64,000 bases of DNA from Blautia parvula. Its GTDB lineage: Bacteria; Bacillota; Clostridia; Lachnospirales; Lachnospiraceae. The position numbers and the translations under genes are program-made. A model generated the notes under the pieces. The model was not told where the DNA came from, made no database searches, and worked only from the letters and a program-made list of their open reading frames with translations. The stretch lies in assembly GCF_020215665.1 (NCBI RefSeq), contig NZ_CP084061.1:2760001-2824000 (forward strand), given 5' to 3'. Below are positions 1 to 64,000 of the stretch, one piece after another; the stretch's first letter is position 1; every line of letters starts with the position of its first letter.

Positions 1-656
1 ACCATATAAAGCCGTTCAAAAATCTTATCCAAATCTTCCCCTGTCATTCCAATTCCGGTATCTTTTATATAAATCGCAGCACAGGGACCGGCATCCTCCT
101 TCGCTTTTGTCATAAAGGCCCCCAATGTAATAGATGCCCCGGCAGGTGAATACTTGGCAGCATTAATAAGAAGATTATCCAGCGCCCTTGTCATTTTTCC
201 GCTATCCATACGCACTACACAGGTAAGAGATGGGGAGACATCAAAATTCAGTTTTTTATCCTCATACCTTGCATCCATCTCTGCCATATAAAAATATTCC
301 TCCAAAAACTGGCCTAATGGAATGTCAGACATATCAAATGATTCCGCTTTATTATCCAGACAGGTAAGATAATATAAATCCTGGATCAAGTTTTCCAGGA
401 TTTTCGTCCGCTCATGAAGAAGGCTGCCGATTTGCCGCAGCTCGTCTTTATCTGTTTCCTCTTCTGTACTGACGGTCAGAAGATAATCCACGGCGCTTCG
501 TATTGCTGTAAGCGGTGCTCTCAAATCATGTGATATATTTTCCAGCATTTTTGTCCTTTTCTCTTCTGATTTTCTCAGTTTTTCATTTGCAACCAACAGT
601 TTTGCTGAAAGTTCTTCTATAACGTTGAGCTCCGGCTCGCTAAACTTTTTTCGCAT
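1..656 (-). CDS. Sensor histidine kinase (3' end cut by window edge)
   Basis: Translation from the ATG at 656 gives a soluble-looking start with no membrane segment in the first 40 residues. A dimerisation/phosphoacceptor box follows with His43 (ENISHDLRAPLTAI), then an N box (NLLINAAKYSP) and a G1 box (DTGIGM) of a HATPase domain. The frame is still open at base 1, so the C-terminal end lies outside. An AGGAGA ribosome binding site precedes the ATG, which overlaps the end of the upstream glycosyltransferase gene by 17 bases, so the genes are probably co-translated. The likely partner is the OmpR-type regulator at 2812-3498, separated from the kinase by that glycosyltransferase gene. The missing transmembrane sensor suggests it senses a cytoplasmic signal or a partner protein (inference). 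Confidence 0.85.
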   Translation of the reverse strand, partial: MRKKFSEPELNVIEELSAKLLVANEKLRKSEEKRTKMLENISHDLRAPLTAIRSAVDYLLTVSTEEETDKDELRQIGSLLHERTKILENLIQDLYYLTCLDNKAESFDMSDIPLGQFLEEYFYMAEMDARYEDKKLNFDVSPSLTCVVRMDSGKMTRALDNLLINAAKYSPAGASITLGAFMTKAKEDAGPCAAIYIKDTGIGMTGEDLDKIFERLYM

Positions 657-2778
657 CTCTCTCTCCTGGAACTTGCTTTATAGCCATTTCATAATCATTG
701 ATCCAATCAACTCTGTGTACTCCTTTTGCAGGTGCTTCACCGACATACAGCATGATCATCTCTTCCAGCTTTTCAAATACCGGGCTGTAATCTGTCTTAT
801 GCTTTGGCAGCTCTTTCTTTAATACTTCTCTTATCTTTTCACCTGCTGCGCGGGCATTTTCCGCATAATACAGATAATCGCACGATTTCAGCGTATTATA
901 TGTCTCCTTCACCTTGTGATGATTATTGCCTAAGACAATACACGGAGTTTTCGTGATGACAGCAAAAATCATTCCATGGAGCCGGTCCGTAACTGCCAGC
1001 CGTGATCTTCCGAAAAGCCTCCACTTCCTGACCAGCTGGTTTTCCCGTTCTTTGCTTGTGATCTCTTTTCCCATGACTGTATCAGTAATATGTATTTTTC
1101 CTGCTGCCTTCTCACAACACGCCTGCAGATACTTTTTTTCATCTGCATTCAAAGCACTCTCCGCATCAGAACGGAGACAAAGAAGAATCCCCTCTCTTTT
1201 TTCTGACACACAGAAGGAAGCATCAAGAGAAGCCACAATATCGATCATTTTAACAGCAGGAGACCGAAAATTCTGCCTCATCTGCTCGTATGAGACGGAA
1301 TCCCTGGCTAACAGAAGAAGTCTCCTGCACCGGTCATATACCCTGCGGCTTGCCAAACGGGCATTTTCCCCTTTCTCATCTTCTGTAAAATAGACTGTCT
1401 GGGGAAACAGGATGATTGAATTTTTATAAAATTTTTTCATTACTTTTCTGCGGAACACCTCTGCAAAAGGATATAAATTTCCAAGATTGCCTCCCCCCTG
1501 ACAAAATATCAGGTCGTTTTTATGTATTTCTCTTCCCAGTTGAAAGACTGCGTCTGAAGTATCCCATGCGTCAATCACATGAACCTGCAAAAAAGGATAC
1601 TTTTCGGATAATTTTGACAAAAAGACCTCCTGTGCATAAGCAATGGCATGATCTCCGAGATTGTCGAAACAAGGAAGCTCAAAGGAAAAAATCCTGGTGC
1701 TTTTACCTGGTTTCAGCTCAAAATCAAACTGTCTGCTCATGCGGCAGACACGTCTGCAGACTGCGGCTGCCTTTCCAAAAACAGGACGCATTTTTTCCGT
1801 ACACTTTTTTATCACTTTATATCCTTCAAATATAAAATGAGGAAGTGCATAAATACGGACCAGCTGCTTATCTTTTTTCCCGATATAAGGATTCTCATCC
1901 AACCGCCTCTTATGACTGAGCAGATATTTTTTTGCAGTATTGACGCCTTCCGGGTCCTCCAGTACATAACCGCCGCTGATAAATGAAAAAATATAGGGGA
2001 GCATTTCTGCCTGTGACATCATTTCCAGATCAGCATACCCTTTCTGATGAAAATAAGTAATTCTTTCCATCTGTCCCCACAAGCTGTCCCGGCAGTTTCT
2101 GTGCCATTTTGCTTCAGAGACATGGTAAGAAATACTGTCCTCCCTTATCTGGTAATAATAAAGATATTCGGGAATCCGGCATATCCTCTCTGCTCTGTCA
2201 AAGAGCAGATACGTAGCTGCCACATCTTCATAATTACGCCCTGCAGGATAGCGGATACCGGAGAATAATTCCCTTTTGTAAAGCTTATCCCATGCATAAC
2301 TCTTCATATCCCTATCCCTGACCAAAAGTTCAAGAGCCTCCCCGGATGTATAGACTGCCTCCTCATCTATAATAGGCTCCTCCAGTATAAGCTTTTCTTC
2401 TTTTTCCGTATAGTGTCCGCAGACAGCAATATCTGCATCATTCCTTTTCATACTGTCATAAAGTATGCCGTACATATCCGGATGAATGTAATCATCGCTG
2501 TCTACAAATCCAATATAGCGCCCTGCAGCTATGTCTATTCCCGCATTTCTTGCGCTTGATAACCCGCCGTTTTCCTTGTGTATCACAGTTATCCGCTCAT
2601 CCGATTCCGCATATTGATCACAGATCTCCCCGCATTGATCCTCTGATCCGTCATCTATCAAAATGATCTCCAGATTTTTGTAGGTCTGTGCCTGGATAGA
2701 ACGGATACACCTGTCAAGGTATTTTTCTACGTTATAAACCGGAACCACTATGGTTATAAGCTCATTCTGACATGCCAT
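640..2778 (-). CDS. GT2 glycosyltransferase fused to polysaccharide pyruvyl transferase
   Basis: The 712-residue protein has two parts. Residues 1-330 are a family 2 glycosyltransferase (VVPVYNVEKYLDRC start, IDDGS at about 41-45, metal-binding DSDD at 93-96). Residues from about 365 match polysaccharide pyruvyl transferases (FDNLGDHAIAYAQEVFL, FCQGGGNLGNLYP, DRLHGMIFA). It should add a sugar to the lipid-linked repeat unit and place a ketal pyruvate or similar group on the glycan; the real substrates are not visible. A TTG at 2808 is also in frame, but the ATG at 2778 has the better-spaced AGGAAGGGGA site, so I start there. It sits between the response regulator and the histidine kinase, an odd place for a biosynthetic gene. 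Confidence 0.85.
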   Translation of the reverse strand: MACQNELITIVVPVYNVEKYLDRCIRSIQAQTYKNLEIILIDDGSEDQCGEICDQYAESDERITVIHKENGGLSSARNAGIDIAAGRYIGFVDSDDYIHPDMYGILYDSMKRNDADIAVCGHYTEKEEKLILEEPIIDEEAVYTSGEALELLVRDRDMKSYAWDKLYKRELFSGIRYPAGRNYEDVAATYLLFDRAERICRIPEYLYYYQIREDSISYHVSEAKWHRNCRDSLWGQMERITYFHQKGYADLEMMSQAEMLPYIFSFISGGYVLEDPEGVNTAKKYLLSHKRRLDENPYIGKKDKQLVRIYALPHFIFEGYKVIKKCTEKMRPVFGKAAAVCRRVCRMSRQFDFELKPGKSTRIFSFELPCFDNLGDHAIAYAQEVFLSKLSEKYPFLQVHVIDAWDTSDAVFQLGREIHKNDLIFCQGGGNLGNLYPFAEVFRRKVMKKFYKNSIILFPQTVYFTEDEKGENARLASRRVYDRCRRLLLLARDSVSYEQMRQNFRSPAVKMIDIVASLDASFCVSEKREGILLCLRSDAESALNADEKKYLQACCEKAAGKIHITDTVMGKEITSKERENQLVRKWRLFGRSRLAVTDRLHGMIFAVITKTPCIVLGNNHHKVKETYNTLKSCDYLYYAENARAAGEKIREVLKKELPKHKTDYSPVFEKLEEMIMLYVGEAPAKGVHRVDWINDYEMAIKQVPGERDAKKV

Positions 2779-2811
2779 AAGTAAAATCCCCTTCCTGTCC
2801 AAATTCAAAAG

Positions 2812-3498
2812 CTATTTCCTATTTATCCGGTAGCCTTTAGACCAGACGGTTTCGATCAGATCCTTCCGTCCCGTATAATCCACAATCTTTTTCCGCAGTC
2901 TCGACACATTCACCATAACTGTTTTTTTGTCTTCCTCCCTGTAACTTCCCCATGTGTATATCCCGATTTCCCTAAATGTAAGCGGTTTATCAGGACATTT
3001 TGCCAGACACAGCAGTAAATCATACTCCCTGTTTGTCAGGGGAATCTCTTCCTGCAAATAAAACACTTTATGGTTTTCCAGATGAATGGACAGAGGAAAA
3101 ACCTCTATGATATTTTCATCCTTTTTCCTGAGAAGCTGCTGGTGCCTTCGTATATTTGCCACAATACGGAAATATACTTCTTTCAGACTATAAGGCTTTT
3201 CTATATAATCATCCGCTCCGCACTGGAAGCCCCTGATCTTGTCCTCCTCTGAAATTTTGCCGGATAAAAATAAAATCGGTACATCTGTCACCTTACGCAT
3301 CTGCCTGCACAATTGGTAACCATTTAGTTTTGGCATCATCACATCAAGAAGAATACATTCAGGCTTAAATCTTCTCACTGACAACATTGCTGATGTTGAA
3401 TCTGTACAGATTTCCACCTGAAAATTATTCTTTTCAAAAAATCTCCTGTTCACATCTAATACCTCAGCGTCATCATCCACCAGCAAAATCCGATACAT
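2812..3498 (-). CDS. OmpR-family response regulator
   Basis: The protein has 228 residues. The receiver domain has the acidic pocket (VDDD at 7-10), phosphoacceptor Asp52 (ILLDVMMPK) and the conserved Lys in EKPYS. A winged-helix DNA-binding domain follows (PLTNREYDLLLCLAK ... VNVSRLRKKI ... VWSKGYRI). It probably works with the histidine kinase at 1-656 and may control this EPS/lasso locus, since it lies at its downstream end; the target is inference. A GGAAAAGAG site precedes the ATG. The gene follows the exporter gene by about 30 bases. Confidence 0.9.
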   Translation of the reverse strand: MYRILLVDDDAEVLDVNRRFFEKNNFQVEICTDSTSAMLSVRRFKPECILLDVMMPKLNGYQLCRQMRKVTDVPILFLSGKISEEDKIRGFQCGADDYIEKPYSLKEVYFRIVANIRRHQQLLRKKDENIIEVFPLSIHLENHKVFYLQEEIPLTNREYDLLLCLAKCPDKPLTFREIGIYTWGSYREEDKKTVMVNVSRLRKKIVDYTGRKDLIETVWSKGYRINRK

Positions 3499-3531
3499 AT
3501 CTCTTTTCCAACCTTCCTTTACTTTCTGTTC

Positions 3532-5214
3532 TCAGACTACTTCTCCCAATTTCTTATTCTCTATACAGATTTCCCGGTCACAGTACTGCAGTACTGACCT
3601 TCTGTGTGTGATCAGCAGGCAGGTGGGTGCCGGATTCCAGCTTCTGATTCCTTCCAGTACCCTGAGTTCTGTCTCTTCATCCAAAGAAGAAGTTGCCTCA
3701 TCCAGAATAAGAAATGGTGCCTTGCGCACAAGCGCTCTGGCTATTGCGATACGCTGTGCCTGCCCTTCTGATATTCCGTGCCCCTTTTCTCCGATCACCG
3801 TATCAACCCCCTTGGGAAGCCCCGATACAAATCCATCTGCGGAAGCCCCCTTTAAAGCCTCCATAATCTCCTCCTCCGTTGCATCCAGCCGTCCCATACG
3901 GATATTTTCGCGGATGGTACCGCTGAATAATGTATTTCCCTGGGGAACATAGGAAATAAAATCTCTTGCACTGGCATTGGCTTTCTCCCTGTCTCCATGA
4001 ACATTATAAAATTCGATGGTACCTGCCGCTTTATTGGTGAATGCCATGATCAGCCTTACCAGGGTGGTTTTTCCAATCCCGGAGGCCCCTACAATGGCAG
4101 TGAATTCTCCCGGCTTAAAATCAATGGATGCCTGGTCAAATACTAAATCCTCCCCATAACCAAAGGATATCTTGTTTACTCTGACGCCTACCTGGTCTCC
4201 CCTGATATTTTCTTCCAGACTTGTTTCTTCCGGAAGCTTTTGGATCTCAATAATCCTTGCCGCGGAAGCGATCATGGATACCAGCTTGGGAATGGACTGG
4301 GCCAGATTCACGATCGGAGACTGTATACGGTTCACAAGTGTCAAAAATACTGTCATGGTACCAAAAGTTATTGTATTTCTTGATATACTCACAGCCCCCC
4401 AGGCAAATGCAGCCACATAGCCAAACTGAAATGCCAGGCTTAATATGGTGGAGGCAGCCAGACCGGTTCTGTTTTTCTTTAATACCCAGTACAGCCTTTC
4501 ATCACGGAGCCTGGTAAGCTTTTCCACGGAATAGTCCTCTGTCCGGAAAGATTTCACAATAAGTATATTAGACAGACTCTCCTGGATAAAGGACCGGTAT
4601 CTGGACTCTGTCTCCTGGACTTTCATCTGTAGTTTTTTCAGTATTCTTCCCAGCCACATGCTGCTCAGTGCTGCGGCCGGTGCGATTGCCAGGGCAAACA
4701 CCGCCAGTTTCCAGTCAAATACCGCCAGAGTACAAAAAGTAGCCAGAAGCTGTACTGCCAGCTGCAGGATTGAGGGAATGGTCACGGAAATACCATCCGC
4801 CACAATTCCCACATCCGTAGTCAGACGCGTCATCAGATCGCCTGTGTGATATTTTGTCACATCCAGCCAGTTTGTATCTAAAATCCTTCTGTACACCTGT
4901 TTTCTTATTCCAAATGCGAATTTCTCATATATTACAACCGCAGACAGTGCTCCAATACACATCATGGCCTGACTCACCAGAACGATCAGCACATAGAGAA
5001 GAATGACCTTTGTTACCGTATTGCCTGCACTTGCCTGATCCACCATGCGCTTTCCGATCAAAGCCAGTCCGATCGATGCCAGAGATACCATAATATTTAA
5101 AAACATGACCAGCGAAAGCTGAGGTATATATGGTTTTGTGTAATTCACGATCCACTTTATGTAAGAAGACTGATTCTCCCAGTCACTTATAAATTTTTTT
5201 ATCTTCCGCAGCAT
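3532..5214 (-). CDS. ABC exporter, permease-ATPase fusion (probable lasso-peptide exporter)
   Basis: A 560-residue half transporter: six-helix membrane domain (about residues 30-310) followed by the nucleotide-binding domain. Walker A is GASGIGKTT at 376-384 and Walker B is FLILDEAT at 501-508. The signature motif is ISEGQ (481-485) instead of LSGGQ, a noticeable change. There is no N-terminal C39 peptidase domain, which fits lasso D-type exporters because the leader is removed by a separate B2 enzyme. It starts four bases after the B2 gene with a strong GGAAGGGAG site, so the two are surely co-expressed. Export of the mature peptide, also giving self-immunity, is the role known for such neighbours. 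Export of an EPS part is less likely because Wzx is present. Confidence 0.85.
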   Translation of the reverse strand: MLRKIKKFISDWENQSSYIKWIVNYTKPYIPQLSLVMFLNIMVSLASIGLALIGKRMVDQASAGNTVTKVILLYVLIVLVSQAMMCIGALSAVVIYEKFAFGIRKQVYRRILDTNWLDVTKYHTGDLMTRLTTDVGIVADGISVTIPSILQLAVQLLATFCTLAVFDWKLAVFALAIAPAAALSSMWLGRILKKLQMKVQETESRYRSFIQESLSNILIVKSFRTEDYSVEKLTRLRDERLYWVLKKNRTGLAASTILSLAFQFGYVAAFAWGAVSISRNTITFGTMTVFLTLVNRIQSPIVNLAQSIPKLVSMIASAARIIEIQKLPEETSLEENIRGDQVGVRVNKISFGYGEDLVFDQASIDFKPGEFTAIVGASGIGKTTLVRLIMAFTNKAAGTIEFYNVHGDREKANASARDFISYVPQGNTLFSGTIRENIRMGRLDATEEEIMEALKGASADGFVSGLPKGVDTVIGEKGHGISEGQAQRIAIARALVRKAPFLILDEATSSLDEETELRVLEGIRSWNPAPTCLLITHRRSVLQYCDREICIENKKLGEVV

Positions 5215-5217
5215 GGT

Positions 5218-5676
5218 TTACTCCCTTCCGCATCCTCCTGCACGGAATTTATCCACAATTGCATAATCCCTTCCATCCCCCCCTGTCACATACATTTTTC
5301 CACATCTCAGCCAGGCATGGGCTATCATTTTCCCATTCTCATCCAACCCACAGCCAAGATAAAGGGTGGTTGCAATTTTCTTCCTCCGCAGCAGCTTTTG
5401 AGCAGTCAGTGCCCGCACCAGACATTTACTCTCCCATTTTGTTTTTTGACAGACCTGATCCACAGCATAGGAGACTTTTTTTGCATATAGATACTGGGGA
5501 ACATCCGCCTCTTTGGGCGATTCCTCTCCTTCCGCTCCCCACCTGCACTTCAGCCTTTTTGTATCCATATAAAGGATCTGGAGCCGGAAAACAGCGGAAT
5601 AGATCCATGCCAGCAAAGTCAGAGACTTGTGTTCATTGTATTTTATAAATCTTATCCCTCTTCTTATCAGGTTCAT
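5218..5676 (-). CDS. Lasso-peptide leader peptidase B2 (transglutaminase-like)
   Basis: The 152-residue protein has the Cys-His core of the transglutaminase-like lasso B2 family: Cys85 in WESKCLVRALTAQKLLRR, His120 in MIAHAWLRCG, and a nearby acidic cluster (GGDGRDY, 132-138) that may supply the Asp. In known systems B2 cuts the precursor leader while the PqqD-like B1 holds it and the C protein closes the ring. Length is normal for a stand-alone B2. It sits between the nucleotidyltransferase and the exporter, about 12.5 kb from the precursor genes, with EPS genes in between. Confidence in the family is high; assignment to these precursors rests on context. Confidence 0.88.
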   Translation of the reverse strand: MNLIRRGIRFIKYNEHKSLTLLAWIYSAVFRLQILYMDTKRLKCRWGAEGEESPKEADVPQYLYAKKVSYAVDQVCQKTKWESKCLVRALTAQKLLRRKKIATTLYLGCGLDENGKMIAHAWLRCGKMYVTGGDGRDYAIVDKFRAGGCGRE

Positions 5677-5696
5677 AAGTATATACTTCCAGTTCT

Positions 5697-6884
5697 TTAT
5701 TTTTTAAAATTCAAATGCAGTCTCTGATAAATCATTCTGACTTTTTCGATATTCTCCGGCTCTGCACGCTCCAGATATTTTTTTCTTTCCATACTGCCTT
5801 TACGTGTGATCCCCTGAAATGCCCTGCATGTCCAGGCAATGGGCAGCATATACGGAAATTTATCCAGCCATGCATAATGCTCCTTCATATATCCTAAGGC
5901 AGGAAAATAATATTTCATTCGCACGGACCTTTTATTTATTTTATCCGAGGTAATTTCCTTGGCAAGCTGTCCCCAGACTCCGTTTTCCCCTTTTCCATAA
6001 ATCCCACAATCCAGCATATACTCAAAAAGATTGTTATAGAATGTGTCGCCTGCAAGATTATCCAGCCATATGACAGAGAGATTCTTCATTTCTCTTTCAA
6101 AATTCAGTAACCCGCATTTTCGCAGCTCTTCCTCAACCAAACGCCTGTCCATTGTCGCTTTATATGCATTTTGATAGATATATATATCCAAAAGATTGCG
6201 GATTCCGCAGCCGGTTTCATAGAAATGTTTTGCCATATGGGAAATGAGATAAACATAAAAGTCTTCCTTACTGAATTCATAAGAATACTGCCATCCTTCT
6301 TTTTTCTCTGCGCGGAATTGTTTCTTAAAATAGACGGACTGGTTCCTGTCAACGTTCTGATCATATAAAGACCAATGCATTTCCAGCATTAAAAATGGCT
6401 TTTTGAAAAAGATCTCATGATGCTTAACCGTCTGATATTTCACAAATCCCAGCTCCTCCACCACTTTCTCTGCCTGTTCAAGGGAATCTTCATATATCAT
6501 AATGTCTATATCACCCATTTCACGAAATTCCGGTCTTGGATATATATGCTTCATGACAGCACCTTTTAAAACCTGATGCCGGATTTTATTTTCTTCCAAT
6601 TTCTCCTGGATCTCCCTGACTGCACACACCTGGGACAGTGTTTTTATGGTACTGTTCAACACAGACGGACGCATCTTCTCTGCATCTGCCTCCGGAATAT
6701 CCAGCTTAAGCAGTGATCCGAATATCAAATAACAAATCTGTCCTTTTTTCGCTGTCTCCTGCAGTTCTTCCAATGTCACACCCTTTGGCAGAGGCTGCGG
6801 AATCCGATCTTCCATTTGAGCATGTATCAGCTCACTCAAATATTCCATGATAACCGGTTTTTCTGATAAATTATCATTTCCCAT
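5697..6884 (-). CDS. Nucleotidyltransferase-fold protein (NTP_transf_5 type)
   Basis: The 395-residue protein has the minimal nucleotidyltransferase signature: LKGAVMKHIY (about 106-115) and GDIDIMI with Asp125 and Asp127 as likely metal ligands, then a helical C-terminal half. This family (PF14907-like) recurs in some lasso-peptide clusters next to HPr-kinase-like and B2 genes, and also in capsule loci. A peptide-tailoring role, such as nucleotidyl transfer to a side chain, is inference; the substrate is unknown. A GGAGGGG site precedes the ATG. The B2 gene follows after about 20 bases, so NTase, B2 and exporter form one tight group. Confidence 0.75.
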   Translation of the reverse strand: MGNDNLSEKPVIMEYLSELIHAQMEDRIPQPLPKGVTLEELQETAKKGQICYLIFGSLLKLDIPEADAEKMRPSVLNSTIKTLSQVCAVREIQEKLEENKIRHQVLKGAVMKHIYPRPEFREMGDIDIMIYEDSLEQAEKVVEELGFVKYQTVKHHEIFFKKPFLMLEMHWSLYDQNVDRNQSVYFKKQFRAEKKEGWQYSYEFSKEDFYVYLISHMAKHFYETGCGIRNLLDIYIYQNAYKATMDRRLVEEELRKCGLLNFEREMKNLSVIWLDNLAGDTFYNNLFEYMLDCGIYGKGENGVWGQLAKEITSDKINKRSVRMKYYFPALGYMKEHYAWLDKFPYMLPIAWTCRAFQGITRKGSMERKKYLERAEPENIEKVRMIYQRLHLNFKK

Positions 6885-6918
6885 TTTATCCCCTCCCGTC
6901 CCTGTGTATCACAATGCC

Positions 6919-8991
6919 TCACTTGATCATTTCATCTGTATAATGCAGCATATACTTGCTTCTGTTATTGAAAAAATGGAGTATTTTATCCACTTCATCC
7001 GCATAAAAATCATCTTTTACATTGCCGAAGAACCGCTTATAGCTGCTGACTGCCATTTTCTGAATCTTATGTGCGGTCTCATTTACAATCGCTTCTGCTT
7101 TTTCTTTCGGAAATATGTCATCTGCCATACGGTACATGGATTCCTTTAACTGCTGTCTGAATTCTCCGCTTCCAAGCAGGGACTGAAAAAACGCATCCTC
7201 CGTGACGCCCGGCTGTAACAGCGTATTGATCGAAGCTGTACTGACCGGCCCTGTGGTTCCGTTATCCATTGTCATATCCATACTTCCCAATACCCAGCGC
7301 CACCTGCCATCTGCATATCCTCCATTTTCTGAAGATACTGTCCGCCATATACAGGCCTCCTCCTGTCCGTATTGGGCATTGGCAAGATACATATTGGCGC
7401 AGAAATAATCAAGATAACTCCGGATATCCATCTCCTGCTTTACTATTTCATACTTTGATGTATCACTCATATCACTGCCTGTCACAAAATTATAAAATTC
7501 ATCATACAGAGACTGGAATTCCTTTTGATCAGCAGAACCGTTTCGGACAGTCACCACTTCTTCACCTGTTATCCCATACTGTTCTTCTATAAACTCCCGG
7601 GTAAAAGGCGCGCGCAGCATATAACCGCCCCAATTTTCCCCGTTTATAAAGACAACACAGGGCATCAGGATATTCGTTCCCACACTGGTCTCTTCAAGCA
7701 GTTTATTGGCTGTCAATTCCCGTATTTTGTAGGCATTATCGTATTTGTTCGTCTGTATTGTCAGGGTCTTTTCCGTTTTATTAAGAAAGCGCTCCAAAGA
7801 AGAGCCATCCCATCCGCCGCTTCCGGTGATTTGCGCAGAAAACCCTTTTTGCGGGGATGTAATATTCATATCTGTCAGCATAGAAAGATTGACGTCCCCT
7901 TCATATGTCATGTCCTTGCCGGATTCAAAAAACTCTATATGGGCCTTCTTCACCCAGCCGTTCCGATAATTTGCTTTTCTGTTATCTTTTCCCTCTCCCC
8001 GGGCAAGAGCATCTTCATAGCTTTGTCCCGAAACATACATACCGGTAAAGTAATCAAACAAATCAAGGGGATCGGCTGTAACAGATAAAACCGGCATATT
8101 GTTCAAATCACTGCTTCCGCCGACTCCCACATAATAGGAGCGAATCTTTTCTTCACTTCTCCTGCCATCCTCATCTACATAGACAGCCCGGATCACGGTC
8201 CCCTTCTGTATGCTGGCAGGCTTAAAGTTGTGCTCATATCCGATTCCGTCGGAATCCGCATAGATATAGTCTGAACCACTCCTGTTTTCAATTGTGACAG
8301 GTGCTGTATATTTCTCTGACTTTTCCGTGGGAACCGTTCCGTCTGTTGTATAATATATTTCTGTATGATCAGGAGCGGAAATAGTCAACGGAAAAGCAGA
8401 ATCATAAAAACCTGACGGGACAGAAAATTCCAACTGCTCTTTTTCTTTTTTTTCCGCAGGCTCATTAGCTTCTCCCTTTGTAGCATTCAGATATCCCATG
8501 GATATATCTCCGTCTGCCACTCGTCCATAACTCTCATTTTCAGTAAGCTTCGGAACGATCCATGACTGGATACAGGTTCCGTCCGCCTTTACCAGCGACA
8601 ATAGATTCTCCTTCCCCTCGCCTAATTTTTCATCAAGGTCCAGTGTCAGAAACTTTCCTGCATCCAATCGTGTATGTTTGGTAAGCTCCGCTTTTTTTTC
8701 ACCATTAACCAAAACAGCAATGCCTGATATATCCAGATCTTCCTTTTCACAGTTATACAATTCTATCCAGCCTGACTGGTTTACTTCATTAATCATCAGC
8801 GCTTTTGAAGAACCCGCATACAGACTGTCGTCATCCTCCCCGCTTTCTTCCTGCTGCATTGCCGCGGCAAGTTTTTCCCTCTCCTCCTGTTGTTTTTTTT
8901 CTGAATGGATGATAATAAAAATCAATACAGTCAGTGCCAGGATGCTCAGAGCAATGAGAAAAATATCTTTCGTGGAAAATTTTTTCTTCAC
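6919..8991 (-). CDS. Secreted CotH-like kinase with lamin-tail and chitobiase-like domains
   Basis: The 690-residue protein has an N-terminal membrane anchor (about 9-29). A lamin-tail-like beta domain follows (INEVNQSGWIELYN, from about 67), then a chitobiase C-terminal-like domain (YYTTDGTVPTEKS, about 215-285), then a CotH domain (about 295-690) with the KIRELTANKLLEE, NGENWGGYML and GSMDMTMDNG regions. CotH proteins are atypical protein kinases known from spore coats, so a secreted kinase acting on an envelope protein or peptide is plausible. The start is GTG with a perfect GGAGGTAGAAA site, and GTGA overlaps the VanZ stop by four bases. Its place in an EPS/lasso operon is unusual. Catalytic competence cannot be judged here. 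Confidence 0.78.
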   Translation of the reverse strand: MKKKFSTKDIFLIALSILALTVLIFIIIHSEKKQQEEREKLAAAMQQEESGEDDDSLYAGSSKALMINEVNQSGWIELYNCEKEDLDISGIAVLVNGEKKAELTKHTRLDAGKFLTLDLDEKLGEGKENLLSLVKADGTCIQSWIVPKLTENESYGRVADGDISMGYLNATKGEANEPAEKKEKEQLEFSVPSGFYDSAFPLTISAPDHTEIYYTTDGTVPTEKSEKYTAPVTIENRSGSDYIYADSDGIGYEHNFKPASIQKGTVIRAVYVDEDGRRSEEKIRSYYVGVGGSSDLNNMPVLSVTADPLDLFDYFTGMYVSGQSYEDALARGEGKDNRKANYRNGWVKKAHIEFFESGKDMTYEGDVNLSMLTDMNITSPQKGFSAQITGSGGWDGSSLERFLNKTEKTLTIQTNKYDNAYKIRELTANKLLEETSVGTNILMPCVVFINGENWGGYMLRAPFTREFIEEQYGITGEEVVTVRNGSADQKEFQSLYDEFYNFVTGSDMSDTSKYEIVKQEMDIRSYLDYFCANMYLANAQYGQEEACIWRTVSSENGGYADGRWRWVLGSMDMTMDNGTTGPVSTASINTLLQPGVTEDAFFQSLLGSGEFRQQLKESMYRMADDIFPKEKAEAIVNETAHKIQKMAVSSYKRFFGNVKDDFYADEVDKILHFFNNRSKYMLHYTDEMIK

Positions 8992-9605
8992 TTTCTACCT
9001 CCTTTGTTTTCATGGCCGGTACAGCCTTTGTACTTTTTACTGTAAACAGCCCAGGCTGCACAAAATATGAGCACTCCCAGAAGACCGCCCGATACGTTTG
9101 TAATCATATCTGTCAGTTCAAAATATCCTCTTCCTGTTATCAACTGCAGAGTTTCAATGGTAAAGCTGGTGAGGAAACTGGCGGAACACACCATAAATAT
9201 TTTTCTGCACATACACTCTTTTCCTCTTATGGCTGCCAGTAAAAATCCCCAGGGAACAAAAAGAGCCACATTTAACAAACTGTATACCCTCTGCTGAAAG
9301 CCCATATAATCTCCGGACCAGTTTCCGAAGTCAAGCTCTGTATAAACACCTTTCCTGCTGTTTGGCTCTCTGTTATATAAAGTGACCTGATACATAAAAC
9401 ATGCATATCCCGCAATCAGAAAGAGAACTGCCTCTCTTCTTTTGGAGCCTTCCTTACCTGCCAGCCTGTGAAAAACAAACCAAATAAGATGTATGGCAAT
9501 GACTGCCGCCAGTACCGTAAGCATCAGTGTCTCTGCGGAAATTCCTTTTAACTGCTGTTTTAACAGGACCAAAAAACAGCGCCAGTATTCTTCTAAATGA
9601 TTCAT
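8988..9605 (-). CDS. VanZ-like membrane protein
   Basis: The 205-residue integral membrane protein has about five hydrophobic segments and the VanZ signature region (NVALFVPWGFLLAAI; SFTIETLQLITGRGYFELTDMITNVSGGLLG). VanZ-like proteins occur often in surface polysaccharide and glycopeptide-resistance loci; the biochemical role is not settled. It overlaps the CotH-like gene by four bases and follows the glycosyltransferase by two, so all three are translationally linked. Confidence 0.8.
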   Translation of the reverse strand: MNHLEEYWRCFLVLLKQQLKGISAETLMLTVLAAVIAIHLIWFVFHRLAGKEGSKRREAVLFLIAGYACFMYQVTLYNREPNSRKGVYTELDFGNWSGDYMGFQQRVYSLLNVALFVPWGFLLAAIRGKECMCRKIFMVCSASFLTSFTIETLQLITGRGYFELTDMITNVSGGLLGVLIFCAAWAVYSKKYKGCTGHENKGGRK

Positions 9606-9607
9606 TT

Positions 9608-10462
9608 TTATAACTCCGGCAGTTCTTCATGATTCCTCTGTGCCAGATAATATGCATAAAAAGGAATCTCTTTTTTCATTTTCCTGTATCGGCGCTTACG
9701 CACAAGTATCTGTATTTTTTCAAAAACCTTTGGATTTCTTTTTAAAACAGACTTTATCTTGCTTTTTGTGCCATCAGCTCTGCCGGAATCACTTCTCCAC
9801 TCTCCGGCACACAGATGGACTGCATAATGTTTTCCTGACAGTGTTCCGATTTCAAAAAACTCCTTGGGATAAATAACAAAATCTTTTAAATCCTGCATCT
9901 TATTATTTAACCGGAACTCCGGATAGTGCTTCAGTATAAAATATGTATAATAATAATTGCTGGTCACATAGCCGTTCACCATGCATTTACCATCCCTCCA
10001 TTCCAAAGTCTTACCGTTTTTATTTTCTGTAAAAACAGTGGCATCATACATTTTCATCAGATTACCTATCAGCGGATTGCCTTTCTCAGCGCCAATCACT
10101 GCGGAACCCACAGAACAGTCAAAAATAAAATTTAAAAATGCCGTATGTGACAGTAATTCATCAAAAGAACGGTTTATCATTACATCTGTATCCAGATAGA
10201 TTCCTCCATATTCATAAACTGCCTTCAATCTGTAGTAATCACCGATAAACCCCAGTTTTTTTTCTGCATATGTTCTGCGGACAAATTCATTTTCATTAAA
10301 ACTGCAGTTTGTTTCATCCCAACGGATCACTTTATATCCCTTCAACTTTTTCCATGAATCCATACATGCCCGCAGTTCCTCCGGTATGGGCTTTCCTCCA
10401 AACCAGCAATAGTGTATGATTTTAGGAATCTTATTATTATTTTCTGTATGTTTTTTATCCAT
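9608..10462 (-). CDS. Glycosyltransferase, DXD sugar-binding type (GT32-like)
   Basis: The 284-residue protein begins PKIIHYCWFGGKPIPEELRACMDSW, the usual start of the GT32/Gly_transf_sug family. It has the central GDYYRLKAVYEYGGIYLDTDV motif with the DTD metal/nucleotide-sugar site. It is a cytoplasmic enzyme adding one sugar to the growing EPS repeat unit; donor and linkage cannot be read from the sequence. An AGGAGATGCATA site precedes the ATG, which overlaps the upstream gene by eight bases. Confidence 0.85.
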   Translation of the reverse strand: MDKKHTENNNKIPKIIHYCWFGGKPIPEELRACMDSWKKLKGYKVIRWDETNCSFNENEFVRRTYAEKKLGFIGDYYRLKAVYEYGGIYLDTDVMINRSFDELLSHTAFLNFIFDCSVGSAVIGAEKGNPLIGNLMKMYDATVFTENKNGKTLEWRDGKCMVNGYVTSNYYYTYFILKHYPEFRLNNKMQDLKDFVIYPKEFFEIGTLSGKHYAVHLCAGEWRSDSGRADGTKSKIKSVLKRNPKVFEKIQILVRKRRYRKMKKEIPFYAYYLAQRNHEELPEL

Positions 10463-12419
10463 TATGCATCTCCTGATAATTCCCCTGTTTTATGATCACA
10501 TCATAAAATGTATTCTTTCTGTTCACTGCTCTCTCATCAAACCTGGTATTTAATTTATGGATTCCTGTGCTGAGTTTCAAAATATCATATTTATTCCGGT
10601 TGTATGGTTCGCTGATATAGGATGCCAAAATATGAGCATCCGCCTGACTTACAACAGGCATCTCTTTGTATTCCTTTTCATAGCACTCCAATGCCATAGT
10701 CATAAATATATGAAACAGAAAATAATGCACCGGCCTGTTGTTTTCTTTCCAATAAGCATACAAAAGTTCTCTCACCAGACATATAATATTGTTGTTGGCC
10801 GTACTCTTAATAAACCAGTTATTTGTTTCCATTATTTCCGGATTAAATCCAAAATAGTAAAAACTGAACATAAACAGAGGCAGGGAATCAATATAATAAA
10901 AAAGCTTCGCGTCTGTACATAACACAGTTGCGTCAATCCAGTACCCCCCATATTTTATGAGTAATTCCAGCCTGATCAAATCGCTGAAATGAGCATTTCC
11001 GATTTTCCCCTGCTTCCGCTTATCCACAATATAATCCGGTAATACCACATAGTCATAAATATTTTCTTCGTCCACTAAGATGATCTTTTTATTCGGAAGT
11101 GATCTTCTGATGGATTCATAACACCTTTTTACAAGCAGAGGTGCCTGGTCCATTCCCTGCAGCCAGCAGATCCACACCGTTTCCGAATTTTCCTTTTTCT
11201 CTTGCTCTTCCCAATATGTATTTTGCAGTGCACGGTCCAAATACTTTTTTTTCAGTTTTTTGTAATATAGCATTCTGTGTTTTTGACCGATTATCACGTT
11301 ATACAAGAAAGTAAGCTTTCGGTCTCTGTATTTTGTTTTCTTCATAAAATAGTCATAAACAGAACCTAACAGCATTCCATCTTCCACTTTATATTTTATT
11401 TTCACTAATTTCTCACGGAGCTGCAGTCTGCTTTTTATATTGTATAAAAAATAAAGGGTTTTCTCAGCTTGGCATCGAATCAGCATTCTTGCAATTCTTT
11501 TTTTCCCCGGCAGCCTGGCATTTTGTAAAGCATTACAGAATATACTGCTTTCCGTGATCCGGCTGAGATATTTAAATTTCTTTTCTCTATCCCACTTATC
11601 ATAACAACAGATTTGTTGTATATATGCAATAACAAGACCTGCGTATATGGTATCTATTTTGTTCATCTGCGGTTCGTGGCTTGGAAATTTACAGCAGTAT
11701 TTCTGAGCCTTATTATAAAAATGAGTCGCTGCTTCAAAATAGTTTTCATGAAATGTAAAAACCAGACTTCCTGAGGTTTTTAAAAAGTAATTATAATATG
11801 CCTTTCTATTTACAGCCAGACGGTCCACCGCGGATAAAACATCTATAGAAAAAGCCATATCCTCACAAATGGAATAGGACGGATGAAATCTGATATAGCT
11901 CCTGTCCAATAAGGATTTTTTTATTAACTTATTCCACGGCGGATTTACCAGTTCCATATCAAGGATATGATTAAAATGGTTTTTAAAAAACGCATCGGAA
12001 GTTCCGCAGAAATTCTCCTTCAGCTCGTTTTCTTTTATGTGCCTTTCCTCTGTTAACAGATATCGGAAGCAGAAAAGGACAAGCTCCACATTGTTTTCTT
12101 CCGCAAGCTTCACATTATCTCCCACCGTATCGGGATCAATGGTATCATCTGCATCCACAAAGATAATATAATCACCTGTTGCCATATCCATTCCAAAGTT
12201 TCTGGCTGTACTTACTCCATGATTATCCAGAAAAAAGGCCCGGATCCTTTCATCCTTTTCCTGATACTGTTCACAAATTTTTTTTGAGCCATCATTACTT
12301 CCGTCATCCACCAGCAGTATCTCTATATTTTTGTAAGTTTGATTCAGAATACTGTTTATACAGTTTATCAAATACTTTTCCGCGTTATATATGGGAATAA
12401 CAATGCTTACTTTCTTCAT
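10455..12419 (-). CDS. Two-domain glycosyltransferase: GT2 plus capsular-polysaccharide-synthesis (GT32-like) domain
   Basis: The 654-residue protein has a GT2 N-terminal half (VSIVIPIYNAEKYLINC, LLVDDGS, IIFVDADD). The C-terminal half (from about 445) matches Caps_synth proteins (VWICWLQGMDQAPLLVKRC; NAHFSDLIRLELLIKYGGYW). Two sugar-adding steps in one chain are therefore likely. A GTG four codons upstream (12431) is possible, but the ATG at 12419 starts the MKKVSIVI motif at its usual place and has AAGGTGAG about nine bases away. The next gene overlaps by eight bases. Confidence 0.82.
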   Translation of the reverse strand: MKKVSIVIPIYNAEKYLINCINSILNQTYKNIEILLVDDGSNDGSKKICEQYQEKDERIRAFFLDNHGVSTARNFGMDMATGDYIIFVDADDTIDPDTVGDNVKLAEENNVELVLFCFRYLLTEERHIKENELKENFCGTSDAFFKNHFNHILDMELVNPPWNKLIKKSLLDRSYIRFHPSYSICEDMAFSIDVLSAVDRLAVNRKAYYNYFLKTSGSLVFTFHENYFEAATHFYNKAQKYCCKFPSHEPQMNKIDTIYAGLVIAYIQQICCYDKWDREKKFKYLSRITESSIFCNALQNARLPGKKRIARMLIRCQAEKTLYFLYNIKSRLQLREKLVKIKYKVEDGMLLGSVYDYFMKKTKYRDRKLTFLYNVIIGQKHRMLYYKKLKKKYLDRALQNTYWEEQEKKENSETVWICWLQGMDQAPLLVKRCYESIRRSLPNKKIILVDEENIYDYVVLPDYIVDKRKQGKIGNAHFSDLIRLELLIKYGGYWIDATVLCTDAKLFYYIDSLPLFMFSFYYFGFNPEIMETNNWFIKSTANNNIICLVRELLYAYWKENNRPVHYFLFHIFMTMALECYEKEYKEMPVVSQADAHILASYISEPYNRNKYDILKLSTGIHKLNTRFDERAVNRKNTFYDVIIKQGNYQEMHNG

Positions 12420-12427
12420 ATGCACTC

Positions 12428-13780
12428 TCACCTTTTCATGTATTTTGACACATTAACATTACTTCTTTTTTTTCTTGTTTCAAAATCAAGGCTACAGTAT
12501 AACGCCAGCAAAACATATAAGTATTTAAGTGTCTGCAAAGAGTCCACCCAAAACAAATTAATAAGATAGCACAGGCATCCTATCAGCAATACTTTATAAA
12601 TGGCATCTTGTCTCCGGATACTTTTTTTCACCAGCCCCGCAATAAAATAACTGATGTACAGAACAAATGCTGCTAATCCGGGATACGCATACCGGATATA
12701 TTCCGCAATATAAAAATTGTCAACAGACACGATAAAGGAACCGTTGAGCTCAGAAGAAAAAGATCTTTTTCTTCCTATTCCCAACAAAGGATTCAGCCAG
12801 TCTAAAGTAAAAATATACTTGAGCTGTTCCCTGTAATTGGCGCTGCTGCCCAATGCCTCTTTACTGGCCCCATAATGGGCTGCATAGGAGGTTCCCAGCA
12901 CTTCATCTGCCAGCGTGGTGATCTGCAGCATAATATATCTTCCGAAATCTGTATTATGAAAAATCATCAAAAATACTATGAACAAAATCAAAGCAGCAGC
13001 CATCATCAAAGTATTTTTTCTTTTACTCTCTTTACATGATACAAAAAACAGGATTACAAGTTCCAATAAAAATACCCCCAAAGTAGATCTTGATCCTGTA
13101 AAAAATACATTTGCGCACCACAAAAGCAGCAAAAATGGTCGTTTAAAAATATCAATCCGATCATTCTGCAGATCTATACAGGAAAAAGGCACCACTGAGA
13201 CGATCAGCAGTCCATAACCCAGGGAATGGACGCAGGAACTCATAATCCTGTAATGTCCGGAGCGTATGAACTGGCCGGTATAAATACCTTTGATTGTTTC
13301 CAGATAAGAAAAAGGTGAACGGCCAATTGCATATTCCACAATCCCAAGGATTGCCAGCAAATAACAAAAGGCCAAAATACAGCGGAAGGAATTGTGAAAA
13401 CCCAGAGAATACTTGAATATGTAAATTAATAAATAAAAACAATATAACTCAATAAACGGATTTAAAAAAGCATTGATATCTGCCCTCAAGATCATTGTGT
13501 ATGTAATCACCACTAAGTAGGGCAGTAATATAAGCGTGAACCTTGCCTCTTTTACCATCGTTATAAAATCATGTTTTCTGCTGTCACTGCAAAGTATCAG
13601 CAGCGTCAGAAGAACTGTCAGAATACGCAGAATTGTAAGATCAAACACAGGCAGTGGGATTCCGAAATATTGGGGCATCACAAATAAAGAGAATAAAAAC
13701 AAACCTGCCACTGCCCGAAAAATATCTTTTTCTCCTGCGTTTTTTATATATTTACTTCCTGTTTCATATGATCCTGTCAT
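12428..13780 (-). CDS. Wzy-type EPS polymerase / O-antigen ligase-like protein
   Basis: The 450-residue protein has about ten hydrophobic segments and a large hydrophilic loop in the last third (about residues 285-360), containing LDWLNPLLGIGRKRSF, the region expected in Wzy/WaaL-like enzymes. It should join lipid-linked repeat units on the outer face of the membrane after Wzx flips them. Sequence conservation in this family is low, so the call rests on topology and on the flippase, priming transferase and Wzc homologue in the same locus. The ribosome binding site is weak. Confidence 0.75.
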   Translation of the reverse strand: MTGSYETGSKYIKNAGEKDIFRAVAGLFLFSLFVMPQYFGIPLPVFDLTILRILTVLLTLLILCSDSRKHDFITMVKEARFTLILLPYLVVITYTMILRADINAFLNPFIELYCFYLLIYIFKYSLGFHNSFRCILAFCYLLAILGIVEYAIGRSPFSYLETIKGIYTGQFIRSGHYRIMSSCVHSLGYGLLIVSVVPFSCIDLQNDRIDIFKRPFLLLLWCANVFFTGSRSTLGVFLLELVILFFVSCKESKRKNTLMMAAALILFIVFLMIFHNTDFGRYIMLQITTLADEVLGTSYAAHYGASKEALGSSANYREQLKYIFTLDWLNPLLGIGRKRSFSSELNGSFIVSVDNFYIAEYIRYAYPGLAAFVLYISYFIAGLVKKSIRRQDAIYKVLLIGCLCYLINLFWVDSLQTLKYLYVLLALYCSLDFETRKKRSNVNVSKYMKR

Positions 13781-13795
13781 AACCCAAACCCATTT

Positions 13796-14725
13796 TCAGC
13801 CTTTCAGCGCCATATACAGTTCCACTGGTATGGCACGTCTTTTGTGGTAGCAAGCAGAATATCTCAATGTCAAAGGTATGATATTCCAGTACTTTCTGTT
13901 TTGAAGAAGTTCAATTCTAAGCCTGGATGCATAGATATTTTTTTTCAGAATACGGATCTTCTTTTTCTCCAGTCCCATATTTTCCGCAAATCTCAGTGCC
14001 GCCTGACTGCCGACTAGATATTCATTTAAAAATTGCAGACGCTTTGTGATTTCTCTCATTTTACCCAGAGAAACATTGGCATCGTGGATCCGTCTTTTTA
14101 ATGTGCTGGCATGATATATATACAGACCGTCCATGCAAAGAGCCAGCTTCCATACATACTCATCATGAGCCCATCCCTTATGCCAGTAGGGTTCTATGAT
14201 CTGCAGAAAGGTTCTGCGCATACACATTGTACATCCCTGGCAGCCAATAAACACAGACTTTGGTGTAAAAGAAACCTTCTCCAGGGATTTGTCATTTTTA
14301 AACTGTTTCAACTCCCATTTCTGTGGAGAAAGGGCATCCGGTGAATCCAAAAAGATCTCAAATTCTGAACAGAGAAGCTGAATCTCCTGGTTCTTTTCTA
14401 AAATGTGCACCATCTCGGCAACCCGTTCCGGAAGCCAGATGTCGTCCTGATCGCAAAAGAAAACCACATCTCCTGAAGTCTTTCGCACAGCGCCTATAAA
14501 ATTTGACGCATATCCCACATTCTGCGTATTCACCTCCACCCTCCAGGTATCCTGCAGGTGCTTTCTGGCAATAAAATCTTCTGCCAGTTCTGCTGTCCTG
14601 TCAGAAGACCGGTCATCACAGATAATGACTTCATCTACAGGTCTGGTCTGAGACAGAATAGATGCAAGCTGTTCTTCTATAAATTTTTCACCGTTAAAGG
14701 CTGCCATTGCAACTGATACCTTCAT
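13796..14725 (-). CDS. GT2 glycosyltransferase (rhamnosyltransferase-like)
   Basis: The 309-residue protein starts MKVSVAMAAFNGEKFIEEQL, with VIICDDRSSDRT and the VVFFCDQDDIWLPERV motif typical of the rhamnosyltransferase-like branch of GT2. It is a cytosolic enzyme extending the EPS repeat unit. The rhamnosidase elsewhere in the window does not prove a rhamnose donor, so the sugar remains open. It lies four bases after the previous glycosyltransferase gene. Confidence 0.85.
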   Translation of the reverse strand: MKVSVAMAAFNGEKFIEEQLASILSQTRPVDEVIICDDRSSDRTAELAEDFIARKHLQDTWRVEVNTQNVGYASNFIGAVRKTSGDVVFFCDQDDIWLPERVAEMVHILEKNQEIQLLCSEFEIFLDSPDALSPQKWELKQFKNDKSLEKVSFTPKSVFIGCQGCTMCMRRTFLQIIEPYWHKGWAHDEYVWKLALCMDGLYIYHASTLKRRIHDANVSLGKMREITKRLQFLNEYLVGSQAALRFAENMGLEKKKIRILKKNIYASRLRIELLQNRKYWNIIPLTLRYSACYHKRRAIPVELYMALKG

Positions 14726-14728
14726 TTG

Positions 14729-15706
14729 TTATCCTTTCATCACATGTCCTAAAATTTTTCCTATGTATTTGCTGTTTCTGCGGTTTATATGTTTTATATA
14801 CCAACCTGTCTTTCCTGTGAAATAAGGATTCTTTTTATATTCCGGAAATTTTTCAGAAACAAAGCAAAAGGTTCTGTCCAGCAGTTCCTTTTCAAGCGCG
14901 GCATCCTTCACCCTGCCGATCCTGCTCAGAGAACTGCAGAATAATATTTTCGTGCAGAAATACTCCAGTTCCTTTTCAAACTGCTCATAAAAACCATATC
15001 TTCTGTAAAAATCCAGGATATCCTGCAATACACAAAAAATATCTGCAACTTTTTTATTTTTATTTACATTCATGGTAGATGTATTCCGAAGAAAATAATA
15101 GACCAGACGTTCATCCAAATAGGCAGATTTCAACACATAAGGAATCGTTTTGATGTAAAAAGATGTATCTTCGTAAATAAGTCCTTCCGGGAAATCAAGT
15201 CCCGGGCGCAGAAGTATTTCTCTTAAATATAACTTGTTCCAGGGTGATACCTGAGGATCTATAAACATATCCCTCCTGTTTGCGTGCTGACGGATATTTC
15301 CCCGGGTGTGCAGTTCTTTATTTCCCTTTTCTGTCTCCTGTATATAATGATAATGGCATTCCACCATATGGCATTTTCTTTCCTCGGCCAGAAGATACAT
15401 TTTCTCAAACATGGATACATCTACACAGTCATCCGAATCTGCAAATCCAATATATTTTCCTCTGCTGGCTCTGATGCCCATATTCCTGGCTGCTGCCTGA
15501 CCTTCGTTTTCTTTTGTGATGATACGGATTTTATCCCCGTATATACCGGCATATTTTTTGAGAACTGCCGGGGAATGGTCTGTAGAGCCATCATCTACCG
15601 CTATGATTTCCAAGTCCTCCAAAGTCTGGTTTACTAACGCATCCAGGCATCGCGGCAGATATTTTTCCGTATTATATACAGGCAGGATCACACTTACCTT
15701 TGCCAT
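14729..15706 (-). CDS. GT2 glycosyltransferase
   Basis: The 325-residue protein begins MAKVSVILPVYNTEKYLPRCL, with AVDDGSTDHSP and the FADSDDCVD metal site. It is a family 2 enzyme of EPS repeat-unit assembly. The frame extends upstream to 15769, but the ATG at 15706 starts exactly at the conserved strand, follows AGAGAAAAG, and avoids a long overlap with the Wzc-like gene ending at 15726. Acceptor and donor are unknown. Confidence 0.87.
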   Translation of the reverse strand: MAKVSVILPVYNTEKYLPRCLDALVNQTLEDLEIIAVDDGSTDHSPAVLKKYAGIYGDKIRIITKENEGQAAARNMGIRASRGKYIGFADSDDCVDVSMFEKMYLLAEERKCHMVECHYHYIQETEKGNKELHTRGNIRQHANRRDMFIDPQVSPWNKLYLREILLRPGLDFPEGLIYEDTSFYIKTIPYVLKSAYLDERLVYYFLRNTSTMNVNKNKKVADIFCVLQDILDFYRRYGFYEQFEKELEYFCTKILFCSSLSRIGRVKDAALEKELLDRTFCFVSEKFPEYKKNPYFTGKTGWYIKHINRRNSKYIGKILGHVMKG

Positions 15707-15725
15707 AATCTTTTCTCTGTCCCCA

Positions 15726-17114
15726 TTATTTCTTTTTTTCATATTCGTTGTTGTAATGCCTGTATTCATAATCCGGTGATTTGGCCGAAATGCCGTTATA
15801 AATAAAACCGCCTATGTTGGCATCCAGGGCTTCCAGTTTCCGCACCACTTTTTCTTCACGGTCGAATTTTGTCATCATTTCCCGCACAATCAGTATAAAT
15901 GCTGTAGCTGCTTTCGCCATAGACAGGGCATCCGATACAATTCCGATAGGCGGTGTATCTATAAATATTACATCATACTTTTTCTTACACTCCTGCAGAA
16001 GCTGATACCATTGATCACCTGCAAGTAATTCTGCGGGGTTTGGGGGAATACTGCCGGCAAGGATCAGATCCATATTGGCATCAACAGAAACAATTTCCAG
16101 CCGTTCCACAATGCCGGCCAGATACTGGCTCAATCCGGTTTCTGTATTTACCTTTAGAATTTGTCCCATAACACTTTTTCTCATATCCGCGTCTATGAGC
16201 AGAACTTTTTTTCCAAGATTGGAATAGGATTTTGCCACATTAAATGCGTTCAATGTTTTCCCTTCATTGACATCTGCACTTGTGACTGCATATACCGGAC
16301 ATTTTTCACCCCGCCTTGTAAACAACAGGTTTGCCCGGATATTGCTGTAAGCTTCCTTTAAATGAAAAGAGCTCTTTTCGTTTAAATATACATCTGCTTT
16401 TTCGCCTTCTTTTTCAGATAAAATCTGAGGAACCGTTCCGAGAATTGGAATTGTAAAGAGATTTTCAATTTCATAAAGCCTTCTGATGGTAGTATTCAGC
16501 ATCCCTTTTATCAGAAAACATACGGCTGCCAGAAAGAATCCTGCCGCTCCGCCCAGAAGTGCATATTTTACCACACTGGTTGAGGCATATGGGACAGTAG
16601 GAAGCTCCGCTTCATCAAGGACTTCAATTCCTCCTGATTTTACTACGCTGATAATTTCATCCGGTGCCAGCTTTCCTATGGTGTTTGCTATATTCATGGC
16701 ATTCTCAGGGCTGCTGTCATAAACGCTTACATGAAATACCGCCGTATTCTCTACAGCGGTAGCACCAATCTCTCCTCTCAGCCTTCCGATACTATATTCC
16801 TTCAGACCTGTCTCTTCCATAACAGCCTTTAAAAAGCGGTTGCTTCCGATGATCTGCATATAACTGTCCAGAAGCCCTTTAGCCTGAGTCATCTCATTAC
16901 TGCTTATATTCACTCCAGTATCTGTTACATAATCCGGACTGCTGTATACATAAAAGGAAATTTTCGCCATATAAGTGGTATTTTGCTTCCATGCTGCCAA
17001 AATCCCTCCTCCCGCAGCCAGCAGTAAAGCTGCCAGAATCATATATTTAATCCTGGACTTCATGATCCAGAATATTTTTTCCAAATTGAAATTTGTCAGT
17101 ATTATCTTGAACAC
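15726..17114 (-). CDS. Wzc-type chain-length determinant fused to BY-kinase
   Basis: The 462-residue protein carries both halves in one chain. Residues 1-205 are a Wzz-like domain with membrane segments at about 23-41 and 184-204. Residues 250-445 are a bacterial tyrosine kinase: Walker A SADVNEGKT (279-287, with Val-Asn where Pro or Gly is usual), A' LLIDADMR (305-312) and Walker B VIFIDTPP. The tail has four tyrosines within about ten residues (YEYRHYNNEY), the usual autophosphorylation cluster. Bacillota generally split these into two proteins, so the fusion is notable. No cognate phosphatase gene is in the window. The GTG start has a strong GGAGGGTAAAA site. Confidence 0.88.
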   Translation of the reverse strand: MFKIILTNFNLEKIFWIMKSRIKYMILAALLLAAGGGILAAWKQNTTYMAKISFYVYSSPDYVTDTGVNISSNEMTQAKGLLDSYMQIIGSNRFLKAVMEETGLKEYSIGRLRGEIGATAVENTAVFHVSVYDSSPENAMNIANTIGKLAPDEIISVVKSGGIEVLDEAELPTVPYASTSVVKYALLGGAAGFFLAAVCFLIKGMLNTTIRRLYEIENLFTIPILGTVPQILSEKEGEKADVYLNEKSSFHLKEAYSNIRANLLFTRRGEKCPVYAVTSADVNEGKTLNAFNVAKSYSNLGKKVLLIDADMRKSVMGQILKVNTETGLSQYLAGIVERLEIVSVDANMDLILAGSIPPNPAELLAGDQWYQLLQECKKKYDVIFIDTPPIGIVSDALSMAKAATAFILIVREMMTKFDREEKVVRKLEALDANIGGFIYNGISAKSPDYEYRHYNNEYEKKK

Positions 17115-17159
17115 TTTTACCCTCCTCAGTGTGATCGTTTGATCATTCTTTTTTATGTC

Positions 17160-18125
17160 TCAATCCGGCTTTCCGTTCAAATCTTCCATAATCCTGACGA
17201 TAAGTTCTCTCTGCCGATCTGTTGTCATTCCTTCTGTCGGTCTCACCATTCTGAATATTCTTAGCTGCTTTGCAGCCTGCAGACATTCCGTCATCATTTC
17301 AGGCGTAAACCCCATTCTCTTATAAGAAGTTTTCTTATAGAGACTTTCTGTTACCAGATTCAGTTTTTCTCCCCCCATGATCTCTTCTGCACAAACCTCA
17401 GAAACCGTTCCTGCCTGCAGGATCACCAGAACATGAGCCAAAACCCGTTCTTCCATACAGGAGTCTTTCATGCACAATCCATACTTTTCCCTGCCGCCGT
17501 CCGGAATCCGTATCAGCTGCGCTTTGCTGATACCCTGCTTCTTAACCACGTCCTCACAGAGACGCCTCAGTGGATACGCGCCGATTCCGTATATAACTCC
17601 GTTTTCTTCCTCCATAACAACTGCATCATCAGAAACAAATGAAAAGCCATGCTGTAAAAGCGCATCTGTCAGCGTGGATTTTCCACTTCCGCTCTCCCCG
17701 CTGATGATCAGAAGTTTGTTTTTATATTCCAGCCCGCTTCCGTGAAGGACGATTTTTTCTCTCTGTATCAGGAGTATGGTCATACACATATTGAGAATCC
17801 ACTGTTCCAACTGATATATATCAAGTTCTGCTGTCTTATGATATTCAATTTTCCTGCCCCGGGTTATTCTGAACAAGCCCACCGAAAAGACATATAAGAG
17901 ACTGCACTCTCTGGCAAGCTTCTGCATCATCCATGCCTGCTTTCCCTCTTTGTCCACAGATACCTGCACCTGCGTTTCCTTGTATGCCTCTGCCTTACCA
18001 TACTCTTCTGTCAGGTCAGCCCTTACGATCTCTGCCTCTGTCTCACTGTCATCGGAAAGCTGAAACGTGGAAGGCAGTTCTATTTCTGAATAAACATTCA
18101 AACCATATATTTTATATTTTGCCAT
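17160..18125 (-). CDS. HPr-kinase-like enzyme of the lasso-peptide cluster
   Basis: The 321-residue protein has a C-terminal HPr-kinase-like P-loop: ISGESGSGKSTL with the P-loop at 143-151, and FVSDDAVV (SDDA at 165-168), plus IYGIGAYPLRR. It lacks the N-terminal domain order of true HprK/P. Homologues in paeninodin-type clusters phosphorylate the C-terminal Ser of the lasso precursor. Here both precursors have a Ser close to the C-terminus (second and third from the end), so a similar role is plausible but unproven. It follows precursor 2 by about 96 bases, across a hairpin. Confidence 0.83.
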   Translation of the reverse strand: MAKYKIYGLNVYSEIELPSTFQLSDDSETEAEIVRADLTEEYGKAEAYKETQVQVSVDKEGKQAWMMQKLARECSLLYVFSVGLFRITRGRKIEYHKTAELDIYQLEQWILNMCMTILLIQREKIVLHGSGLEYKNKLLIISGESGSGKSTLTDALLQHGFSFVSDDAVVMEEENGVIYGIGAYPLRRLCEDVVKKQGISKAQLIRIPDGGREKYGLCMKDSCMEERVLAHVLVILQAGTVSEVCAEEIMGGEKLNLVTESLYKKTSYKRMGFTPEMMTECLQAAKQLRIFRMVRPTEGMTTDRQRELIVRIMEDLNGKPD

Positions 18126-18168
18126 CGTATATTCTTCACTTTATCTCTGATTTTCTGTCGTATAATAC

Positions 18169-18200
18169 AAAATGACTGATGTGCACTCACCAGTCATTTT
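18169..18200 (-). terminator. Hairpin after precursor 2
   Basis: Ten-base perfect arms (AAAATGACTG and CAGTCATTTT) with a 12-base loop lie just past the precursor 2 stop. The run after the stem (TTTTGTATT, minus strand) is moderately U-rich, so termination may be partial, letting some transcripts run into the kinase and EPS genes. Confidence 0.65.
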
Positions 18201-18221
18201 TTCATTTTTATTCACATACAC

Positions 18222-18392
18222 TCAAGCTGATGTATTATTTTCTCCATATGACTGCTCCCACCCAATCACTTCCCCATTCGGTCCTATTACAGCAGTTTTA
18301 TCACTATCTGGCATTTTGGGATTTTGGGGACCAAAAGCTGTTTCTTTTACATCCAACACTTCCATATCTGGCCTAACCCATGATTCTTTCAT
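18222..18392 (-). CDS. Lasso precursor peptide 2
   Basis: A 56-residue ORF with a very strong GGAGGAGG site. The leader (MKESWVRPDMEVLDVKETA) has the lasso recognition pattern: an aromatic residue (Trp5), Pro8, a hydrophobic residue at 10, and Thr18 near the cut site; its EVLDVK run also occurs in the paeninodin leader. The likely core starts at Gly21 (GPQNPKMPD), with Asp29 as ring acceptor giving a nine-residue ring, and a long tail to residue 56 ending NNTSA. With the usual Thr at -2, the core would instead start at Phe20 and Asp would be residue 10, so the cut site is uncertain. The sibling at 18546-18716 has the same length and pattern. Confidence 0.85.
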   Translation of the reverse strand: MKESWVRPDMEVLDVKETAFGPQNPKMPDSDKTAVIGPNGEVIGWEQSYGENNTSA

Positions 18393-18421
18393 AGCGATAA
18401 CCTCCTCCTTTTATATGTTAC

Positions 18422-18450
18422 ATCATATGCTCATTACAGATATGATTCAA
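18422..18450 (-). promoter_or_regulatory. Promoter of precursor 2
   Basis: On the minus strand TTGAAT (18450-18445), a 17-base spacer and TATGAT (18427-18422) lie about 30 bases before the ATG. This is a good sigma-A type match and implies separate transcription of precursor 2. Confidence 0.6.
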
Positions 18451-18485
18451 GTTTTCTATCAATATTGTTAGATTTACTTTTTTAA

Positions 18486-18523
18486 AAAAGAATGACCCCC
18501 TGTAGTCCAGCAGTCATTCTTTT
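18486..18523 (-). terminator. Intrinsic terminator between the two precursor genes
   Basis: Perfect 11-base arms (AAAAGAATGAC / GTCATTCTTTT) with a 16-base loop are followed on the minus strand by a T-rich run (TTCTTTTTTAAAA). It would end the precursor 1 transcript. Its stem core (AATGACTG...) resembles the hairpin after precursor 2, so gene and terminator were probably duplicated together. Confidence 0.75.
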
Positions 18524-18545
18524 ACTAAAATACATTATACTGAAA

Positions 18546-18716
18546 TTAAAGAGATGCAGCAGCCTCACCGAATTCCTGTTTCCATCCTAAAATGTTTCCC
18601 TGATCATCTGTCACTGCAGTTTTTTCTGAATCAGGGTTGTTTGGATTCATTACGCCAAAGGCTGTTTCCTTTACGTCCAGAACATCTACATCTGGTATTA
18701 TCCATGTTTTTCTCAT
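18546..18716 (-). CDS. Lasso precursor peptide 1
   Basis: A 56-residue ORF with an ideal GGAGGTGAC site. The leader (MRKTWIIPDVDVLDVKETA) shares Trp5, Pro8 and VLDVKETAF with precursor 2. The proposed core begins GVMNPNNPD (Gly21 to Asp29), then SEKTAV, and the tail ends GWKQEFGEAAASL. Positions identical in both peptides are TAFG, NP, PDS, KTAV, a Gly, GW, Gln, and GE, so selection acts on the tail as well as the ring. A 36-residue core is longer than the well-known lasso peptides (about 15-26), so later trimming or an atypical product is possible. It lies 47 bases after the C-protein gene, with its own promoter. Confidence 0.85.
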   Translation of the reverse strand: MRKTWIIPDVDVLDVKETAFGVMNPNNPDSEKTAVTDDQGNILGWKQEFGEAAASL

Positions 18717-18742
18717 ACTTGTCACCTCCTTTTGTGTTACCT

Positions 18743-18771
18743 ATATTATCCTGTTTAAAATCACTAATCAA
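18743..18771 (-). promoter_or_regulatory. Promoter of precursor 1
   Basis: TTGATT (18771-18766), a 17-base spacer and TAATAT (18748-18743) on the minus strand, overlapping the end of the C-protein gene. The predicted transcript would start about 20 bases before the ATG, consistent with high-level separate expression of the precursor. Confidence 0.6.
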
Positions 18772-20692
18772 CTCTTCTATCAACATTGTAAGACTTTTTC
18801 GCTTCGAGATATTCCAATAATATATTAGTAAAAATATGGCGCACAATCTCAAAATCCGTCATATCCTTTATCCCCTTTTCCTCCAATCCTGTCAGTGCCT
18901 TTTTGCAGTCAATACAGGTGCTGCCGGAGAATTTTTTGTAGTTTTCCTTCCACTCTTCTTCAATCTGACTGCTGAAGGGAAGCAGGCGTTGTTTTAAATC
19001 TGCGCTCTGCCTTCCCATGCCCTTTTCTTTCAGAATATGAGCCGGCACAATATCCTTCATATATTCAGCGATCAGACGGCGCCTGACACCATTATGGGTA
19101 AACTGTCCGTACGGCAGGGAGGTCACAAATTCGATCATCCTCTTATCCCTGGTAGGGTCCCGCATGATCACTCCTGTAAACAGAGAATTTTTCTGCATAT
19201 ACTCTCCGTAATGACGCAGAGTATCTGCTGTGAGGAATGCCTGCTGATAGGCCTTATGGGAATAGGAGCATTTCTGGATTTTTTTATCCAGCCGCAGCAG
19301 CCTTTTGTCCGAGCCGTTTTTTTTCAGATAGTCCCTTCTGACAAAAGATTTCCCGAACAGGGCTTCTCTGTCTGCCTTTTTCACTTTTTTGTGAAAAGAA
19401 TCCTTCACAGCTGTCTGCAGAACGCTTTTTTTCGTAAAATGCAGTTTTTTATTGATTCCGCAGACTTCCCTGTACAGGGTTATCCATCTTCCCCTCCTGA
19501 AAAGCCAGGCCAGATATACCATCGCATTATCAAAAGAAACCGTTCCGTTGCCAAACATACCGCCCAGCATAATCCTTGCATTTTTCTCGTATGCCTGTCT
19601 CATCCCCTCATAAATCCAAAGCATATTCTGAGGCGACTTATAGGGTATCTCCGAAATCCTCATATATTTTTTTCTGTCATACCAGCAGTTCATTTCCGGC
19701 ATGTTCATAAAGGTACATTCCAGATTCTCCACCACATCTGCCGTTTTTTGAACAAGTTCTGTCTCGTCCGTGATATAGCCCTTCCCCAAGTCCGGTTCAT
19801 ACCCGTGAAAAGGTACAGAGGTGAAGGAATAAAGCTTTTTTCCGCACTTTTCCAGTTCCTTTGCTGCCAGACAGGCAACCGAAGTGGAATCATAACCTCC
19901 GCTTAATAAAACGGCTGTTTCCGCCGGAGAACGCAGAAGACAGGCTGTACATTCTCTGTACAGATCCAGAAAATGCTTTTTATACTCCTTATCACTTTTA
20001 TACACTGTTTTTTTCTTTTTCTGATAAGGCTGCCAGTAACAGCGTTTCTTAATATCTTTCTGCGTAATTTTCAGGAATCCGGCCGGAGCCGTACGGTAAA
20101 TCCCCAAAACCGGTGTCTCTTCCGCCTCTGTAAATGCGTTCAGATTATCCTGCCCTATGTAATCTGCCACCCACCGGTCATTTATTTTCAGCTCACCGCA
20201 CAGCTCCTCCAAAGGTCTCATCAGAGAAGAATAATAAAACACATCGTCGCGGATCAGGTAATACACATACCTGTAGCCAACGGCATCTGCCAGAACCGTG
20301 ACTTCTTTTTTTCTCCTGTCATACCAGACAGCAGCATATGCTCCCAGCAGATCATTTTGACAGCTTTCCCCATATTTTTGAAGCATCAGGTATAACAGTC
20401 TGCCATCTGTCACAGCATCCTGCTCTTCAAAATGAAGGCGCTTTAATAATGCTTTGCGGTTATCCAGGATAACGTCCGCGTCGAAAAAAAATTCCTGCGC
20501 TTTTATGGGTAACTGCTCACTTACAGCTTCTTTGGTAAAATACTGTATTCCGCACCCCATATAGATATCGTCTTCTTTTATCTCTTCCCACCGGTCAATC
20601 ACACAGTCGGAAAATGCGCTTTTCAGGATACTGCACTCTTTTGCTCCGATCTTCTTACCATTCAGACTGACAGCGCCACATATTGCAGACAT
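18764..20692 (-). CDS. Asparagine-synthetase-like lasso cyclase (C protein)
   Basis: A 642-residue protein of the AsnB fold. The N-terminal glutaminase-like domain starts MSAICGAVSLNG; Cys is residue 5, not the Cys2 nucleophile of true AsnB, as expected for lasso C enzymes that do not use glutamine. The synthetase domain has the ATP-binding SGGYDS motif at 264-269. In lasso systems this enzyme adenylates the Asp/Glu side chain and closes the macrolactam with the new N-terminus. The frame extends to 20731, but GAGGAGG at five bases marks the ATG at 20692. It is the first minus-strand gene of the lasso block and is divergent from the PqqD-like gene. Confidence 0.9.
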   Translation of the reverse strand: MSAICGAVSLNGKKIGAKECSILKSAFSDCVIDRWEEIKEDDIYMGCGIQYFTKEAVSEQLPIKAQEFFFDADVILDNRKALLKRLHFEEQDAVTDGRLLYLMLQKYGESCQNDLLGAYAAVWYDRRKKEVTVLADAVGYRYVYYLIRDDVFYYSSLMRPLEELCGELKINDRWVADYIGQDNLNAFTEAEETPVLGIYRTAPAGFLKITQKDIKKRCYWQPYQKKKKTVYKSDKEYKKHFLDLYRECTACLLRSPAETAVLLSGGYDSTSVACLAAKELEKCGKKLYSFTSVPFHGYEPDLGKGYITDETELVQKTADVVENLECTFMNMPEMNCWYDRKKYMRISEIPYKSPQNMLWIYEGMRQAYEKNARIMLGGMFGNGTVSFDNAMVYLAWLFRRGRWITLYREVCGINKKLHFTKKSVLQTAVKDSFHKKVKKADREALFGKSFVRRDYLKKNGSDKRLLRLDKKIQKCSYSHKAYQQAFLTADTLRHYGEYMQKNSLFTGVIMRDPTRDKRMIEFVTSLPYGQFTHNGVRRRLIAEYMKDIVPAHILKEKGMGRQSADLKQRLLPFSSQIEEEWKENYKKFSGSTCIDCKKALTGLEEKGIKDMTDFEIVRHIFTNILLEYLEAKKSYNVDRRVD

Positions 20693-20708
20693 AAGATCCT
20701 CCTCTTTT

Positions 20709-20720
20709 GGAAACGTTTCC
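20709..20720. promoter_or_regulatory. Perfect 12-base palindrome before the cyclase gene
   Basis: GGAAACGTTTCC lies just upstream of the cyclase ribosome binding site. The CG-centred palindrome resembles LacI/CcpA-family operators, though it misses several bases of the cre consensus. A roadblock or operator role is inference. Confidence 0.4.
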
Positions 20721-20731
20721 GGCAGCAACAA

Positions 20732-20785
20732 ATAACATTACTTCGCAAAAATTAATTGATAATTTAATGTTTTTCGTAATGTTAT
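20732..20785. promoter_or_regulatory. Inverted repeat in the divergent cyclase/PqqD intergenic region
   Basis: Ten-base perfect arms ATAACATTAC (20732-20741) and GTAATGTTAT (20776-20785) are centred 44 bases apart, about four helical turns, in very AT-rich DNA between two divergent genes. This could be a paired operator that loops or binds a dimer of dimers; a plain hairpin is less likely given the wide spacing. Confidence 0.4.
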
Positions 20786-20827
20786 CACTAATTTTATTGT
20801 TTTTTATTATTTTATCTAATTAATTCC

Positions 20828-20856
20828 TTGCCGCTTTTCTTAAAATAAGGTACAAT
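20828..20856 (+). promoter_or_regulatory. Promoter of the PqqD-like gene
   Basis: TTGCCG (20828-20833), a 17-base spacer and TACAAT (20851-20856), with a start site expected about 30 bases before the ATG at 20893. Confidence 0.55.
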
Positions 20857-20892
20857 AATTTTATAATAAATTCATTTACATGGAGATAAACA

Positions 20893-21159
20893 ATGGATAA
20901 ATATACCATAATACAACTAAAGAAAAAATTGAATGTAACAGATTTATCCGGTGAAAAAGTCATGGTAGACTTTGATTCCGGAAAGTATTTTATGATCAAA
21001 GGTGCCGGTAATGATATCTGGAATTTAATACAGACGGAAATTACGGTGGGGGACATTATTAAGAGACTTATGGAAGATTATGAAGTCTCAGAAGAGGAAT
21101 GCACTTCTGCTGTTATAAAATTTCTTCAAAAAATGAAAGAGCTGGATTTCATTTATTGA
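20893..21159 (+). CDS. PqqD-like leader-binding protein (lasso B1)
   Basis: The 88-residue protein has the PqqD/RRE fold pattern: VMVDFDSGKYFMIKGAGNDIWNLI, then a helical end (VGDIIKRLMEDYEVSEEECTSAVIKFLQKMKELDFI). Stand-alone B1 proteins bind the precursor leader and present it to the B2 peptidase and the cyclase. Here it is the only plus-strand gene in the first 27 kb, divergent from the cyclase and convergent with the flippase, so its level can be set apart from the rest. A GGAG site lies eight bases before the ATG. Confidence 0.88.
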   Translation: MDKYTIIQLKKKLNVTDLSGEKVMVDFDSGKYFMIKGAGNDIWNLIQTEITVGDIIKRLMEDYEVSEEECTSAVIKFLQKMKELDFIY

Positions 21160-21199
21160 TCACCATAGATCTTATCTCTATGTCCGGCAGCCATCCGCT

Positions 21200-22732
21200 T
21201 CAGGAGATTTTACTCCTGATCCATTCAAGCAAATACTGCCGGTCATCTTTTTCCAAAATAACAGCAATGTTTATAAGCAGACCAATACCGCCTAAAACAA
21301 CCGCTGAAAAAATCAATCCTGGCCATGAGCCGTCAGGAAGGATTCTCTTAACTAAAAAACCAACGAAAATCAAAATTCCTGATGACCCTACTGTCATAGC
21401 CACCTGAGGATAAAATCTGTTCCACTTAAAATCCAGATATTTTGATGCAGCCGGCAGTGTAAATACCATATTTCTGGCCAAATTACATACCGTACTCACC
21501 CCTGCCACTGCATAAATACCAAAATCCGTAAATTTTACGAATATAAGAGTGATCAGACAGGATATACATCCGCTTATCAACATGGCAGCCGCATTCTCTT
21601 TTACTCTGTTCACTGTTGTAAAAACATTGTAAAGTATCTGAATTCCACTGGTGAACATGTATCCTAAAATAGACAACACTGACAATATCTGCAATAATTC
21701 CGCATCCTGAGAAGGAACCCATAATTGAAAGAACTTGTCCCCTAAAACAACTATGACTGCAATGGGTATGGTCATGACAATGGAAGTCAGCTTCATGGCC
21801 CGGTTCATGTCACGAAAGATCGCCGTCTTATCGCCCTTTGCATAGTTAATGGTAAGCTCCGGGGCAAACGCACCACGAATAGCCGCCGATAACTGCTGCA
21901 TGTAATTCGGCAGTATTTTCGATAAAGACAATATCCCCATAGCTGCTGCTCCTAGAAATAAATTACAGATAATCAGGTCCAAACCACTCAAAAGTATATT
22001 TCCCACGTTAGAAATTGTATTCCAGATTCCTGAGCCAACAAGTTTCCGGATTGCATCTTTGGAACAGATCATCTCCTTCGGACGCAGAAAAACTTTTAAC
22101 TCCGGTGTCAATTTGTGCGTATTATACCAGTTAAACAGCAGCAGAAGCACCGTCACCGCGGAAGAAGCCATGCCCACATAATAAACCTTTGGGGCCATGA
22201 CAGTGAATATCAAGAAAAGAAACAGGCAGCGGAACAACGCTGTCCCCATCTGCGGAATATAGGAACGGTCCAGCCTGTTGGCAATATAAGTTCCGCATTC
22301 CCAGTTCGGAACCCCTGTTGTAAGCAAAAAGTTAAAAAACACAAAGCTGAATAACACTTTAACATCAAATATAATATTTTCAGGAATCCGGATCATGACT
22401 TCCAGTCTGGCAATCGTAAACACTGCGGGTATCAAAAAAAGCACAGTAATGATCAAATTCCCCCAAAAGACTGAATTATAATAGAGATTTGCTTTTTTAT
22501 AATCTTTCTGCACATATGAAATAGAGATAAAGCGGGCTGCCATACTGTTCAGAGCCGCTGCCACTAATTGTGCATATGTCACAAAATTATTTGCCAGTGT
22601 TATAAATCCGTTAGCCTCCACTCCTATATTTTTTACGATATAGGGAGACAGCCAAAAATTGATTATCACATTTGCAGCCAAAACCATAAGGCTGCAGATA
22701 ACATTGATCATTGTTTTTTTGTTTGTTCCCAT
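21200..22732 (-). CDS. Wzx-type flippase / polysaccharide exporter
   Basis: A 510-residue membrane protein with about twelve to fourteen hydrophobic segments spread over its length. The N-terminal pattern (INFWLSPYIVKNIGVEANGFITLANNF) and a central SKILPNYMQQLSAAIRGAFAPELTINYAKGD segment are typical of the MOP/Wzx export family. It should flip the lipid-linked repeat unit across the membrane for Wzy. A GGAAGGTAAGA site precedes the ATG. It ends about 40 bases from the convergent PqqD-like gene. Confidence 0.85.
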   Translation of the reverse strand: MGTNKKTMINVICSLMVLAANVIINFWLSPYIVKNIGVEANGFITLANNFVTYAQLVAAALNSMAARFISISYVQKDYKKANLYYNSVFWGNLIITVLFLIPAVFTIARLEVMIRIPENIIFDVKVLFSFVFFNFLLTTGVPNWECGTYIANRLDRSYIPQMGTALFRCLFLFLIFTVMAPKVYYVGMASSAVTVLLLLFNWYNTHKLTPELKVFLRPKEMICSKDAIRKLVGSGIWNTISNVGNILLSGLDLIICNLFLGAAAMGILSLSKILPNYMQQLSAAIRGAFAPELTINYAKGDKTAIFRDMNRAMKLTSIVMTIPIAVIVVLGDKFFQLWVPSQDAELLQILSVLSILGYMFTSGIQILYNVFTTVNRVKENAAAMLISGCISCLITLIFVKFTDFGIYAVAGVSTVCNLARNMVFTLPAASKYLDFKWNRFYPQVAMTVGSSGILIFVGFLVKRILPDGSWPGLIFSAVVLGGIGLLINIAVILEKDDRQYLLEWIRSKIS

Positions 22733-22755
22733 TCTTACCTTCCGCGATCCATCCT

Positions 22756-24003
22756 TTACTTATTAATATTTATGATGGTTTTTATTTTTCGTTTACATCC
22801 GGACAGGAATTGATAGATTGGATGGTAACCCAATTTTTTTATATCCATCTTATAAAACCACTGCAGCTCTTTTGGCAGTACTGTAACTTCAATCTTTTGT
22901 CTCATGGTATCCTGTGCCCTTTTGTAAACGCTGTCTCTTCGATAGGGCGGAATATTTCTTTTGTCATAATAGATTTTCGGAAATTTTCTCAGCTGCTTTT
23001 TAGTATAAGGAAACCCATATTCTTTGGCGTCCGCGCCTTCTGCGGTAATCTCCAGAATCGTTCTCCAGCACTTCTCACATTCACAGCAATTTTTACCGCC
23101 GTCTGACTGCCAGCATACTCTCAGAGGAATGGCAATCCCTGTTTTCCCGGAAAAAGAAGTAATATTATGTACTTTATCCTGACGGTCAAACTCATATCCA
23201 TCATGAACAACCTTAACTTGGCAAAAACGCAGATGATTATCAATCGTGGGATCCGAAGCACAGGTAATGATTCCTTTTTCCTTACTTGTAAAAGAAGATG
23301 CAAAATATACTGTGGATTTTCCCATCAGGCAGGTAATAGGTGCAGCATGGCCTATGATCCCAATTCCATGCTGAAACCCATGCCACCAGCCATCACCACT
23401 TTCCACAACTTTTTTATTTAATTCATCATCATTTATAAACAGCCTGAAGCTTGATTTAATAGTCACATAATCAAGCTGAAATTCCTCTGCTGTTTTCTCC
23501 AGGTGATGAAACACTTTCTGCCATCCTGTTTCATCCTCAAACTTTATGTCTGCTCCCCATACGGTCAACAGAACCGGTTTCTCTTCCAGATGCTCCACCA
23601 GTGTATGAAAAGCATCCACTCCTCCGCTGAAGAATGCGGCTGCGCCCTTATTCCTTGGATTTTCATTTTTTATAATGTTGTATGCAGTGAAGGTTCCGGC
23701 AAACCTGACCGAAGGATACATATCCTTATATCCCTGCTTAACTGCCTCTATACAATGATAAAAATCCCAGTCACAGGAAGGGACCTGTATTTCCGCATTC
23801 CAGACCCAGGAAATCGGCAGTGTGTTACATAAAAACGGAATCACTGCTATACTTTCCGGTATCTCTGAAATGTCAGCAGAATATTCCACAAAAAACGGTT
23901 GTTCCGGCCGAAATACCTTCTGCCATTCTCCCTCTGCATGATAGCTGTATGTAATACGGTTTCCCTCTATCAGCGGTGAATCCAATATGATTCTATTTTT
24001 CAT
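22756..24003 (-). CDS. PP-loop ATPase-like protein of unknown function (QueC-like features)
   Basis: A 415-residue protein I cannot name. It has a PP-loop-type motif (AAFFSGGVDAFHTL, with SGGVDA at 126-131 in place of SGGxDS), a central GDGWWHGFQHGIGIIGHAAP segment and a Cys-rich stretch (CWQSDGGKNCCECEKCW) that could bind zinc. The overall order resembles 7-cyano-7-deazaguanine synthase-like ATP pyrophosphatases. In an EPS operon it may activate a carboxylate or amide on a sugar or peptide; this is inference. The frame extends to 24063, but the ATG at 24003 has AGGAGA at good distance and avoids overlapping the priming transferase gene. Confidence 0.6.
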   Translation of the reverse strand: MKNRIILDSPLIEGNRITYSYHAEGEWQKVFRPEQPFFVEYSADISEIPESIAVIPFLCNTLPISWVWNAEIQVPSCDWDFYHCIEAVKQGYKDMYPSVRFAGTFTAYNIIKNENPRNKGAAAFFSGGVDAFHTLVEHLEEKPVLLTVWGADIKFEDETGWQKVFHHLEKTAEEFQLDYVTIKSSFRLFINDDELNKKVVESGDGWWHGFQHGIGIIGHAAPITCLMGKSTVYFASSFTSKEKGIITCASDPTIDNHLRFCQVKVVHDGYEFDRQDKVHNITSFSGKTGIAIPLRVCWQSDGGKNCCECEKCWRTILEITAEGADAKEYGFPYTKKQLRKFPKIYYDKRNIPPYRRDSVYKRAQDTMRQKIEVTVLPKELQWFYKMDIKKLGYHPIYQFLSGCKRKIKTIININK

Positions 24004-24031
24004 CTCACGCCGTCTCCTATTATTTTCCTGT

Positions 24032-25429
24032 TCAATATGCACCTTTTCTTTCAAATAAAACATGCACAGTGCAAAACAATATTTTAAGATCCAATAACAG
24101 GGACCAGTTGTCGATATATTTCAAATCCAGTTCTACTACCTGTTCAAAATCCGTTATATCATTTCTCCCGCTTACCTGCCACATTCCTGTGATCCCCGGT
24201 TTAATACTGATTCTCCGCCACTGGCTCCTTCGGTATTTTCCCACTTCATCAAGTGTAGGCGGTCTTGTTCCCACAAGGCTCATTCTTCCCTGTAAAACAT
24301 TGAATAACTGAGGAAGTTCGTCTATACTGGTTTTTCTGATGAATTTTCCCACTCTTGTTATTCTGGGATCATCCTTGATCTTAAACATAACTCCGCCTGT
24401 CATCTCATTTTGTTCCAATAAATCTCTTTTTTTCTCCTCCGCATCGGTGTACATACTGCGGAATTTATACATATGAAAGTGACGGCCATTTTTCCCGACG
24501 CGTACCTGTTTAAAAATAACAGGCCCCGGTGAATCCAGCTTTATGGCTGCCGCAGTGACAAGCAGAACAGGACAGGCTGCTATGATCCCCAATATACTGA
24601 CTACAATATCCATGACTCTTTTCAAAAACTGTTCATAATTGTTAAGTGTGATGGTATGGTAGGTGACTACAGGATAGGTGCCTACCGAGCTGACATAACT
24701 GCTGAGCCTTCGCCGTGCAGAAGAGTCGATCACTACTTTGACCGTCACTCCCATCTCCATACATATATCAATATACTGCTGTATCTCAGATATACTCTCA
24801 TGATTCCTTTGAATAAAGTAAATCTGGTCAATTTCATGGGTCCGTATAATTTCCTCCAGTGATTCTAAATATCCCAGAACATTATACATCCCGTTTGCTT
24901 CTTCTCCGGCCCTCAGAATATACCCTATTTCGTTCAGCCTGATACTGGTCTTATTGAGAAAATAAGTGAATTTCTTATATTCATCAAAGACTCCTACAAA
25001 AGCTGCACGCGGTGCCTGAGCGCTGCATTTTACAAACTGCAGCAGTCTGCTGAAAATGATATTTATACTCAGAAGAAAATAAGAAATCATCAGAAAAACA
25101 AAATAGAATCTTCTGATATTCTTTCCCGGATTAAAGACAAACAAAACCATGGCTGTTGTAACGGCAGCCAGACCCCAGGATTTTGTTATGATCCGGTAAA
25201 ACCTGTCCAGATAAAAAAACAAGGTAACATTATAAATACGTGCTTCCTTGTTGGACAGAATGTAGATCACTGCAAACGCTTCTACCATTGTCAGGCAATA
25301 TAGCGCCTCCGTCTTACTTATCTTGTTAAAAAAAATAAAATATTCCACTGCAAAGGCCCCTGCCAATACCGCAATATCAAGACAAATCTGCAGTACATTT
25401 GTCTCTGCTCCGCTATTTTTTCTATTCAT
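24032..25429 (-). CDS. EPS priming glycosyl-1-phosphate transferase (WbaP/polyprenyl type)
   Basis: The 465-residue protein has four to five N-terminal membrane helices, a CoA-binding-like central region, one more helix (about 270-290), and the catalytic sugar-transferase domain: KRVMDIVVSILGII, VIFKQVRVGKNGRHFHMYKFRSM, KTSIDELPQLFNVLQGRMSLVGTRPP and IKPGITGMWQVSGRN. It starts EPS synthesis by moving a sugar-1-phosphate (often galactose or glucose) from a UDP-sugar to undecaprenyl phosphate. It lies downstream of the Alg13/Alg14-like pair, which would add the second sugar. Confidence 0.92.
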   Translation of the reverse strand: MNRKNSGAETNVLQICLDIAVLAGAFAVEYFIFFNKISKTEALYCLTMVEAFAVIYILSNKEARIYNVTLFFYLDRFYRIITKSWGLAAVTTAMVLFVFNPGKNIRRFYFVFLMISYFLLSINIIFSRLLQFVKCSAQAPRAAFVGVFDEYKKFTYFLNKTSIRLNEIGYILRAGEEANGMYNVLGYLESLEEIIRTHEIDQIYFIQRNHESISEIQQYIDICMEMGVTVKVVIDSSARRRLSSYVSSVGTYPVVTYHTITLNNYEQFLKRVMDIVVSILGIIAACPVLLVTAAAIKLDSPGPVIFKQVRVGKNGRHFHMYKFRSMYTDAEEKKRDLLEQNEMTGGVMFKIKDDPRITRVGKFIRKTSIDELPQLFNVLQGRMSLVGTRPPTLDEVGKYRRSQWRRISIKPGITGMWQVSGRNDITDFEQVVELDLKYIDNWSLLLDLKILFCTVHVLFERKGAY

Positions 25430-25467
25430 TCAAGTTTCTCTCTTATAACATTATTTTTAATTGCCCG

Positions 25468-25944
25468 CTATTCAAAAATTTTAAGGTAATCAAGAATAAT
25501 ATCTTCAATTTTTCCACCCTGAATTATATAAGGGGCAAACTTATGGTTTTTTGCTTCTTCTATATATTCCTGCAGTCTGTCCAGGTCCCTGCAGTATAAA
25601 ACACAGTCCTTGCCTGCAAATGCTTCTGCAATCTGCTGCTGATGATCATCCACATGTTCATGATACTTTTCTAACCGTGGGACAACAATCACCGGCTTTC
25701 CTTTTAACAGACCCGACATAATGGAGCCTACTCCTGAATGCGTGATCAAAATGGAACATTCCTCTATCATCCCATTAAACTTTTCGCTGTCAACAAAATC
25801 TGCATAACGGCAGTTTACCGGTACATAAGCAGAAGAACCTGTCTGTATGAATACTTCTTCCTCTAATTGAGGAGCGATCTTATCAACCGCCTCTACAAGC
25901 CGGTTCATCTGAAACTGCTGGGTGCCCAATGTAACTAAAATCAA
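25468..25944 (-). CDS. Alg13/PssE-like glycosyltransferase catalytic subunit
   Basis: A 158-residue protein of the GT28 C-terminal type: ILVTLGTQQFQMNRL at the start and LITHSGVGSIMSGLLKGKPVIVVPR with EHVDDHQ for nucleotide-sugar binding. I place the start at the TTG at 25944, not at the ATG at 25998, because the motif begins there, GGAGG lies nine bases upstream, and TTGA overlaps the stop of the Alg14-like gene by four bases. It acts with the membrane subunit encoded by the upstream gene to add the second sugar to the lipid carrier. Confidence 0.85.
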   Translation of the reverse strand: MILVTLGTQQFQMNRLVEAVDKIAPQLEEEVFIQTGSSAYVPVNCRYADFVDSEKFNGMIEECSILITHSGVGSIMSGLLKGKPVIVVPRLEKYHEHVDDHQQQIAEAFAGKDCVLYCRDLDRLQEYIEEAKNHKFAPYIIQGGKIEDIILDYLKIFE

Positions 25945-26405
25945 AATATCCCACCTCCGAGCATGGCCTTCGGATATAATTTCAGCATATCTTCCCATTG
26001 GACAATAAACAAATCCGTAAAGCTATACAAGAGTTTCCCTGTCAAAGAGGGGGTCTGGACCCTTGCAAAAGACTCCACATATATTATTTTAGTGCTCATC
26101 AGTTTCCCTATTACGCAAAAGGGATATGCGATCAAAGCTCCGGTTGTTATAATGAAATCCGGCTTTTCCATCAAAAGTATATAAATTGCTTTTATAAACA
26201 ACCAGAAAAATTTCGGCAGAAAGGTGAGCTGTTTTCTGTTGGTTTGGGAAGTCATATATTTTCTGCTGCAAAAGTTTTTTAATTCAAAGTCACTTTTTTC
26301 CGTTATTAAAAAGCAGTCATTTTGCTGTTCAATTGTCTTTAATTTTGATATTTCTTCCAGATGCCCCCCTGAGGATGCAATAAACGCAATTTTCCATTTT
26401 CTCAT
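25941..26405 (-). CDS. Alg14/PssD-like glycosyltransferase membrane subunit
   Basis: A 154-residue protein with the Alg14 signature: IAFIASSGGHLEEISKL at the start, PDFIITTGALIAYPFC in the middle, IYVESFARVQTPSLTGKLLY and a final FIVQWEDMLKLYPKAMLGGGIF. It recruits the Alg13-like subunit to the membrane. The frame reaches upstream to 26492, but the ATG at 26405 begins the conserved strand and has a GGGAGAGG site. It is the first gene of the EPS operon. Confidence 0.85.
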   Translation of the reverse strand: MRKWKIAFIASSGGHLEEISKLKTIEQQNDCFLITEKSDFELKNFCSRKYMTSQTNRKQLTFLPKFFWLFIKAIYILLMEKPDFIITTGALIAYPFCVIGKLMSTKIIYVESFARVQTPSLTGKLLYSFTDLFIVQWEDMLKLYPKAMLGGGIF

Positions 26406-26590
26406 GATTTTCCCTCTCCCACTCAATAATATCCGGTCGTTTTGAGATTCTACATTATTTTGCATTACAATATGCATTACCCCATTAAACAACTTTTCTC
26501 AATTTTTTTGCAATTTTCCTAAATAAAATACAATTTTTCGTATCATAAATTGTCTGTTTTTCTCTTAAAATCACTGTTTTTAGCAAAATA
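26406..26590. other. Intergenic region upstream of the EPS operon
   Basis: A very AT-rich stretch upstream of the Alg14-like gene. The best promoter-like match on the minus strand is TTGAGA, 17 bases, TAATGC (about 26499-26471), which is weak, so an activator may be needed. No conserved RNA or other gene is visible. Confidence 0.35.
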
Positions 26591-26628
26591 AAAATTGCAG
26601 CGGCTTTTCCATAAATCGCTGCAATTTT
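26591..26628 (-). terminator. Terminator of the AraC-family gene
   Basis: Perfect 12-base arms (AAAATTGCAGCG / CGCTGCAATTTT) with a 14-base loop and a T-rich tail on the minus strand, about 100 bases past the AraC stop. It separates that gene from the EPS operon. Confidence 0.8.
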
Positions 26629-26730
26629 ATATAATTTTATATGCTTACAGTTTTGTTAGCTTTCAAATTTGTAAGCTTTTTAAGGGTTTCTTCAGCAAAA
26701 ACATTAAAAACAGATTGGGCAGACAGGCAG

Positions 26731-27600
26731 TTATCCTTTCACTGCCGAAAGACTTCTGTACTCCCTGGGCGTCATTTTTACAATTTTTCTGAAAATGCTG
26801 TTAAAAAACTTTTTATCCTCATATCCCACTGCCCGGGCGATCTCCCCAATCCGCATATCACTGCCCGCCAGCAATTGACAGCTCTTCTCTATTCTGACCT
26901 TCTGCAGATACTCCCGAAAAGACAGCCCTGTATCCTGCCGGAATATTCTGCTGATATAAGACAATGTATAATGATATTGCCGGCAGAACATTCCCAGGTT
27001 AACATAATTTTGATAATTTCTGTCAACGTACTGAATCACTTCCAAAACTGCTCTGTGTTTTGGATGCCTGGGTTTCTCATGAATGCCTTTTCTAAGAGTC
27101 AGGATCAACAGCTCGATCAGCCTGCATCTGAACACCTCCGCATATCCTTCTTTTTTCTCCCGGTATTCCTCCAGCATCCCCATGATCAATTGTTTGATTC
27201 GGCCATCCTCATCATGAAAGATACGGTCTACCGGAGTCTCCCCGGATATGGATGCATAATATCGGATCAGACACCCATGAAGAAGTTCATCCAGAGAACG
27301 GCACCCCGTCATGGTTTCATCTATGACCTCAGGCAGGAAAATACAGTTGACCAGTGTAAAATCTTCACTTTTCGCGTAACTGTGTACACTGCCGTAATCC
27401 ATGATAAAATAATCGCCCTCTGTCAGAACCCCTTCCTCCTTATTCAGAGTATGCACAGCTGTCCCCTTCATCACATAAACCAGCTCAAAAAAATCATGGT
27501 TATGGCTTTCCATATCCATCTGCTGGTATGGCATCATGACCAGCCGCTCCTGTTCCTCTTTTGACACTTCCCTGATATGTATGGTAACCGACTTATCCAT
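26731..27600 (-). CDS. AraC-family regulator with cupin sensor domain
   Basis: A 289-residue protein. The N-terminal AraC-type cupin (about 30-110: DMESHNHDFFELVYVMKGTAVHTL, EGDYFIMDYGSVHSY) should bind a sugar. Two helix-turn-helix motifs lie at the C-terminus (LGMFCRQYHYTLSYISRIFRQ; IGEIARAVGYEDKKFFNSIFRKIVKMTPREYRS). It is divergent from the alpha-L-rhamnosidase across about 100 bases and is its probable activator, with rhamnose or a rhamnoside as a likely inducer (inference). An AGGGGGTG site lies about eleven bases before the ATG. Confidence 0.85.
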   Translation of the reverse strand: MDKSVTIHIREVSKEEQERLVMMPYQQMDMESHNHDFFELVYVMKGTAVHTLNKEEGVLTEGDYFIMDYGSVHSYAKSEDFTLVNCIFLPEVIDETMTGCRSLDELLHGCLIRYYASISGETPVDRIFHDEDGRIKQLIMGMLEEYREKKEGYAEVFRCRLIELLILTLRKGIHEKPRHPKHRAVLEVIQYVDRNYQNYVNLGMFCRQYHYTLSYISRIFRQDTGLSFREYLQKVRIEKSCQLLAGSDMRIGEIARAVGYEDKKFFNSIFRKIVKMTPREYRSLSAVKG

Positions 27601-27704
27601 AAAGACAAATTCACCCCCTATTTTAGTAAAATACAGGTGTTTCTTTCCATTTTATTCTCTGATATCATGAAAGTCAAGAAAAGAAAAACGGAGGTACTTC
27701 TTCA

Positions 27705-29921
27705 ATGGAATGGTATGCAAAATGGATCAAACCACAGACGGACACAGGGGATGTCTGCCCCCTTTTCCAAAAATATTTTTTTCTGGAAAAACCGATAAAG
27801 ACTGCCAGACTTTTTATAACTGCCCTTGGTACATACGAAGCGGTATTGAACGGAAGCCGCGTGGGAGAATTTGTCCTGGCCCCTGGCTGGACTTCTTATG
27901 AAAAACGTCTTCAGTATCAGGCTTATGACATTACAAATCTGCTGGGAAAAGATAATCATATTTCCGTGACCGTGGGAAAAGGCTGGTACCGCAGTCCTAT
28001 GCCCGGCTGGAGTAAATCCTCCGTCCAGGAGGAATTGAAAAAAAGCCCTGCAGGACTTATCGCCCAACTGGAGATCACCTATGAGGACGGTTCTGTGGAA
28101 TACACAGTAACGGATGAGACCTGGACATTTACGGAAAGCCCTGTCCGCTTTTCGGAAATCTACGACGGGGAGATCTATGACGCCTCAATGGAGTGCGGCA
28201 GCTCTTCTGCAGGCAGCGGCAGCCGGGATTACGGTTCTGCCAAACCTGTATGTGCATTTGAAGGCCCGACACACACCCTGATTCCCCAGCAGGGCGAAGA
28301 GATCCGGGAGCAGGAAAGACTGGCTCCCATCTGTATCTTCACCACGCCAAAAGGAGAGATCGTGGCTGACTTCGGCCAGGATATCACCGGTTATGTAGAA
28401 ATCAATCTTACTGCCAAAGCCGGGGAAACGGTTGAACTCTCCCATGCCGAGGTCCTGGATAAAGAAGGCTGTTTTTATACGGAAAACTACAGAACAGCCA
28501 AAGCCCAATACCTGTATATCTGCCGTGACGGACAACAGTCCTACAAGCCAAAACTTACCTTCTTCGGCTTCCGCTATATACGGATTGATCAGTTCCCGGG
28601 CGGTACATCTGCTGCAAAACCGGAAAATTTCACAGCAGTAGTGATACACTCCGCTATGCGTCGGACCGGGTATTTCAACTGCTCTAATCCCTTGCTGAAC
28701 CAGCTCTTCGACAACGTCATCTGGGGACAGAAAGGTAATTTTGTGGATGTGCCCACAGACTGCCCGCAGAGAGATGAGCGGCTTGGATGGACCGGGGATG
28801 CACAGGTATTCATCCGCACAGCCTGCATGAATTATGATGCGGAAAAATTCTACACCAAATGGCTTGCAGATATGATGGCAGACCAGGGCCCGGACGGAAG
28901 AGTCGGCCACGTGATTCCCGACCTGCTCTCTGAGGAATCGGCAAGTTCCGCCTGGGGTGACGCGGCAGCGATCTGTCCATGGGAACTCTACCTTGCATAC
29001 GGTAATAAGGAATTATTATCCTCTCAGTTCACCCTCATGAAGAAGTGGATCTCCTATATTTCCACTCACACAGAGACAGAATATCTGTGGACAGGGGGAA
29101 CGCATTGCGGAGACTGGCTGGGTCTCGACGCTCCATCCGGAAGCTATAAGGGCTCTACGCGGGAGGATTTCATCGCTTCCGCTTTCTATGCCTATTCCAC
29201 TTCACTGGTGATCGAAGCCGGAAAAGTGCTTGGTGAAGATGTGGCAGAGTATGAAGAACTGTATACTAAGATCGTGGCTGCGTTCCGGACAGCCTATCCA
29301 GAGTACAAGACACAGACGGAATGTATTCTGGCTGCCCATTTCCACCTTGCAGAAGACTGCCGGGCTGCCGCTGATCAGCTTGCGTCTATGATAAAAGAAT
29401 GCGGTGTAAAGCTTCAGACCGGTTTCGTCGGTACGCCCTATATCCTGCATGTACTGAGTGATTACGGCTATTCAGAACTTGCCTACAGCCTGCTGCTTAG
29501 AAAAGAATACCCCTCCTGGCTGTATCCGGTCACAAAAGGCGCAACAACAATCTGGGAACACTGGGATGGGATCATGCCTGACGGAAACTTCTGGAGTGCG
29601 GATATGAATTCCTTCAATCATTATGCCTACGGTTCCGTGGCTGACTGGATCTACAGTGTAGCCGGGGGAATCCGGAGAATTCCTGAATTTCCGGGTTATG
29701 AGAAGGTAAAGATAGCACCCGTCCCTGATGAAAGACTTGACTGGTTATCCGTAACTCTGGATACACGCCATGGAAAAATCTACTCCGGTTGGAAAAAGGC
29801 AGGAAATGTATGGCGGTATGAAATCACTACGCCGGTGGATGCTGTTGTGGTTATTGATGGAAAAGAACAGCAGGTAACAAAAGGAACTTATCTGTTCTAC
29901 AGTGAAATAGAAAGAGCTTAA
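27705..29921 (+). CDS. Alpha-L-rhamnosidase (GH78)
   Basis: A 738-residue enzyme with no signal peptide, so it is cytoplasmic. The N-terminal beta-sandwich region (ARLFITALGTYEAVLNGSRVG, LAPGWTSYEKRLQYQAYDIT) leads into the (alpha/alpha)6 barrel with the GH78 catalytic segment DCPQRDERLGWTGDAQVF and the later TTIWEHWDGI. It releases terminal rhamnose from imported oligosaccharides or plant glycosides. The start has CGGAGG upstream. It is a single-gene unit with a hairpin 25 bases past its stop. Confidence 0.9.
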   Translation: MEWYAKWIKPQTDTGDVCPLFQKYFFLEKPIKTARLFITALGTYEAVLNGSRVGEFVLAPGWTSYEKRLQYQAYDITNLLGKDNHISVTVGKGWYRSPMPGWSKSSVQEELKKSPAGLIAQLEITYEDGSVEYTVTDETWTFTESPVRFSEIYDGEIYDASMECGSSSAGSGSRDYGSAKPVCAFEGPTHTLIPQQGEEIREQERLAPICIFTTPKGEIVADFGQDITGYVEINLTAKAGETVELSHAEVLDKEGCFYTENYRTAKAQYLYICRDGQQSYKPKLTFFGFRYIRIDQFPGGTSAAKPENFTAVVIHSAMRRTGYFNCSNPLLNQLFDNVIWGQKGNFVDVPTDCPQRDERLGWTGDAQVFIRTACMNYDAEKFYTKWLADMMADQGPDGRVGHVIPDLLSEESASSAWGDAAAICPWELYLAYGNKELLSSQFTLMKKWISYISTHTETEYLWTGGTHCGDWLGLDAPSGSYKGSTREDFIASAFYAYSTSLVIEAGKVLGEDVAEYEELYTKIVAAFRTAYPEYKTQTECILAAHFHLAEDCRAAADQLASMIKECGVKLQTGFVGTPYILHVLSDYGYSELAYSLLLRKEYPSWLYPVTKGATTIWEHWDGIMPDGNFWSADMNSFNHYAYGSVADWIYSVAGGIRRIPEFPGYEKVKIAPVPDERLDWLSVTLDTRHGKIYSGWKKAGNVWRYEITTPVDAVVVIDGKEQQVTKGTYLFYSEIERA

Positions 29922-29946
29922 TTTTCAAATATCAATAAATTAATCA

Positions 29947-29975
29947 GAGCCAGGCCTGATAAAAGGGCCTGGCTC
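29947..29975 (+). terminator. Strong GC hairpin after the rhamnosidase gene
   Basis: Ten-base perfect arms (GAGCCAGGCC / GGCCTGGCTC) with a nine-base loop. The plus strand has no U-run after it, so it may be a weak intrinsic terminator or protect the 3' end. Confidence 0.5.
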
Positions 29976-30091
29976 CACGGATGTCCCCACAAATTAAAGG
30001 CCGTGATTCTGTAACCCGTAAACAATTACATACCCACAGCCTAATTTGATTCACTACTTTAATATTATAATTCTATTAACATGCCGCTTCA

Positions 30092-30880
30092 TCACTTCGT
30101 TTTGCTCTTCTTTCCCATTCCCACTGCTATGATTCCCAGAAGTGCTGCACCTGTCAACACAGCTGGAAACAGGATATTTGTTTCATCTTTTGTCTTCACA
30201 CTTCTTGTCTTAGACATAGTACTGTTTTTGTCTGCATCTTTTGCCGCCGTCTGCTGTTTCTGTGTATTTACTGTATTATCCTTATTAGTATCATGTGCCT
30301 TATTAGTATCTTTTTCAGAATCTACAGTACCATCCGTTATTTCATCCTCTCCTTCTGAAGGATTTTGCTCCCCCCCGCTATCCTTTCTTGTGACTTCAGC
30401 CGAAAGATTTATCGTGTTAGCTGCCACATCCGCATCATCACCTGCCAACTCTTCCACATCTGCGGTAACTTCAAGAATTGTTCCCTCTTTCACACTGCTG
30501 TCCAGATTAAATACTAAATTCAACAGACTTCCATCTCCTGACAGGCGGGAGGCGGAAGCAAATGCCACTACCAATTCTCCCTCCTCCTTGCTGCCCTTCA
30601 GGCAGTCGTTAATCTCACACATGGCCCCTGTCAGCGCATTTCCTGCCTGTGCGGATTTCAGACGCATTTTTTCCGCGTCATACCGGATGCGGATTTTCCC
30701 GCTGGAAACCCGGTTTCCGCCTTCTATGTCACAGGTCACTGTGACTGAAGCATCCCCCTCCTTAACTTCATTTGCCTTAACTGTCACCAGAGCGGTCTCC
30801 TCTGCCGCAGCAGATATGCACGGTCCGGTCAAAAGTGCTGTCATAAGTATCACAACTGCTCTCTTTAATAATCTCTTCAT
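30092..30880 (-). CDS. Membrane-anchored cohesin-domain protein
   Basis: A 262-residue protein. The signal peptide (about 1-26, ending AAAE) is followed by one cohesin-type beta-sandwich (about 27-165: ALVTVKANEVKEGDASVTVTC, SGKIRIRYDAEKMRL, GELVVAFASA, GSLLNLVFNL). A hydrophilic Thr/Lys/Asp-rich linker (about 165-230) and a C-terminal hydrophobic helix with a basic tail (FPAVLTGAALLGIIAVGMGKKSK) follow. No LPXTG is present, so it is a transmembrane anchor. It lies directly downstream of a dockerin enzyme gene and is its probable surface dock. The ATG at 30880 is chosen over an upstream in-frame start because it opens the signal peptide. Confidence 0.8.
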   Translation of the reverse strand: MKRLLKRAVVILMTALLTGPCISAAAEETALVTVKANEVKEGDASVTVTCDIEGGNRVSSGKIRIRYDAEKMRLKSAQAGNALTGAMCEINDCLKGSKEEGELVVAFASASRLSGDGSLLNLVFNLDSSVKEGTILEVTADVEELAGDDADVAANTINLSAEVTRKDSGGEQNPSEGEDEITDGTVDSEKDTNKAHDTNKDNTVNTQKQQTAAKDADKNSTMSKTRSVKTKDETNILFPAVLTGAALLGIIAVGMGKKSKTK

Positions 30881-30961
30881 GTGGATCAACCTGCCTTCTG
30901 TTTCTTCCTCGCTGATGTATGTCTGCAGAACCATTTCTGTGGCCTGCAGACATACCCAGAC

Positions 30962-33900
30962 TTAAAAAGAGGTAATTTCCTCTGCCGCCATTTTCAAAAT
31001 TTGTGTCACATCTTTTGTATCCTGTACCTGGTCTCTGTTTACATCAGCAGCATCCAGGCTGTCACTGGAAAGTTCTGTCATCTCTGCTGTGAATTTCAGA
31101 AGAATTGACGCATCTTTTGTATCAACAGTCTTGTCATTGTTTACATCTCCCAGAAGGCGCACATCCAGCATTTCCTGGATAAGTCTCGCAAGAACTGCAT
31201 TGATTTCCTCCTGTATAGCATCTTTGTCCGTCAGCACTGCGGCTGCCTCTGTATTAACGGCCTCAAGGCCTTCCAGGCTTGCTGTGACATATCTATCCTT
31301 ATTTGCAAGAATCTCACAGGCTTTGTTTACCGAATCCTGCAGTTCATCTTTGTTTCCCCGCATCTGTATATTTGCCAGAGCCTCTGCAAGACTGTTATAT
31401 GCCTGGTTCAACTCGTCCTCCGATGCATCTGGATTTCCAGCTGCTTCTTTTGCCATATCCACTGCCCCCTGCAGTACAGCTATGCTTGTACTCGTATACT
31501 TTTCTGCACTCTCCAGAATTCTGTCTGCAACCAGAAGCAGTCTGTGCAGACGTGAATCTTCTTTTTTCAGCAGGTTATTGACTGCTGTGATCAACATCCT
31601 TGTGGAAGAATTGATTTCCTCTTGTGATGCATCCGGATTCTCTGCAGTTTCCTGAGCGGCCTTCAAAGCCGTTTCCACATTCTGGATACTTTCTTCACTA
31701 TAAATTGCTGCTGTAGCGGGATCTTCCATAATCACCATGGTTCCGCTGATAGCTGCCTGAAGCCCAAAGTTCACAGTACCGTTTTCCAGATTTGCATATG
31801 CTTCTATGAGATCAAGAAGCGCCTGGTCTGCATCCTTCTGCGCTGACATACTGTTCTCTGCAACAGCTCTTGCAGCTGCAAGAGCTGTCTCCACAGCCGC
31901 ATAACTTTCATCAGTAAAAGAATGATTTATTACCTGTTCTTTTTCCAGTTCTGTTCCCATGGCTATAGCCAGATTCAATGCAGTCATATCGGCAGGAATT
32001 TGTACGGAAATCTGAAAATCAACAGATTTGCTCACACCATTTTCTGTATAGGTGACTGTAATTAAAATATTCCCCGGTGCCGCACTATCAAAGCCTTTGA
32101 CCTGCATCAGCTCTGTATCGGTAATTTCCTTTGTACTTCCATCACTGAAAGTGGCAGAAAGGACAATACCGGTCAGATTCATGTCTTCATTGACCAAATA
32201 AGATAACTTGTCCGGAAGTGTCTTTATCTCTACACTCTCAAGAACCGCTTCCTGGACGGTTTCGTTAAATACAGCCTGAACATTTACATCTTCAGCCGGC
32301 ATGACAAAACTGGTTCCTTGTATTGCAGTTCCGTTGACCGTAAGACCTGCTTCTGTCAGCTCATATCCTTCATCCGGAGTTACTGTCAGATAAACGGTTT
32401 CTCCCTCACCGGCCTGTATACGGCTTGCTGTTACAGTACCATTCCCAGCTGCTTCTGTCTGAATGGTATACAACTGACGGCTGCGCACAAATTCTAAATT
32501 CCACAACTGACTGTCTGCACCTGTATAAGGCTGCAGAACTGCATACCTGTCGCCAATCTTATCGGCTTCTCCTCTTGTAAGAGCCAGACCGCTGTTGCTG
32601 TTAATAATGCTGAAATATCCGTTTTCCATCTCCGTTACCAGCCACAGATCTGCGTCTGAATCGTTTCCGGTCTGGACTACTGCTGCCCCTGCTTCCATGG
32701 AAGCATCTTCTACGCTTAATACTTTATTGCTGTTCAGGTTTTTGATCTGATATGCCCCGTTCCCTGTTACCGGTTCTAATATCCAGTAAAAATTATTGTT
32801 CAATTCCCGGGTCCATTCCAGAATCTTTTCGCCTTCTTTTGTGGAGGATTTTGGCAAACACAGCATTTTGCCGCTCTCTTTATTTGTAACAAAACGGGCA
32901 TCCTCCCTAACTGCCTCATAATCTGCAGTTATATTTAAATCACTATTTACATTACTGACTTTAAACCATGTACCTGTAACTTTTACAGGATTTCCATTAA
33001 CCTGGACTCCGCTGATTTTATAGCCTTGCTTTGCCTGAATGATAAAATACTGGTCGGCACCGGCTTTTACACTGCCTCCATTTGGATATAATGCTGCTGT
33101 TTCATTATCTATGCCGTTGATGATATTATAGGATACCGCATCACCGACCGCACTGCCAATATTCCATAATTGTGTTTCTGTTCCTTTATCTTCTTCTAAA
33201 TATAATGCGACCTGGCTTGCCGTTCCGCTGTTCTCTTTTCTTTCGTTGGATGAAAGCAGCAATCCAGTGGATACATTTATAATTTTATTTCCATTTTCTG
33301 TTTCCTGAATACTCCAGAACTGTGCTTTGTTCTGTTCATCATACGGCATCTGCACTAAGGAATTGTCAGAAGACGGCGTTAGTACCTTACCGCTGTTAAC
33401 GTTTATGATTTTATAGTATTCCTGATTGTCTGCCGAAACTTTTTCAAGTGTCCAGTTTAAATCCAGACTGCCTGAGTTAGTCCAGCCCACAACACGCGCA
33501 TTGTCATCTTTGGAACTGCTCCATACACACATATATCTTCCGGTATACTGATTTATAATATTTACTGCGTCTTCGGGAATCAGCCGCGAATTCACATCCA
33601 TTTTCCCCCAGCTGACTGTATTCTGATATCCCTTGTCTGGAAAGCCACAGCTTAATATATACAATTCACCGTCTTTTAGCTGAATCAGCTGTCTGTTGTA
33701 TCCGGTCGGCACACCTGTATCATAAACGATCCACTCTCCAGTAAGGTCTTTCTTTGTATTAATGAACACGCCGCTTTCTTTGGAAGCTGTCATTGCTACA
33801 TATCCGTTATCCAGCTTCAGACAGTACGGACTTCCTCCGTATCCATAAGTAATTCCCACATCCTCAGCATCCCAGTGGAATGGGTCATTGGGATAGAGTG

Positions 33901-34765
33901 ACAGTTTATAATTACAGGGAATCGGATTATTATTGTTAAGGCCTACTGCCTCATAAACCATGACATAATACCCGTTCTCAAGCTGTGTGACAATTGGCAT
34001 TCCCGGACGCATACCTGGGTCTGTCCAGGCAACTACATCCACCGCCTCATCCCATGTCAGACCGTCTGTAGTTGACTGATAGACCAGTTTCTGATTCCAC
34101 TGGGAATATCTCTCATCCGAATAATAACAGATAAGGGAAGAGGTCGGTTCATCATATAAAATAAATGGCTCCCAAACCGGATCATCTCCCATATAATTTC
34201 TTCCTCCGTCAGTGACAAGAGAACTCTTGAATTCCCAGGTCCTACCCAGATCCTCACTATAGTACATATCAAAATGTGTCTTTGATAAATCTTTCGGACA
34301 TACACATCCGATACAAACAATGCCTCCTTTTTTCATATCTCCCACATCGCCGGGCAGCTCGTATAACTCAGGACAGCATTCCATACCCCAGCGGTTATCT
34401 GCATTTTCCGGTGTCTGATTCTGCGTCTCTATCACATTACCCACGGATTCCCAGGTTTCACCGGCATCCAGACTCTCATAGATTGGAAATACTTTGCCAT
34501 TATCGGCATTCTCGATTACACCAAACTCCCAGGTAACCAGCATTTTTCCATTATCTTCTTCATTATCCTGATATTGAAGCTGAATGGCCCTTGGAGATAC
34601 GGCGCTGTTTCTCGTTCCATAGGTATCGGGTGTCCAACCATCCGGTGTTTCATATATAATCCCCGAAGTACTCTCTGCCGCCACAGAAACACAGCTGGCC
34701 GCTACTGCTGCTGTAAGAACCAGGGCACCGGACAGACATTTTAACAGATGCGCTTTTTTCATCAT
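30962..34765 (-). CDS. Secreted multidomain BNR-propeller enzyme with ricin-type lectin, FIVAR-like and dockerin domains
   Basis: A 1267-residue protein with a signal peptide (about 1-31). A sialidase-like propeller (about 35-395) has three Asp-box motifs (SLDAGETW at 98, SEDLGRTW at 170, STTDGLTW at 231) and looks like GH33/GH93-type exo-enzymes. Then come ricin-type trefoils (about 400-540 and 625-755), InlB/B-repeat-like segments, an Ig-like Big_3 region (about 835-915), helical FIVAR-like repeats (about 925-1195) and a type I dockerin (about 1205-1267) with two Ca loops, DVNNDKTVDTKD and DVNRDQVQDTKD. The exact glycan is unknown; the neighbouring beta-galactosidase and lectin domains suggest a host or plant arabinogalactan or mucin-like target. 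AAAGG precedes the ATG at 34765. Confidence 0.82.
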   Translation of the reverse strand: MMKKAHLLKCLSGALVLTAAVAASCVSVAAESTSGIIYETPDGWTPDTYGTRNSAVSPRAIQLQYQDNEEDNGKMLVTWEFGVIENADNGKVFPIYESLDAGETWESVGNVIETQNQTPENADNRWGMECCPELYELPGDVGDMKKGGIVCIGCVCPKDLSKTHFDMYYSEDLGRTWEFKSSLVTDGGRNYMGDDPVWEPFILYDEPTSSLICYYSDERYSQWNQKLVYQSTTDGLTWDEAVDVVAWTDPGMRPGMPIVTQLENGYYVMVYEAVGLNNNNPIPCNYKLSLYPNDPFHWDAEDVGITYGYGGSPYCLKLDNGYVAMTASKESGVFINTKKDLTGEWIVYDTGVPTGYNRQLIQLKDGELYILSCGFPDKGYQNTVSWGKMDVNSRLIPEDAVNIINQYTGRYMCVWSSSKDDNARVVGWTNSGSLDLNWTLEKVSADNQEYYKIINVNSGKVLTPSSDNSLVQMPYDEQNKAQFWSIQETENGNKIINVSTGLLLSSNERKENSGTASQVALYLEEDKGTETQLWNIGSAVGDAVSYNIINGIDNETAALYPNGGSVKAGADQYFIIQAKQGYKISGVQVNGNPVKVTGTWFKVSNVNSDLNITADYEAVREDARFVTNKESGKMLCLPKSSTKEGEKILEWTRELNNNFYWILEPVTGNGAYQIKNLNSNKVLSVEDASMEAGAAVVQTGNDSDADLWLVTEMENGYFSIINSNSGLALTRGEADKIGDRYAVLQPYTGADSQLWNLEFVRSRQLYTIQTEAAGNGTVTASRIQAGEGETVYLTVTPDEGYELTEAGLTVNGTAIQGTSFVMPAEDVNVQAVFNETVQEAVLESVEIKTLPDKLSYLVNEDMNLTGIVLSATFSDGSTKEITDTELMQVKGFDSAAPGNILITVTYTENGVSKSVDFQISVQIPADMTALNLAIAMGTELEKEQVINHSFTDESYAAVETALAAARAVAENSMSAQKDADQALLDLIEAYANLENGTVNFGLQAAISGTMVIMEDPATAAIYSEESIQNVETALKAAQETAENPDASQEEINSSTRMLITAVNNLLKKEDSRLHRLLLVADRILESAEKYTSTSIAVLQGAVDMAKEAAGNPDASEDELNQAYNSLAEALANIQMRGNKDELQDSVNKACEILANKDRYVTASLEGLEAVNTEAAAVLTDKDAIQEEINAVLARLIQEMLDVRLLGDVNNDKTVDTKDASILLKFTAEMTELSSDSLDAADVNRDQVQDTKDVTQILKMAAEEITSF

Positions 34766-34901
34766 ATTTGTTATCCTTTCTCTGATTATTATTTTAATCC
34801 TCTGCAGCGGCAATTTTTTCCATTTTTAAGCATAAAAATACCACCCCCTCCAGAATGCTTCTGCAGAGCTCATAAAATACCACGATTCACTTTTTTCTCT
34901 C

Positions 34902-36959
34902 CTATCTTTTTATCTCGTAGACTGCTGTCCCGTATGCGGGAAGTATTACTTTCCCTTCCGCAGAGGTATCAGTATATAAATCCTTTACACATTCTTTCAG
35001 TTCAATCGCAACCGGCGCCGGATGGTAATTTAATGCGAAAAGGAAACTCTTTTCTCCTTTTGTACGCATCACAAGCTCCACTTCTTCCGGTGCGTCAATA
35101 ATATGAGAAAATGGTTCACAGACACCTGTATATTCCAGAAGCCTACGCACATTTTGTCTCGAAAATGTACTTCCCAGATGCAGCACGCGCCCATTCCCCA
35201 CCTTATTCTCTGTCAGCGCCGCCGTTCCGCCGTAATAGCTGTTCTGATATACGGCCAGCACACTGGTTCCCTTTAGAGCTGTCAGAATATCATTAAAAAC
35301 CGGAGTCTCCAGTTTCTCTTCCCCCCACTGGGCAGATACCGTATCTTCCGCCGGACTTGTAAAAGTGAAATCTCTCACATCCGTACCTGTCAGTTTTTGC
35401 AGTATTCCTGGCTGCGGGAGCATAACACATTGTCCGTTCATATCCTTATAACCGGCCCTGCATCCTATGATCAGAGTTCCTCCCTGCTTTACATATGCCT
35501 CAAGAAGAGCCTCCCGCTCCTCGTTGATCATAACAGGATGGGGATAAAATATCACCGGATATCCCGCCAGATCTGAAAGTTCACTGTCTTTTTGCAGATA
35601 AACCACGTCATAGGGAGTGTGCGTCAGCTCAGATGCGGCAAATATCTCATCTTCACTGACAGGGGCAACTCGTTCATGCCACACGTCCACCTCTGTATCC
35701 CAGACATTGTCATAATCTTTTAACAGTGCGAAAGAAGCTGTGTATTCACTCTGACAAACTGCATCCAGTTTCTTGAATTTTCGGCAGAACTCTTTTACTT
35801 CCTCCAGCTTTCTGTTATCTCTGTTGTCATAATCTAAAATACCATGCCAGTATATCTCCGTACCGAGCGTGCAAGTTCTCCAACGGAAAAATGAAATGTA
35901 ATCCGCCCCATGCGCCACACTCTGCATTGCCCACAGAATAAGCTGTCCCGGCCTGGGAGCCGGTCCTTCCATACGTGTTGTCCAGCCGTTTGCCCCTGAC
36001 TGCTGTTCCATAATTCCGAAATGCGGACAGACAGAGCGCACTTCATTCAGATGCATGGACCAGCGGCGGTCATTCAAATCCTCTGACGTCTTCGGATCCC
36101 GGTCCAGTCCAAAGGCAAAACTTGGATAAGAGTCATATGTATAGACATCCAGACATTCCTTCTCCATCTTATGATTGTCTACATTCCAGAACATACCGTT
36201 TGTGGTAATGAAATCTCCAGGCTTTCTGTACTTTTTAATGATCTCAGCCTGCATGCTGCAGAACCGGATGGTGCTGTGTGAAATAAAACGGTAATAATCC
36301 AGATGAAGATGAGGATTGATTCCCCTGCTCAGTGTAGGCCTCGGCACATAAACCTGCTCCCAGTCCGTATACGTCTGATTCCAGAATACGGTTCCCTAGG
36401 CTTTGTTCAGATTCTCCAGCGAGTTATATTTTTCTCTCAGATACTGCCTGAACGCAATGGAATCCGCCTCCGAATAAAACTCACAGGTCTCACAGTTCAG
36501 CTCGTTGTCAATCTGCCATCCCACGATCGCCGGATGACTGCCATAATGCTCCGCAATGGCTGCGACCACCCTCTTACACAGTTCTTGGTATTTTGGTGAA
36601 TTATAATTATAGTGGCGTCTTCCGCCGTGGCGGTACAGGACACCTTCCCTGCTGCCGTTTAATACCTCCGGATATTTTTCCGTCAGCCACGCAGGTGGTG
36701 TGGCGGTAGGTGTGCCGAATATCACTTTCATCTCCTTTTTCAGGCAGAGCTCCAGAAACTCATCAAAGAATGAAAAAGTAAAGACGCCCTCTTCCGGCTC
36801 AAATTTATTCCAGGCAAATTCAGCGATACGGATAACCGTTATGCCTGCTGCCTGCATCCTGTCCAAATCATCCTCCCAGATGCCTTTATCCCAGTGCTCC
36901 GGATAATAACAGGTCCCCATGGTCATCTCTGACCACTGAAAATTTTGTTTACTGTTCAT
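34902..36959 (-). pseudogene. GH42 beta-galactosidase interrupted by an in-frame TAG
   Basis: Read through one stop, this frame gives a normal-length (685-residue) GH42 enzyme: GTCYYPEHWD near the start, the acid/base segment VGWQIDNELNC with Glu153, and the nucleophile segment HFGIMEQQSGANGW after the break. Codon 188 (36398-36396) is TAG where homologues have Trp (LNKA-stop-GTVFWNQTYTDW), a one-base change from TGG. The break parts the acid/base from the nucleophile, so neither piece should be active. No signal peptide, so cytoplasmic. It overlaps the YesM-like gene end by eleven bases, with AGGAGGAAG upstream. A sequencing error is the main alternative to a real nonsense mutation. Confidence 0.88.
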
Positions 36960-38727
36960 ATTTTTTTGCTTCCTCCTCGTTCATAATCGGTATGCGGAAA
37001 GAAATCCTGGTTCCATCATCCGGCGCACTTCTCATCTCAAATCTGCAGCTTTCCCCATATAAGAGCTGGAGACGCCGGTATACATTTTTAAGGCCAATGG
37101 ACGCTGCTGATTTGATGTCCCTGCACTGGGCAAGCAGCGATTCCACCTGCTCCTCTGTCATCCCTCTGCCGTCATCCTCCACACAAAAATACAGCCATAC
37201 ATCCTCTCTTCTGACAGTTACTGAGAGTTTTCCCTTATCCACCTGTTTTTCCAGGCCGTGGATAATGCTGTTCTCAATCAGTGGCTGCAGCAGAAAACTG
37301 GGCATATAGCATTGTTCCGCTTCCAGATCCACATCGCATTCCACAGATATCTTGTCCCCAAACCTGTAATCCTGGATATGGAGATAAATTTGTACCATCT
37401 CCATCTCCTGTTCCACAGTGATCATGGCATTTCTCTTAATGCTGGCCCGCAGAAGTTTTGCAAGAAATACAGCAAGGTCCGATACCTTCTCGTTTCCTCC
37501 CATAAACCCCAACCAGCTTATAGTATCCAGGCTGTTGTACAAAAAATGGGGATTGATCTGCATCTTCAGGAACTCAATTTCCGCCTCTTTTTTGGCAAGT
37601 TCCAGAGAATACACCTTTTCCATCAGATTCTGTATATTGTCAGCCATCTGATTATATGCACTTCCTATCTGACCGATCTCATCATTTCCGCTGAATTTCA
37701 CCCTGGAATCCAGATTACCGTTACCAAAAGCCGACATGCTGTTCAGTAGTAATTTCGCCGGACCTATCAGCTTTCTGACTGCTACCATTGTAATAAAAAG
37801 AGCCAGAATCAGTGCCAGTCCAATAACCAGACCCATCTGCAGAACGCTTGCCATGATTCCTTTCCGAAACTGTTTGGTACTCACAGTGGTGACCAGTGTC
37901 CAGCCGTTTTGAAGTGGTTTGCCTGTATAGTAATAGCTGCTTTCCCCCGTGCTTGGATCATTGATTGTCATAGGTTCTGCTGTTTTTAACGCCTCCAGGG
38001 AATAAGAAAATTTCTGTCCTACAGTTTCGCTGCTGTTGGCAGCTACCACACAGTTATCTTTATCCACCAGATACACTTTGCTGGCATAGGAACTGGAAAC
38101 AGTAGTCAGCTCACTGCTGAAATATTCATTCTGGCAGATAATGACCAGGTACCCCAAGGGCTGCATATCCCCTGTACTCAATATAGCTCTGCACATACAG
38201 GCATAATTTGCATCGCCGGCCAGGCTCCACAATGCCTTGCCGTTTGCCTTATAAATTTCCTCTGGACTCTGGGCATATTCCAAAAACTCCCTGTTTGTAG
38301 TGCCTACAAAAATTTCTTCGCCGCTTTTGGAATAAATGCGCAGAGATATCACTCCCTTTATATTAAATACACTGCCCCTGACCTGGCTGGAAATGGCTGC
38401 CTTGTAAGAGGCAATACTTCCCGTTCCCGTCTCTTTGTCATATCCTCCCACATTTCCGTTGATCACTGCCAGATTGTCCTGCACTACCTGATCCACCAAA
38501 ATGGATACAGAAAGCTGGTCAATCTGGTCCACCATATTGGACACATTTGCCGTGGACAGGGATGTCACATCAGCCATGTGGGAATTCACCTGACTGTTGT
38601 AGACATTACTGAAACGATATGTAAAGAACGTAAACACACAGATACATGTTCCCAGCAGCAGAATCGTAAAAACCATAAAAAGCTTAAAGCGGATACTCAA
38701 AAATATTTTTTCTTTTTTCTCTTTCAT
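36949..38727 (-). CDS. YesM-type sensor histidine kinase
   Basis: A 592-residue protein. First membrane helix at about 15-36, extracellular sensor region to about 285, second helix (about 293-315), HAMP (LLLNSMSAFGNGNLDSRVKF), then the LytS/YesM-type kinase: FLKMQINPHFLYNSLDTISWL with the phosphoacceptor His, and the ATPase motifs QPLIENSIIHGLE, VEDDGRGM and IGLKNVYRRLQLLYG. It should sense an extracellular sugar or its binding protein and act on the YesN-like regulator, whose gene ends four bases upstream. This pairing with ABC importers is well known in Lachnospiraceae. Confidence 0.92.
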   Translation of the reverse strand: MKEKKEKIFLSIRFKLFMVFTILLLGTCICVFTFFTYRFSNVYNSQVNSHMADVTSLSTANVSNMVDQIDQLSVSILVDQVVQDNLAVINGNVGGYDKETGTGSIASYKAAISSQVRGSVFNIKGVISLRIYSKSGEEIFVGTTNREFLEYAQSPEEIYKANGKALWSLAGDANYACMCRAILSTGDMQPLGYLVIICQNEYFSSELTTVSSSYASKVYLVDKDNCVVAANSSETVGQKFSYSLEALKTAEPMTINDPSTGESSYYYTGKPLQNGWTLVTTVSTKQFRKGIMASVLQMGLVIGLALILALFITMVAVRKLIGPAKLLLNSMSAFGNGNLDSRVKFSGNDEIGQIGSAYNQMADNIQNLMEKVYSLELAKKEAEIEFLKMQINPHFLYNSLDTISWLGFMGGNEKVSDLAVFLAKLLRASIKRNAMITVEQEMEMVQIYLHIQDYRFGDKISVECDVDLEAEQCYMPSFLLQPLIENSIIHGLEKQVDKGKLSVTVRREDVWLYFCVEDDGRGMTEEQVESLLAQCRDIKSAASIGLKNVYRRLQLLYGESCRFEMRSAPDDGTRISFRIPIMNEEEAKKYEQ

Positions 38728-38731
38728 AGGC

Positions 38732-39568
38732 TCATTCCGCCTGCTTTTTATCCAGATTTTCCAGGATCACATGAAGCCGGATTTCCTGTGGGCTGTGCTC
38801 CTGTTTTTTAAAATCCGTAGGGCTGCATCCGAAAGCCCTCTTAAACACCTGGGAAAAATACCGCTGGTCATTAAATCCTGCCACTGTACATGCCTGATTC
38901 ACACGCTCCCCCTCCGCCAGAAGCTGCGCGCTGTTCATGATTCGAATGGCCATTAGAATGTCCACAAATGAATATCCTGTCTCCTGTTTTATCTTTTTTG
39001 ATATATAATTGGAAGAAAAATGATATCTTTCCGAAAATCCGCTCAGAGACAATGGCTGATCAAACTCTTTTGCCATATCCATCAGAACATCTGACACAAT
39101 TCTGGATACCTTTGAAAAATGGTTCTTCACCTGGGAAACGGTATCATACGCCCCCTTGGTATCCTCATATTTTCTGATGACCTTTACCTGGTATCTTTTC
39201 TGTTCCAGACGTTCTTTCACATCCGCCACTGTTGACAGGATATCCCTCGGACTGAATGGTTTCAGAAGATACTCATATACATTACTCTGCAGGGCCTGTC
39301 TTGCGTATTCAAACTCTGAAAATCCTGTGAGAAGAACGACAGCCGTATCCATGGAATGTTCCTTAATCATTGCCGCCAGTTCAAGCCCAGTCATTCCGGG
39401 CATTCTGATATCAAAAATCACGATGTCAACATCTGTGGAAAGCAACAGTTCCCTGGCTTCTGTACCATTGCTGACAGAATACACCTCCGTGATTCCTATG
39501 GATTTCCAGTCAAGGCTTAATAACCCGCTGCGTATAAGAAGTTCATCATCTGCGATCAATAGTGTCAT
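38732..39568 (-). CDS. YesN-type response regulator (receiver plus AraC HTH)
   Basis: A 278-residue protein with a receiver domain (IADDE at 5-9, phosphoacceptor Asp53 in VIFDIRMPG, Lys in LLKPFSP) and a C-terminal AraC-type pair of HTH motifs (LSLSGFSERYHFSSNYISKKI; VNQACTVAGFNDQRYFSQVF). It probably activates the ABC importer and glycosidase genes around it. A GTG at 39577 is also in frame, but the ATG at 39568 has GGGTGG at six bases. Confidence 0.9.
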   Translation of the reverse strand: MTLLIADDELLIRSGLLSLDWKSIGITEVYSVSNGTEARELLLSTDVDIVIFDIRMPGMTGLELAAMIKEHSMDTAVVLLTGFSEFEYARQALQSNVYEYLLKPFSPRDILSTVADVKERLEQKRYQVKVIRKYEDTKGAYDTVSQVKNHFSKVSRIVSDVLMDMAKEFDQPLSLSGFSERYHFSSNYISKKIKQETGYSFVDILMAIRIMNSAQLLAEGERVNQACTVAGFNDQRYFSQVFKRAFGCSPTDFKKQEHSPQEIRLHVILENLDKKQAE

Positions 39569-39640
39569 TTTATCCACCCTTTCCCTATCTTCAATACTTA
39601 AAGTATAGCACCCGGCAGATAAATAGAAAACTCTGTAATA

Positions 39641-40477
39641 TTAGCCTTTGACTGCCCCGGCAACCATACCTTCCATAATATTTTTATGAAGAAGTATGTA
39701 TACAATAATGCTTGGAATAATGGTGATAATAACCGCCGCGATCTCCCCCACATAATCGGTGGAATACATGGACTGGAAATTCGTAAGGCCCACAGGCAGT
39801 GTCATCATGTTACTGTCTGTCAGGAAGATACGGGGCAGAAGCAGATCATTCCACACATTAATGAACTGTACGACCGCCACAGTCACAATGGAGGATTTTG
39901 CAATGGGCAGTATAATGTTGAAAAAACAGCGGTAAACAGAACATCCGTCTATGACTGCGGCCTCCTCCAAATCCTTTGGTATGGAGTCCATAAACCCACA
40001 GATGATAAATATAGCCATAGGAAATCCCACTGCAATCTGCGGAATGATAACAGACAGGTAGGTATTCAAAAGCCCCATGGATTTGAATACGGAAAACAGA
40101 GGAATGATCAGCGCATATACGGGGATCATCATACCCAGCAGAAATATGCCGTAAGTCAACTTGGAAAGCTTCCATTCCATTCTGGAAATCGCATAGGAAG
40201 CCATTGTAGCCAGAATCACTGTCACCAAAACAGCCGCCACTGCTATGATCACAGAGTTTCCGAAATAACGGATAACACCGCCTTTTACCACTGCATTCAT
40301 ATAATTGGTCAGGCTCCAGGATTCCGGCAGCCCCCATGTATTGAAATATAACTCCTGGTTCGTTTTAAAAGATGCCAGGAACAGCCATACCAGAGGGTAC
40401 AGACACATAATTGTAAATACGATCAGGAAAAAGTACTTGATAAACAGCCAGACTTTTTCCACAGGCTTTCTCTTCAC
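39641..40477 (-). CDS. Sugar ABC importer permease (MalG type)
   Basis: A 278-residue protein with six membrane helices and the CUT1 EAA loop (DLEEAAVIDGCSVYRCFFNIILP). It is the second permease of a carbohydrate importer with the gene at 40492-41367 and the lipoprotein at 41455-42777. No ATPase gene is present; CUT1 importers often share a MsmK-like ATPase encoded elsewhere. Confidence 0.92.
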   Translation of the reverse strand: MKRKPVEKVWLFIKYFFLIVFTIMCLYPLVWLFLASFKTNQELYFNTWGLPESWSLTNYMNAVVKGGVIRYFGNSVIIAVAAVLVTVILATMASYAISRMEWKLSKLTYGIFLLGMMIPVYALIIPLFSVFKSMGLLNTYLSVIIPQIAVGFPMAIFIICGFMDSIPKDLEEAAVIDGCSVYRCFFNIILPIAKSSIVTVAVVQFINVWNDLLLPRIFLTDSNMMTLPVGLTNFQSMYSTDYVGEIAAVIITIIPSIIVYILLHKNIMEGMVAGAVKG

Positions 40478-40491
40478 TTTATTTCCCTCCT

Positions 40492-41367
40492 TTAATAGCT
40501 TTCTGTCTTAAAGACTTTATTGGACAGCCCCACCGACAACATGCATAAAAGCATAAGTATCACACCGATTGCACAGGCATATCCGTATTTCAGCACATTA
40601 AAAGCCTGATAATACATATAAGTTGACATAACTTCGGTAGCATGGTTAGGACCTCCCCCTGTCATAACAGCTACCAGGTCGTAATATTTCAGGGAGCCTG
40701 TTATGATCAATACTGCATCAATCTTTAAAATTGGCTTTATCAATGGGAAAGTGATATTTTTAAACTGCTGCCAGGAGGTAGCTCCGTCAATTTCGGCAGC
40801 TTCATAATACGAAGAATCAATATTGCGCATAGCAGCGAGCTGGATAATCATGTGATATCCCACGTACTGCCACATAACTACAATAATGATACAGATCAGC
40901 GCCAGATTTTTATTGGACAGCCATACCTGCTGCAGGTCACCAAGTCCAATCAGTCCTAAAAACGCATTCAACAGGCCGTAATTACCATTATAAATAAAGG
41001 TCCAGGTAAGGCCTACTGCCACACCACAAATGACACTGGGCAGGAAGAATACGGTCTGGAAAAATGCGGAACCTTTGATTTTCTTAAATATAGCGTTTGC
41101 AAAGAACATCGCCAGGGGCATATGCGCAATCAGGGAGCCGATAACCATCAAAATATTATTCCCCAGTGCATGGGTGAATGTGGCATCCTTAAACAGCCCG
41201 ATATAGTTCTTCAGTCCCACAAATTCACGGCCTGACATTAAATCTGTCTTGAAAAGAGACATGTAGATATTGTAGGCAATGGGGAACAGGGCAAACACTG
41301 CATATATGATAAAAGCCGGCAGTACAAACACTGCAATGCTTTTTTTATTTCCTAAAACACTTTTCAT
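40492..41367 (-). CDS. Sugar ABC importer permease (MalF type)
   Basis: A 291-residue protein with six membrane helices and the EAA loop YYEAAEIDGATSWQQFKNITFP. It pairs with the MalG-type permease 14 bases downstream. Specificity cannot be read from the sequence; gene context suggests galactose-, arabinose- or rhamnose-containing oligosaccharides. Confidence 0.92.
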   Translation of the reverse strand: MKSVLGNKKSIAVFVLPAFIIYAVFALFPIAYNIYMSLFKTDLMSGREFVGLKNYIGLFKDATFTHALGNNILMVIGSLIAHMPLAMFFANAIFKKIKGSAFFQTVFFLPSVICGVAVGLTWTFIYNGNYGLLNAFLGLIGLGDLQQVWLSNKNLALICIIIVVMWQYVGYHMIIQLAAMRNIDSSYYEAAEIDGATSWQQFKNITFPLIKPILKIDAVLIITGSLKYYDLVAVMTGGGPNHATEVMSTYMYYQAFNVLKYGYACAIGVILMLLCMLSVGLSNKVFKTESY

Positions 41368-41454
41368 CGAAACACCCTTTCTGTCTCACGCTTTCCTGTT
41401 ATATTCCGGGTACGACCATCGTTTCGACGGCTGCACCCGGAATTACAGATTCGC

Positions 41455-42777
41455 TTATTTCTGGTTATCCTCTGCATACTGCTGAAGCTTATCCAAAATT
41501 GACTGGGGTTCGTCTCCATTGGCAATAGCTACACTACTATTGTTAAATTCATTGCCAAGATCCGTGTTCATGCGGTCAAACCACGGTGTCAGCGCCTTCT
41601 GTTCATTGAAGCACTTGATAGCCTCGCTGCAAAGGGCGGATAATTTGCTCTCGTCCAGCTCAAACTTAGTGGCAGGCATACGTCCATAATCATAGAGCAG
41701 GGTTGCTGCATTCTCTGAATTGGTCCAGTATTTTAAAAGACCTACGGCTGCCTCTACATTCTCACAATTCGTTGTCACTGCAAAGGAATTATCCAGAGAA
41801 CCTACGGAAACGTTCGTGTTCTCTTCCTTTACGGCCGGCATTGCAAAACAGCTCACATCTTCTGCTACCTGACATACTTCCGCGTTGTCAAGATTAGAGA
41901 TTTCCCATGTGCCGTTAAAATACATGGCTGCCTGTCCGGTCTGGAACAGCGCTTCCGCTTCAGAACCGCTCACACCTGTGAAGCCTTCCTCAAAGTATCC
42001 CTTTTCCACTTCCTCCTGGAACAATTCTGCTGCCTGGACCATGGCTTCATCATTCCATTTGCCGCTGCCCTCCTTGATATCCTCAAACAATCTGTTTCCT
42101 GCAACACCGTCAGAGAGCTGCTGTATGTACTGAGATACCAGCCATGCGTCATCTGCCGTGGATGCCAGGGCAACCGGCGTGATTCCCTTTTCCAGCAATG
42201 TATCACACACTTTTCTATATTCATCATATGTAGTGGGAACGGCCAGACCGTTTTCCTCAAAAATAGCTTTGTTGTAATACATAACTGCCATACACTGGGC
42301 AGTTGGAATTCCGTATACATCGCCGTTATATGTTTCCTGTTCCAGGGTGCCGCTGTTGAAACTCTCCTTCCATTCCTGGTCAGCATCCAGATATTCCTGG
42401 AGATTCACAATCTTGTCACCATTCACAAAATTCTCCAGATAGCCCAGTTCCCATGTAAAAATAATGTCCGGCGCAGAATCAGATGCCATCATGGTAGTAA
42501 GCTTTGTCTTGTAATCCGAGTTGCTCACAAATTCCGGTTCAATGGTAACTCCAAATTCATTTGTTTTGTTGAACTCATCAATGATTTTCTGGTAGCCTTC
42601 CACATACGCATCAGATGCGGAGCCGTTCAACATCATGCTTAAGACTTCCTTGTCTTCTGATTTACCGGCTTCCTTATCAGTATTTTCCGCAGAACCAGAA
42701 CCGCCTTTTTGGCCGCATCCGGCAAGCATGGTAAGACACATAGCACCTGTTAAAAATAAAACCAGTTTTTTTCTCAT
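41455..42777 (-). CDS. Sugar-binding lipoprotein of the ABC importer
   Basis: A 440-residue extracytoplasmic solute-binding protein (family 1). It has a lipoprotein signal with lipobox LAGC (lipidated Cys21), an acidic linker, then the binding fold (MASDSAPDIIFTWELGYLENFV; PTAQCMAVMYYNKAIFEENGL; GQAAMYFNGTWEIS). The frame extends to 42825, but the ATG at 42777 opens the signal peptide and has CGGAGGG upstream. It is the first gene of the importer/two-component/glycosidase run, which continues to about 30 kb. Confidence 0.92.
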   Translation of the reverse strand: MRKKLVLFLTGAMCLTMLAGCGQKGGSGSAENTDKEAGKSEDKEVLSMMLNGSASDAYVEGYQKIIDEFNKTNEFGVTIEPEFVSNSDYKTKLTTMMASDSAPDIIFTWELGYLENFVNGDKIVNLQEYLDADQEWKESFNSGTLEQETYNGDVYGIPTAQCMAVMYYNKAIFEENGLAVPTTYDEYRKVCDTLLEKGITPVALASTADDAWLVSQYIQQLSDGVAGNRLFEDIKEGSGKWNDEAMVQAAELFQEEVEKGYFEEGFTGVSGSEAEALFQTGQAAMYFNGTWEISNLDNAEVCQVAEDVSCFAMPAVKEENTNVSVGSLDNSFAVTTNCENVEAAVGLLKYWTNSENAATLLYDYGRMPATKFELDESKLSALCSEAIKCFNEQKALTPWFDRMNTDLGNEFNNSSVAIANGDEPQSILDKLQQYAEDNQK

Positions 42778-43043
42778 TTCAAATCCCTCCGTTATATTTT
42801 TGAATGAATCTTTTGATTGAATCACTTATCTTGTTTATGTACTAAATTTTATATCAATTCTACGAAGTTTTTAAGAGAGAATTTAAAACATTTTTGTTTG
42901 TTATTTCGCACTCTTTTTTTATGCAATAATAAATCCCAGTGATTTTGCACAATAAATAATTATTCCTTTGACATTTATTCCGCATACTGCAGCATACTCT
43001 TCAAGTGACAGAAAATGCGTCCCCCATGGCAGAGCATAAAAAA
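42778..43043. other. Intergenic region upstream of the sugar-binding lipoprotein
   Basis: An AT-rich control region. On the minus strand a TATAAA-type -10 (ATATAAAAT near 42850) has no good -35, which fits activation by the YesN-like regulator. The distal end holds the LacI-gene terminator. No other gene is seen. Confidence 0.35.
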
Positions 43044-43076
43044 CCGCCAGTCACAGTTACATACTGTAATTGGCGG
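43044..43076 (-). terminator. Terminator of the LacI-family gene
   Basis: CCGCCA/TGGCGG outer arms and an inner ACAGT/ACTGT stem form one long hairpin, followed on the minus strand by TTTTTT. It lies 26 bases past the LacI-type stop. Confidence 0.8.
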
Positions 43077-43101
43077 ATTTTCCTGTCAGTTCATCTTTAC
43101 T

Positions 43102-44127
43102 TTACAGACTCTCCTTCACCATCACATGAATCTCCGAATACAAATGTTTCCGGTAAGGATTTCTGTCGTAGATCAGTTTGTCCAGCAGAACCTCTATACT
43201 TCTTTTTCCCTGCTCACTAAGGCCGCTGCCCAGTGTCATAGTCACAATATCTTCTTTCATAAGCTCCAGAATTTCCGGATAATCCTCGTAGCAGATGAGG
43301 CGCACGTTATTTCTGCCGCTGGCTTTCAGCTCCTCGCCTGCTGCCTGGACACATCCGCAGGTGATCAGTATGCCGTCTATGTCCTTTTCCTCCCGCAGGA
43401 TTCTCTGCATCTCCCGCCGCATGATAGCCGGATCCTCTTTTGTGGTCACACTGGGAAGCATCTCTATCTTGGGATATGCCTCTGTGATGACCGTGCGGAA
43501 CCCGCCCTCACGTGTGCCGAAGGGGAAGGACTGATGCTCATCCCCGTCACTGGTTATGACCACGGTTCTGCCTTTTCCGCCCAGGAACTCGCCCATAAAT
43601 CTGGCTGCCACTTTTCCCGCTTTATAACCGTCCTGTCCGATAAAGCAGAAACGCCTGCTGCCCTTGATATCTGAATTGACTGTGACCACAGGAATCTTTT
43701 CCTCTGTGCAGCGGTCAATCGCTTCGACAATCTCGTGTGCGTTGATGGGACTTAAAATGATGCCGTCCACCTTTTCCTCACGATACCGGTCCAATAGATC
43801 CGCCTGCTTCTGTACATCAGAATAGGCAATGATCTGAAACTCCAGATGCACCTGAAAGGAACTGTACTCTTTCAGCTTCTCCTCGATTCCCTCTCTGATA
43901 TAGGGAAGCGCATCCACCTTCAGGAGCAGCACTGCAATACGCAGCTCTCTGTTCTGCATCTTAAGGGCTTTTCCGATCGGATTCGCCTCATAATTATTTT
44001 CATCTATGATCTTCTGTACCTTTTTACGCACATCATCACTCACGCCCGGTCTCTTATGAAGCACTTTGTCGACAGTAGACCGGTGCACGCCCGCCATTTC
44101 CGCTATCTGTTTAATGGTTACTCCCAT
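43102..44127 (-). CDS. LacI-family transcriptional regulator
   Basis: A 341-residue protein with an N-terminal LacI helix-turn-helix (VTIKQIAEMAGVHRSTVDKVLHKRPGVSDDVRKKV) and a periplasmic-binding-protein-like effector domain (RIAVLLLKVDALPYIREGIEEKL; DGIILSPINAHE; IDGILITCGCVQAAGEEL). The variant HRSTVDKVLH recognition helix differs from the usual SxxTVSRVLN. It stands alone between two terminators, next to both the ABC importer and the GPH cassette, so its targets are open. The ATG at 44127 begins the HTH; an upstream in-frame start would add a nonconserved stretch. Confidence 0.9.
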   Translation of the reverse strand: MGVTIKQIAEMAGVHRSTVDKVLHKRPGVSDDVRKKVQKIIDENNYEANPIGKALKMQNRELRIAVLLLKVDALPYIREGIEEKLKEYSSFQVHLEFQIIAYSDVQKQADLLDRYREEKVDGIILSPINAHEIVEAIDRCTEEKIPVVTVNSDIKGSRRFCFIGQDGYKAGKVAARFMGEFLGGKGRTVVITSDGDEHQSFPFGTREGGFRTVITEAYPKIEMLPSVTTKEDPAIMRREMQRILREEKDIDGILITCGCVQAAGEELKASGRNNVRLICYEDYPEILELMKEDIVTMTLGSGLSEQGKRSIEVLLDKLIYDRNPYRKHLYSEIHVMVKESL

Positions 44128-44259
44128 ATTTATCAACCTCTTTCCTGTCTGTCCGGTTCCGAAAGCGTGCTGACTGCCGTGATGGGTTTTCAAACACGCT
44201 TTGAGAGAGAACGTACTCTTAGACTAAGTATAGCGCATTATCCGGAAGATGAAAAGAGA

Positions 44260-44302
44260 AAAATGGCATGCCCCGGACGTGTTATCTGAGACATGCCATT
44301 TT
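44260..44302 (-). terminator. Terminator after GPH symporter 1
   Basis: Eleven-base perfect arms (AAAATGGCATG / CATGCCATTTT) and a T-rich tail on the minus strand (ATTTTTCTCTTTTC). It ends the first GPH cassette before the LacI-family gene. Confidence 0.8.
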
Positions 44303-44323
44303 AAATTTATTTTGATTCTGTCT

Positions 44324-45736
44324 TTAATTCTCAGCCTTTTTCTTTAAATCAATCTGCGCCTCTCTTTCCAGAAGCTCTTTCATGATCGTCGGATATTCCT
44401 TATCCAGGTGATAGAACAACAGCAGGATGATCATGATCACACCCAGAATCGTCACACCGTAAATGAACAGGTTGGAAATGGTATGCAGGGCCTGCGCGGA
44501 CTGTGTTCCAAGGTCACCATTGTACTGGTTTGCTTCCATAATGAAGCCAATCAGCGCGGAGCCGATACCCTGGCCGAACTTCTGACCGGATGTGGCTGCT
44601 GATTGTATGGCACCGGCTGTGCGCAGCCCGGTCTTCCACTGTCCGTATTCTATGGCATCTGCGATCATGGTAAAGATCATGCCCAGAATAGGCGTCATTC
44701 CGATTCCCCTAAGCAGGCCGCCGAAGGTTACAACCGCAATGCTGGTAGGGTTGACCAGCAGAACCAGAGAACCGGCGATGATAAAGAGCGCGCCTACGAT
44801 ACACCAGTTTCTCTTGCTTGTCAGGTGCATAACCTTGCCTAAAAGCAGAGTTGCAACTATGGTGATACCGAAACAGGCTGTGTTTACATTTCCGATAATC
44901 TTTGTATCACCCACGATCCATTTGCAGTAATAGGTAGCCATGGTTCCCGCAAAGGTCTGGTACATGGCAAAGAATACAAAGAACAGGAACAACATAATGA
45001 AGTATTTATTCTTAAACAGAGCAGGCAGGGCCTTTTTCAGAGGAATCTGTTCGCCGCCCATCTCATCTTTTACCACGACTCTCTCACGGACTGTTGCAAA
45101 GCAGAACAGCATCAGGGCTGCAGCGCCGACTGCATAGATTGCCGTCAGGATGATCCAGTTCTTCTGAGAATCCATGCCGCCGCCGGGCATCATGTCCAGA
45201 ATTCTTGTGAAGAGAAGAGTTACAAGAATATTTCCGATGGGGCTCATTGCCATACGGATAATATTGATTTTTGCCCTCTCATTCTGGTCACGTGTCATAT
45301 AAGTCATGGTCGTGGCAAAGGGCAGCTGGAACAGTGTGTAAACAACTGTCAGCATCAGGTTGTATGTAATAAAAATGTAGATAGCCTGCGCCATTGCCCC
45401 GATTTGAGGCACGGTTATCAGAAGCACTGCTGCGATGGCATATGGAACGGACATGCGCAGCATCCACACACGGGCACGTCCGTATTTGGAACGTGTCCTG
45501 TCTATAATAAATCCGGCTGCTATGTCCGATACTCCGTTGAATACCTGGGAAATAGCAATGATCATGCCGATTACGGCTGCAGATACATGGGCCACGTCTG
45601 TATAGAACATGACGAGGAGACTTGTCGCTATGGTAAATACGATGTTTGTGGAGATTTCACCGCAGCCATATGCAAATTTTTCAAATCCTGTTACCCTGTC
45701 TTTCTGTACCAGTTTGTTAAATCCGTTGAGATTCAT
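44324..45736 (-). CDS. GPH-family sugar/cation symporter 1
   Basis: A 470-residue protein with about twelve membrane helices and the MelB/GPH pattern: FEKFAYGCGEISTNIVFTIATSLLVMFYTD, GVSDIAAGFIIDRTRSKYGRARVWML, and a late MIADAIEYGQWKTGLR loop. It imports a glycoside, hexuronide or polyol with a cation. It is last in the run Gfo/Idh 1, isomerase-like 2, isomerase-like 1, symporter, which presumably supplies and processes one substrate. Confidence 0.9.
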   Translation of the reverse strand: MNLNGFNKLVQKDRVTGFEKFAYGCGEISTNIVFTIATSLLVMFYTDVAHVSAAVIGMIIAISQVFNGVSDIAAGFIIDRTRSKYGRARVWMLRMSVPYAIAAVLLITVPQIGAMAQAIYIFITYNLMLTVVYTLFQLPFATTMTYMTRDQNERAKINIIRMAMSPIGNILVTLLFTRILDMMPGGGMDSQKNWIILTAIYAVGAAALMLFCFATVRERVVVKDEMGGEQIPLKKALPALFKNKYFIMLFLFFVFFAMYQTFAGTMATYYCKWIVGDTKIIGNVNTACFGITIVATLLLGKVMHLTSKRNWCIVGALFIIAGSLVLLVNPTSIAVVTFGGLLRGIGMTPILGMIFTMIADAIEYGQWKTGLRTAGAIQSAATSGQKFGQGIGSALIGFIMEANQYNGDLGTQSAQALHTISNLFIYGVTILGVIMIILLLFYHLDKEYPTIMKELLEREAQIDLKKKAEN

Positions 45737-45752
45737 CCGGGCACCTCTTTCC

Positions 45753-46694
45753 TTATTTGCTTATTGTCTGATTCAGGGCGTCGATGGAGGTGTTCAGGCC
45801 TGCTTCCACACTCATAGTCAGGTCTTCCATTTCCAGAGAAACATATCCATCATATCCCATCATGTGACATACTGAGAAGAATTCTTTCCACCACTGCAGG
45901 TCTTTTCCGCATCCCACTGCCACATAGTTCCATGTTCTGTTCTCACAGTCTGTTACCGGTTTTGATTCAGGAAGCCCGTTCACATCGCACAGACCTCTCT
46001 CAATGCGGGCATCTTTGCCGTGAATGTGATACAGTGCGCCTTTTAAAGCTCTTGCTGCTGCGATGGGATCTGCTCCCATAACCATCAGGTGGGACGGGTC
46101 CAGATTCATTCCGATCATGGGGTCTACTGCATTTCTCAGCTTCCAGAGAGTCTCCGGGTTATAGACAAGCTGGCAGGGGAACTCTTCAATGGCAATCTGT
46201 TCCACACCGTTTTCCTTGCAGTGAGCCACGAATTTTTTCCACCAGGGGATTGCCACATCCTCCCACTGGTATCTTACGGTTTCCACCATATAATCCGGCC
46301 ATGAAACAGTTGACGTGATCCAGTTAGGAGTTTTGTCCTCAGGTCCGCCTGCCGGGAGTCCTGACATCATGACAAGTTTCTTCACACCCAGTTTTCCTGC
46401 CAGCACTGCTGTATCGTAAATCGTCTTAGTGTGAAGTTCTCCCATCTCACCCGGACACAGAGGATTTCCGGAGCAGTTGAGAGCCGCGATTTCCATGCCC
46501 CTTTTCTCGATCTCAGCCTTATAGGATTTTAATTTGTTCTCATCTGCCAGGAGCTCCTGTGTGGGAACGTGTTTGCAGCCGCCCCAGCCTCCTGCTGTCA
46601 TTTCCACTGCATCTATACCTAATGATTTTACCTTATCCAACATCTCCGTAAAAGACAAATCGCCTAAAACATCTGTACAAAGTGATAATTTCAT
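45753..46694 (-). CDS. Sugar phosphate isomerase/epimerase-like TIM barrel 1
   Basis: A 313-residue protein of the xylose-isomerase-like superfamily. It has the expected metal-site segments: IAIEEFPCQL, MNLDPSHLMVMG, YHIHGKDARIE and VSLEMEDL. It likely isomerises or epimerises the ketone made by the Gfo/Idh enzyme, as IolE/IolI-like enzymes do in inositol use (context inference). It closely resembles the protein at 49846-50784 (same start KLS-CTDV, same GIDAVEMTAGGWG). Confidence 0.85.
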   Translation of the reverse strand: MKLSLCTDVLGDLSFTEMLDKVKSLGIDAVEMTAGGWGGCKHVPTQELLADENKLKSYKAEIEKRGMEIAALNCSGNPLCPGEMGELHTKTIYDTAVLAGKLGVKKLVMMSGLPAGGPEDKTPNWITSTVSWPDYMVETVRYQWEDVAIPWWKKFVAHCKENGVEQIAIEEFPCQLVYNPETLWKLRNAVDPMIGMNLDPSHLMVMGADPIAAARALKGALYHIHGKDARIERGLCDVNGLPESKPVTDCENRTWNYVAVGCGKDLQWWKEFFSVCHMMGYDGYVSLEMEDLTMSVEAGLNTSIDALNQTISK

Positions 46695-46720
46695 GATCTT
46701 TTCCTCTCTCTTTCCTATTT

Positions 46721-47641
46721 TTATCTGCCTAAAAGTTCTCTTTCGATTCGTTCTCTGGCTTCCGGTGCCTGTTTATCCATTTTCTCCGGGAAACCAAACA
46801 TGGAAACACAGGCAATATTGTCACCGCCCACTTTCGGGGCATTTTCCTGCAGCTGTTTATTTGCAAAATCCATGTCACGAAGGGTCTCAAAAATACCGTC
46901 AAAATCCACGTCTCCCTCACCCATTGCCAGATGCTGATGAATGGTCACATCCGCTTTTCCACGTCCGTTCAGCCACGGGGGATTGGCAATATAGCGGCAG
47001 TCCAGGGTCTGGTTAAAGGTATCCGCGAACAATACATGAGTCAGCTCGTCGCCTGCGTATCTCAACATGGAACGCACATCCCCTTTGCCCTCGTCATAGA
47101 AGAAGCCGTGAGGGGAAGAATATACATATCCAAGATTTTTGGAACGGAAGGATTTTACCAGATCACAGGTTTCGTTATTCAGCTCACAAAAATCATAAGG
47201 GTGGGACTGGATTTCCACACGGATGCCTTCTCTCTCTATGATAGGAAGAAGCTCCTCCATGGACTTGAACCACATGCCATTACAGATTTCCTGCTGATTA
47301 GGGTCTCCCGACAACTCTGTGTTGATGACCTGGACGCCCATGTCCACTGCAATCTCAATCATACGTTTCCAGTTGGCAACCGCGAACTGTCTCTGCTCCT
47401 CAGTAGGGCCTGACCAGCGGTATACAACAATAAAGGATGAAATTTCTACACCGGTCTCTTTTAATGCCTGTCTGTATTCCTGCTCGCATTCTTTCGAGAA
47501 TAACGGGTGTTTGTAAAAGGGATTGATCCTCGGGTGTGGGGACTGCTCAATGTATTTGTATCCCCAGTCAGCTACCTGATGGACCATGCGGTTGATGTCC
47601 ATCTGCTTTGCCAGTACATCTACATCAAATGCTATTTTCAT
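46721..47641 (-). CDS. Sugar phosphate isomerase/epimerase-like TIM barrel 2
   Basis: A 306-residue TIM-barrel protein more distant from its neighbour: MKIAFDVDVLAKQMDINRMVHQVADWGYKYIEQSPHP at the start (about 37 positions, shown only in part by key residues FDVD and EQSPHP), IRVEIQSHPYDF, and HQHLAMGEGDVDFDGIF near the end. It may dehydrate or epimerise the same substrate. The second cassette has no counterpart. GGAGGATAC precedes the ATG, and one copy of the GAG(C/T)TCGTGCTC repeat lies just upstream. Confidence 0.8.
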   Translation of the reverse strand: MKIAFDVDVLAKQMDINRMVHQVADWGYKYIEQSPHPRINPFYKHPLFSKECEQEYRQALKETGVEISSFIVVYRWSGPTEEQRQFAVANWKRMIEIAVDMGVQVINTELSGDPNQQEICNGMWFKSMEELLPIIEREGIRVEIQSHPYDFCELNNETCDLVKSFRSKNLGYVYSSPHGFFYDEGKGDVRSMLRYAGDELTHVLFADTFNQTLDCRYIANPPWLNGRGKADVTIHQHLAMGEGDVDFDGIFETLRDMDFANKQLQENAPKVGGDNIACVSMFGFPEKMDKQAPEARERIERELLGR

Positions 47642-47662
47642 ATTCTGTATCCTCCTATGGAT

Positions 47663-47682
47663 TTAAGAGTTCGTGCTCTCTT
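47663..47682 (-). repeat. Intergenic repeat, copy A
   Basis: Copy of the GAG(C/T)TCGTGCTC element (plus-strand reading), between Gfo/Idh 1 and isomerase-like 2. The transcript can fold as AGAG-CACGAA-CUCU. It is followed by an AGGTAAA...TTCTTTT stretch also found near copy B. Confidence 0.55.
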
Positions 47683-47747
47683 CCAGGTAAAAATAAATGA
47701 GATTTCTTTTCCGCAATTGTCTTCCAAAATTCTCCCTGGCGGACTTT

Positions 47748-48764
47748 TTATTTTTTATAGAATTCAGGCATTTCGTCGAAGGTTATTTCCACTACTTTTT
47801 TCTCATCACGTGCTTTGGAAGCTGCTTTTGCAGTTACCTGTCCTACATATCCGTCCCAAGCTGTAGGGCCGTCTACTCTTCCTTCCTTTGTGGCATCGAT
47901 CCATTCCTGGATTTCCGTGTTGTAGGCATCCACGAATCTGGTGGACCAGTCACTGTGGATTGCATGGCCTCTTGTGGCATTGGCACATACTTCAATATTG
48001 GAAGGCTCCGGCAGATTCAGGATGGCATCCTCGCAGACAACCTCACATTTAATATCATAGCAGTGACCTGTGTTGACAAAAGCCTCCACATCGATGCGGA
48101 CACCTGATTTTGTTGTCAGGATCATGATCTGCGGGTCCATAAGGTTTGCATGGGTTCTGCGGGTGTTCTTGGCAAATACCACCTCTGCGGTTGCGTAATC
48201 TTCGTTCAGCAGCCAGCGGAGAACGTCGATTTCATGGATCATGGAGTTTTCTACTGCCATAGGTGTGTCATAACTCTCATCCACAGCCGGATTTCTATGT
48301 GCGCAGTGCAGCATCAGGGGTTCTCCGTAGGTGCGGTTCTCAATCGCTGCCTTTAACTGACGGTATCCGGTATCGTATCTTCTCATGAAGCCGACCTGTA
48401 CAAGCTGTTTTCCGCCTGCAACCTCTGCCTCCACGATTCTCTTGCAGGCTTCTGCCTCAGGTGCCAGAGGTTTTTCACAGAATACATATTTTCCTGCTTT
48501 GATCGCTGCCATTACATACTGCTCATGATATGGGTCAATGGTGGTGACGATCACTGCATCAATATCGTCCGATGCAATCATCTCTTCTCCGTCTGCATAG
48601 AATTTGCAGTCATACTTTTCAGCTACGGATTTTCCAAAATCCACATTTACATCTGCACACGCAACTACTTTTGCGCCCTGCAGTTTGTTGTTAATTCTCT
48701 CAATGTGTGTTCTTCCGATTGCTCCTGTTCCTACAACACCAATTCTTAAATCTTTACCAGCCAT
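47748..48764 (-). CDS. Gfo/Idh/MocA-family dehydrogenase 1 (inositol-dehydrogenase-like)
   Basis: A 338-residue protein with an N-terminal Rossmann fold (IGVVGTGAIGRTHIERI, VVACADVN), the conserved EKPLAPEAEAC with the catalytic-site Lys, and FMRRYDTGY plus the later MIHEIDVLRWLL typical of the IolG-like branch. It oxidises a hydroxyl of a cyclic polyol or sugar with NAD(P). It is first in its cassette, behind a leader of about 170 bases with repeats and a hairpin. The protein at 50806-51813 is a close paralogue. Confidence 0.88.
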   Translation of the reverse strand: MAGKDLRIGVVGTGAIGRTHIERINNKLQGAKVVACADVNVDFGKSVAEKYDCKFYADGEEMIASDDIDAVIVTTIDPYHEQYVMAAIKAGKYVFCEKPLAPEAEACKRIVEAEVAGGKQLVQVGFMRRYDTGYRQLKAAIENRTYGEPLMLHCAHRNPAVDESYDTPMAVENSMIHEIDVLRWLLNEDYATAEVVFAKNTRRTHANLMDPQIMILTTKSGVRIDVEAFVNTGHCYDIKCEVVCEDAILNLPEPSNIEVCANATRGHAIHSDWSTRFVDAYNTEIQEWIDATKEGRVDGPTAWDGYVGQVTAKAASKARDEKKVVEITFDEMPEFYKK

Positions 48765-48810
48765 AATCTTATCTCCTTTTCTTCATTCCTGAGAACATTG
48801 TTTTTTGTTG

Positions 48811-48830
48811 TTAAGAGCTCGTGCTCGTAC
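48811..48830 (-). repeat. Intergenic repeat, copy B
   Basis: Second copy of GAGCTCGTGCTC in the leader of Gfo/Idh 1. In RNA it reads GAGCACGAGCUC, which folds as GAGC-ACGA-GCUC. It lies between the attenuator-like hairpin and the start codon. Confidence 0.55.
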
Positions 48831-48835
48831 TTTTG

Positions 48836-48861
48836 TAAAAAAGAGTGCGGCTTTCACCGCA
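48836..48861 (-). promoter_or_regulatory. Attenuator-like hairpin in the Gfo/Idh 1 leader
   Basis: The transcript reads UGCGGU-GAAA-GCCGCA, a six-base-pair stem closed by a GAAA tetraloop, followed by CUCUUUUUU. This is a complete intrinsic terminator placed before the gene it would control, 70-95 bases upstream of the ATG. Confidence 0.6.
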
Positions 48862-48910
48862 GGTAAATTTTCTTTTGTTATATTGCTCATTATCTCTTGT
48901 TTTGCTCGCT

Positions 48911-48930
48911 TGCGAGCTCGTGCTCTCTTT
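48911..48930 (-). repeat. Intergenic repeat, copy C
   Basis: Third copy of GAGCTCGTGCTC, at the predicted transcript start. It overlaps a second possible hairpin, GCUCGC-AA-GCGAGC (48917-48904), which competes with the GAGC-ACGA-GCUC fold. Confidence 0.55.
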
Positions 48931-48939
48931 GATGAGTTA

Positions 48940-48968
48940 ATAATACAACTTTATTTCTTTTGTGTCCA
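48940..48968 (-). promoter_or_regulatory. Promoter of the first GPH/dehydrogenase cassette
   Basis: TGGACA (48968-48963), a 17-base spacer and TATTAT (48945-48940) on the minus strand. The expected start site near 48933 leaves a leader of about 170 bases before the Gfo/Idh 1 start codon. Confidence 0.6.
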
Positions 48969-49105
48969 TTGACATTTTTACTTAATATCACATTTCATTT
49001 TTGTATAATTTTAACAATAATAGTTTTCAGGAGATTTGCTTCCGAATACAGGAAGAGCAGCGGGCTGTGCTCATCGAATTGAGGCCAAATATACAGCAAG
49101 GCGGC

Positions 49106-49136
49106 ACGTGCACGCCTTTTTGCAAGGCATGCACGT
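49106..49136 (-). terminator. Hairpin after the EamA-like gene
   Basis: Twelve-base arms with one mismatch (ACGTGCACGCCT / AGGCATGCACGT) lie right after the stop codon. There is no clear T-run, so efficiency is uncertain. Confidence 0.55.
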
Positions 49137-49562
49137 TTATGTATTGAGCAGCAGCAGGCCGCCCAGACACAGCATGATTCCGCAGATTTGTTTTATACTT
49201 ATCAGTTCTTTGTAAAAAATCACACCAACCAATATCAAAATCACTGCGAGGCCGATATTGGCGACCAAAGAACCGACGCTGACTTTCCATCCGGCCCTGT
49301 ATATTGCAATATATCCAAATTCCAGCGCAACGACAGATGCCCCCAGGACAACAGATGCCCAGTTCAGTTTTTTTAACTCAACAAAATAATCCTTTCCGGC
49401 TGACGTCAGAAAAAACATGCCTATGGACAAAAGCGCACCTACCAGATATGTGATAGAAAGTGATACAAATGAATTTGCCTCTGCAGGTGTTGATTTGGCG
49501 CAGATGTTATAGACCGTGTTGGAGCCGATCACCAAAAGAATCGGCCAGATGTAATTCCACAT
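49137..49562 (-). CDS. Small EamA/DMT-type membrane protein
   Basis: A 141-residue protein with four to five membrane helices and the single-EamA-repeat pattern (LSITYLVGALLSIGMFF, VVLGASVVALEFGYIAIYRAGWKVSVGSLV, KQICGIMLCLGGLLLL). Half-size members act as dimers in drug/metabolite transport. It lies between the two cassettes with its own GGAGGAGAC site and terminators at both ends, so it is an independent unit. The substrate is unknown. Confidence 0.75.
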   Translation of the reverse strand: MWNYIWPILLVIGSNTVYNICAKSTPAEANSFVSLSITYLVGALLSIGMFFLTSAGKDYFVELKKLNWASVVLGASVVALEFGYIAIYRAGWKVSVGSLVANIGLAVILILVGVIFYKELISIKQICGIMLCLGGLLLLNT

Positions 49563-49690
49563 ACTTGTCTCCTCCTCTCTGATTCCTGAACACTATCATG
49601 TACCGTACCAAAGGCCGGCAATATACTGTATATAACAGGCGGTATATGCAGACCTTCACTGTAAATATCAGGCTTTTTCAAATAAAAAAA

Positions 49691-49717
49691 CCGCAAACTA
49701 ATGACCTTAGTTTGCGG
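49691..49717 (-). terminator. Terminator of the second GPH cassette
   Basis: A perfect 11-base stem (CCGCAAACTAA / TTAGTTTGCGG) with a five-base loop, followed on the minus strand by TTTTTTT. A clear intrinsic terminator. Confidence 0.9.
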
Positions 49718-49845
49718 TAGGTGTCCACCCAATTTTTATTTTACGTCAAATTCTCTTATCCGTCAAATGTTTTTCTCTCAATCTTTTCTTCTCAGGCAAA
49801 CCACAAGAACCTGATTCTGTTTTCTACCTGCCCATCCTCTGTGTT

Positions 49846-50784
49846 TTACAGACTGATGGTCTGTTTCAATGCATCAATGGATGTGAGAACGCCTGCCTCG
49901 GTGCTCATAGTCAGGTCTTCCATTTCCAGGGAAACGTATCCGTCATATCCCATCATGCGGCATACAGAGAAGAATTCCTTCCACCACTGCAGATCTTTTC
50001 CGCATCCCACTGCCACATAATTCCAGGTACGGTCTGCCACCTCTGTGACAGCTTTCCACTCAGGCAGTCCGTTGATCTCGGCAAGTCCTCTCTCAATTCT
50101 GGCATCCTTGCCGTGCAGATGGTAGATTGCCCCCTTCAGTGCCCTGGCAGAGGCAATGGGGTCTGCCCCCAGGGCGATCAGATGGGATGGGTCCAGGTTG
50201 ATTCCGATAATAGGATCCACTGCATTTCTCAGTGTCCAGAGTGTTTCTGGATTGTACACCATCTGACAGGGGAATTCCTCTATGGCTACCTGCTCGATAC
50301 CGTATTTTTTACAATGTACGGTAAATTCCTTCCACCAGGCAATGGTTGTTTTCCACTGGTACTCCACCGTGGGCTGCATATAAGCTGTCATTGTGACGCT
50401 GGAGGTGATCCAGTTCGGTGTGGTATCGTGTTCGCTGCCTGCAGGAAGTCCTGACATGCAGACAATTTTCTTTACGCCCAGTTTACTGGCAAGCACAACA
50501 CAGTCATACATGGAATCAGAATATTCCCTTCCCAGTTCACAGGGCCAGAGCTGGTTGCAGGAGGTGTTCAGCGCTGCAATCTCCATTCCGCGTTTTTCCA
50601 ATTCCGCTTTATAGGCAGCAAGTTTATTGTCATCCTCCAGCAGTTCTTTTGTGGGACAGTGTGTCCTGGCTCCCCACCCTCCGGCTGTCATTTCCACCGC
50701 ATCAATCCCCAGGGATTTTACCTTATCCAACATTTCCGTGTAACTCAGTTCTGCAAATACATCTGTACAAATAGAAAGTTTCAT
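49846..50784 (-). CDS. Sugar phosphate isomerase/epimerase-like TIM barrel 3
   Basis: A 312-residue paralogue of the protein at 45753-46694, with the same metal-site segments (IAIEEFPCQM, INLDPSHLIALG, YHLHGKDARIE, VSLEMEDL). An ATG at 50790 sits directly on GGAGGAA, too close to be used, so the ATG at 50784 with seven-base spacing decides the start. It is last in the second cassette, downstream of Gfo/Idh 2. Confidence 0.86.
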   Translation of the reverse strand: MKLSICTDVFAELSYTEMLDKVKSLGIDAVEMTAGGWGARTHCPTKELLEDDNKLAAYKAELEKRGMEIAALNTSCNQLWPCELGREYSDSMYDCVVLASKLGVKKIVCMSGLPAGSEHDTTPNWITSSVTMTAYMQPTVEYQWKTTIAWWKEFTVHCKKYGIEQVAIEEFPCQMVYNPETLWTLRNAVDPIIGINLDPSHLIALGADPIASARALKGAIYHLHGKDARIERGLAEINGLPEWKAVTEVADRTWNYVAVGCGKDLQWWKEFFSVCRMMGYDGYVSLEMEDLTMSTEAGVLTSIDALKQTISL

Positions 50785-50805
50785 GTTCATTTCCTCCGTC
50801 TTAGA

Positions 50806-51813
50806 TTACTTTTTATAAAATTCCGGCATTTCGTCGTATTCAATGTTCACCACGGTCTGTGTGTCGCGGGCTTTGGAAGCTGCCTTCGCTGTCACCTGTC
50901 CCACATAACCATCCCAGGCGCTGGGACCGTCAACTCTTCCTTCCCGGCATGCATTGATCCATTCCTGGAATTCAATATTGTACGCGTCGATAAAACGCTC
51001 TGACCAGTCATGACAGATAGGTGTGATGCGGGAATCATTGCTTCTTACCATAGTGTTGGCCGGCTCAGGCAGGTTCAGGGACCCCTCCTCGCAGACAACC
51101 TCACACTTGATATCATATCCGTACCGGCAGTTTACAAAAGATTCCACGTCAATGCGAACCCCTGATTCCGTGGTCAGATACATGATCTGCGGGTCGCGCA
51201 GTTCTCCCTCCGCATTGCGGGTTGTCTTTGGAAATACTACCTCTGCTGTTTTATAATCCTCTCCCAGCAGCCAGCGAAGCACGTCTATCTCATGGATCAT
51301 GGAGTTCTCCACCGGCATGGATGTGGTGAATCCCGGTGCGTCGTAGTTCCTGTGTGCACAGTGCAGCATCAGAGGCAGACCGTATTTTCCGGAGTCGATC
51401 AGCGCTTTTAACTGGCGGTATCCCGGGTCATAGCGGCGCATGAAACCAACCTGCACTAATTGTTTTTTACCTGCCATCTCCGCTTCCACAATACGTCTGC
51501 AGGCATCCGCCTCCGGTGCCAGCGGCTTTTCACAGAACACGTATTTACCTGCTTTGATGGCCGCCGTCACATACTGCTCATGGAAGGGGTCAAGCGTGGT
51601 GACGATCACCGCGTCCACTGCATCAGATGCGCTCATTTCCTCTCCGCTGTCATATGCCTGAATGCCGTATTTCTCAGCTACAGATCTGCAGAAGTCCATA
51701 TTCACATCTGCACATGCCACAACCTTCGCTCCCTGGAGTCTGGTGTTGATCCGCTCAATGTGTGAGCGTCCGATCGCACCTGTTCCTACTAATCCAATTC
51801 TCAATTCTTCCAT
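50806..51813 (-). CDS. Gfo/Idh/MocA-family dehydrogenase 2 (inositol-dehydrogenase-like)
   Basis: A 335-residue paralogue of the enzyme at 47748-48764: IGLVGTGAIGRSHIERI, FCEKPLAPEADACRRI, FMRRYDPGYRQL and MIHEIDVLRWLLGEDY are nearly the same. It differs around HCAHRNYDAPGFTTSMP, which may reflect a related but different substrate. It sits between GPH symporter 2 and isomerase 3, with AAAGGAGAA before the ATG. Confidence 0.88.
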   Translation of the reverse strand: MEELRIGLVGTGAIGRSHIERINTRLQGAKVVACADVNMDFCRSVAEKYGIQAYDSGEEMSASDAVDAVIVTTLDPFHEQYVTAAIKAGKYVFCEKPLAPEADACRRIVEAEMAGKKQLVQVGFMRRYDPGYRQLKALIDSGKYGLPLMLHCAHRNYDAPGFTTSMPVENSMIHEIDVLRWLLGEDYKTAEVVFPKTTRNAEGELRDPQIMYLTTESGVRIDVESFVNCRYGYDIKCEVVCEEGSLNLPEPANTMVRSNDSRITPICHDWSERFIDAYNIEFQEWINACREGRVDGPSAWDGYVGQVTAKAASKARDTQTVVNIEYDEMPEFYKK

Positions 51814-51850
51814 TTTTTTATTCTCCTTTATCTTTAATTGATTGAATTTG

Positions 51851-53260
51851 TTACATTTCTCCCCGCTGCTCCCGCTCTGCCAGTTCCTTCATGATTCGGG
51901 GATAAATCTTATCCAGTTTATAGAAAATAAGGACAACCACTGCAATGACCCAGATAAATGTGGTTCCGTATTTGTAAATACTCATGATCATGGCCTTTGC
52001 CGTTTCCGGCTGCACAGCGCCGCCTGTGGAGGAACTGATGTAGCCGCTGGCATTTAATAAGCCGCTGATGATAGCGCTTGTCAGGCCTACTCCCAGTTTG
52101 AATCCCAGAGATCCGCCGCCAAAGACAAGGCTTTCCTGGCGGATATGGCTCTTCCACTGTCCATACTCAATGACATCTCCCATCATGCCGAAGACAACCG
52201 CAGTAAGGGGTGCCTCCCCCAGCGCTCTTACAATGGTAGTTCCCATTGCCAGGCCAAAACTGTGAGGGTTCATAAAGAATACCATCTGTGCCGCCACTGC
52301 CAGAACGCATCCGGCCAGGGACAGATCCCTTTTGTTGAATTTCTTCAGAAGTACAGGGCAGATCAGTGCCCCTGCGATCAGTGTGACGGCCTCTGCCATG
52401 TACAGTGTGCTGTACATCCAACTGTCATTTCCGAAAATATATTTGCAGTAATAAGGCAGTACAGCTCCCACAAGTGTCTGGTGCACACAGGTGATAGTCC
52501 AGAGGATCAGCGTTGCCCAGAAATAAATATTTCCCACAAGAGCCTTTACATTTTTACCGAAGGATGCCTTCGGTGTTTCTTTCTTTACTTCAATATGTAC
52601 GTGTTCTTTACAATTTGCAAAACAGATAAGCAGCATGACAAACGCGATCACACACCACAGCATCATGGCTTTCACCCAGGCTGCCTGTGTATCTCCGAAT
52701 AATTTCACCACCGGCATGGTGAAAGTTACTGCAATGAGCCTTCCCACCGGAGCCATGGACATACGCACAATGGAAAGCAGGTCCCTCTCGTGAGATGACC
52801 TTGTCATCATGGTGGACAGTGTTCCGTATGGCACATTAATGGCTGTGTAGCACACCGTGGTGCACAGATTATATGTGACAAAAATGTACCAGAACTGTAT
52901 CGTCTCGTTCGTCTGGGGGACCGTAAACATAGCTATGGCACAGAGCACATAGGGAACCGCCATCCACAAAAGCCACGGCCTTGATTTCCCCCATTTTGAT
53001 TTTGTTTTCCCTACAATGACTCCCATGATAATGTCTGAGGAGCCGTCAAATACTCTTGATATCAGCATGACCAACCCCACTGTCGCTATGGGGATTCCCG
53101 CATAATCTGTGTAAAACAAAGTCAGCAGAGCATTGATCATGCCGCAGACGATATTACATGCTGTATCTCCGCATCCGTATGCTATCCTGTTTCCCCAATT
53201 TAGTTTGACAACTCCGCTCACTGCGGCTGTCTGTCTTTCTCCTGTTATTTCTCTGTTCAT
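51851..53260 (-). CDS. GPH-family sugar/cation symporter 2
   Basis: A 469-residue protein with about twelve membrane helices and the GPH pattern (NRIAYGCGDTACNIVCGMINALLTLFYTD; DGSSDIIMGVIVGKTKSKWGKSRPWLL; GDVIEYGQWKSHIRQES). A GTG two codons upstream (53266) is possible, but AGGAGAGG spacing favours the ATG at 53260. It is the first gene of cassette 2, whereas in cassette 1 the symporter is last, so the gene order changed as well as the sequence. Confidence 0.9.
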   Translation of the reverse strand: MNREITGERQTAAVSGVVKLNWGNRIAYGCGDTACNIVCGMINALLTLFYTDYAGIPIATVGLVMLISRVFDGSSDIIMGVIVGKTKSKWGKSRPWLLWMAVPYVLCAIAMFTVPQTNETIQFWYIFVTYNLCTTVCYTAINVPYGTLSTMMTRSSHERDLLSIVRMSMAPVGRLIAVTFTMPVVKLFGDTQAAWVKAMMLWCVIAFVMLLICFANCKEHVHIEVKKETPKASFGKNVKALVGNIYFWATLILWTITCVHQTLVGAVLPYYCKYIFGNDSWMYSTLYMAEAVTLIAGALICPVLLKKFNKRDLSLAGCVLAVAAQMVFFMNPHSFGLAMGTTIVRALGEAPLTAVVFGMMGDVIEYGQWKSHIRQESLVFGGGSLGFKLGVGLTSAIISGLLNASGYISSSTGGAVQPETAKAMIMSIYKYGTTFIWVIAVVVLIFYKLDKIYPRIMKELAEREQRGEM

Positions 53261-53585
53261 AATCACCTCTCCTGTTTTTCATTTTTTCACCGAAAATTAT
53301 ATAAAATTGCCTTCTGTTTTTTTCTGTTCCAACCTATCTTCAGGTTCTGATATCTGTGTCATAAGCTTTCTGCTACTTTGCCGTATTATAGCTCTTTTTT
53401 CATCACCTCCATGTCTATTATGACCAGTATTTCCCTGTTTTTGCTATATTTGCGTTGCCCGTTCATGAACTTTAACTATATTAATCATATCAAATCCGGC
53501 TAAAATCCGTTATTATTTTCTTGCTGTATTTCCTGCCTTTTTTCGCCCTCTATGAGATTTTGTTATAAAATCTTGCAAATATGTT
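53261..53585. other. Control region of the second GPH cassette
   Basis: On the minus strand a perfect TATAAT (53390-53385) has no recognisable -35, which fits an activator-dependent promoter, perhaps using the AraC-type protein encoded just upstream. No other gene is seen. Confidence 0.4.
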
Positions 53586-53658
53586 AAAAAAAAGACATCC
53601 ATTGCCCGCACCGGAATCATGATTCATGAAAATGATTCTGACACGGACAATGGATGTC
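53586..53658 (-). terminator. Long terminator of the PfkB/aldolase/AraC operon
   Basis: Arms of about 27 bases (GACATCCATTG... and ...CAATGGATGTC) pair with a few mismatches and are followed on the minus strand by eight T residues. It lies just past the AraC stop. Confidence 0.88.
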
Positions 53659-53677
53659 CTGTTATTATAAACTGCTT

Positions 53678-54484
53678 TCATTTAAAATGGCTGCGAAACT
53701 CTTTTGGGGAGATTCCCACATATTTTTTGAACATAGCGCTGAAATGACAGCTGCTGCCAAACCCAAGCCGTTCCTCTATCATATGGATGGGAATGTGGGT
53801 ATCCATCAGCAACGTCTGCGCCTCCCCGATCCTGCGGTGTATCACGTACTGCATGGGTGACACTCCTGTCTCTCTCTTATATATATGCGAAATGCTGGAG
53901 GGGCTGATGTAAAATCTGTCACTGAGTTCTTTCAAAGTCAGCGGTTCTGTGTAATGTCTGTCAATATAGTCTGTGATCTGCCGCACCAAAAATTCCTTTT
54001 TCTGGTCCTCCACCTCCCTGCCGCTGTCCTTGTACTGCTCCAGGCGTTCCTTTACAAGAAGGTACACCGCCTGGGCCAGATGCTGACAAACGTCTTTTTT
54101 ATACATATTTTCTGTGAACAGCTCATGCATGGTACGCATGAGACATCCCATATGCCCTGCAGCGTTCCCCATAGCAAGTACCGGTTTATATCTGGAATCC
54201 ATCAGACAATTTTCCGGAAGTCCGGGAATCATCACCTGCGAAAGCGCACAGCAGTATGTCTGGATCTCATGTTTTTGAAAAGGGGCCTCCCCGTGTATCA
54301 TGCCGGCATTGCAGATCACTACATCCCCGGCAGATACCGCATATTCCCTTTTTCCCACAATATACCGCCCTTCCCCGCTGTCAATGTACAGAATTTCCAG
54401 TACATCGGGATGCTTGTGCAGCATATGGGCGTGATTCTGGCTGTAGTTTACATCTACAAAGTATGTTTGCATCAATTTTGGCAT
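53678..54484 (-). CDS. AraC-family regulator with cupin domain
   Basis: A 268-residue protein. The N-terminal cupin (HAHMLHKHPDVLEILYIDSGEGRYIV, AGDVVICNAGMIHGE) should sense a small molecule. Two C-terminal HTH motifs follow (LTLKELSDRFYISPSSISHIYKRETG; IPIHMIEERLGFGSSCHFSAMFKKYVG). Two ATGs are in frame; the one at 54484 has AAAGG at nine bases, while the one at 54493 is too close to it. It is the last gene of the PfkB/aldolase operon and may activate that operon or GPH cassette 2 (inference). Confidence 0.87.
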   Translation of the reverse strand: MPKLMQTYFVDVNYSQNHAHMLHKHPDVLEILYIDSGEGRYIVGKREYAVSAGDVVICNAGMIHGEAPFQKHEIQTYCCALSQVMIPGLPENCLMDSRYKPVLAMGNAAGHMGCLMRTMHELFTENMYKKDVCQHLAQAVYLLVKERLEQYKDSGREVEDQKKEFLVRQITDYIDRHYTEPLTLKELSDRFYISPSSISHIYKRETGVSPMQYVIHRRIGEAQTLLMDTHIPIHMIEERLGFGSSCHFSAMFKKYVGISPKEFRSHFK

Positions 54485-54557
54485 AGTGGTCATCCTTTAC
54501 GCTTCTATATGTGTTAAGGTAAATATACTATGCCTCCAAAGCAAATACAAGTAAGAA

Positions 54558-55418
54558 TCAGACTTCCCGGCTTCTGTTTTCCGACCCGAAAATCTTCATC
54601 TTCACCTTTGCCGCCGCTGCCACGGCTTCCACCTGATAGGGAATGATGTCTGTCAGGCAGGTTTTTCCCTCTTTCCATGCCTGCTCTGCCGCTTTTGCCG
54701 CCGCAATATTGATATCCGTGAAGATATTTACTTTGCTGATCCCGCAGCCAATTGATTTTTTAAAGTCCTCCTCCGACAGCCCGGAACCTCCGTGGAGCAC
54801 CAGAGGGACATGCACCATATCCGCAATTGTCCGGATTCTTTCAAAATCCAGCTTTGGTTTGAATTTGTAAGCTCCATGGGCCGTCCCAACGGCTATGGCA
54901 AGGGCATCCGCCTGTGTTTTCTCTATAAAATCCTTTGCCTGGGCCGGGTCTGTATAGTATGCTTCCGGCATTTCCGCCTCCCGGCCTCCTGCCTCCTGGT
55001 TATCCCCCACATGTCCCAGTTCAGCCTCCACAGTTGCACCGAAGCAGTGGGCAATCTTTGCAAGCTCCGCAACCTTTCTCACATTTTCTTCATAGCTGTC
55101 CGTGGAGCAGTCATACATAACCGAAGTGAATCCCAGCTTCAGCGCCTCCATGCATTTCTCAAATGTAAGTCCGTGGTCATAATGGATCACCACAGGGACT
55201 GATGCTCTATCTGCCATGGAAACGATCAGTGGTGCCAGATCCTCCAGCGGCCCGCTGGGAAGCAGAATCTCCGCTGTGCCGATGATAACCGGGGACCTGA
55301 GTTCCTCCGCAGCCCTCAGCACACCTCTTGCCAGTTCCAGATTCACTGTATTGAACAGTCCCACCCCATAGCCATTCTGCCTGGCCGGAAGTAATACCTC
55401 ATTTAAATTTGCTAACAT
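54558..55418 (-). CDS. Class II (zinc) ketose-bisphosphate aldolase
   Basis: A 286-residue protein of the FBA/KbaY/IolJ family: NGYGVGLFNTVNLELARGVL, the Zn-binding VVIHYDHGLTFEKC, AELGHVGDNQE, AIAVGTAHGAYK and LVLHGGSGLSEEDF. It should cleave a ketose bisphosphate or a deoxy-acid phosphate made by the PfkB kinase 12 bases upstream into two three-carbon units. Together with the Gfo/Idh enzymes an IolJ-like step in inositol-type breakdown is plausible. AAGGAG precedes the ATG. Confidence 0.9.
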   Translation of the reverse strand: MLANLNEVLLPARQNGYGVGLFNTVNLELARGVLRAAEELRSPVIIGTAEILLPSGPLEDLAPLIVSMADRASVPVVIHYDHGLTFEKCMEALKLGFTSVMYDCSTDSYEENVRKVAELAKIAHCFGATVEAELGHVGDNQEAGGREAEMPEAYYTDPAQAKDFIEKTQADALAIAVGTAHGAYKFKPKLDFERIRTIADMVHVPLVLHGGSGLSEEDFKKSIGCGISKVNIFTDINIAAAKAAEQAWKEGKTCLTDIIPYQVEAVAAAAKVKMKIFGSENRSREV

Positions 55419-55430
55419 TTTCCATGCTCC

Positions 55431-56564
55431 TTATCTTCTGAAATTCTGTTTTTTCCATCCCTTTTCAATCCTGGACGCCAGTTCCTTAAGCGGCCGGATT
55501 CCGCCCAGTGCGTCATAAGCCTCCACACAGGAGGCCCCTTCTGCCGCTGCCAGATGGATACACATTTCAAAAGGATACCCCTCAAGCATAGCTGTCAAAA
55601 ATGCCGCAATGGTGGTGTCGCCCGCACCTGTACCTGACAGCACCCTCTCTGGCTGATAGCTGGCCTCAAATCCCTCTCTGTCCGACCAGTCCTCTGCAGA
55701 GATCCCAAGGGCTGTCTCCAGTCCTTCCAGACGTTTTACTTCTGTGGTCCTGTAATACAGGCCGGGAGCTCCGCATTTCAGCAGAAGGACCTTTGCCCCT
55801 AATTCCATGCACTTATCTGCCAGAGGCCTGATATCTCTCTGAACATCCAGGGAGAAAGAAATGTCTTCATCCCCTGCTTTTGTCTTCCAAGCCTCATATC
55901 TGTCCCGGTCCAGCATAAAGCAGAGTTCTTCGATACTGGGCACAAAAAAGTCTACATACGGCAGCACCCGGCTTAGAATCTCCTTCCAGTCCGCCCTTCC
56001 CGCGTCTGACTCCCCGTCCACAAAAGCCAGATCAAGGGAAGTTGCCGTCCCCTGGGCTTTCATATATTTCATCATCCGCACCAGTTCGCTTCCGGTGTCT
56101 TCATACATTTTCTTCATCAGCGGGGGATAGCCGAAGTGGAACAGGTCTGTCCCCAAAAGCTTTTCCTTCGGCAGATCCTCAAAGGAAAAAGTGTGGTTGC
56201 ACCCCGGATCATGAAGAAATATCCTGTCTATACCCGGAAGTGCAAGGACCACCGAATAGGAGGTATTCTGCCCTTCCTGCACAATGATTCCGGAATCTGC
56301 GCCCTGTGCAGCATAAATATCGGAAATGATCTTTCCGAATTCATCGCTGCCTGTCTTTGCCATGAGACATACGTCTGCCCCCAGCATTTTCATTGCCATA
56401 CCCGTGTTGGATACCGCACCTCCTGCATGGATATCAACACCCTCCATCTGTATCAGCTTTCCCGGCGACAGGATATTTCCTAATTTCGCTGCCTGCTGAT
56501 TCTGAGGAAAGAGAGGGGTAATATCCAGACAGGCATGTCCTGCTACAATTACTTTTTTACCCAT
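55431..56564 (-). CDS. PfkB-family carbohydrate kinase
   Basis: A 377-residue protein. The N-terminal PfkB pattern is VIVAGHACLDITPLF and DIHAGGAVSNTGMAMKMLGADV; the C-terminal signature LSGTGAGDTTIAAFLTAML carries the catalytic Asp and anion hole. It phosphorylates the sugar or keto-acid passed on to the aldolase encoded next. It is longer than typical members (about 310-340), with an extended middle. The frame reaches 56630, but the ATG at 56564 starts the Rossmann-like strand and has AAAAGGGTG upstream. It is the first gene of a three-gene operon. Confidence 0.9.
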   Translation of the reverse strand: MGKKVIVAGHACLDITPLFPQNQQAAKLGNILSPGKLIQMEGVDIHAGGAVSNTGMAMKMLGADVCLMAKTGSDEFGKIISDIYAAQGADSGIIVQEGQNTSYSVVLALPGIDRIFLHDPGCNHTFSFEDLPKEKLLGTDLFHFGYPPLMKKMYEDTGSELVRMMKYMKAQGTATSLDLAFVDGESDAGRADWKEILSRVLPYVDFFVPSIEELCFMLDRDRYEAWKTKAGDEDISFSLDVQRDIRPLADKCMELGAKVLLLKCGAPGLYYRTTEVKRLEGLETALGISAEDWSDREGFEASYQPERVLSGTGAGDTTIAAFLTAMLEGYPFEMCIHLAAAEGASCVEAYDALGGIRPLKELASRIEKGWKKQNFRR

Positions 56565-56922
56565 ACGATCACCCTTTTTCTGAACTGTCACGTTTACTTT
56601 TGCTCTCGCCGTAAAACGAAAAGTCTGCATTTTCTGCGCAGAAAATTTCTTTATAAACTATCTTCAGTTTAATCGTTTTTTCTCTGCGGGGCATTTCCAT
56701 GTTTGTGAAAATACGGCGATTATCCTGCGCTGGTTGATTTCTTGGCTGCAAGGCTTATTTTATGGGAAGTTCAGCTAATTATCCGTTCCACAGGCTCGAT
56801 TTATTTGCTGTTTATTAACGATTAGTTTGTTGTTTTCGTGAATATCCTGAGACAGTTCTTGCCTCTTTTCTGAAATGACATTAGAATAGAAAATAAGAAA
56901 TTATGAGAAGGCAGTGACGGAA
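56565..56922. other. Divergent intergenic region PfkB / AraC
   Basis: A 358-base region between divergent genes. Besides the 18-base palindrome listed separately I see no gene or RNA. It is the likely control region for both directions. Confidence 0.5.
56629..56646. promoter_or_regulatory. Perfect 18-base palindrome upstream of the PfkB operon
   Basis: ATTTTCTGCGCAGAAAAT is a perfect dyad, 65 bases upstream of the PfkB start codon. Such a symmetric site suggests binding by a dimeric repressor (LacI or GntR type) rather than by an AraC-type activator, which prefers direct repeats. The regulator is unknown. Confidence 0.55.
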
Positions 56923-57903
56923 ATGGATAAAGAATTTGAATTGATCGCACACCCGCAGATCCACGCGTTCAGTGCTATACTGGTACGCCTTTTTTCCCGT
57001 GCGCCGCACGCACACAGGGAGATGGAAATCGGGCTTGTTCTCGACGGAAATGTGGAATTTACAGTAAACGGAAATACAAACCTGCTTCACAGCGGTGACA
57101 TGTATCTGCTGAACCCCATGGACCTCCATGAGATACGCGGACTGGATGGCAGCGCCCTGATCCTCGCCATTCAGATGTCCCGGCAGCTTGTCACATCCTA
57201 TTTTCAGCACGATGAAAATACATGTTTTCTGGAGAACTGTGTGCGCCCCTTCTTCTCCCGACATGAGACACGCTACGAAATTATGAAAGGTTTGCTTATT
57301 GAGCTGGCCTACAATTATTTCGGGCAGTTTGCCAATTATGAATATAAATGCATGAGTCTGCTGAATATGATTCTGTACAGCCTTCACACCTATGTTCCCG
57401 AGAAAATATATACAGACGCGGAGATGACGGCCCGCAGGCACAGGCAGGAACGCATGAGCCGCATTACAGACTATATAGAAAAAAATTTCCGGCAGAAACT
57501 GCTGCTTAAGGACATTGCAGAGCACGAAAATCTGTCGCTGACCTATCTGTCACATCTGTTCCGCGATGAATTAAACCTGTCCTTTCAGGAATATCTGAAT
57601 CTGAAACGTTTTGAATACGCCTGCCGTCTTCTGCAGAATACAGATAAAAAGGTGCTCACCGTGAGTATTGAGAGCGGTTTTTCTGATGTCAGATATTTAA
57701 ATCAGCTCTGCCAGAAATATTACGGCTGCCCCGCCTCCGAACTGCGCCAGAAACGGCCGGGACCTGCCCGCGCGGACAGGCAGGCTGCTTCCAATACACA
57801 GAATATCTTTACAGCCGGGGACAGTATGCTGCTTCTGCATACGCTGCGGGAGAGCTGCAGGGAAAAATACGGGGATTATACGATATGGGAATTTTATGGG
57901 TAA
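56923..57903 (+). CDS. AraC-family regulator with cupin domain
   Basis: A 326-residue protein with a cupin sensor (APHAHREMEIGLVLDGNVEFTV, SGDMYLLNPMDLHEIRG) and two HTH motifs (LLLKDIAEHENLSLTYLSHLFRDEL; LTVSIESGFSDVRYLNQLCQKYYGCPASELRQ). An extra C-terminal stretch of about 50 residues follows the DNA-binding domain, which is uncommon. A GTG three codons upstream is in frame, but the ATG at 56923 has better-spaced AGAAGG. It is divergent from the PfkB operon and may control it. Confidence 0.87.
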   Translation: MDKEFELIAHPQIHAFSAILVRLFSRAPHAHREMEIGLVLDGNVEFTVNGNTNLLHSGDMYLLNPMDLHEIRGLDGSALILAIQMSRQLVTSYFQHDENTCFLENCVRPFFSRHETRYEIMKGLLIELAYNYFGQFANYEYKCMSLLNMILYSLHTYVPEKIYTDAEMTARRHRQERMSRITDYIEKNFRQKLLLKDIAEHENLSLTYLSHLFRDELNLSFQEYLNLKRFEYACRLLQNTDKKVLTVSIESGFSDVRYLNQLCQKYYGCPASELRQKRPGPARADRQAASNTQNIFTAGDSMLLLHTLRESCREKYGDYTIWEFYG

Positions 57904-57932
57904 GCGGATACTGTAATGGAATGGCGTTTCTA

Positions 57933-58517
57933 TTACTCCTTGTAGATATTTTTTCCAAAATCGTATGCCTTCTGCAGATGATCTGTTTTGTCAATCTGCG
58001 GCCTGCCGTTTGTATCTCCGCATCCGCCTGCAAGCAGCATGCCTTTGTCCTTGAAACCCATGTAATTGATGACGACAAACTTATAGTATGACACAGCCTG
58101 CTCATATGTCCAGAAAAAATTATCTGCCGATGTCATCAGTAAAGCAGCATCTTTTACCGGATATCTTTCATATCGGCCATAGGGAGGATTCGGGTCCTCC
58201 TCTGCTATGCAGTAGAATCTTTCTATAAATGCCTTTAATTTAGAGGATATTGTCCAGAACAAAAGCGGTGATGCGAAAACAAGCAGATCCGCTTCTTTTA
58301 TTTTGGGGACTATTTTGTTGAAATCATCCTTTTGTATACAGGGTTTCCCGTAGCGGCATGCATTGCAGCCGATACAGCCTTTTACCTCGAACTTGTTCAA
58401 GGATATTTTTTCTGTTTTATGGCCTGCTTCTAAAGCTCCTTTTAGGAAGGCATCTGCCAGTTGGCTGGTATTTCCGTTCGGACGCCCGCCGCCCTGGATT
58501 ACTAATATATTTTTCAT
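57933..58517 (-). CDS. NAD(P)H-dependent FMN reductase / flavodoxin-like protein with Cys cluster
   Basis: A 194-residue flavodoxin-fold protein: ILVIQGGGRPNGNTSQLADAFLKG for FMN phosphate binding, VFASPLLFWTISSKLKAFIERF, and an inserted CIGCNACRYGKPC cluster as in iron-sulfur flavoproteins. It probably reduces quinones or small aromatic or nitro compounds. AGAGGTGATATCT precedes the ATG at 58517. It is convergent with the AraC gene. Confidence 0.87.
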   Translation of the reverse strand: MKNILVIQGGGRPNGNTSQLADAFLKGALEAGHKTEKISLNKFEVKGCIGCNACRYGKPCIQKDDFNKIVPKIKEADLLVFASPLLFWTISSKLKAFIERFYCIAEEDPNPPYGRYERYPVKDAALLMTSADNFFWTYEQAVSYYKFVVINYMGFKDKGMLLAGGCGDTNGRPQIDKTDHLQKAYDFGKNIYKE

Positions 58518-58731
58518 AGATATCACCTCTTGATATTCTGATTCTGGTTCGTCTTTGTGTGTTGCCAGATAGGGGAATCGTAGGAGACATACTATCTGTT
58601 TTCCTGTGTATTTGTTAGTCCTATTCTATCATAAGCCTATAACAAAGTCATTTATTTTCGGGTAACATTAGTCTGATACCGTAAGAACAAGCGGGCGAAA
58701 TCCCCGCAAATTCAAAATTTCACAGCATCTA

Positions 58732-58760
58732 TTGACAAAATGGAACATCTGTCATAAGAT
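58732..58760 (+). promoter_or_regulatory. Promoter of the toxin-antitoxin pair
   Basis: A perfect TTGACA (58732-58737), a 17-base spacer and TAAGAT (58755-58760). The start site is expected near 58767, inside the palindrome listed next. Confidence 0.7.
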
Positions 58761-58764
58761 ATAA

Positions 58765-58778
58765 GTATCAATTGATAC
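58765..58778. promoter_or_regulatory. Operator-like palindrome of the toxin-antitoxin pair
   Basis: GTATCAATTGATAC is a perfect 14-base dyad covering the expected transcript start. This is the usual place for antitoxin autoregulation. Confidence 0.6.
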
Positions 58779-58797
58779 CTTATCGAAGGATAAAAAT

Positions 58798-59238
58798 TTG
58801 ACACATGGAACAAAGATACGGATTGAAAGTGAATTAGAGATAAAGGCTTACATACAGAATTTAAAATTTGCACTTAACAATGGAGCCGAAATACAGTTTC
58901 AGGCCAAAAGACGTGTAGATGATAATAGAGAAGAAAAGTATACAAATCAATATACTGTAAATACCCTGTTCCCGGATGAAAATCCGGTAGACGCGCTAAG
59001 GAGGGAGTTATTAGCATTAAGTGTGGAAGACTATATGCAGACAGTCAAAGACATTCGTTTTCCCAAAAGAAGTGAAATGCGTGAGTTTGGTAAGGTTTAC
59101 AATAGTAAAGATGACGTATATATTAAAATAAGGGTAGAACTTCTTGGAACATATGGCACCCCCGCAACATTTGTAATGTCTTTCCATTTTGCGGAAAAGG
59201 CATTTACACCGGAGATGTTTCCATATAGGAAGAAATAG
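58798..59238 (+). CDS. Probable toxin, MqsR-like C-terminal half
   Basis: A 146-residue protein with no clear full-length match that I know. The segment LLALSVEDYMQTVKDI...REFGKVY...DDVYIKIRVEL...VMSFHF follows the order of the E. coli MqsR end (LSESDFYKSM...QDVY...VYLKITV...LIVSF), so an MqsR/RelE-fold mRNA interferase is likely. The N-terminal 60 residues are different and longer. The start is probably TTG at 58798, with AAGGA about eight bases away and no ATG nearby. The gene order toxin then antitoxin, 13 bases apart, matches mqsRA. Confidence 0.6.
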   Translation: MTHGTKIRIESELEIKAYIQNLKFALNNGAEIQFQAKRRVDDNREEKYTNQYTVNTLFPDENPVDALRRELLALSVEDYMQTVKDIRFPKRSEMREFGKVYNSKDDVYIKIRVELLGTYGTPATFVMSFHFAEKAFTPEMFPYRKK

Positions 59239-59251
59239 AGGAGGTGTTTCC

Positions 59252-60280
59252 ATGGATATGAAGATTATTAAAAAGGAAAAACGTTTGTGCACATGCTGCA
59301 TGGAAGAACATGAAGTGAAGACAGTTCTTGTGAAAGACAGGGCTACTTTTAAGAATTTAAAAGTTGATTATGACGCTTCTTATTTGTATTGTGATGCGGC
59401 AGATGAACTTTATATGGATGGGCAGCAGATGCAGGAAAATGATATGCGCCTTAAGGATGCCTACAGGAGAGCAGAAGGACTTTTGACATCCGCCGAAATC
59501 AGCGGTATCCGTGCAAAGTATGGAATCAGTCAAAGCGATTTTTGCACTCTTCTTGGCTGGGGCGGCAAGACCATTACAAGGTATGAGAGTCATCAAGTGC
59601 AGGACAAGGCACACGACACGATATTAAAGAAAATTGATCAGGATCCGGAATGGTTCTTATCATTATTAAATAATGCAAAAAGTAATCTGTCAGCCGAATC
59701 TTATCAGAAATATTTTGATACAGCTACTGCTTTATATGAGAAAGCTCAGGATTCTTATATGCGTAAGGCCATTGAGGCAATTTATGCTGGATTTCAGGGA
59801 AATCAGATATTTCACGGGAATACAGAACTTTCTCTAGATAAAGTTGTTGATGTTATCCGCTATTTCGCAGCATCTGCGCAGATAACCGATCTTTATAAAG
59901 TTAAGCTTATGAAGCTGATGTGGTATGCAGATGCTCTCTCTTATAAGAATAGGGGTTTTGCAATAACAGGTTTGATTTATCAGGCTCTGCCAATGGGAGC
60001 CGTACCGGTAGGGCATAACTCGATTATTGATTTGAAGGATGTTCCATGTGAGGAAGTGGATATGGGAGAGACGAATGCATATCATTTCTCTTTAAAAGGA
60101 GCCGTTGCTTTCCCATCTCTTTCGGATGCAGATAAAAATATTCTTGATGCAGTTATTTGTAAACTTGGCAAGATGACAAAAAAAGAAATTATTTCTTTTA
60201 TGCACAGGGAAAAGGCATATATTGAAACTGCTCCCAGAGATGTGATTCCATTCAAATATGCAGATACTTTACAAATTTAA
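59252..60280 (+). CDS. Antitoxin: MqsA-like zinc finger, HTH, Panacea (DUF4065) domain
   Basis: A 342-residue protein. Residues 1-65 hold an MqsA/YgiT-like zinc region (LCTCCMEEHEV ... YLYCDAADELY), although the second Cys pair is reduced to one Cys. An XRE-like HTH follows (SAEISGIRAKYGISQSDFCTLLGWGGKTITRYE, about 76-110). The last half is a SocA/DUF4065 (Panacea) domain (KLMKLMWYADALSYKNRGFAITGLIYQALPMGAVP), known to neutralise many unrelated toxins. It should bind the toxin encoded upstream and the palindrome at the promoter. GAGGAGGTG marks the ATG at 59252. Confidence 0.82.
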   Translation: MDMKIIKKEKRLCTCCMEEHEVKTVLVKDRATFKNLKVDYDASYLYCDAADELYMDGQQMQENDMRLKDAYRRAEGLLTSAEISGIRAKYGISQSDFCTLLGWGGKTITRYESHQVQDKAHDTILKKIDQDPEWFLSLLNNAKSNLSAESYQKYFDTATALYEKAQDSYMRKAIEAIYAGFQGNQIFHGNTELSLDKVVDVIRYFAASAQITDLYKVKLMKLMWYADALSYKNRGFAITGLIYQALPMGAVPVGHNSIIDLKDVPCEEVDMGETNAYHFSLKGAVAFPSLSDADKNILDAVICKLGKMTKKEIISFMHREKAYIETAPRDVIPFKYADTLQI

Positions 60281-60412
60281 AAATGGTAAAACACTTGAAT
60301 TGACCTATAACAAATCTTTTCTAACAAGGGCGGTGCCGGAGCTTAATCTGCTGAAATCATATAACAGCTTCTGCCGCCGCCCTGCCCGATTACCAGGATA
60401 TAGGCAGTATAT

Positions 60413-60450
60413 AAAAATCAACGAATTACACAACATCTGCATATACTGCC
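60413..60450. other. Inverted repeat between antitoxin and cupin genes
   Basis: Perfect ten-base arms (GGCAGTATAT / ATATACTGCC) with an 18-base loop between two convergent genes. It may act as a weak bidirectional terminator; no T-run is seen. Confidence 0.45.
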
Positions 60451-60463
60451 TTGCGGTTATTTA

Positions 60464-60793
60464 TCAATCCAAAATAATCAGCGCCATAAACACCAGATCC
60501 ACATCCCCTGTATTCACCAATCCATGCCCATGAGCATCCGGTGTAAACGTAACGTCCCCGGCTTTGACAGGACGGACCACACCGTTGTCATCATAATCGC
60601 CCTGGCCGGACAGGATATAATATGTCTCACTCTCCTTGTGATGCTCATGGTATCCGAGTGAACATCCCGGCTCAATGATCACTTCCGCGTACAGTCCGCA
60701 TTTTCCATTCAGTTCTTTTTCCCCTAAAATGTGCTTGATAATCACATGGCCCTTACCACCACACATATTTTCTACTGTCTCTGTTTTTATCAT
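60464..60793 (-). CDS. Small cupin protein
   Basis: A 109-residue single-domain cupin with both motifs: LGYHEHHKESETYYILSGQG (His-x-His and Glu ligands) and FTPDAHGHGLVNTG (third His). It binds a metal and may be a small isomerase, dioxygenase-like enzyme or sensor; no reaction can be assigned. GGAGGATGAAGT precedes the ATG. Confidence 0.85.
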   Translation of the reverse strand: MIKTETVENMCGGKGHVIIKHILGEKELNGKCGLYAEVIIEPGCSLGYHEHHKESETYYILSGQGDYDDNGVVRPVKAGDVTFTPDAHGHGLVNTGDVDLVFMALIILD

Positions 60794-60809
60794 ACTTCAT
60801 CCTCCATGC

Positions 60810-60854
60810 AAAAAGGTCCCCAAAGGTGGGTTTTCGCCTTTGAGAACCTTTTTT
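60810..60854 (-). terminator. Terminator of the acylphosphatase gene
   Basis: On the minus strand GGTTCTCAAAGG pairs with CCTTTGGGGACC (using G-U pairs) and is followed by TTTTT. It lies between the acylphosphatase stop and the cupin start. Confidence 0.75.
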
Positions 60855-60937
60855 CCAACTTTTATTTTTTCTATATCTTAGACCAATTTCTTCCTGTTGT
60901 CAACATTTTACTGCAGGCACTTAGAAAATATCCGGTT

Positions 60938-61207
60938 TTACCCCTTAACTTGAAAACTATTCTCCTCTACCACAGGGACCTCTTTTGCTTCAACGCCCTC
61001 AATCCTTATAAAATTCCCCATGGACAGGCGGTCCAGAAAATTGGATATCTCTTCCTCTCCGCCCTGAAGCTCAAGCTCCACGCATCCGTCCCAGGTGTTC
61101 TTCACCCAGCCTGTCAGCTGCAGCAGCCTCGCCAAATGCTGTGCCCGGTATCTGAGCCCCACCCCCTGTACCATACCGGTCAGTATAAAATGCTTTCTAA
61201 TCTTCAT
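60938..61207 (-). CDS. acyP: Acylphosphatase
   Basis: An 89-residue protein of normal length with the family signature GMVQGVGLRYRAQHLA (catalytic Arg in LRYR) and LTGWVKNTWDGCVELELQG (catalytic Asn in VKNT). It hydrolyses acyl phosphates in the cytoplasm. The predicted promoter is about 140 bases upstream, leaving a structured leader. Confidence 0.92.
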   Translation of the reverse strand: MKIRKHFILTGMVQGVGLRYRAQHLARLLQLTGWVKNTWDGCVELELQGGEEEISNFLDRLSMGNFIRIEGVEAKEVPVVEENSFQVKG

Positions 61208-61380
61208 CTTTTACGCCCCATTTCTCCCGATTTCTTTCCATTGCCTTCCGGGTTTTTATTATAAAACCGGATCGGCTGCAGCACCTGCGCTGCTGTTTTA
61301 TTCAAGGATTCTTCCATCCTTTTTTAAAGGCCGGAAGAATTGTACAACTTGAATTATACCACTTTCTGTAATGTCTGCAA
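61208..61380 (-). promoter_or_regulatory. Promoter and structured leader of the acylphosphatase gene
   Basis: On the minus strand TTGCAG (61380-61375), 16 bases and a perfect TATAAT (61358-61353). A few bases past the expected start a hairpin spans 61309-61339: GGAAGAA/TTCTTCC outer arms, a two-base internal loop, and inner arms of five pairs. The rest of the region up to 61507 shows no gene. Confidence 0.55.
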
Positions 61381-61507
61381 CTGTCTTTTTTATATATGCT
61401 TTCCCGTAAAACTGCCAGACAGAACCACTCTGCCCTATGTCAGGGAATTCATACGCCTGTGCCGGGAAACTCCCGACAGACAGCCGGAAAGCGTACCGGT
61501 ACAGGAG

Positions 61508-61546
61508 TAAAAAAAGGGTTCTCAGGAATATTCCTGAAAACCCTTA
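61508..61546 (-). terminator. Terminator of the blaI-blaR1 operon
   Basis: AGGGTTCTCAGGAAT pairs with ATTCCTGAAAACCCT (one mismatch), followed by TTTTTTT on the minus strand. It lies about 45 bases past the BlaR1-like stop. Confidence 0.85.
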
Positions 61547-61590
61547 TCTATATCATCTTTCATACGAATGAAACGGTCCCGCAGCCTCTT

Positions 61591-62931
61591 TTATCTCACA
61601 CTCGCATTTTCTTCCTGAAGCAGTGATTGATCAACAGCTTCACTTGGTACCTCTGTGCCTGAAGAATAGTCCTCTGCCTCTGCAAGGTTATTTTCATTCA
61701 TATTCTGTGTTTCTCCGTTCACTGACGCTTCTGCTTCCGTTGTTTCTCTTAAAATTATATCTTCCGCTTCCCCATAAGCACTTACTTCCGGAATTTCCTG
61801 TGCTTCTCCATAAGCATTTTCTTCCGGAATTTCTGTTATCTCTTCCACTGCACCATTTTCGGGAATTTCCTGTGTTTCTTCCGCATTCGATTGGGCCTTA
61901 TTCTCTTCAATTTCTCTGGCCTCTTCTATCACATTCAACTGCGGCTTTTCCCTACTCTCTTTTGACTCTTCACTGCTTTTTACAATGGTTTCACCGTCAC
62001 GCATTCCCGCAAAAATCTGGTTTGAAAATCCCAGCAGCAGCGCAAAGGAAAATACAATACTCCCCATGAATATCTTCCCGGCGATTCCTGTTCTTTTGTT
62101 TGATTTTTTATAATTCATTATAGCGATCACTCTCCTCTTCAGACTTCCTGCTGACAACTGGGATGTCATCCGGCTGAGACGGCAGTACAGGCCCGCAAAA
62201 GCCACAAGTGTGCCTGCATAGGCTGCCCTTCCGTCCTCTCCTATGCGCCGAAGCACCTCCTCGTCACAGGATAATTCCACTTCTCTAAGAAACGTAAAAT
62301 AAAAAAACCACAGATACGGATGCTGCCAATAGGCACATAAAAGAAAAAGCGCCAGGAATTTCCACAGGTTGTCCCTTCTCTTGGCATGGATGAATTCATG
62401 CAAAACAATCTGTGTATATTTTTCCTCCTCCTCATCCTTCAGATAAGAGGGAATCAGTATTTTGGGCATGAAAAATCCCCAGGTCACCGGCGCACTTATG
62501 CGGTCACTCAGCAGAATCCTTCTTCTGTCCAGGCCCAGTTCTTCAAAACTCAGCTCCCGTGCGGCCTCTCCCGGCACCGGAACAGCCTCTCTTAAAATAC
62601 TGCTCTCACGGCAGTAGCGGATAAACAGTATAAAAAATATCGCACAGCCCACAGCGAATGCGGCCGCCATTCCCCACTTTACAAAGTGATAACTCTCTGC
62701 CACTTTCTGCGGAGACATCCTGGAAACGATTCCCATGGTCTGTGTTGAAACAGCACGCACCGGATATCTCTCCACTGCAAGCATCAAAGGCAGTGCCAGG
62801 ATACCGATGCAGATGAAGATCCGGTCCATCCTGTACTTATCGCTGCTTCCGAACTTTTTTGAAGCCAGACGGAAAATGCTGAAGACAAGGCACATTACCG
62901 CAAGAACCACATTGATCTTTATAAATACCAT
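61591..62931 (-). CDS. BlaR1-like M56 metalloprotease sensor without a penicillin-binding domain
   Basis: A 446-residue protein with N-terminal membrane helices, the M56 core (WGFFMPKILIPSYL, zinc motif VLHEFIHAKRRDN, ELSCDEEVLRRIG) and a late helix (about 285-305). The exported C-terminus is not a beta-lactam sensor: about 130 residues of Glu/Ala/Asn-rich low-complexity sequence with repeats such as ENAYGEAQEIPE and VSAYGEAEDI. It should cleave the BlaI-like repressor on a signal other than penicillin binding to a fused sensor. GGAGGTAGC precedes the ATG, one base after the blaI-like stop. Confidence 0.87.
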   Translation of the reverse strand: MVFIKINVVLAVMCLVFSIFRLASKKFGSSDKYRMDRIFICIGILALPLMLAVERYPVRAVSTQTMGIVSRMSPQKVAESYHFVKWGMAAAFAVGCAIFFILFIRYCRESSILREAVPVPGEAARELSFEELGLDRRRILLSDRISAPVTWGFFMPKILIPSYLKDEEEEKYTQIVLHEFIHAKRRDNLWKFLALFLLCAYWQHPYLWFFYFTFLREVELSCDEEVLRRIGEDGRAAYAGTLVAFAGLYCRLSRMTSQLSAGSLKRRVIAIMNYKKSNKRTGIAGKIFMGSIVFSFALLLGFSNQIFAGMRDGETIVKSSEESKESREKPQLNVIEEAREIEENKAQSNAEETQEIPENGAVEEITEIPEENAYGEAQEIPEVSAYGEAEDIILRETTEAEASVNGETQNMNENNLAEAEDYSSGTEVPSEAVDQSLLQEENASVR

Positions 62932-62932
62932 G

Positions 62933-63289
62933 CTACCTCCGCTTCCTTTGAATCAGCGATTCAATCTCCTCCAGGTCTTCCTTCGTCAAATCCTGCTCCG
63001 CGAAGAACGCTGAGATAAAATTTTTCTTGGAACCTTTAAAGGTCCTGGAGATCAATTCGTTCACTTCATAGGATTCAAATTCATGCCTGTCGATCAGGGG
63101 CCTGCACCGAAATCCCGGCTCTGACCGCTGAACGGCTCCTTTTTCTATACATTTCTTGATAACTGTGTAAGTTGTATTCTTGTTCCAGCCGACTCTCTCA
63201 CTCAGCACTTCAACGACTCTTTTTGCCGGTATCTCACCTTCTTCCCACAGGACTTCCATTACTTTCTGTTCTGATTCAAATAATTTCAT
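62933..63289 (-). CDS. BlaI/MecI-family repressor
   Basis: A 118-residue winged-helix protein (FESEQKVMEVLWEEGEIPAKRVVEVL; GWNKNTTYTVIKKCIEKGAVQR) with the C-terminal dimerisation region and the cleavage-site area before it. The start at 63289 is chosen because GGAG is eight bases away; the ATG at 63295 is too close. Two operator-like dyads lie directly upstream, so it probably represses its own operon, and perhaps the M14 peptidase gene ending next to it. Confidence 0.9.
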   Translation of the reverse strand: MKLFESEQKVMEVLWEEGEIPAKRVVEVLSERVGWNKNTTYTVIKKCIEKGAVQRSEPGFRCRPLIDRHEFESYEVNELISRTFKGSKKNFISAFFAEQDLTKEDLEEIESLIQRKRR

Positions 63290-63305
63290 AAGCATAACTC
63301 CTTTG

Positions 63306-63357
63306 GACTATTGCAATCGTCTACATATAGACTATTACAATAGTCCGTATTTGTCAA
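63306..63357 (-). promoter_or_regulatory. blaI promoter with tandem operator dyads
   Basis: Two 16-base dyads, GACTATTGCAATCGTC (63306-63321) and GACTATTACAATAGTC (63330-63345), are spaced 24 bases centre to centre, and a TTGACA -35 (63357-63352, minus strand) lies beside them. The pattern and place fit BlaI/MecI/CopY-type autoregulation. Confidence 0.75.
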
Positions 63358-63366
63358 TGGTTTCTT

Positions 63367-64000
63367 TTAATCTTTTTTCTCTTCTATGATATCCAGCAGG
63401 ATTTCTTCCCACACGCCTCTGTTTTCCCGGAGGATTCTCCGGTAGGCAGACTGCGGCAGGGGAGAATCCGCTCTGCCGATCTCTATAGTTAGACTGGGAA
63501 TCCCCATCTTAAGCAGCGCCCAGTCCTTGTATCCCGCCGGGTCCAGTTCTTCATAATTGCCGTCCGGTTCATAGCCTGTGACAGCGGCAATGCGTTTTGC
63601 AAAGGTCTGGGTCCTTGATGCCAGCTCTCCCTGCTGTCCAAATGCCCAGTATATGACACCGCCGGAGGAGTGATAGCTGACTGTGCGGCAGAACAGTTCC
63701 TTTTTTGTAAGATTTACCAGTGCCTGCGCCTCTTTGGTGCTCTCCGGCGCAGTTCCCTTGTATTTTTCTCTGGAAGGCCTGCCGATCCCATCCACATACT
63801 CTTCCCACAGGGCATCAAAGTTCCGGTTCACATCCACGCCCTCCGCATTGGACTTCCAGCGGCGGAAATAAGATTTCCAGGGCATTCTGGCGCCGTCCTC
63901 GTCCGCAATCTCCCACACCTGTTCCCGGATTCCGGGAGACCGCATACCCTCGGCTCCGAACTGGCTCACTGTCACACCGTCCGGATTCGCCATGGGGATA
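63367..64000 (-). CDS. M14 zinc carboxypeptidase (5' end outside the window)
   Basis: The frame is open to the window edge; the Met at 63993 lies inside the conserved PMANPDGV segment, so the true start is beyond 64000. Other M14 marks are EGVDVNRNFDALW, the zinc-His segment VSYHSSGGVIYWAFG, and TIEIGRAD with the catalytic Glu. Members with this layout cut gamma-D-Glu-diaminopimelate or similar bonds in cell-wall peptides. It is adjacent to blaI on the same strand, ending 20 bases before its promoter. Confidence 0.85.
   Translation of the reverse strand, partial: IPMANPDGVTVSQFGAEGMRSPGIREQVWEIADEDGARMPWKSYFRRWKSNAEGVDVNRNFDALWEEYVDGIGRPSREKYKGTAPESTKEAQALVNLTKKELFCRTVSYHSSGGVIYWAFGQQGELASRTQTFAKRIAAVTGYEPDGNYEELDPAGYKDWALLKMGIPSLTIEIGRADSPLPQSAYRRILRENRGVWEEILLDIIEEKKD

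What the first reader, a model, noticed from the sequence alone, without database searches (positions are those of the whole stretch)
3532..21159. Lasso-peptide gene set split around an EPS (Wzx/Wzy) locus
Sequence shows all lasso parts (two precursors, PqqD-like B1, B2 peptidase, cyclase, ABC exporter) plus HPr-kinase-like and nucleotidyltransferase tailoring candidates, but eight EPS-type genes lie between the precursor/kinase end and the NTase/B2/exporter end. Lasso clusters are usually compact. The arrangement suggests that the peptide is made together with the capsule, or that the peptide or its modification is coupled to the glycan. Coupling is inference; the family calls are established knowledge.
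Basis: partly seen in the sequence, partly recalled or inferred. Interest (0 to 1): 0.85.

Follow-up and report, generated by a model that had tools for sequence, protein, structure and literature searches.

The report
Lasso-peptide genes built into polysaccharide operon
A Lachnospiraceae bacterium carries the genes for a knotted, probably phosphorylated peptide inside the operon that builds its sugar coat, and related bacteria suggest that the peptide's processing and export genes have evolved more closely with the sugar-coat genes than with the knot-making enzyme.

Summary
A complete paeninodin-like lasso set (B1/RRE, cyclase, two precursors, HPr-type kinase, NTP_transf_5, B2, ABC exporter) lies inside a Wzx/Wzy polysaccharide locus; eight genes sit between kinase and NTase. 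Genes from kinase to GT2/pyruvyltransferase (18125 to 640) share one strand with gaps of 45 bp or less.

It is not a one-off. Two or more polysaccharide genes lie within 10 kb of 9 of 11 family B2 loci but in 1 of 19 control windows. This Wzy family is in 6 of 12 genomes with strong B2 and 3 of 385 without. In 25 lasso-positive genomes, one RRE was found in 25 and one B2 in 24, but up to three cyclases. RRE and exporter co-diverge with the priming sugar transferase (partial r 0.70, 0.78), scarcely with the cyclase (0.09, -0.06).

Best reading: a polysaccharide-resident processing hub serving exchangeable cyclase/precursor/kinase cassettes. Co-production is supported by layout, not by expression data; covalent peptide-glycan coupling is untested. 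Embedding in capsule loci is already in print for Bacilli (PMC13381572): a new variant of a known kind.

The parts
20893..21159 (+). PqqD-like B1 (RiPP recognition element), only one found in the genome
   Evidence: PF05402 63.8 bits, NF033536 77.3 bits (cut-off 80); single match in G000 at E<=1e-8
18764..20731 (-). lasso cyclase C (Asn-synthase type); ORF from a TTG, likely true start at MSAICG (residue 14)
   Evidence: PF00733, NF033535 223.5 bits, below cut-off; LSGGYDS at residue 276; M14 invariant in alignment
18546..18716 (-). precursor A1 MRKTW..P, core from G after TAF, predicted G1-D9 ring, 36-aa core; followed by hairpin with T run
   Evidence: NF033524 20.9 bits, below cut-off 27; AGGAGGTGACAAGT before ATG; hairpin z=-4.2
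18222..18392 (-). precursor A2, same layout; followed by hairpin
   Evidence: NF033524 27.3 bits, cut-off 27; hairpin z=-3.8
17160..18125 (-). HPr-kinase-like lasso kinase (K)
   Evidence: PF07475 31.5 bits, TIGR04352 50.7, both below cut-off; HGSG, GESGSGKS, SDD fit the His-Lys-Asp-Asp motif named in PMC9266682
15726..17114 (-). Wzz/BY-kinase fusion (polysaccharide co-polymerase, tyrosine autokinase)
   Evidence: PF02706/PF13614; TIGR01007 153 bits over cut-off
14729..15769 (-). GT2 glycosyltransferase
   Evidence: PF00535
13796..14725 (-). GT2 glycosyltransferase
   Evidence: PF00535
12428..13780 (-). Wzy-type polymerase/ligase
   Evidence: PF04932 34.6 bits
10455..12431 (-). GT2 + capsular polysaccharide synthesis domain
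   Evidence: PF00535, PF05704
9608..10462 (-). DXD sugar transferase
   Evidence: PF04488
8988..9605 (-). VanZ-like membrane protein
   Evidence: PF04892
6919..8991 (-). CotH kinase-like protein, lamin-tail domain and N-terminal hydrophobic stretch
   Evidence: PF08757; relatives above 400 bits only in G000, G045, G336 of 397 genomes, all with strong B2
5697..6884 (-). NTP_transf_5 nucleotidyltransferase
   Evidence: PF14907 163.7 bits; GDIDI motif; model resembles NTase folds weakly
5218..5676 (-). B2 leader peptidase, only one in the genome
   Evidence: NF033537 73.3 bits; C85, H120, GGDG
3532..5214 (-). MsbA-like ABC exporter (D)
   Evidence: PF00664+PF00005
2812..3498 (-). OmpR-type response regulator
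   Evidence: PF00072 + PF00486; recurs beside the ABC gene in other loci
640..2808 (-). GT2 + polysaccharide pyruvyltransferase
   Evidence: PF00535 + PF04230
3..656 (-). histidine kinase, cut by the window edge, overlaps the previous gene by 17 bases
   Evidence: PF00512 + PF02518
21200..22732 (-). Wzx flippase
   Evidence: PF01943; NF041503 40 bits, below cut-off
22756..24063 (-). QueC-like PP-loop ORF, no Pfam or NCBIfam family
   Evidence: SGGVD and Cys-rich motifs shared with relatives; weak QueC fold match
24032..25429 (-). priming polyprenyl glycosylphosphotransferase
   Evidence: PF02397; TIGR03025 388 bits over cut-off
25468..25998 (-). Alg13-like GT28 C-terminal half
   Evidence: PF04101
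25941..26492 (-). Alg14-like partner
   Evidence: PF08660

Best explanation
A Wzx/Wzy exopolysaccharide operon has absorbed the constant part of a paeninodin-like lasso pathway: the leader-binding RRE, the B2 peptidase, the NTase, the exporter and a two-component regulator. A cyclase/precursor/kinase cassette is plugged into it. Likely steps: the RRE captures the WxxP leader; the kinase phosphorylates a Ser near the C terminus; B2 cuts after TAF; the cyclase closes a G1-D9 ring; the NTase puts a nucleotidyl or sugar group on the phosphate; the MsbA-like pump exports the peptide. This happens in step with polysaccharide production because the genes share an operon, and in relatives one RRE/B2 hub serves several cassettes. 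Shown here: gene content, order, copy numbers, co-occurrence, co-divergence. Inferred: co-transcription, every chemical step, hub service in trans, and that the peptide is a matrix- or surface-associated product released with the EPS.
For: Gene content. Gaps of 45 bp or less from kinase to GTpyr. Two or more EPS genes within 10 kb of 9 of 11 family B2 loci and 13 of 17 cyclase-selected Bacillota loci, against 1 of 19 control windows. Order priming transferase - RRE - Wzz/BY-kinase - GT2 - GT2 - Wzy - ... - VanZ - CotH - NTase in G614, G778 and G782. Wzy family in 6 of 12 genomes with strong B2 versus 3 of 385 others, p=1.4e-8, and in 7 of 15 genomes picked by cyclase. One RRE in 25 of 25, one B2 in 24 of 25, 34 cyclases of 450 bits or more, two or more in 10 of 25; three K+C+A cassettes on contigs of 119, 265 and 379 kb that hold neither the RRE nor the B2 of their genome. 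Distances, partial on RecA: ABC-priming transferase 0.78, RRE-priming transferase 0.70, B2-NTase 0.73, NTase-Wzz/BY-kinase 0.73, against RRE-cyclase 0.09, ABC-cyclase -0.06; the contrast holds on one set of 9 genomes (8 for ABC).
Against: RRE, B2 and ABC do not co-diverge clearly with Wzy or CotH (r 0.02 to 0.30). B2 and NTase keep some correlation with the cyclase (partial 0.24 and 0.33). Cyclase-kinase co-divergence (0.65) falls to 0.19 when the cyclase nearest the RRE is used, so the cassette is not one rigid unit. Lasso loci with no EPS hit within 10 kb exist (G346, G203 C14, L069, L076, L077, and outside the family G751 and G709), as do loci of this Wzy family without cyclase, kinase, RRE, B2, NTase or CotH (3 of 9). 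Linked genes can co-diverge by joint transfer alone. EPS profiles were built here from the window and its relatives. Most genomes are drafts, so absence and 'elsewhere' are soft. No expression or product data.
Confidence: 0.68

Rival explanations
1. Covalent coupling: the phosphorylated tail of the lasso peptide is joined to sugar, first by the NTase and then by EPS glycosyltransferases or the Wzy/ligase-type enzyme, giving a peptide-capped or peptide-bearing polysaccharide.
For: NTase PsmN puts one or two hexoses on the phospho-Ser of pseudomycoidin (PMC9266682 section '3. Phosphorylation'); NTase lies between EPS genes and B2 and co-diverges with the Wzz/BY-kinase and the Alg14-like gene (0.73, 0.54); weak fold likeness of the NTase model to ANT(2'') (E 0.002) and to the polyol-phosphate transferase FKRP (E about 0.2); Wzy matches the O-antigen-ligase family PF04932.
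Against: No chemistry seen. The same review leaves open that a host glycosyltransferase did the step for PsmN. PsmN-type NTases are also known outside EPS loci (recalled). Ser is near, not at, the C terminus in A1 and A2.
Confidence: 0.15
2. Bystander: EPS loci are hot spots of gene gain, and lasso genes land there often without functional link.
For: Patchy presence: strong B2 in 12 of 397 family genomes; EPS loci without lasso and lasso loci without EPS exist; PMC13381572 section 12 describes many gains and losses in Bacilli.
Against: Interleaving in tight operons, shared order across G614, G778, G782 and the window, association with one Wzy family, and co-divergence of hub genes with EPS genes but not with a cyclase that is linked as well.
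Confidence: 0.15
3. Two ordinary neighbouring clusters whose order was scrambled once by a rearrangement in this strain.
For: PqqD is transcribed against the rest and a 468-bp gap parts Wzx from the cyclase.
Against: Interleaving also in G614, G778, G782, G779 and L079/G785.
Confidence: 0.02

Closest known systems
Paeninodin-type lasso clusters embedded in capsular polysaccharide loci of Bacilli (Popov et al. 2026, PMC13381572; start of abstract, passages, sections 6 and 12 seen)
   Same: WxxP leader, discrete RRE, B2, cyclase, HprK-like kinase, NTP transferase, MsbA-like pump; embedded in capsule genes; role unknown
   Different: Here a Lachnospiraceae genome; hub genes interleaved through the Wzy operon, with CotH and VanZ; RRE and B2 single copy while cyclase cassettes multiply; no second RRE with SipW-like peptidase seen in the window locus
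Rumen lasso clusters of Butyrivibrio and Lachnospira (PMC7533575; passages and section 16 seen)
   Same: Same precursor types (G1-D8/9, Thr at -3, long tail with Ser); kinases, NTase, GT2 and EpsH noted beside B. fibrisolvens clusters
   Different: In what was seen, glycosyltransferases are treated as additional genes; no EPS-embedded RRE/B2 hub or distant cassettes described
Pseudomycoidin (PsmK/PsmN), via review PMC9266682, section '3. Phosphorylation'
   Same: Kinase plus nucleotidyltransferase-annotated enzyme as tailoring pair
   Different: Shown chemistry on C-terminal Ser; an EPS operon is not mentioned there; Ser is not terminal here
LPP (linear polyphosphorylated peptide) clusters, PMC13381572
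   Same: RRE, kinase, NTP transferase, pump near capsule genes
   Different: LPP has a YxxP leader, SipW-like peptidase and no cyclase; here WxxP and a cyclase

Membership tests
Lasso peptide cluster (A, B1, B2, C) | RRE, transglutaminase-like B2, Asn-synthase-like cyclase and precursor in one genome region | tested here: met
   cyclase, B1 and one precursor lie below the curated NCBIfam cut-offs
Lasso peptide cluster (A, B1, B2, C) | threaded product | not testable with these tools
   needs mass spectrometry/NMR
Paeninodin family | precursor matches NF033524 | tested here: inconclusive
   A2 27.3 bits (cut-off 27) met; A1 20.9 not met
Paeninodin family | Trp in the leader WxxP motif | tested here: met
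   MRKTWIIP, MKESWVRP; feature as stated in PMC13381572 section 12
Paeninodin family | C-terminal Ser as kinase target | tested here: not met
   A1 ends ASL, A2 ends TSA: Ser is penultimate; so filed as paeninodin-like only
Paeninodin family | HprK-like kinase, NTP transferase, MsbA-like exporter | tested here: met
LPP family | SipW-like signal peptidase, YxxP leader, no cyclase | tested here: not met
   no signal peptidase among the Pfam/NCBIfam results for the annotated genes of 0.6-26.5 kb, cyclase present, WxxP leaders; no dedicated SipW search was made
Wzx/Wzy-type EPS locus | priming transferase, GTs, Wzx, Wzy, Wzz/BY-kinase | tested here: met

The most novel reading that the evidence does not exclude
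The locus makes a lasso peptide-polysaccharide conjugate: interchangeable phosphorylated lasso tags, made by swappable cassettes and prepared by one EPS-resident RRE/B2/NTase hub, are joined through phosphate to the EPS chain and shown on the surface, a variable peptide layer on a sugar coat.
Probability: 0.12. Interest if true: 0.92.

Novelty: new variant of a known kind. Interest (0 to 1): 0.62.

Why it matters
The role of paeninodin-type lasso peptides is unknown (PMC13381572, section 12). That the leader-binding and export parts co-diverge with the polysaccharide priming machinery, while the cyclase does not, points to the sugar coat as the setting in which these peptides act and gives direct tests. 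Single hubs with several distant cassettes would also mean that cluster-based mining misses products, because cassettes without an RRE or B2 nearby look incomplete.

Tried and rejected
Cyclase alone as a probe of genome contigs found nothing; the alignment A1 found 80 loci, of which L069-L086 were annotated; L087-L148 (distant Asn-synthase relatives) were seen only in the listing. L084 (Desulfobulbus, 3.4 kb) was left out of the Bacillota count.

Transglut_core3 alone is too broad: 93 of 397 genomes match at E<=0.001, 12 of 397 at E<1e-16; most of the rest lie in longer frames, were taken as unrelated and dropped without inspection. That searches drew the same 397 genomes is judged from their handles.

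CotH as a marker: 48 of 397 genomes match, three above 400 bits, the rest 200 or less; only the top class was used. The 450-bit line for cyclases was set by eye in the gap between 481 and 200 bits.

The 19 control windows sit at round coordinates, not random ones.

A tree test was replaced by distance-matrix correlations; p values come from 2000 permutations without correction for the many pairs examined.

The consensus terminator scan did not list the two hairpins behind the precursors, and the promoter scan found 45 sites against 30.9 in shuffles; neither was used. Structure models: QueC-like ORF mean pLDDT 66.8, NTase 80.8; Foldseek gave no match at E<=0.001 for either, so these are leads only.

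The motif lists of precursors contain chance ORFs; I use those with WxxP near the start and lasso genes nearby. Ring size is open: Thr at -3 with G1-D9 (as PMC7533575 assumes) or Thr at -2 with a ring of 10.

Literature: lasso peptide+CotH, lasso peptide+Lachnospiraceae+capsular polysaccharide, and a search for four of five terms on orphan/in trans/RRE/EPS showed no title or abstract on this arrangement (listings only); some searches gave the papers cited. Most subscription journals are not in that library.


Full report
What is there. The region from the window edge to 26492 is one polysaccharide locus with a lasso pathway inside it. On the minus strand from the 5' end: Alg14-like and Alg13-like GT28 halves, priming glycosylphosphotransferase, a QueC-like ORF, Wzx; then a 468-bp gap that holds PqqD/B1 on the plus strand; then cyclase, two precursors, HPr-type kinase, Wzz/BY-kinase, two GT2, Wzy, GT2+Caps_synth, a DXD transferase, VanZ-like, CotH, NTP_transf_5, B2, ABC exporter, response regulator, GT2+pyruvyltransferase and a histidine kinase cut by the edge. 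From kinase to the pyruvyltransferase all gaps are 45 bp or less and several genes overlap. Each precursor gene is followed by a stable hairpin (z -4.2 and -3.8), the first with a T run; the consensus terminator scan does not list them. They could let the peptides be made in excess of the downstream genes (inference). Motifs expected of working enzymes (recalled, but for the kinase motif) are present in kinase, B2, cyclase, NTase and exporter. The genome, one contig of 6.25 Mb, has one B2, one RRE of this kind and one cyclase above 450 bits, and two precursors of this type, both here (E<=0.001).

Precursors. A1 and A2 share W..P in the leader, TAFG, a D at position 9 counting that G as 1, SEKT or SDKT, and GW.Q.(F/Y)GE. 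Two precursors of G115 share these features except that the P of W..P is replaced; one of the Eubacterium record L071 aligns more loosely. Table 3 of PMC7533575 lists related cores from Eubacterium cellulosolvens and Lachnospiraceae YSD2013 and puts Thr at -3 with a G1-D8/9 ring. Ser lies near the C terminus but is not terminal in A1 and A2.

Not a one-off. A scan of 397 family genomes with Transglut_core3 gave 12 genomes with E<1e-16. Around the 11 with enough DNA, 9 have two or more EPS genes within 10 kb of B2; 19 windows of 20 kb at round coordinates, from G000, G127, G096, G047, G171, G380 and the lasso-free G116, gave 1 (Fisher p=3.5e-5). Of 17 Bacillota loci picked by cyclase alone, 13 pass the same test (L074 is the same locus as G066, and some loci are cut by contig ends). 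The misses are G346, G203 C14, L069, L073, L076 and L077; G346 has two Wzz/BY-kinase genes further off. A class-wide scan with NF033537 found 8 of 391 genomes over the cut-off, the window's own among them: G440 and G614 are EPS-embedded, G560 has three EPS hits, G688 one within 10 kb, G751 and G709 (5.7-kb contig) none; G462 fell below the anchor score and shows no EPS hit.

A particular EPS type. Relatives of this Wzy occur in 9 of 397 family genomes; 6 of these are among the 12 with strong B2 (p=1.4e-8). Of 15 genomes reached through cyclase loci 7 have it, all among the 12 titled Lachnospiraceae, Butyrivibrio or Eubacterium; in some it lies on another contig than the cyclase (G782, G784) or about 45 kb away (G785). 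The three Wzy-positive genomes without strong B2 (G116, G179, G250) show no cyclase, kinase, RRE, B2, NTase or CotH within 20 kb of Wzy; G179 has an MsbA-type ABC gene. CotH relatives above 400 bits occur in three of 397 genomes, all with strong B2; by the session's profile, related CotH genes also lie beside Wzy, VanZ or NTase in G614, G778, G779, G781, G782, G784 and G785.

A hub and its cassettes. In G614, G778 and G782 the RRE sits, on the same strand, between the priming transferase and the Wzz/BY-kinase, followed by GT2-GT2-Wzy-...-VanZ-CotH-NTase as here; G785 has priming transferase - RRE - GT2. Identities of the window to G614 are 45-70% for EPS genes (VanZ and CotH 34-35%), 66, 67, 62 and 47% for RRE, B2, ABC and NTase, but 28 and 25% for cyclase and kinase. 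The nearest cyclase and kinase among those compared are in G115 (52 and 47%), where the precursors also match, in a differently ordered EPS locus. Over 25 lasso-positive genomes (13 placed in the window's family, 12 with the titles above): one RRE in 25, one B2 in 24 (two in G115), and 34 cyclases of 450 bits or more, two or more in 10 genomes and none at that level in G045 and G346. In G780 both cyclases lie in one locus; in the other nine genomes at least one cyclase is on a contig without the B2 or the RRE. G787, G779 and G380 carry kinase, cyclase and precursor on contigs of 119, 265 and 379 kb that hold neither; other extra cyclases lack a kinase in view or lie on short contigs. So one hub probably serves cassettes in trans. 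A more divergent second RRE would be missed at this threshold, and G346 has one such. In a 290-genome sample 10 have this RRE: 9 have strong B2; the tenth, G026, has it at a contig end beside a GT2 gene.

Co-divergence. Pairwise distances of RRE, B2, ABC and NTase correlate with those of several EPS genes after removing RecA distance (ABC-priming transferase 0.78, n=12; RRE-priming transferase 0.70, n=13; B2-Alg14-like 0.66, n=13; NTase-Wzz/BY-kinase 0.73, n=10; but NTase-priming transferase 0.29, n=10, and ABC-Alg14-like 0.39, n=13), and less with the cyclase (RRE 0.09, n=23; ABC -0.06, n=18; B2 0.24, n=23; NTase 0.33, n=15). In 9 genomes where RRE, a linked cyclase and the priming transferase are all at hand, RRE-priming transferase stays at 0.71 and RRE-cyclase at -0.07. 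Against a tidy story: RRE, B2 and ABC show little correlation with Wzy and CotH, and cyclase-kinase correlation drops from 0.65 to 0.19 in the linked subset. Joint transfer of linked genes could give part of the signal.

What is known. Popov et al. 2026 (PMC13381572; passages, sections 6 and 12) report paeninodin-like clusters embedded in capsular polysaccharide loci in Bacilli, with kinase, NTP transferase and MsbA-like pump, and say the role is unknown. PMC7533575 (passages and section 16) lists kinases, NTases and glycosyltransferases, including EpsH, beside rumen lasso clusters. The review PMC9266682 (passages and one section) describes kinase action on C-terminal Ser and hexose addition by PsmN. 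New here, as far as the searches show: the single-copy EPS-resident RRE/B2 hub, cassettes in trans, the CotH link, and the co-divergence contrast.

Verdict. Observation confirmed; co-production with EPS supported by genomics only; covalent coupling open. New variant of a known kind.

Noticed in passing
22756-24063 (-); L073:5928-7193, L224:10466-11737, L220:15521-16000, L209:2-706: An ORF without Pfam or NCBIfam family over threshold, with a PP-loop SGGVD and a Cys-rich motif, recurs at lasso or EPS loci of five genomes, the window's included; the model weakly resembles QueC.
   Followed up: partly
L217, L219, L222, L043:18176-18379: Precursors from four genomes share DGGY(I/L)GDG.(I/V)SG near the predicted ring.
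   Followed up: no
L214, L215, L221: Precursors from three genomes share LGTC.NP(Y/F)W.GNG....EA...NP(Y/F)W.G.WG, next to kinase and cyclase with no RRE or B2 in the stretch fetched (L221 only 4.5 kb).
   Followed up: no
G779 C8: L215 and L216: Two equally scoring kinase-cyclase cassettes in opposite orientation near the two ends of one 265-kb contig; may be an assembly effect or a duplication.
   Followed up: no
window 27705-29921 (+) and 30962-34813 (-): Alpha-L-rhamnosidase, and a 1283-aa protein with ricin-type lectin, Big_3, FIVAR and dockerin domains next to the EPS locus.
   Followed up: no
window 3-656 (-) and 2812-3498 (-): Histidine kinase and OmpR-type regulator close the operon; a regulator next to the exporter recurs in other lasso loci.
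   Followed up: partly
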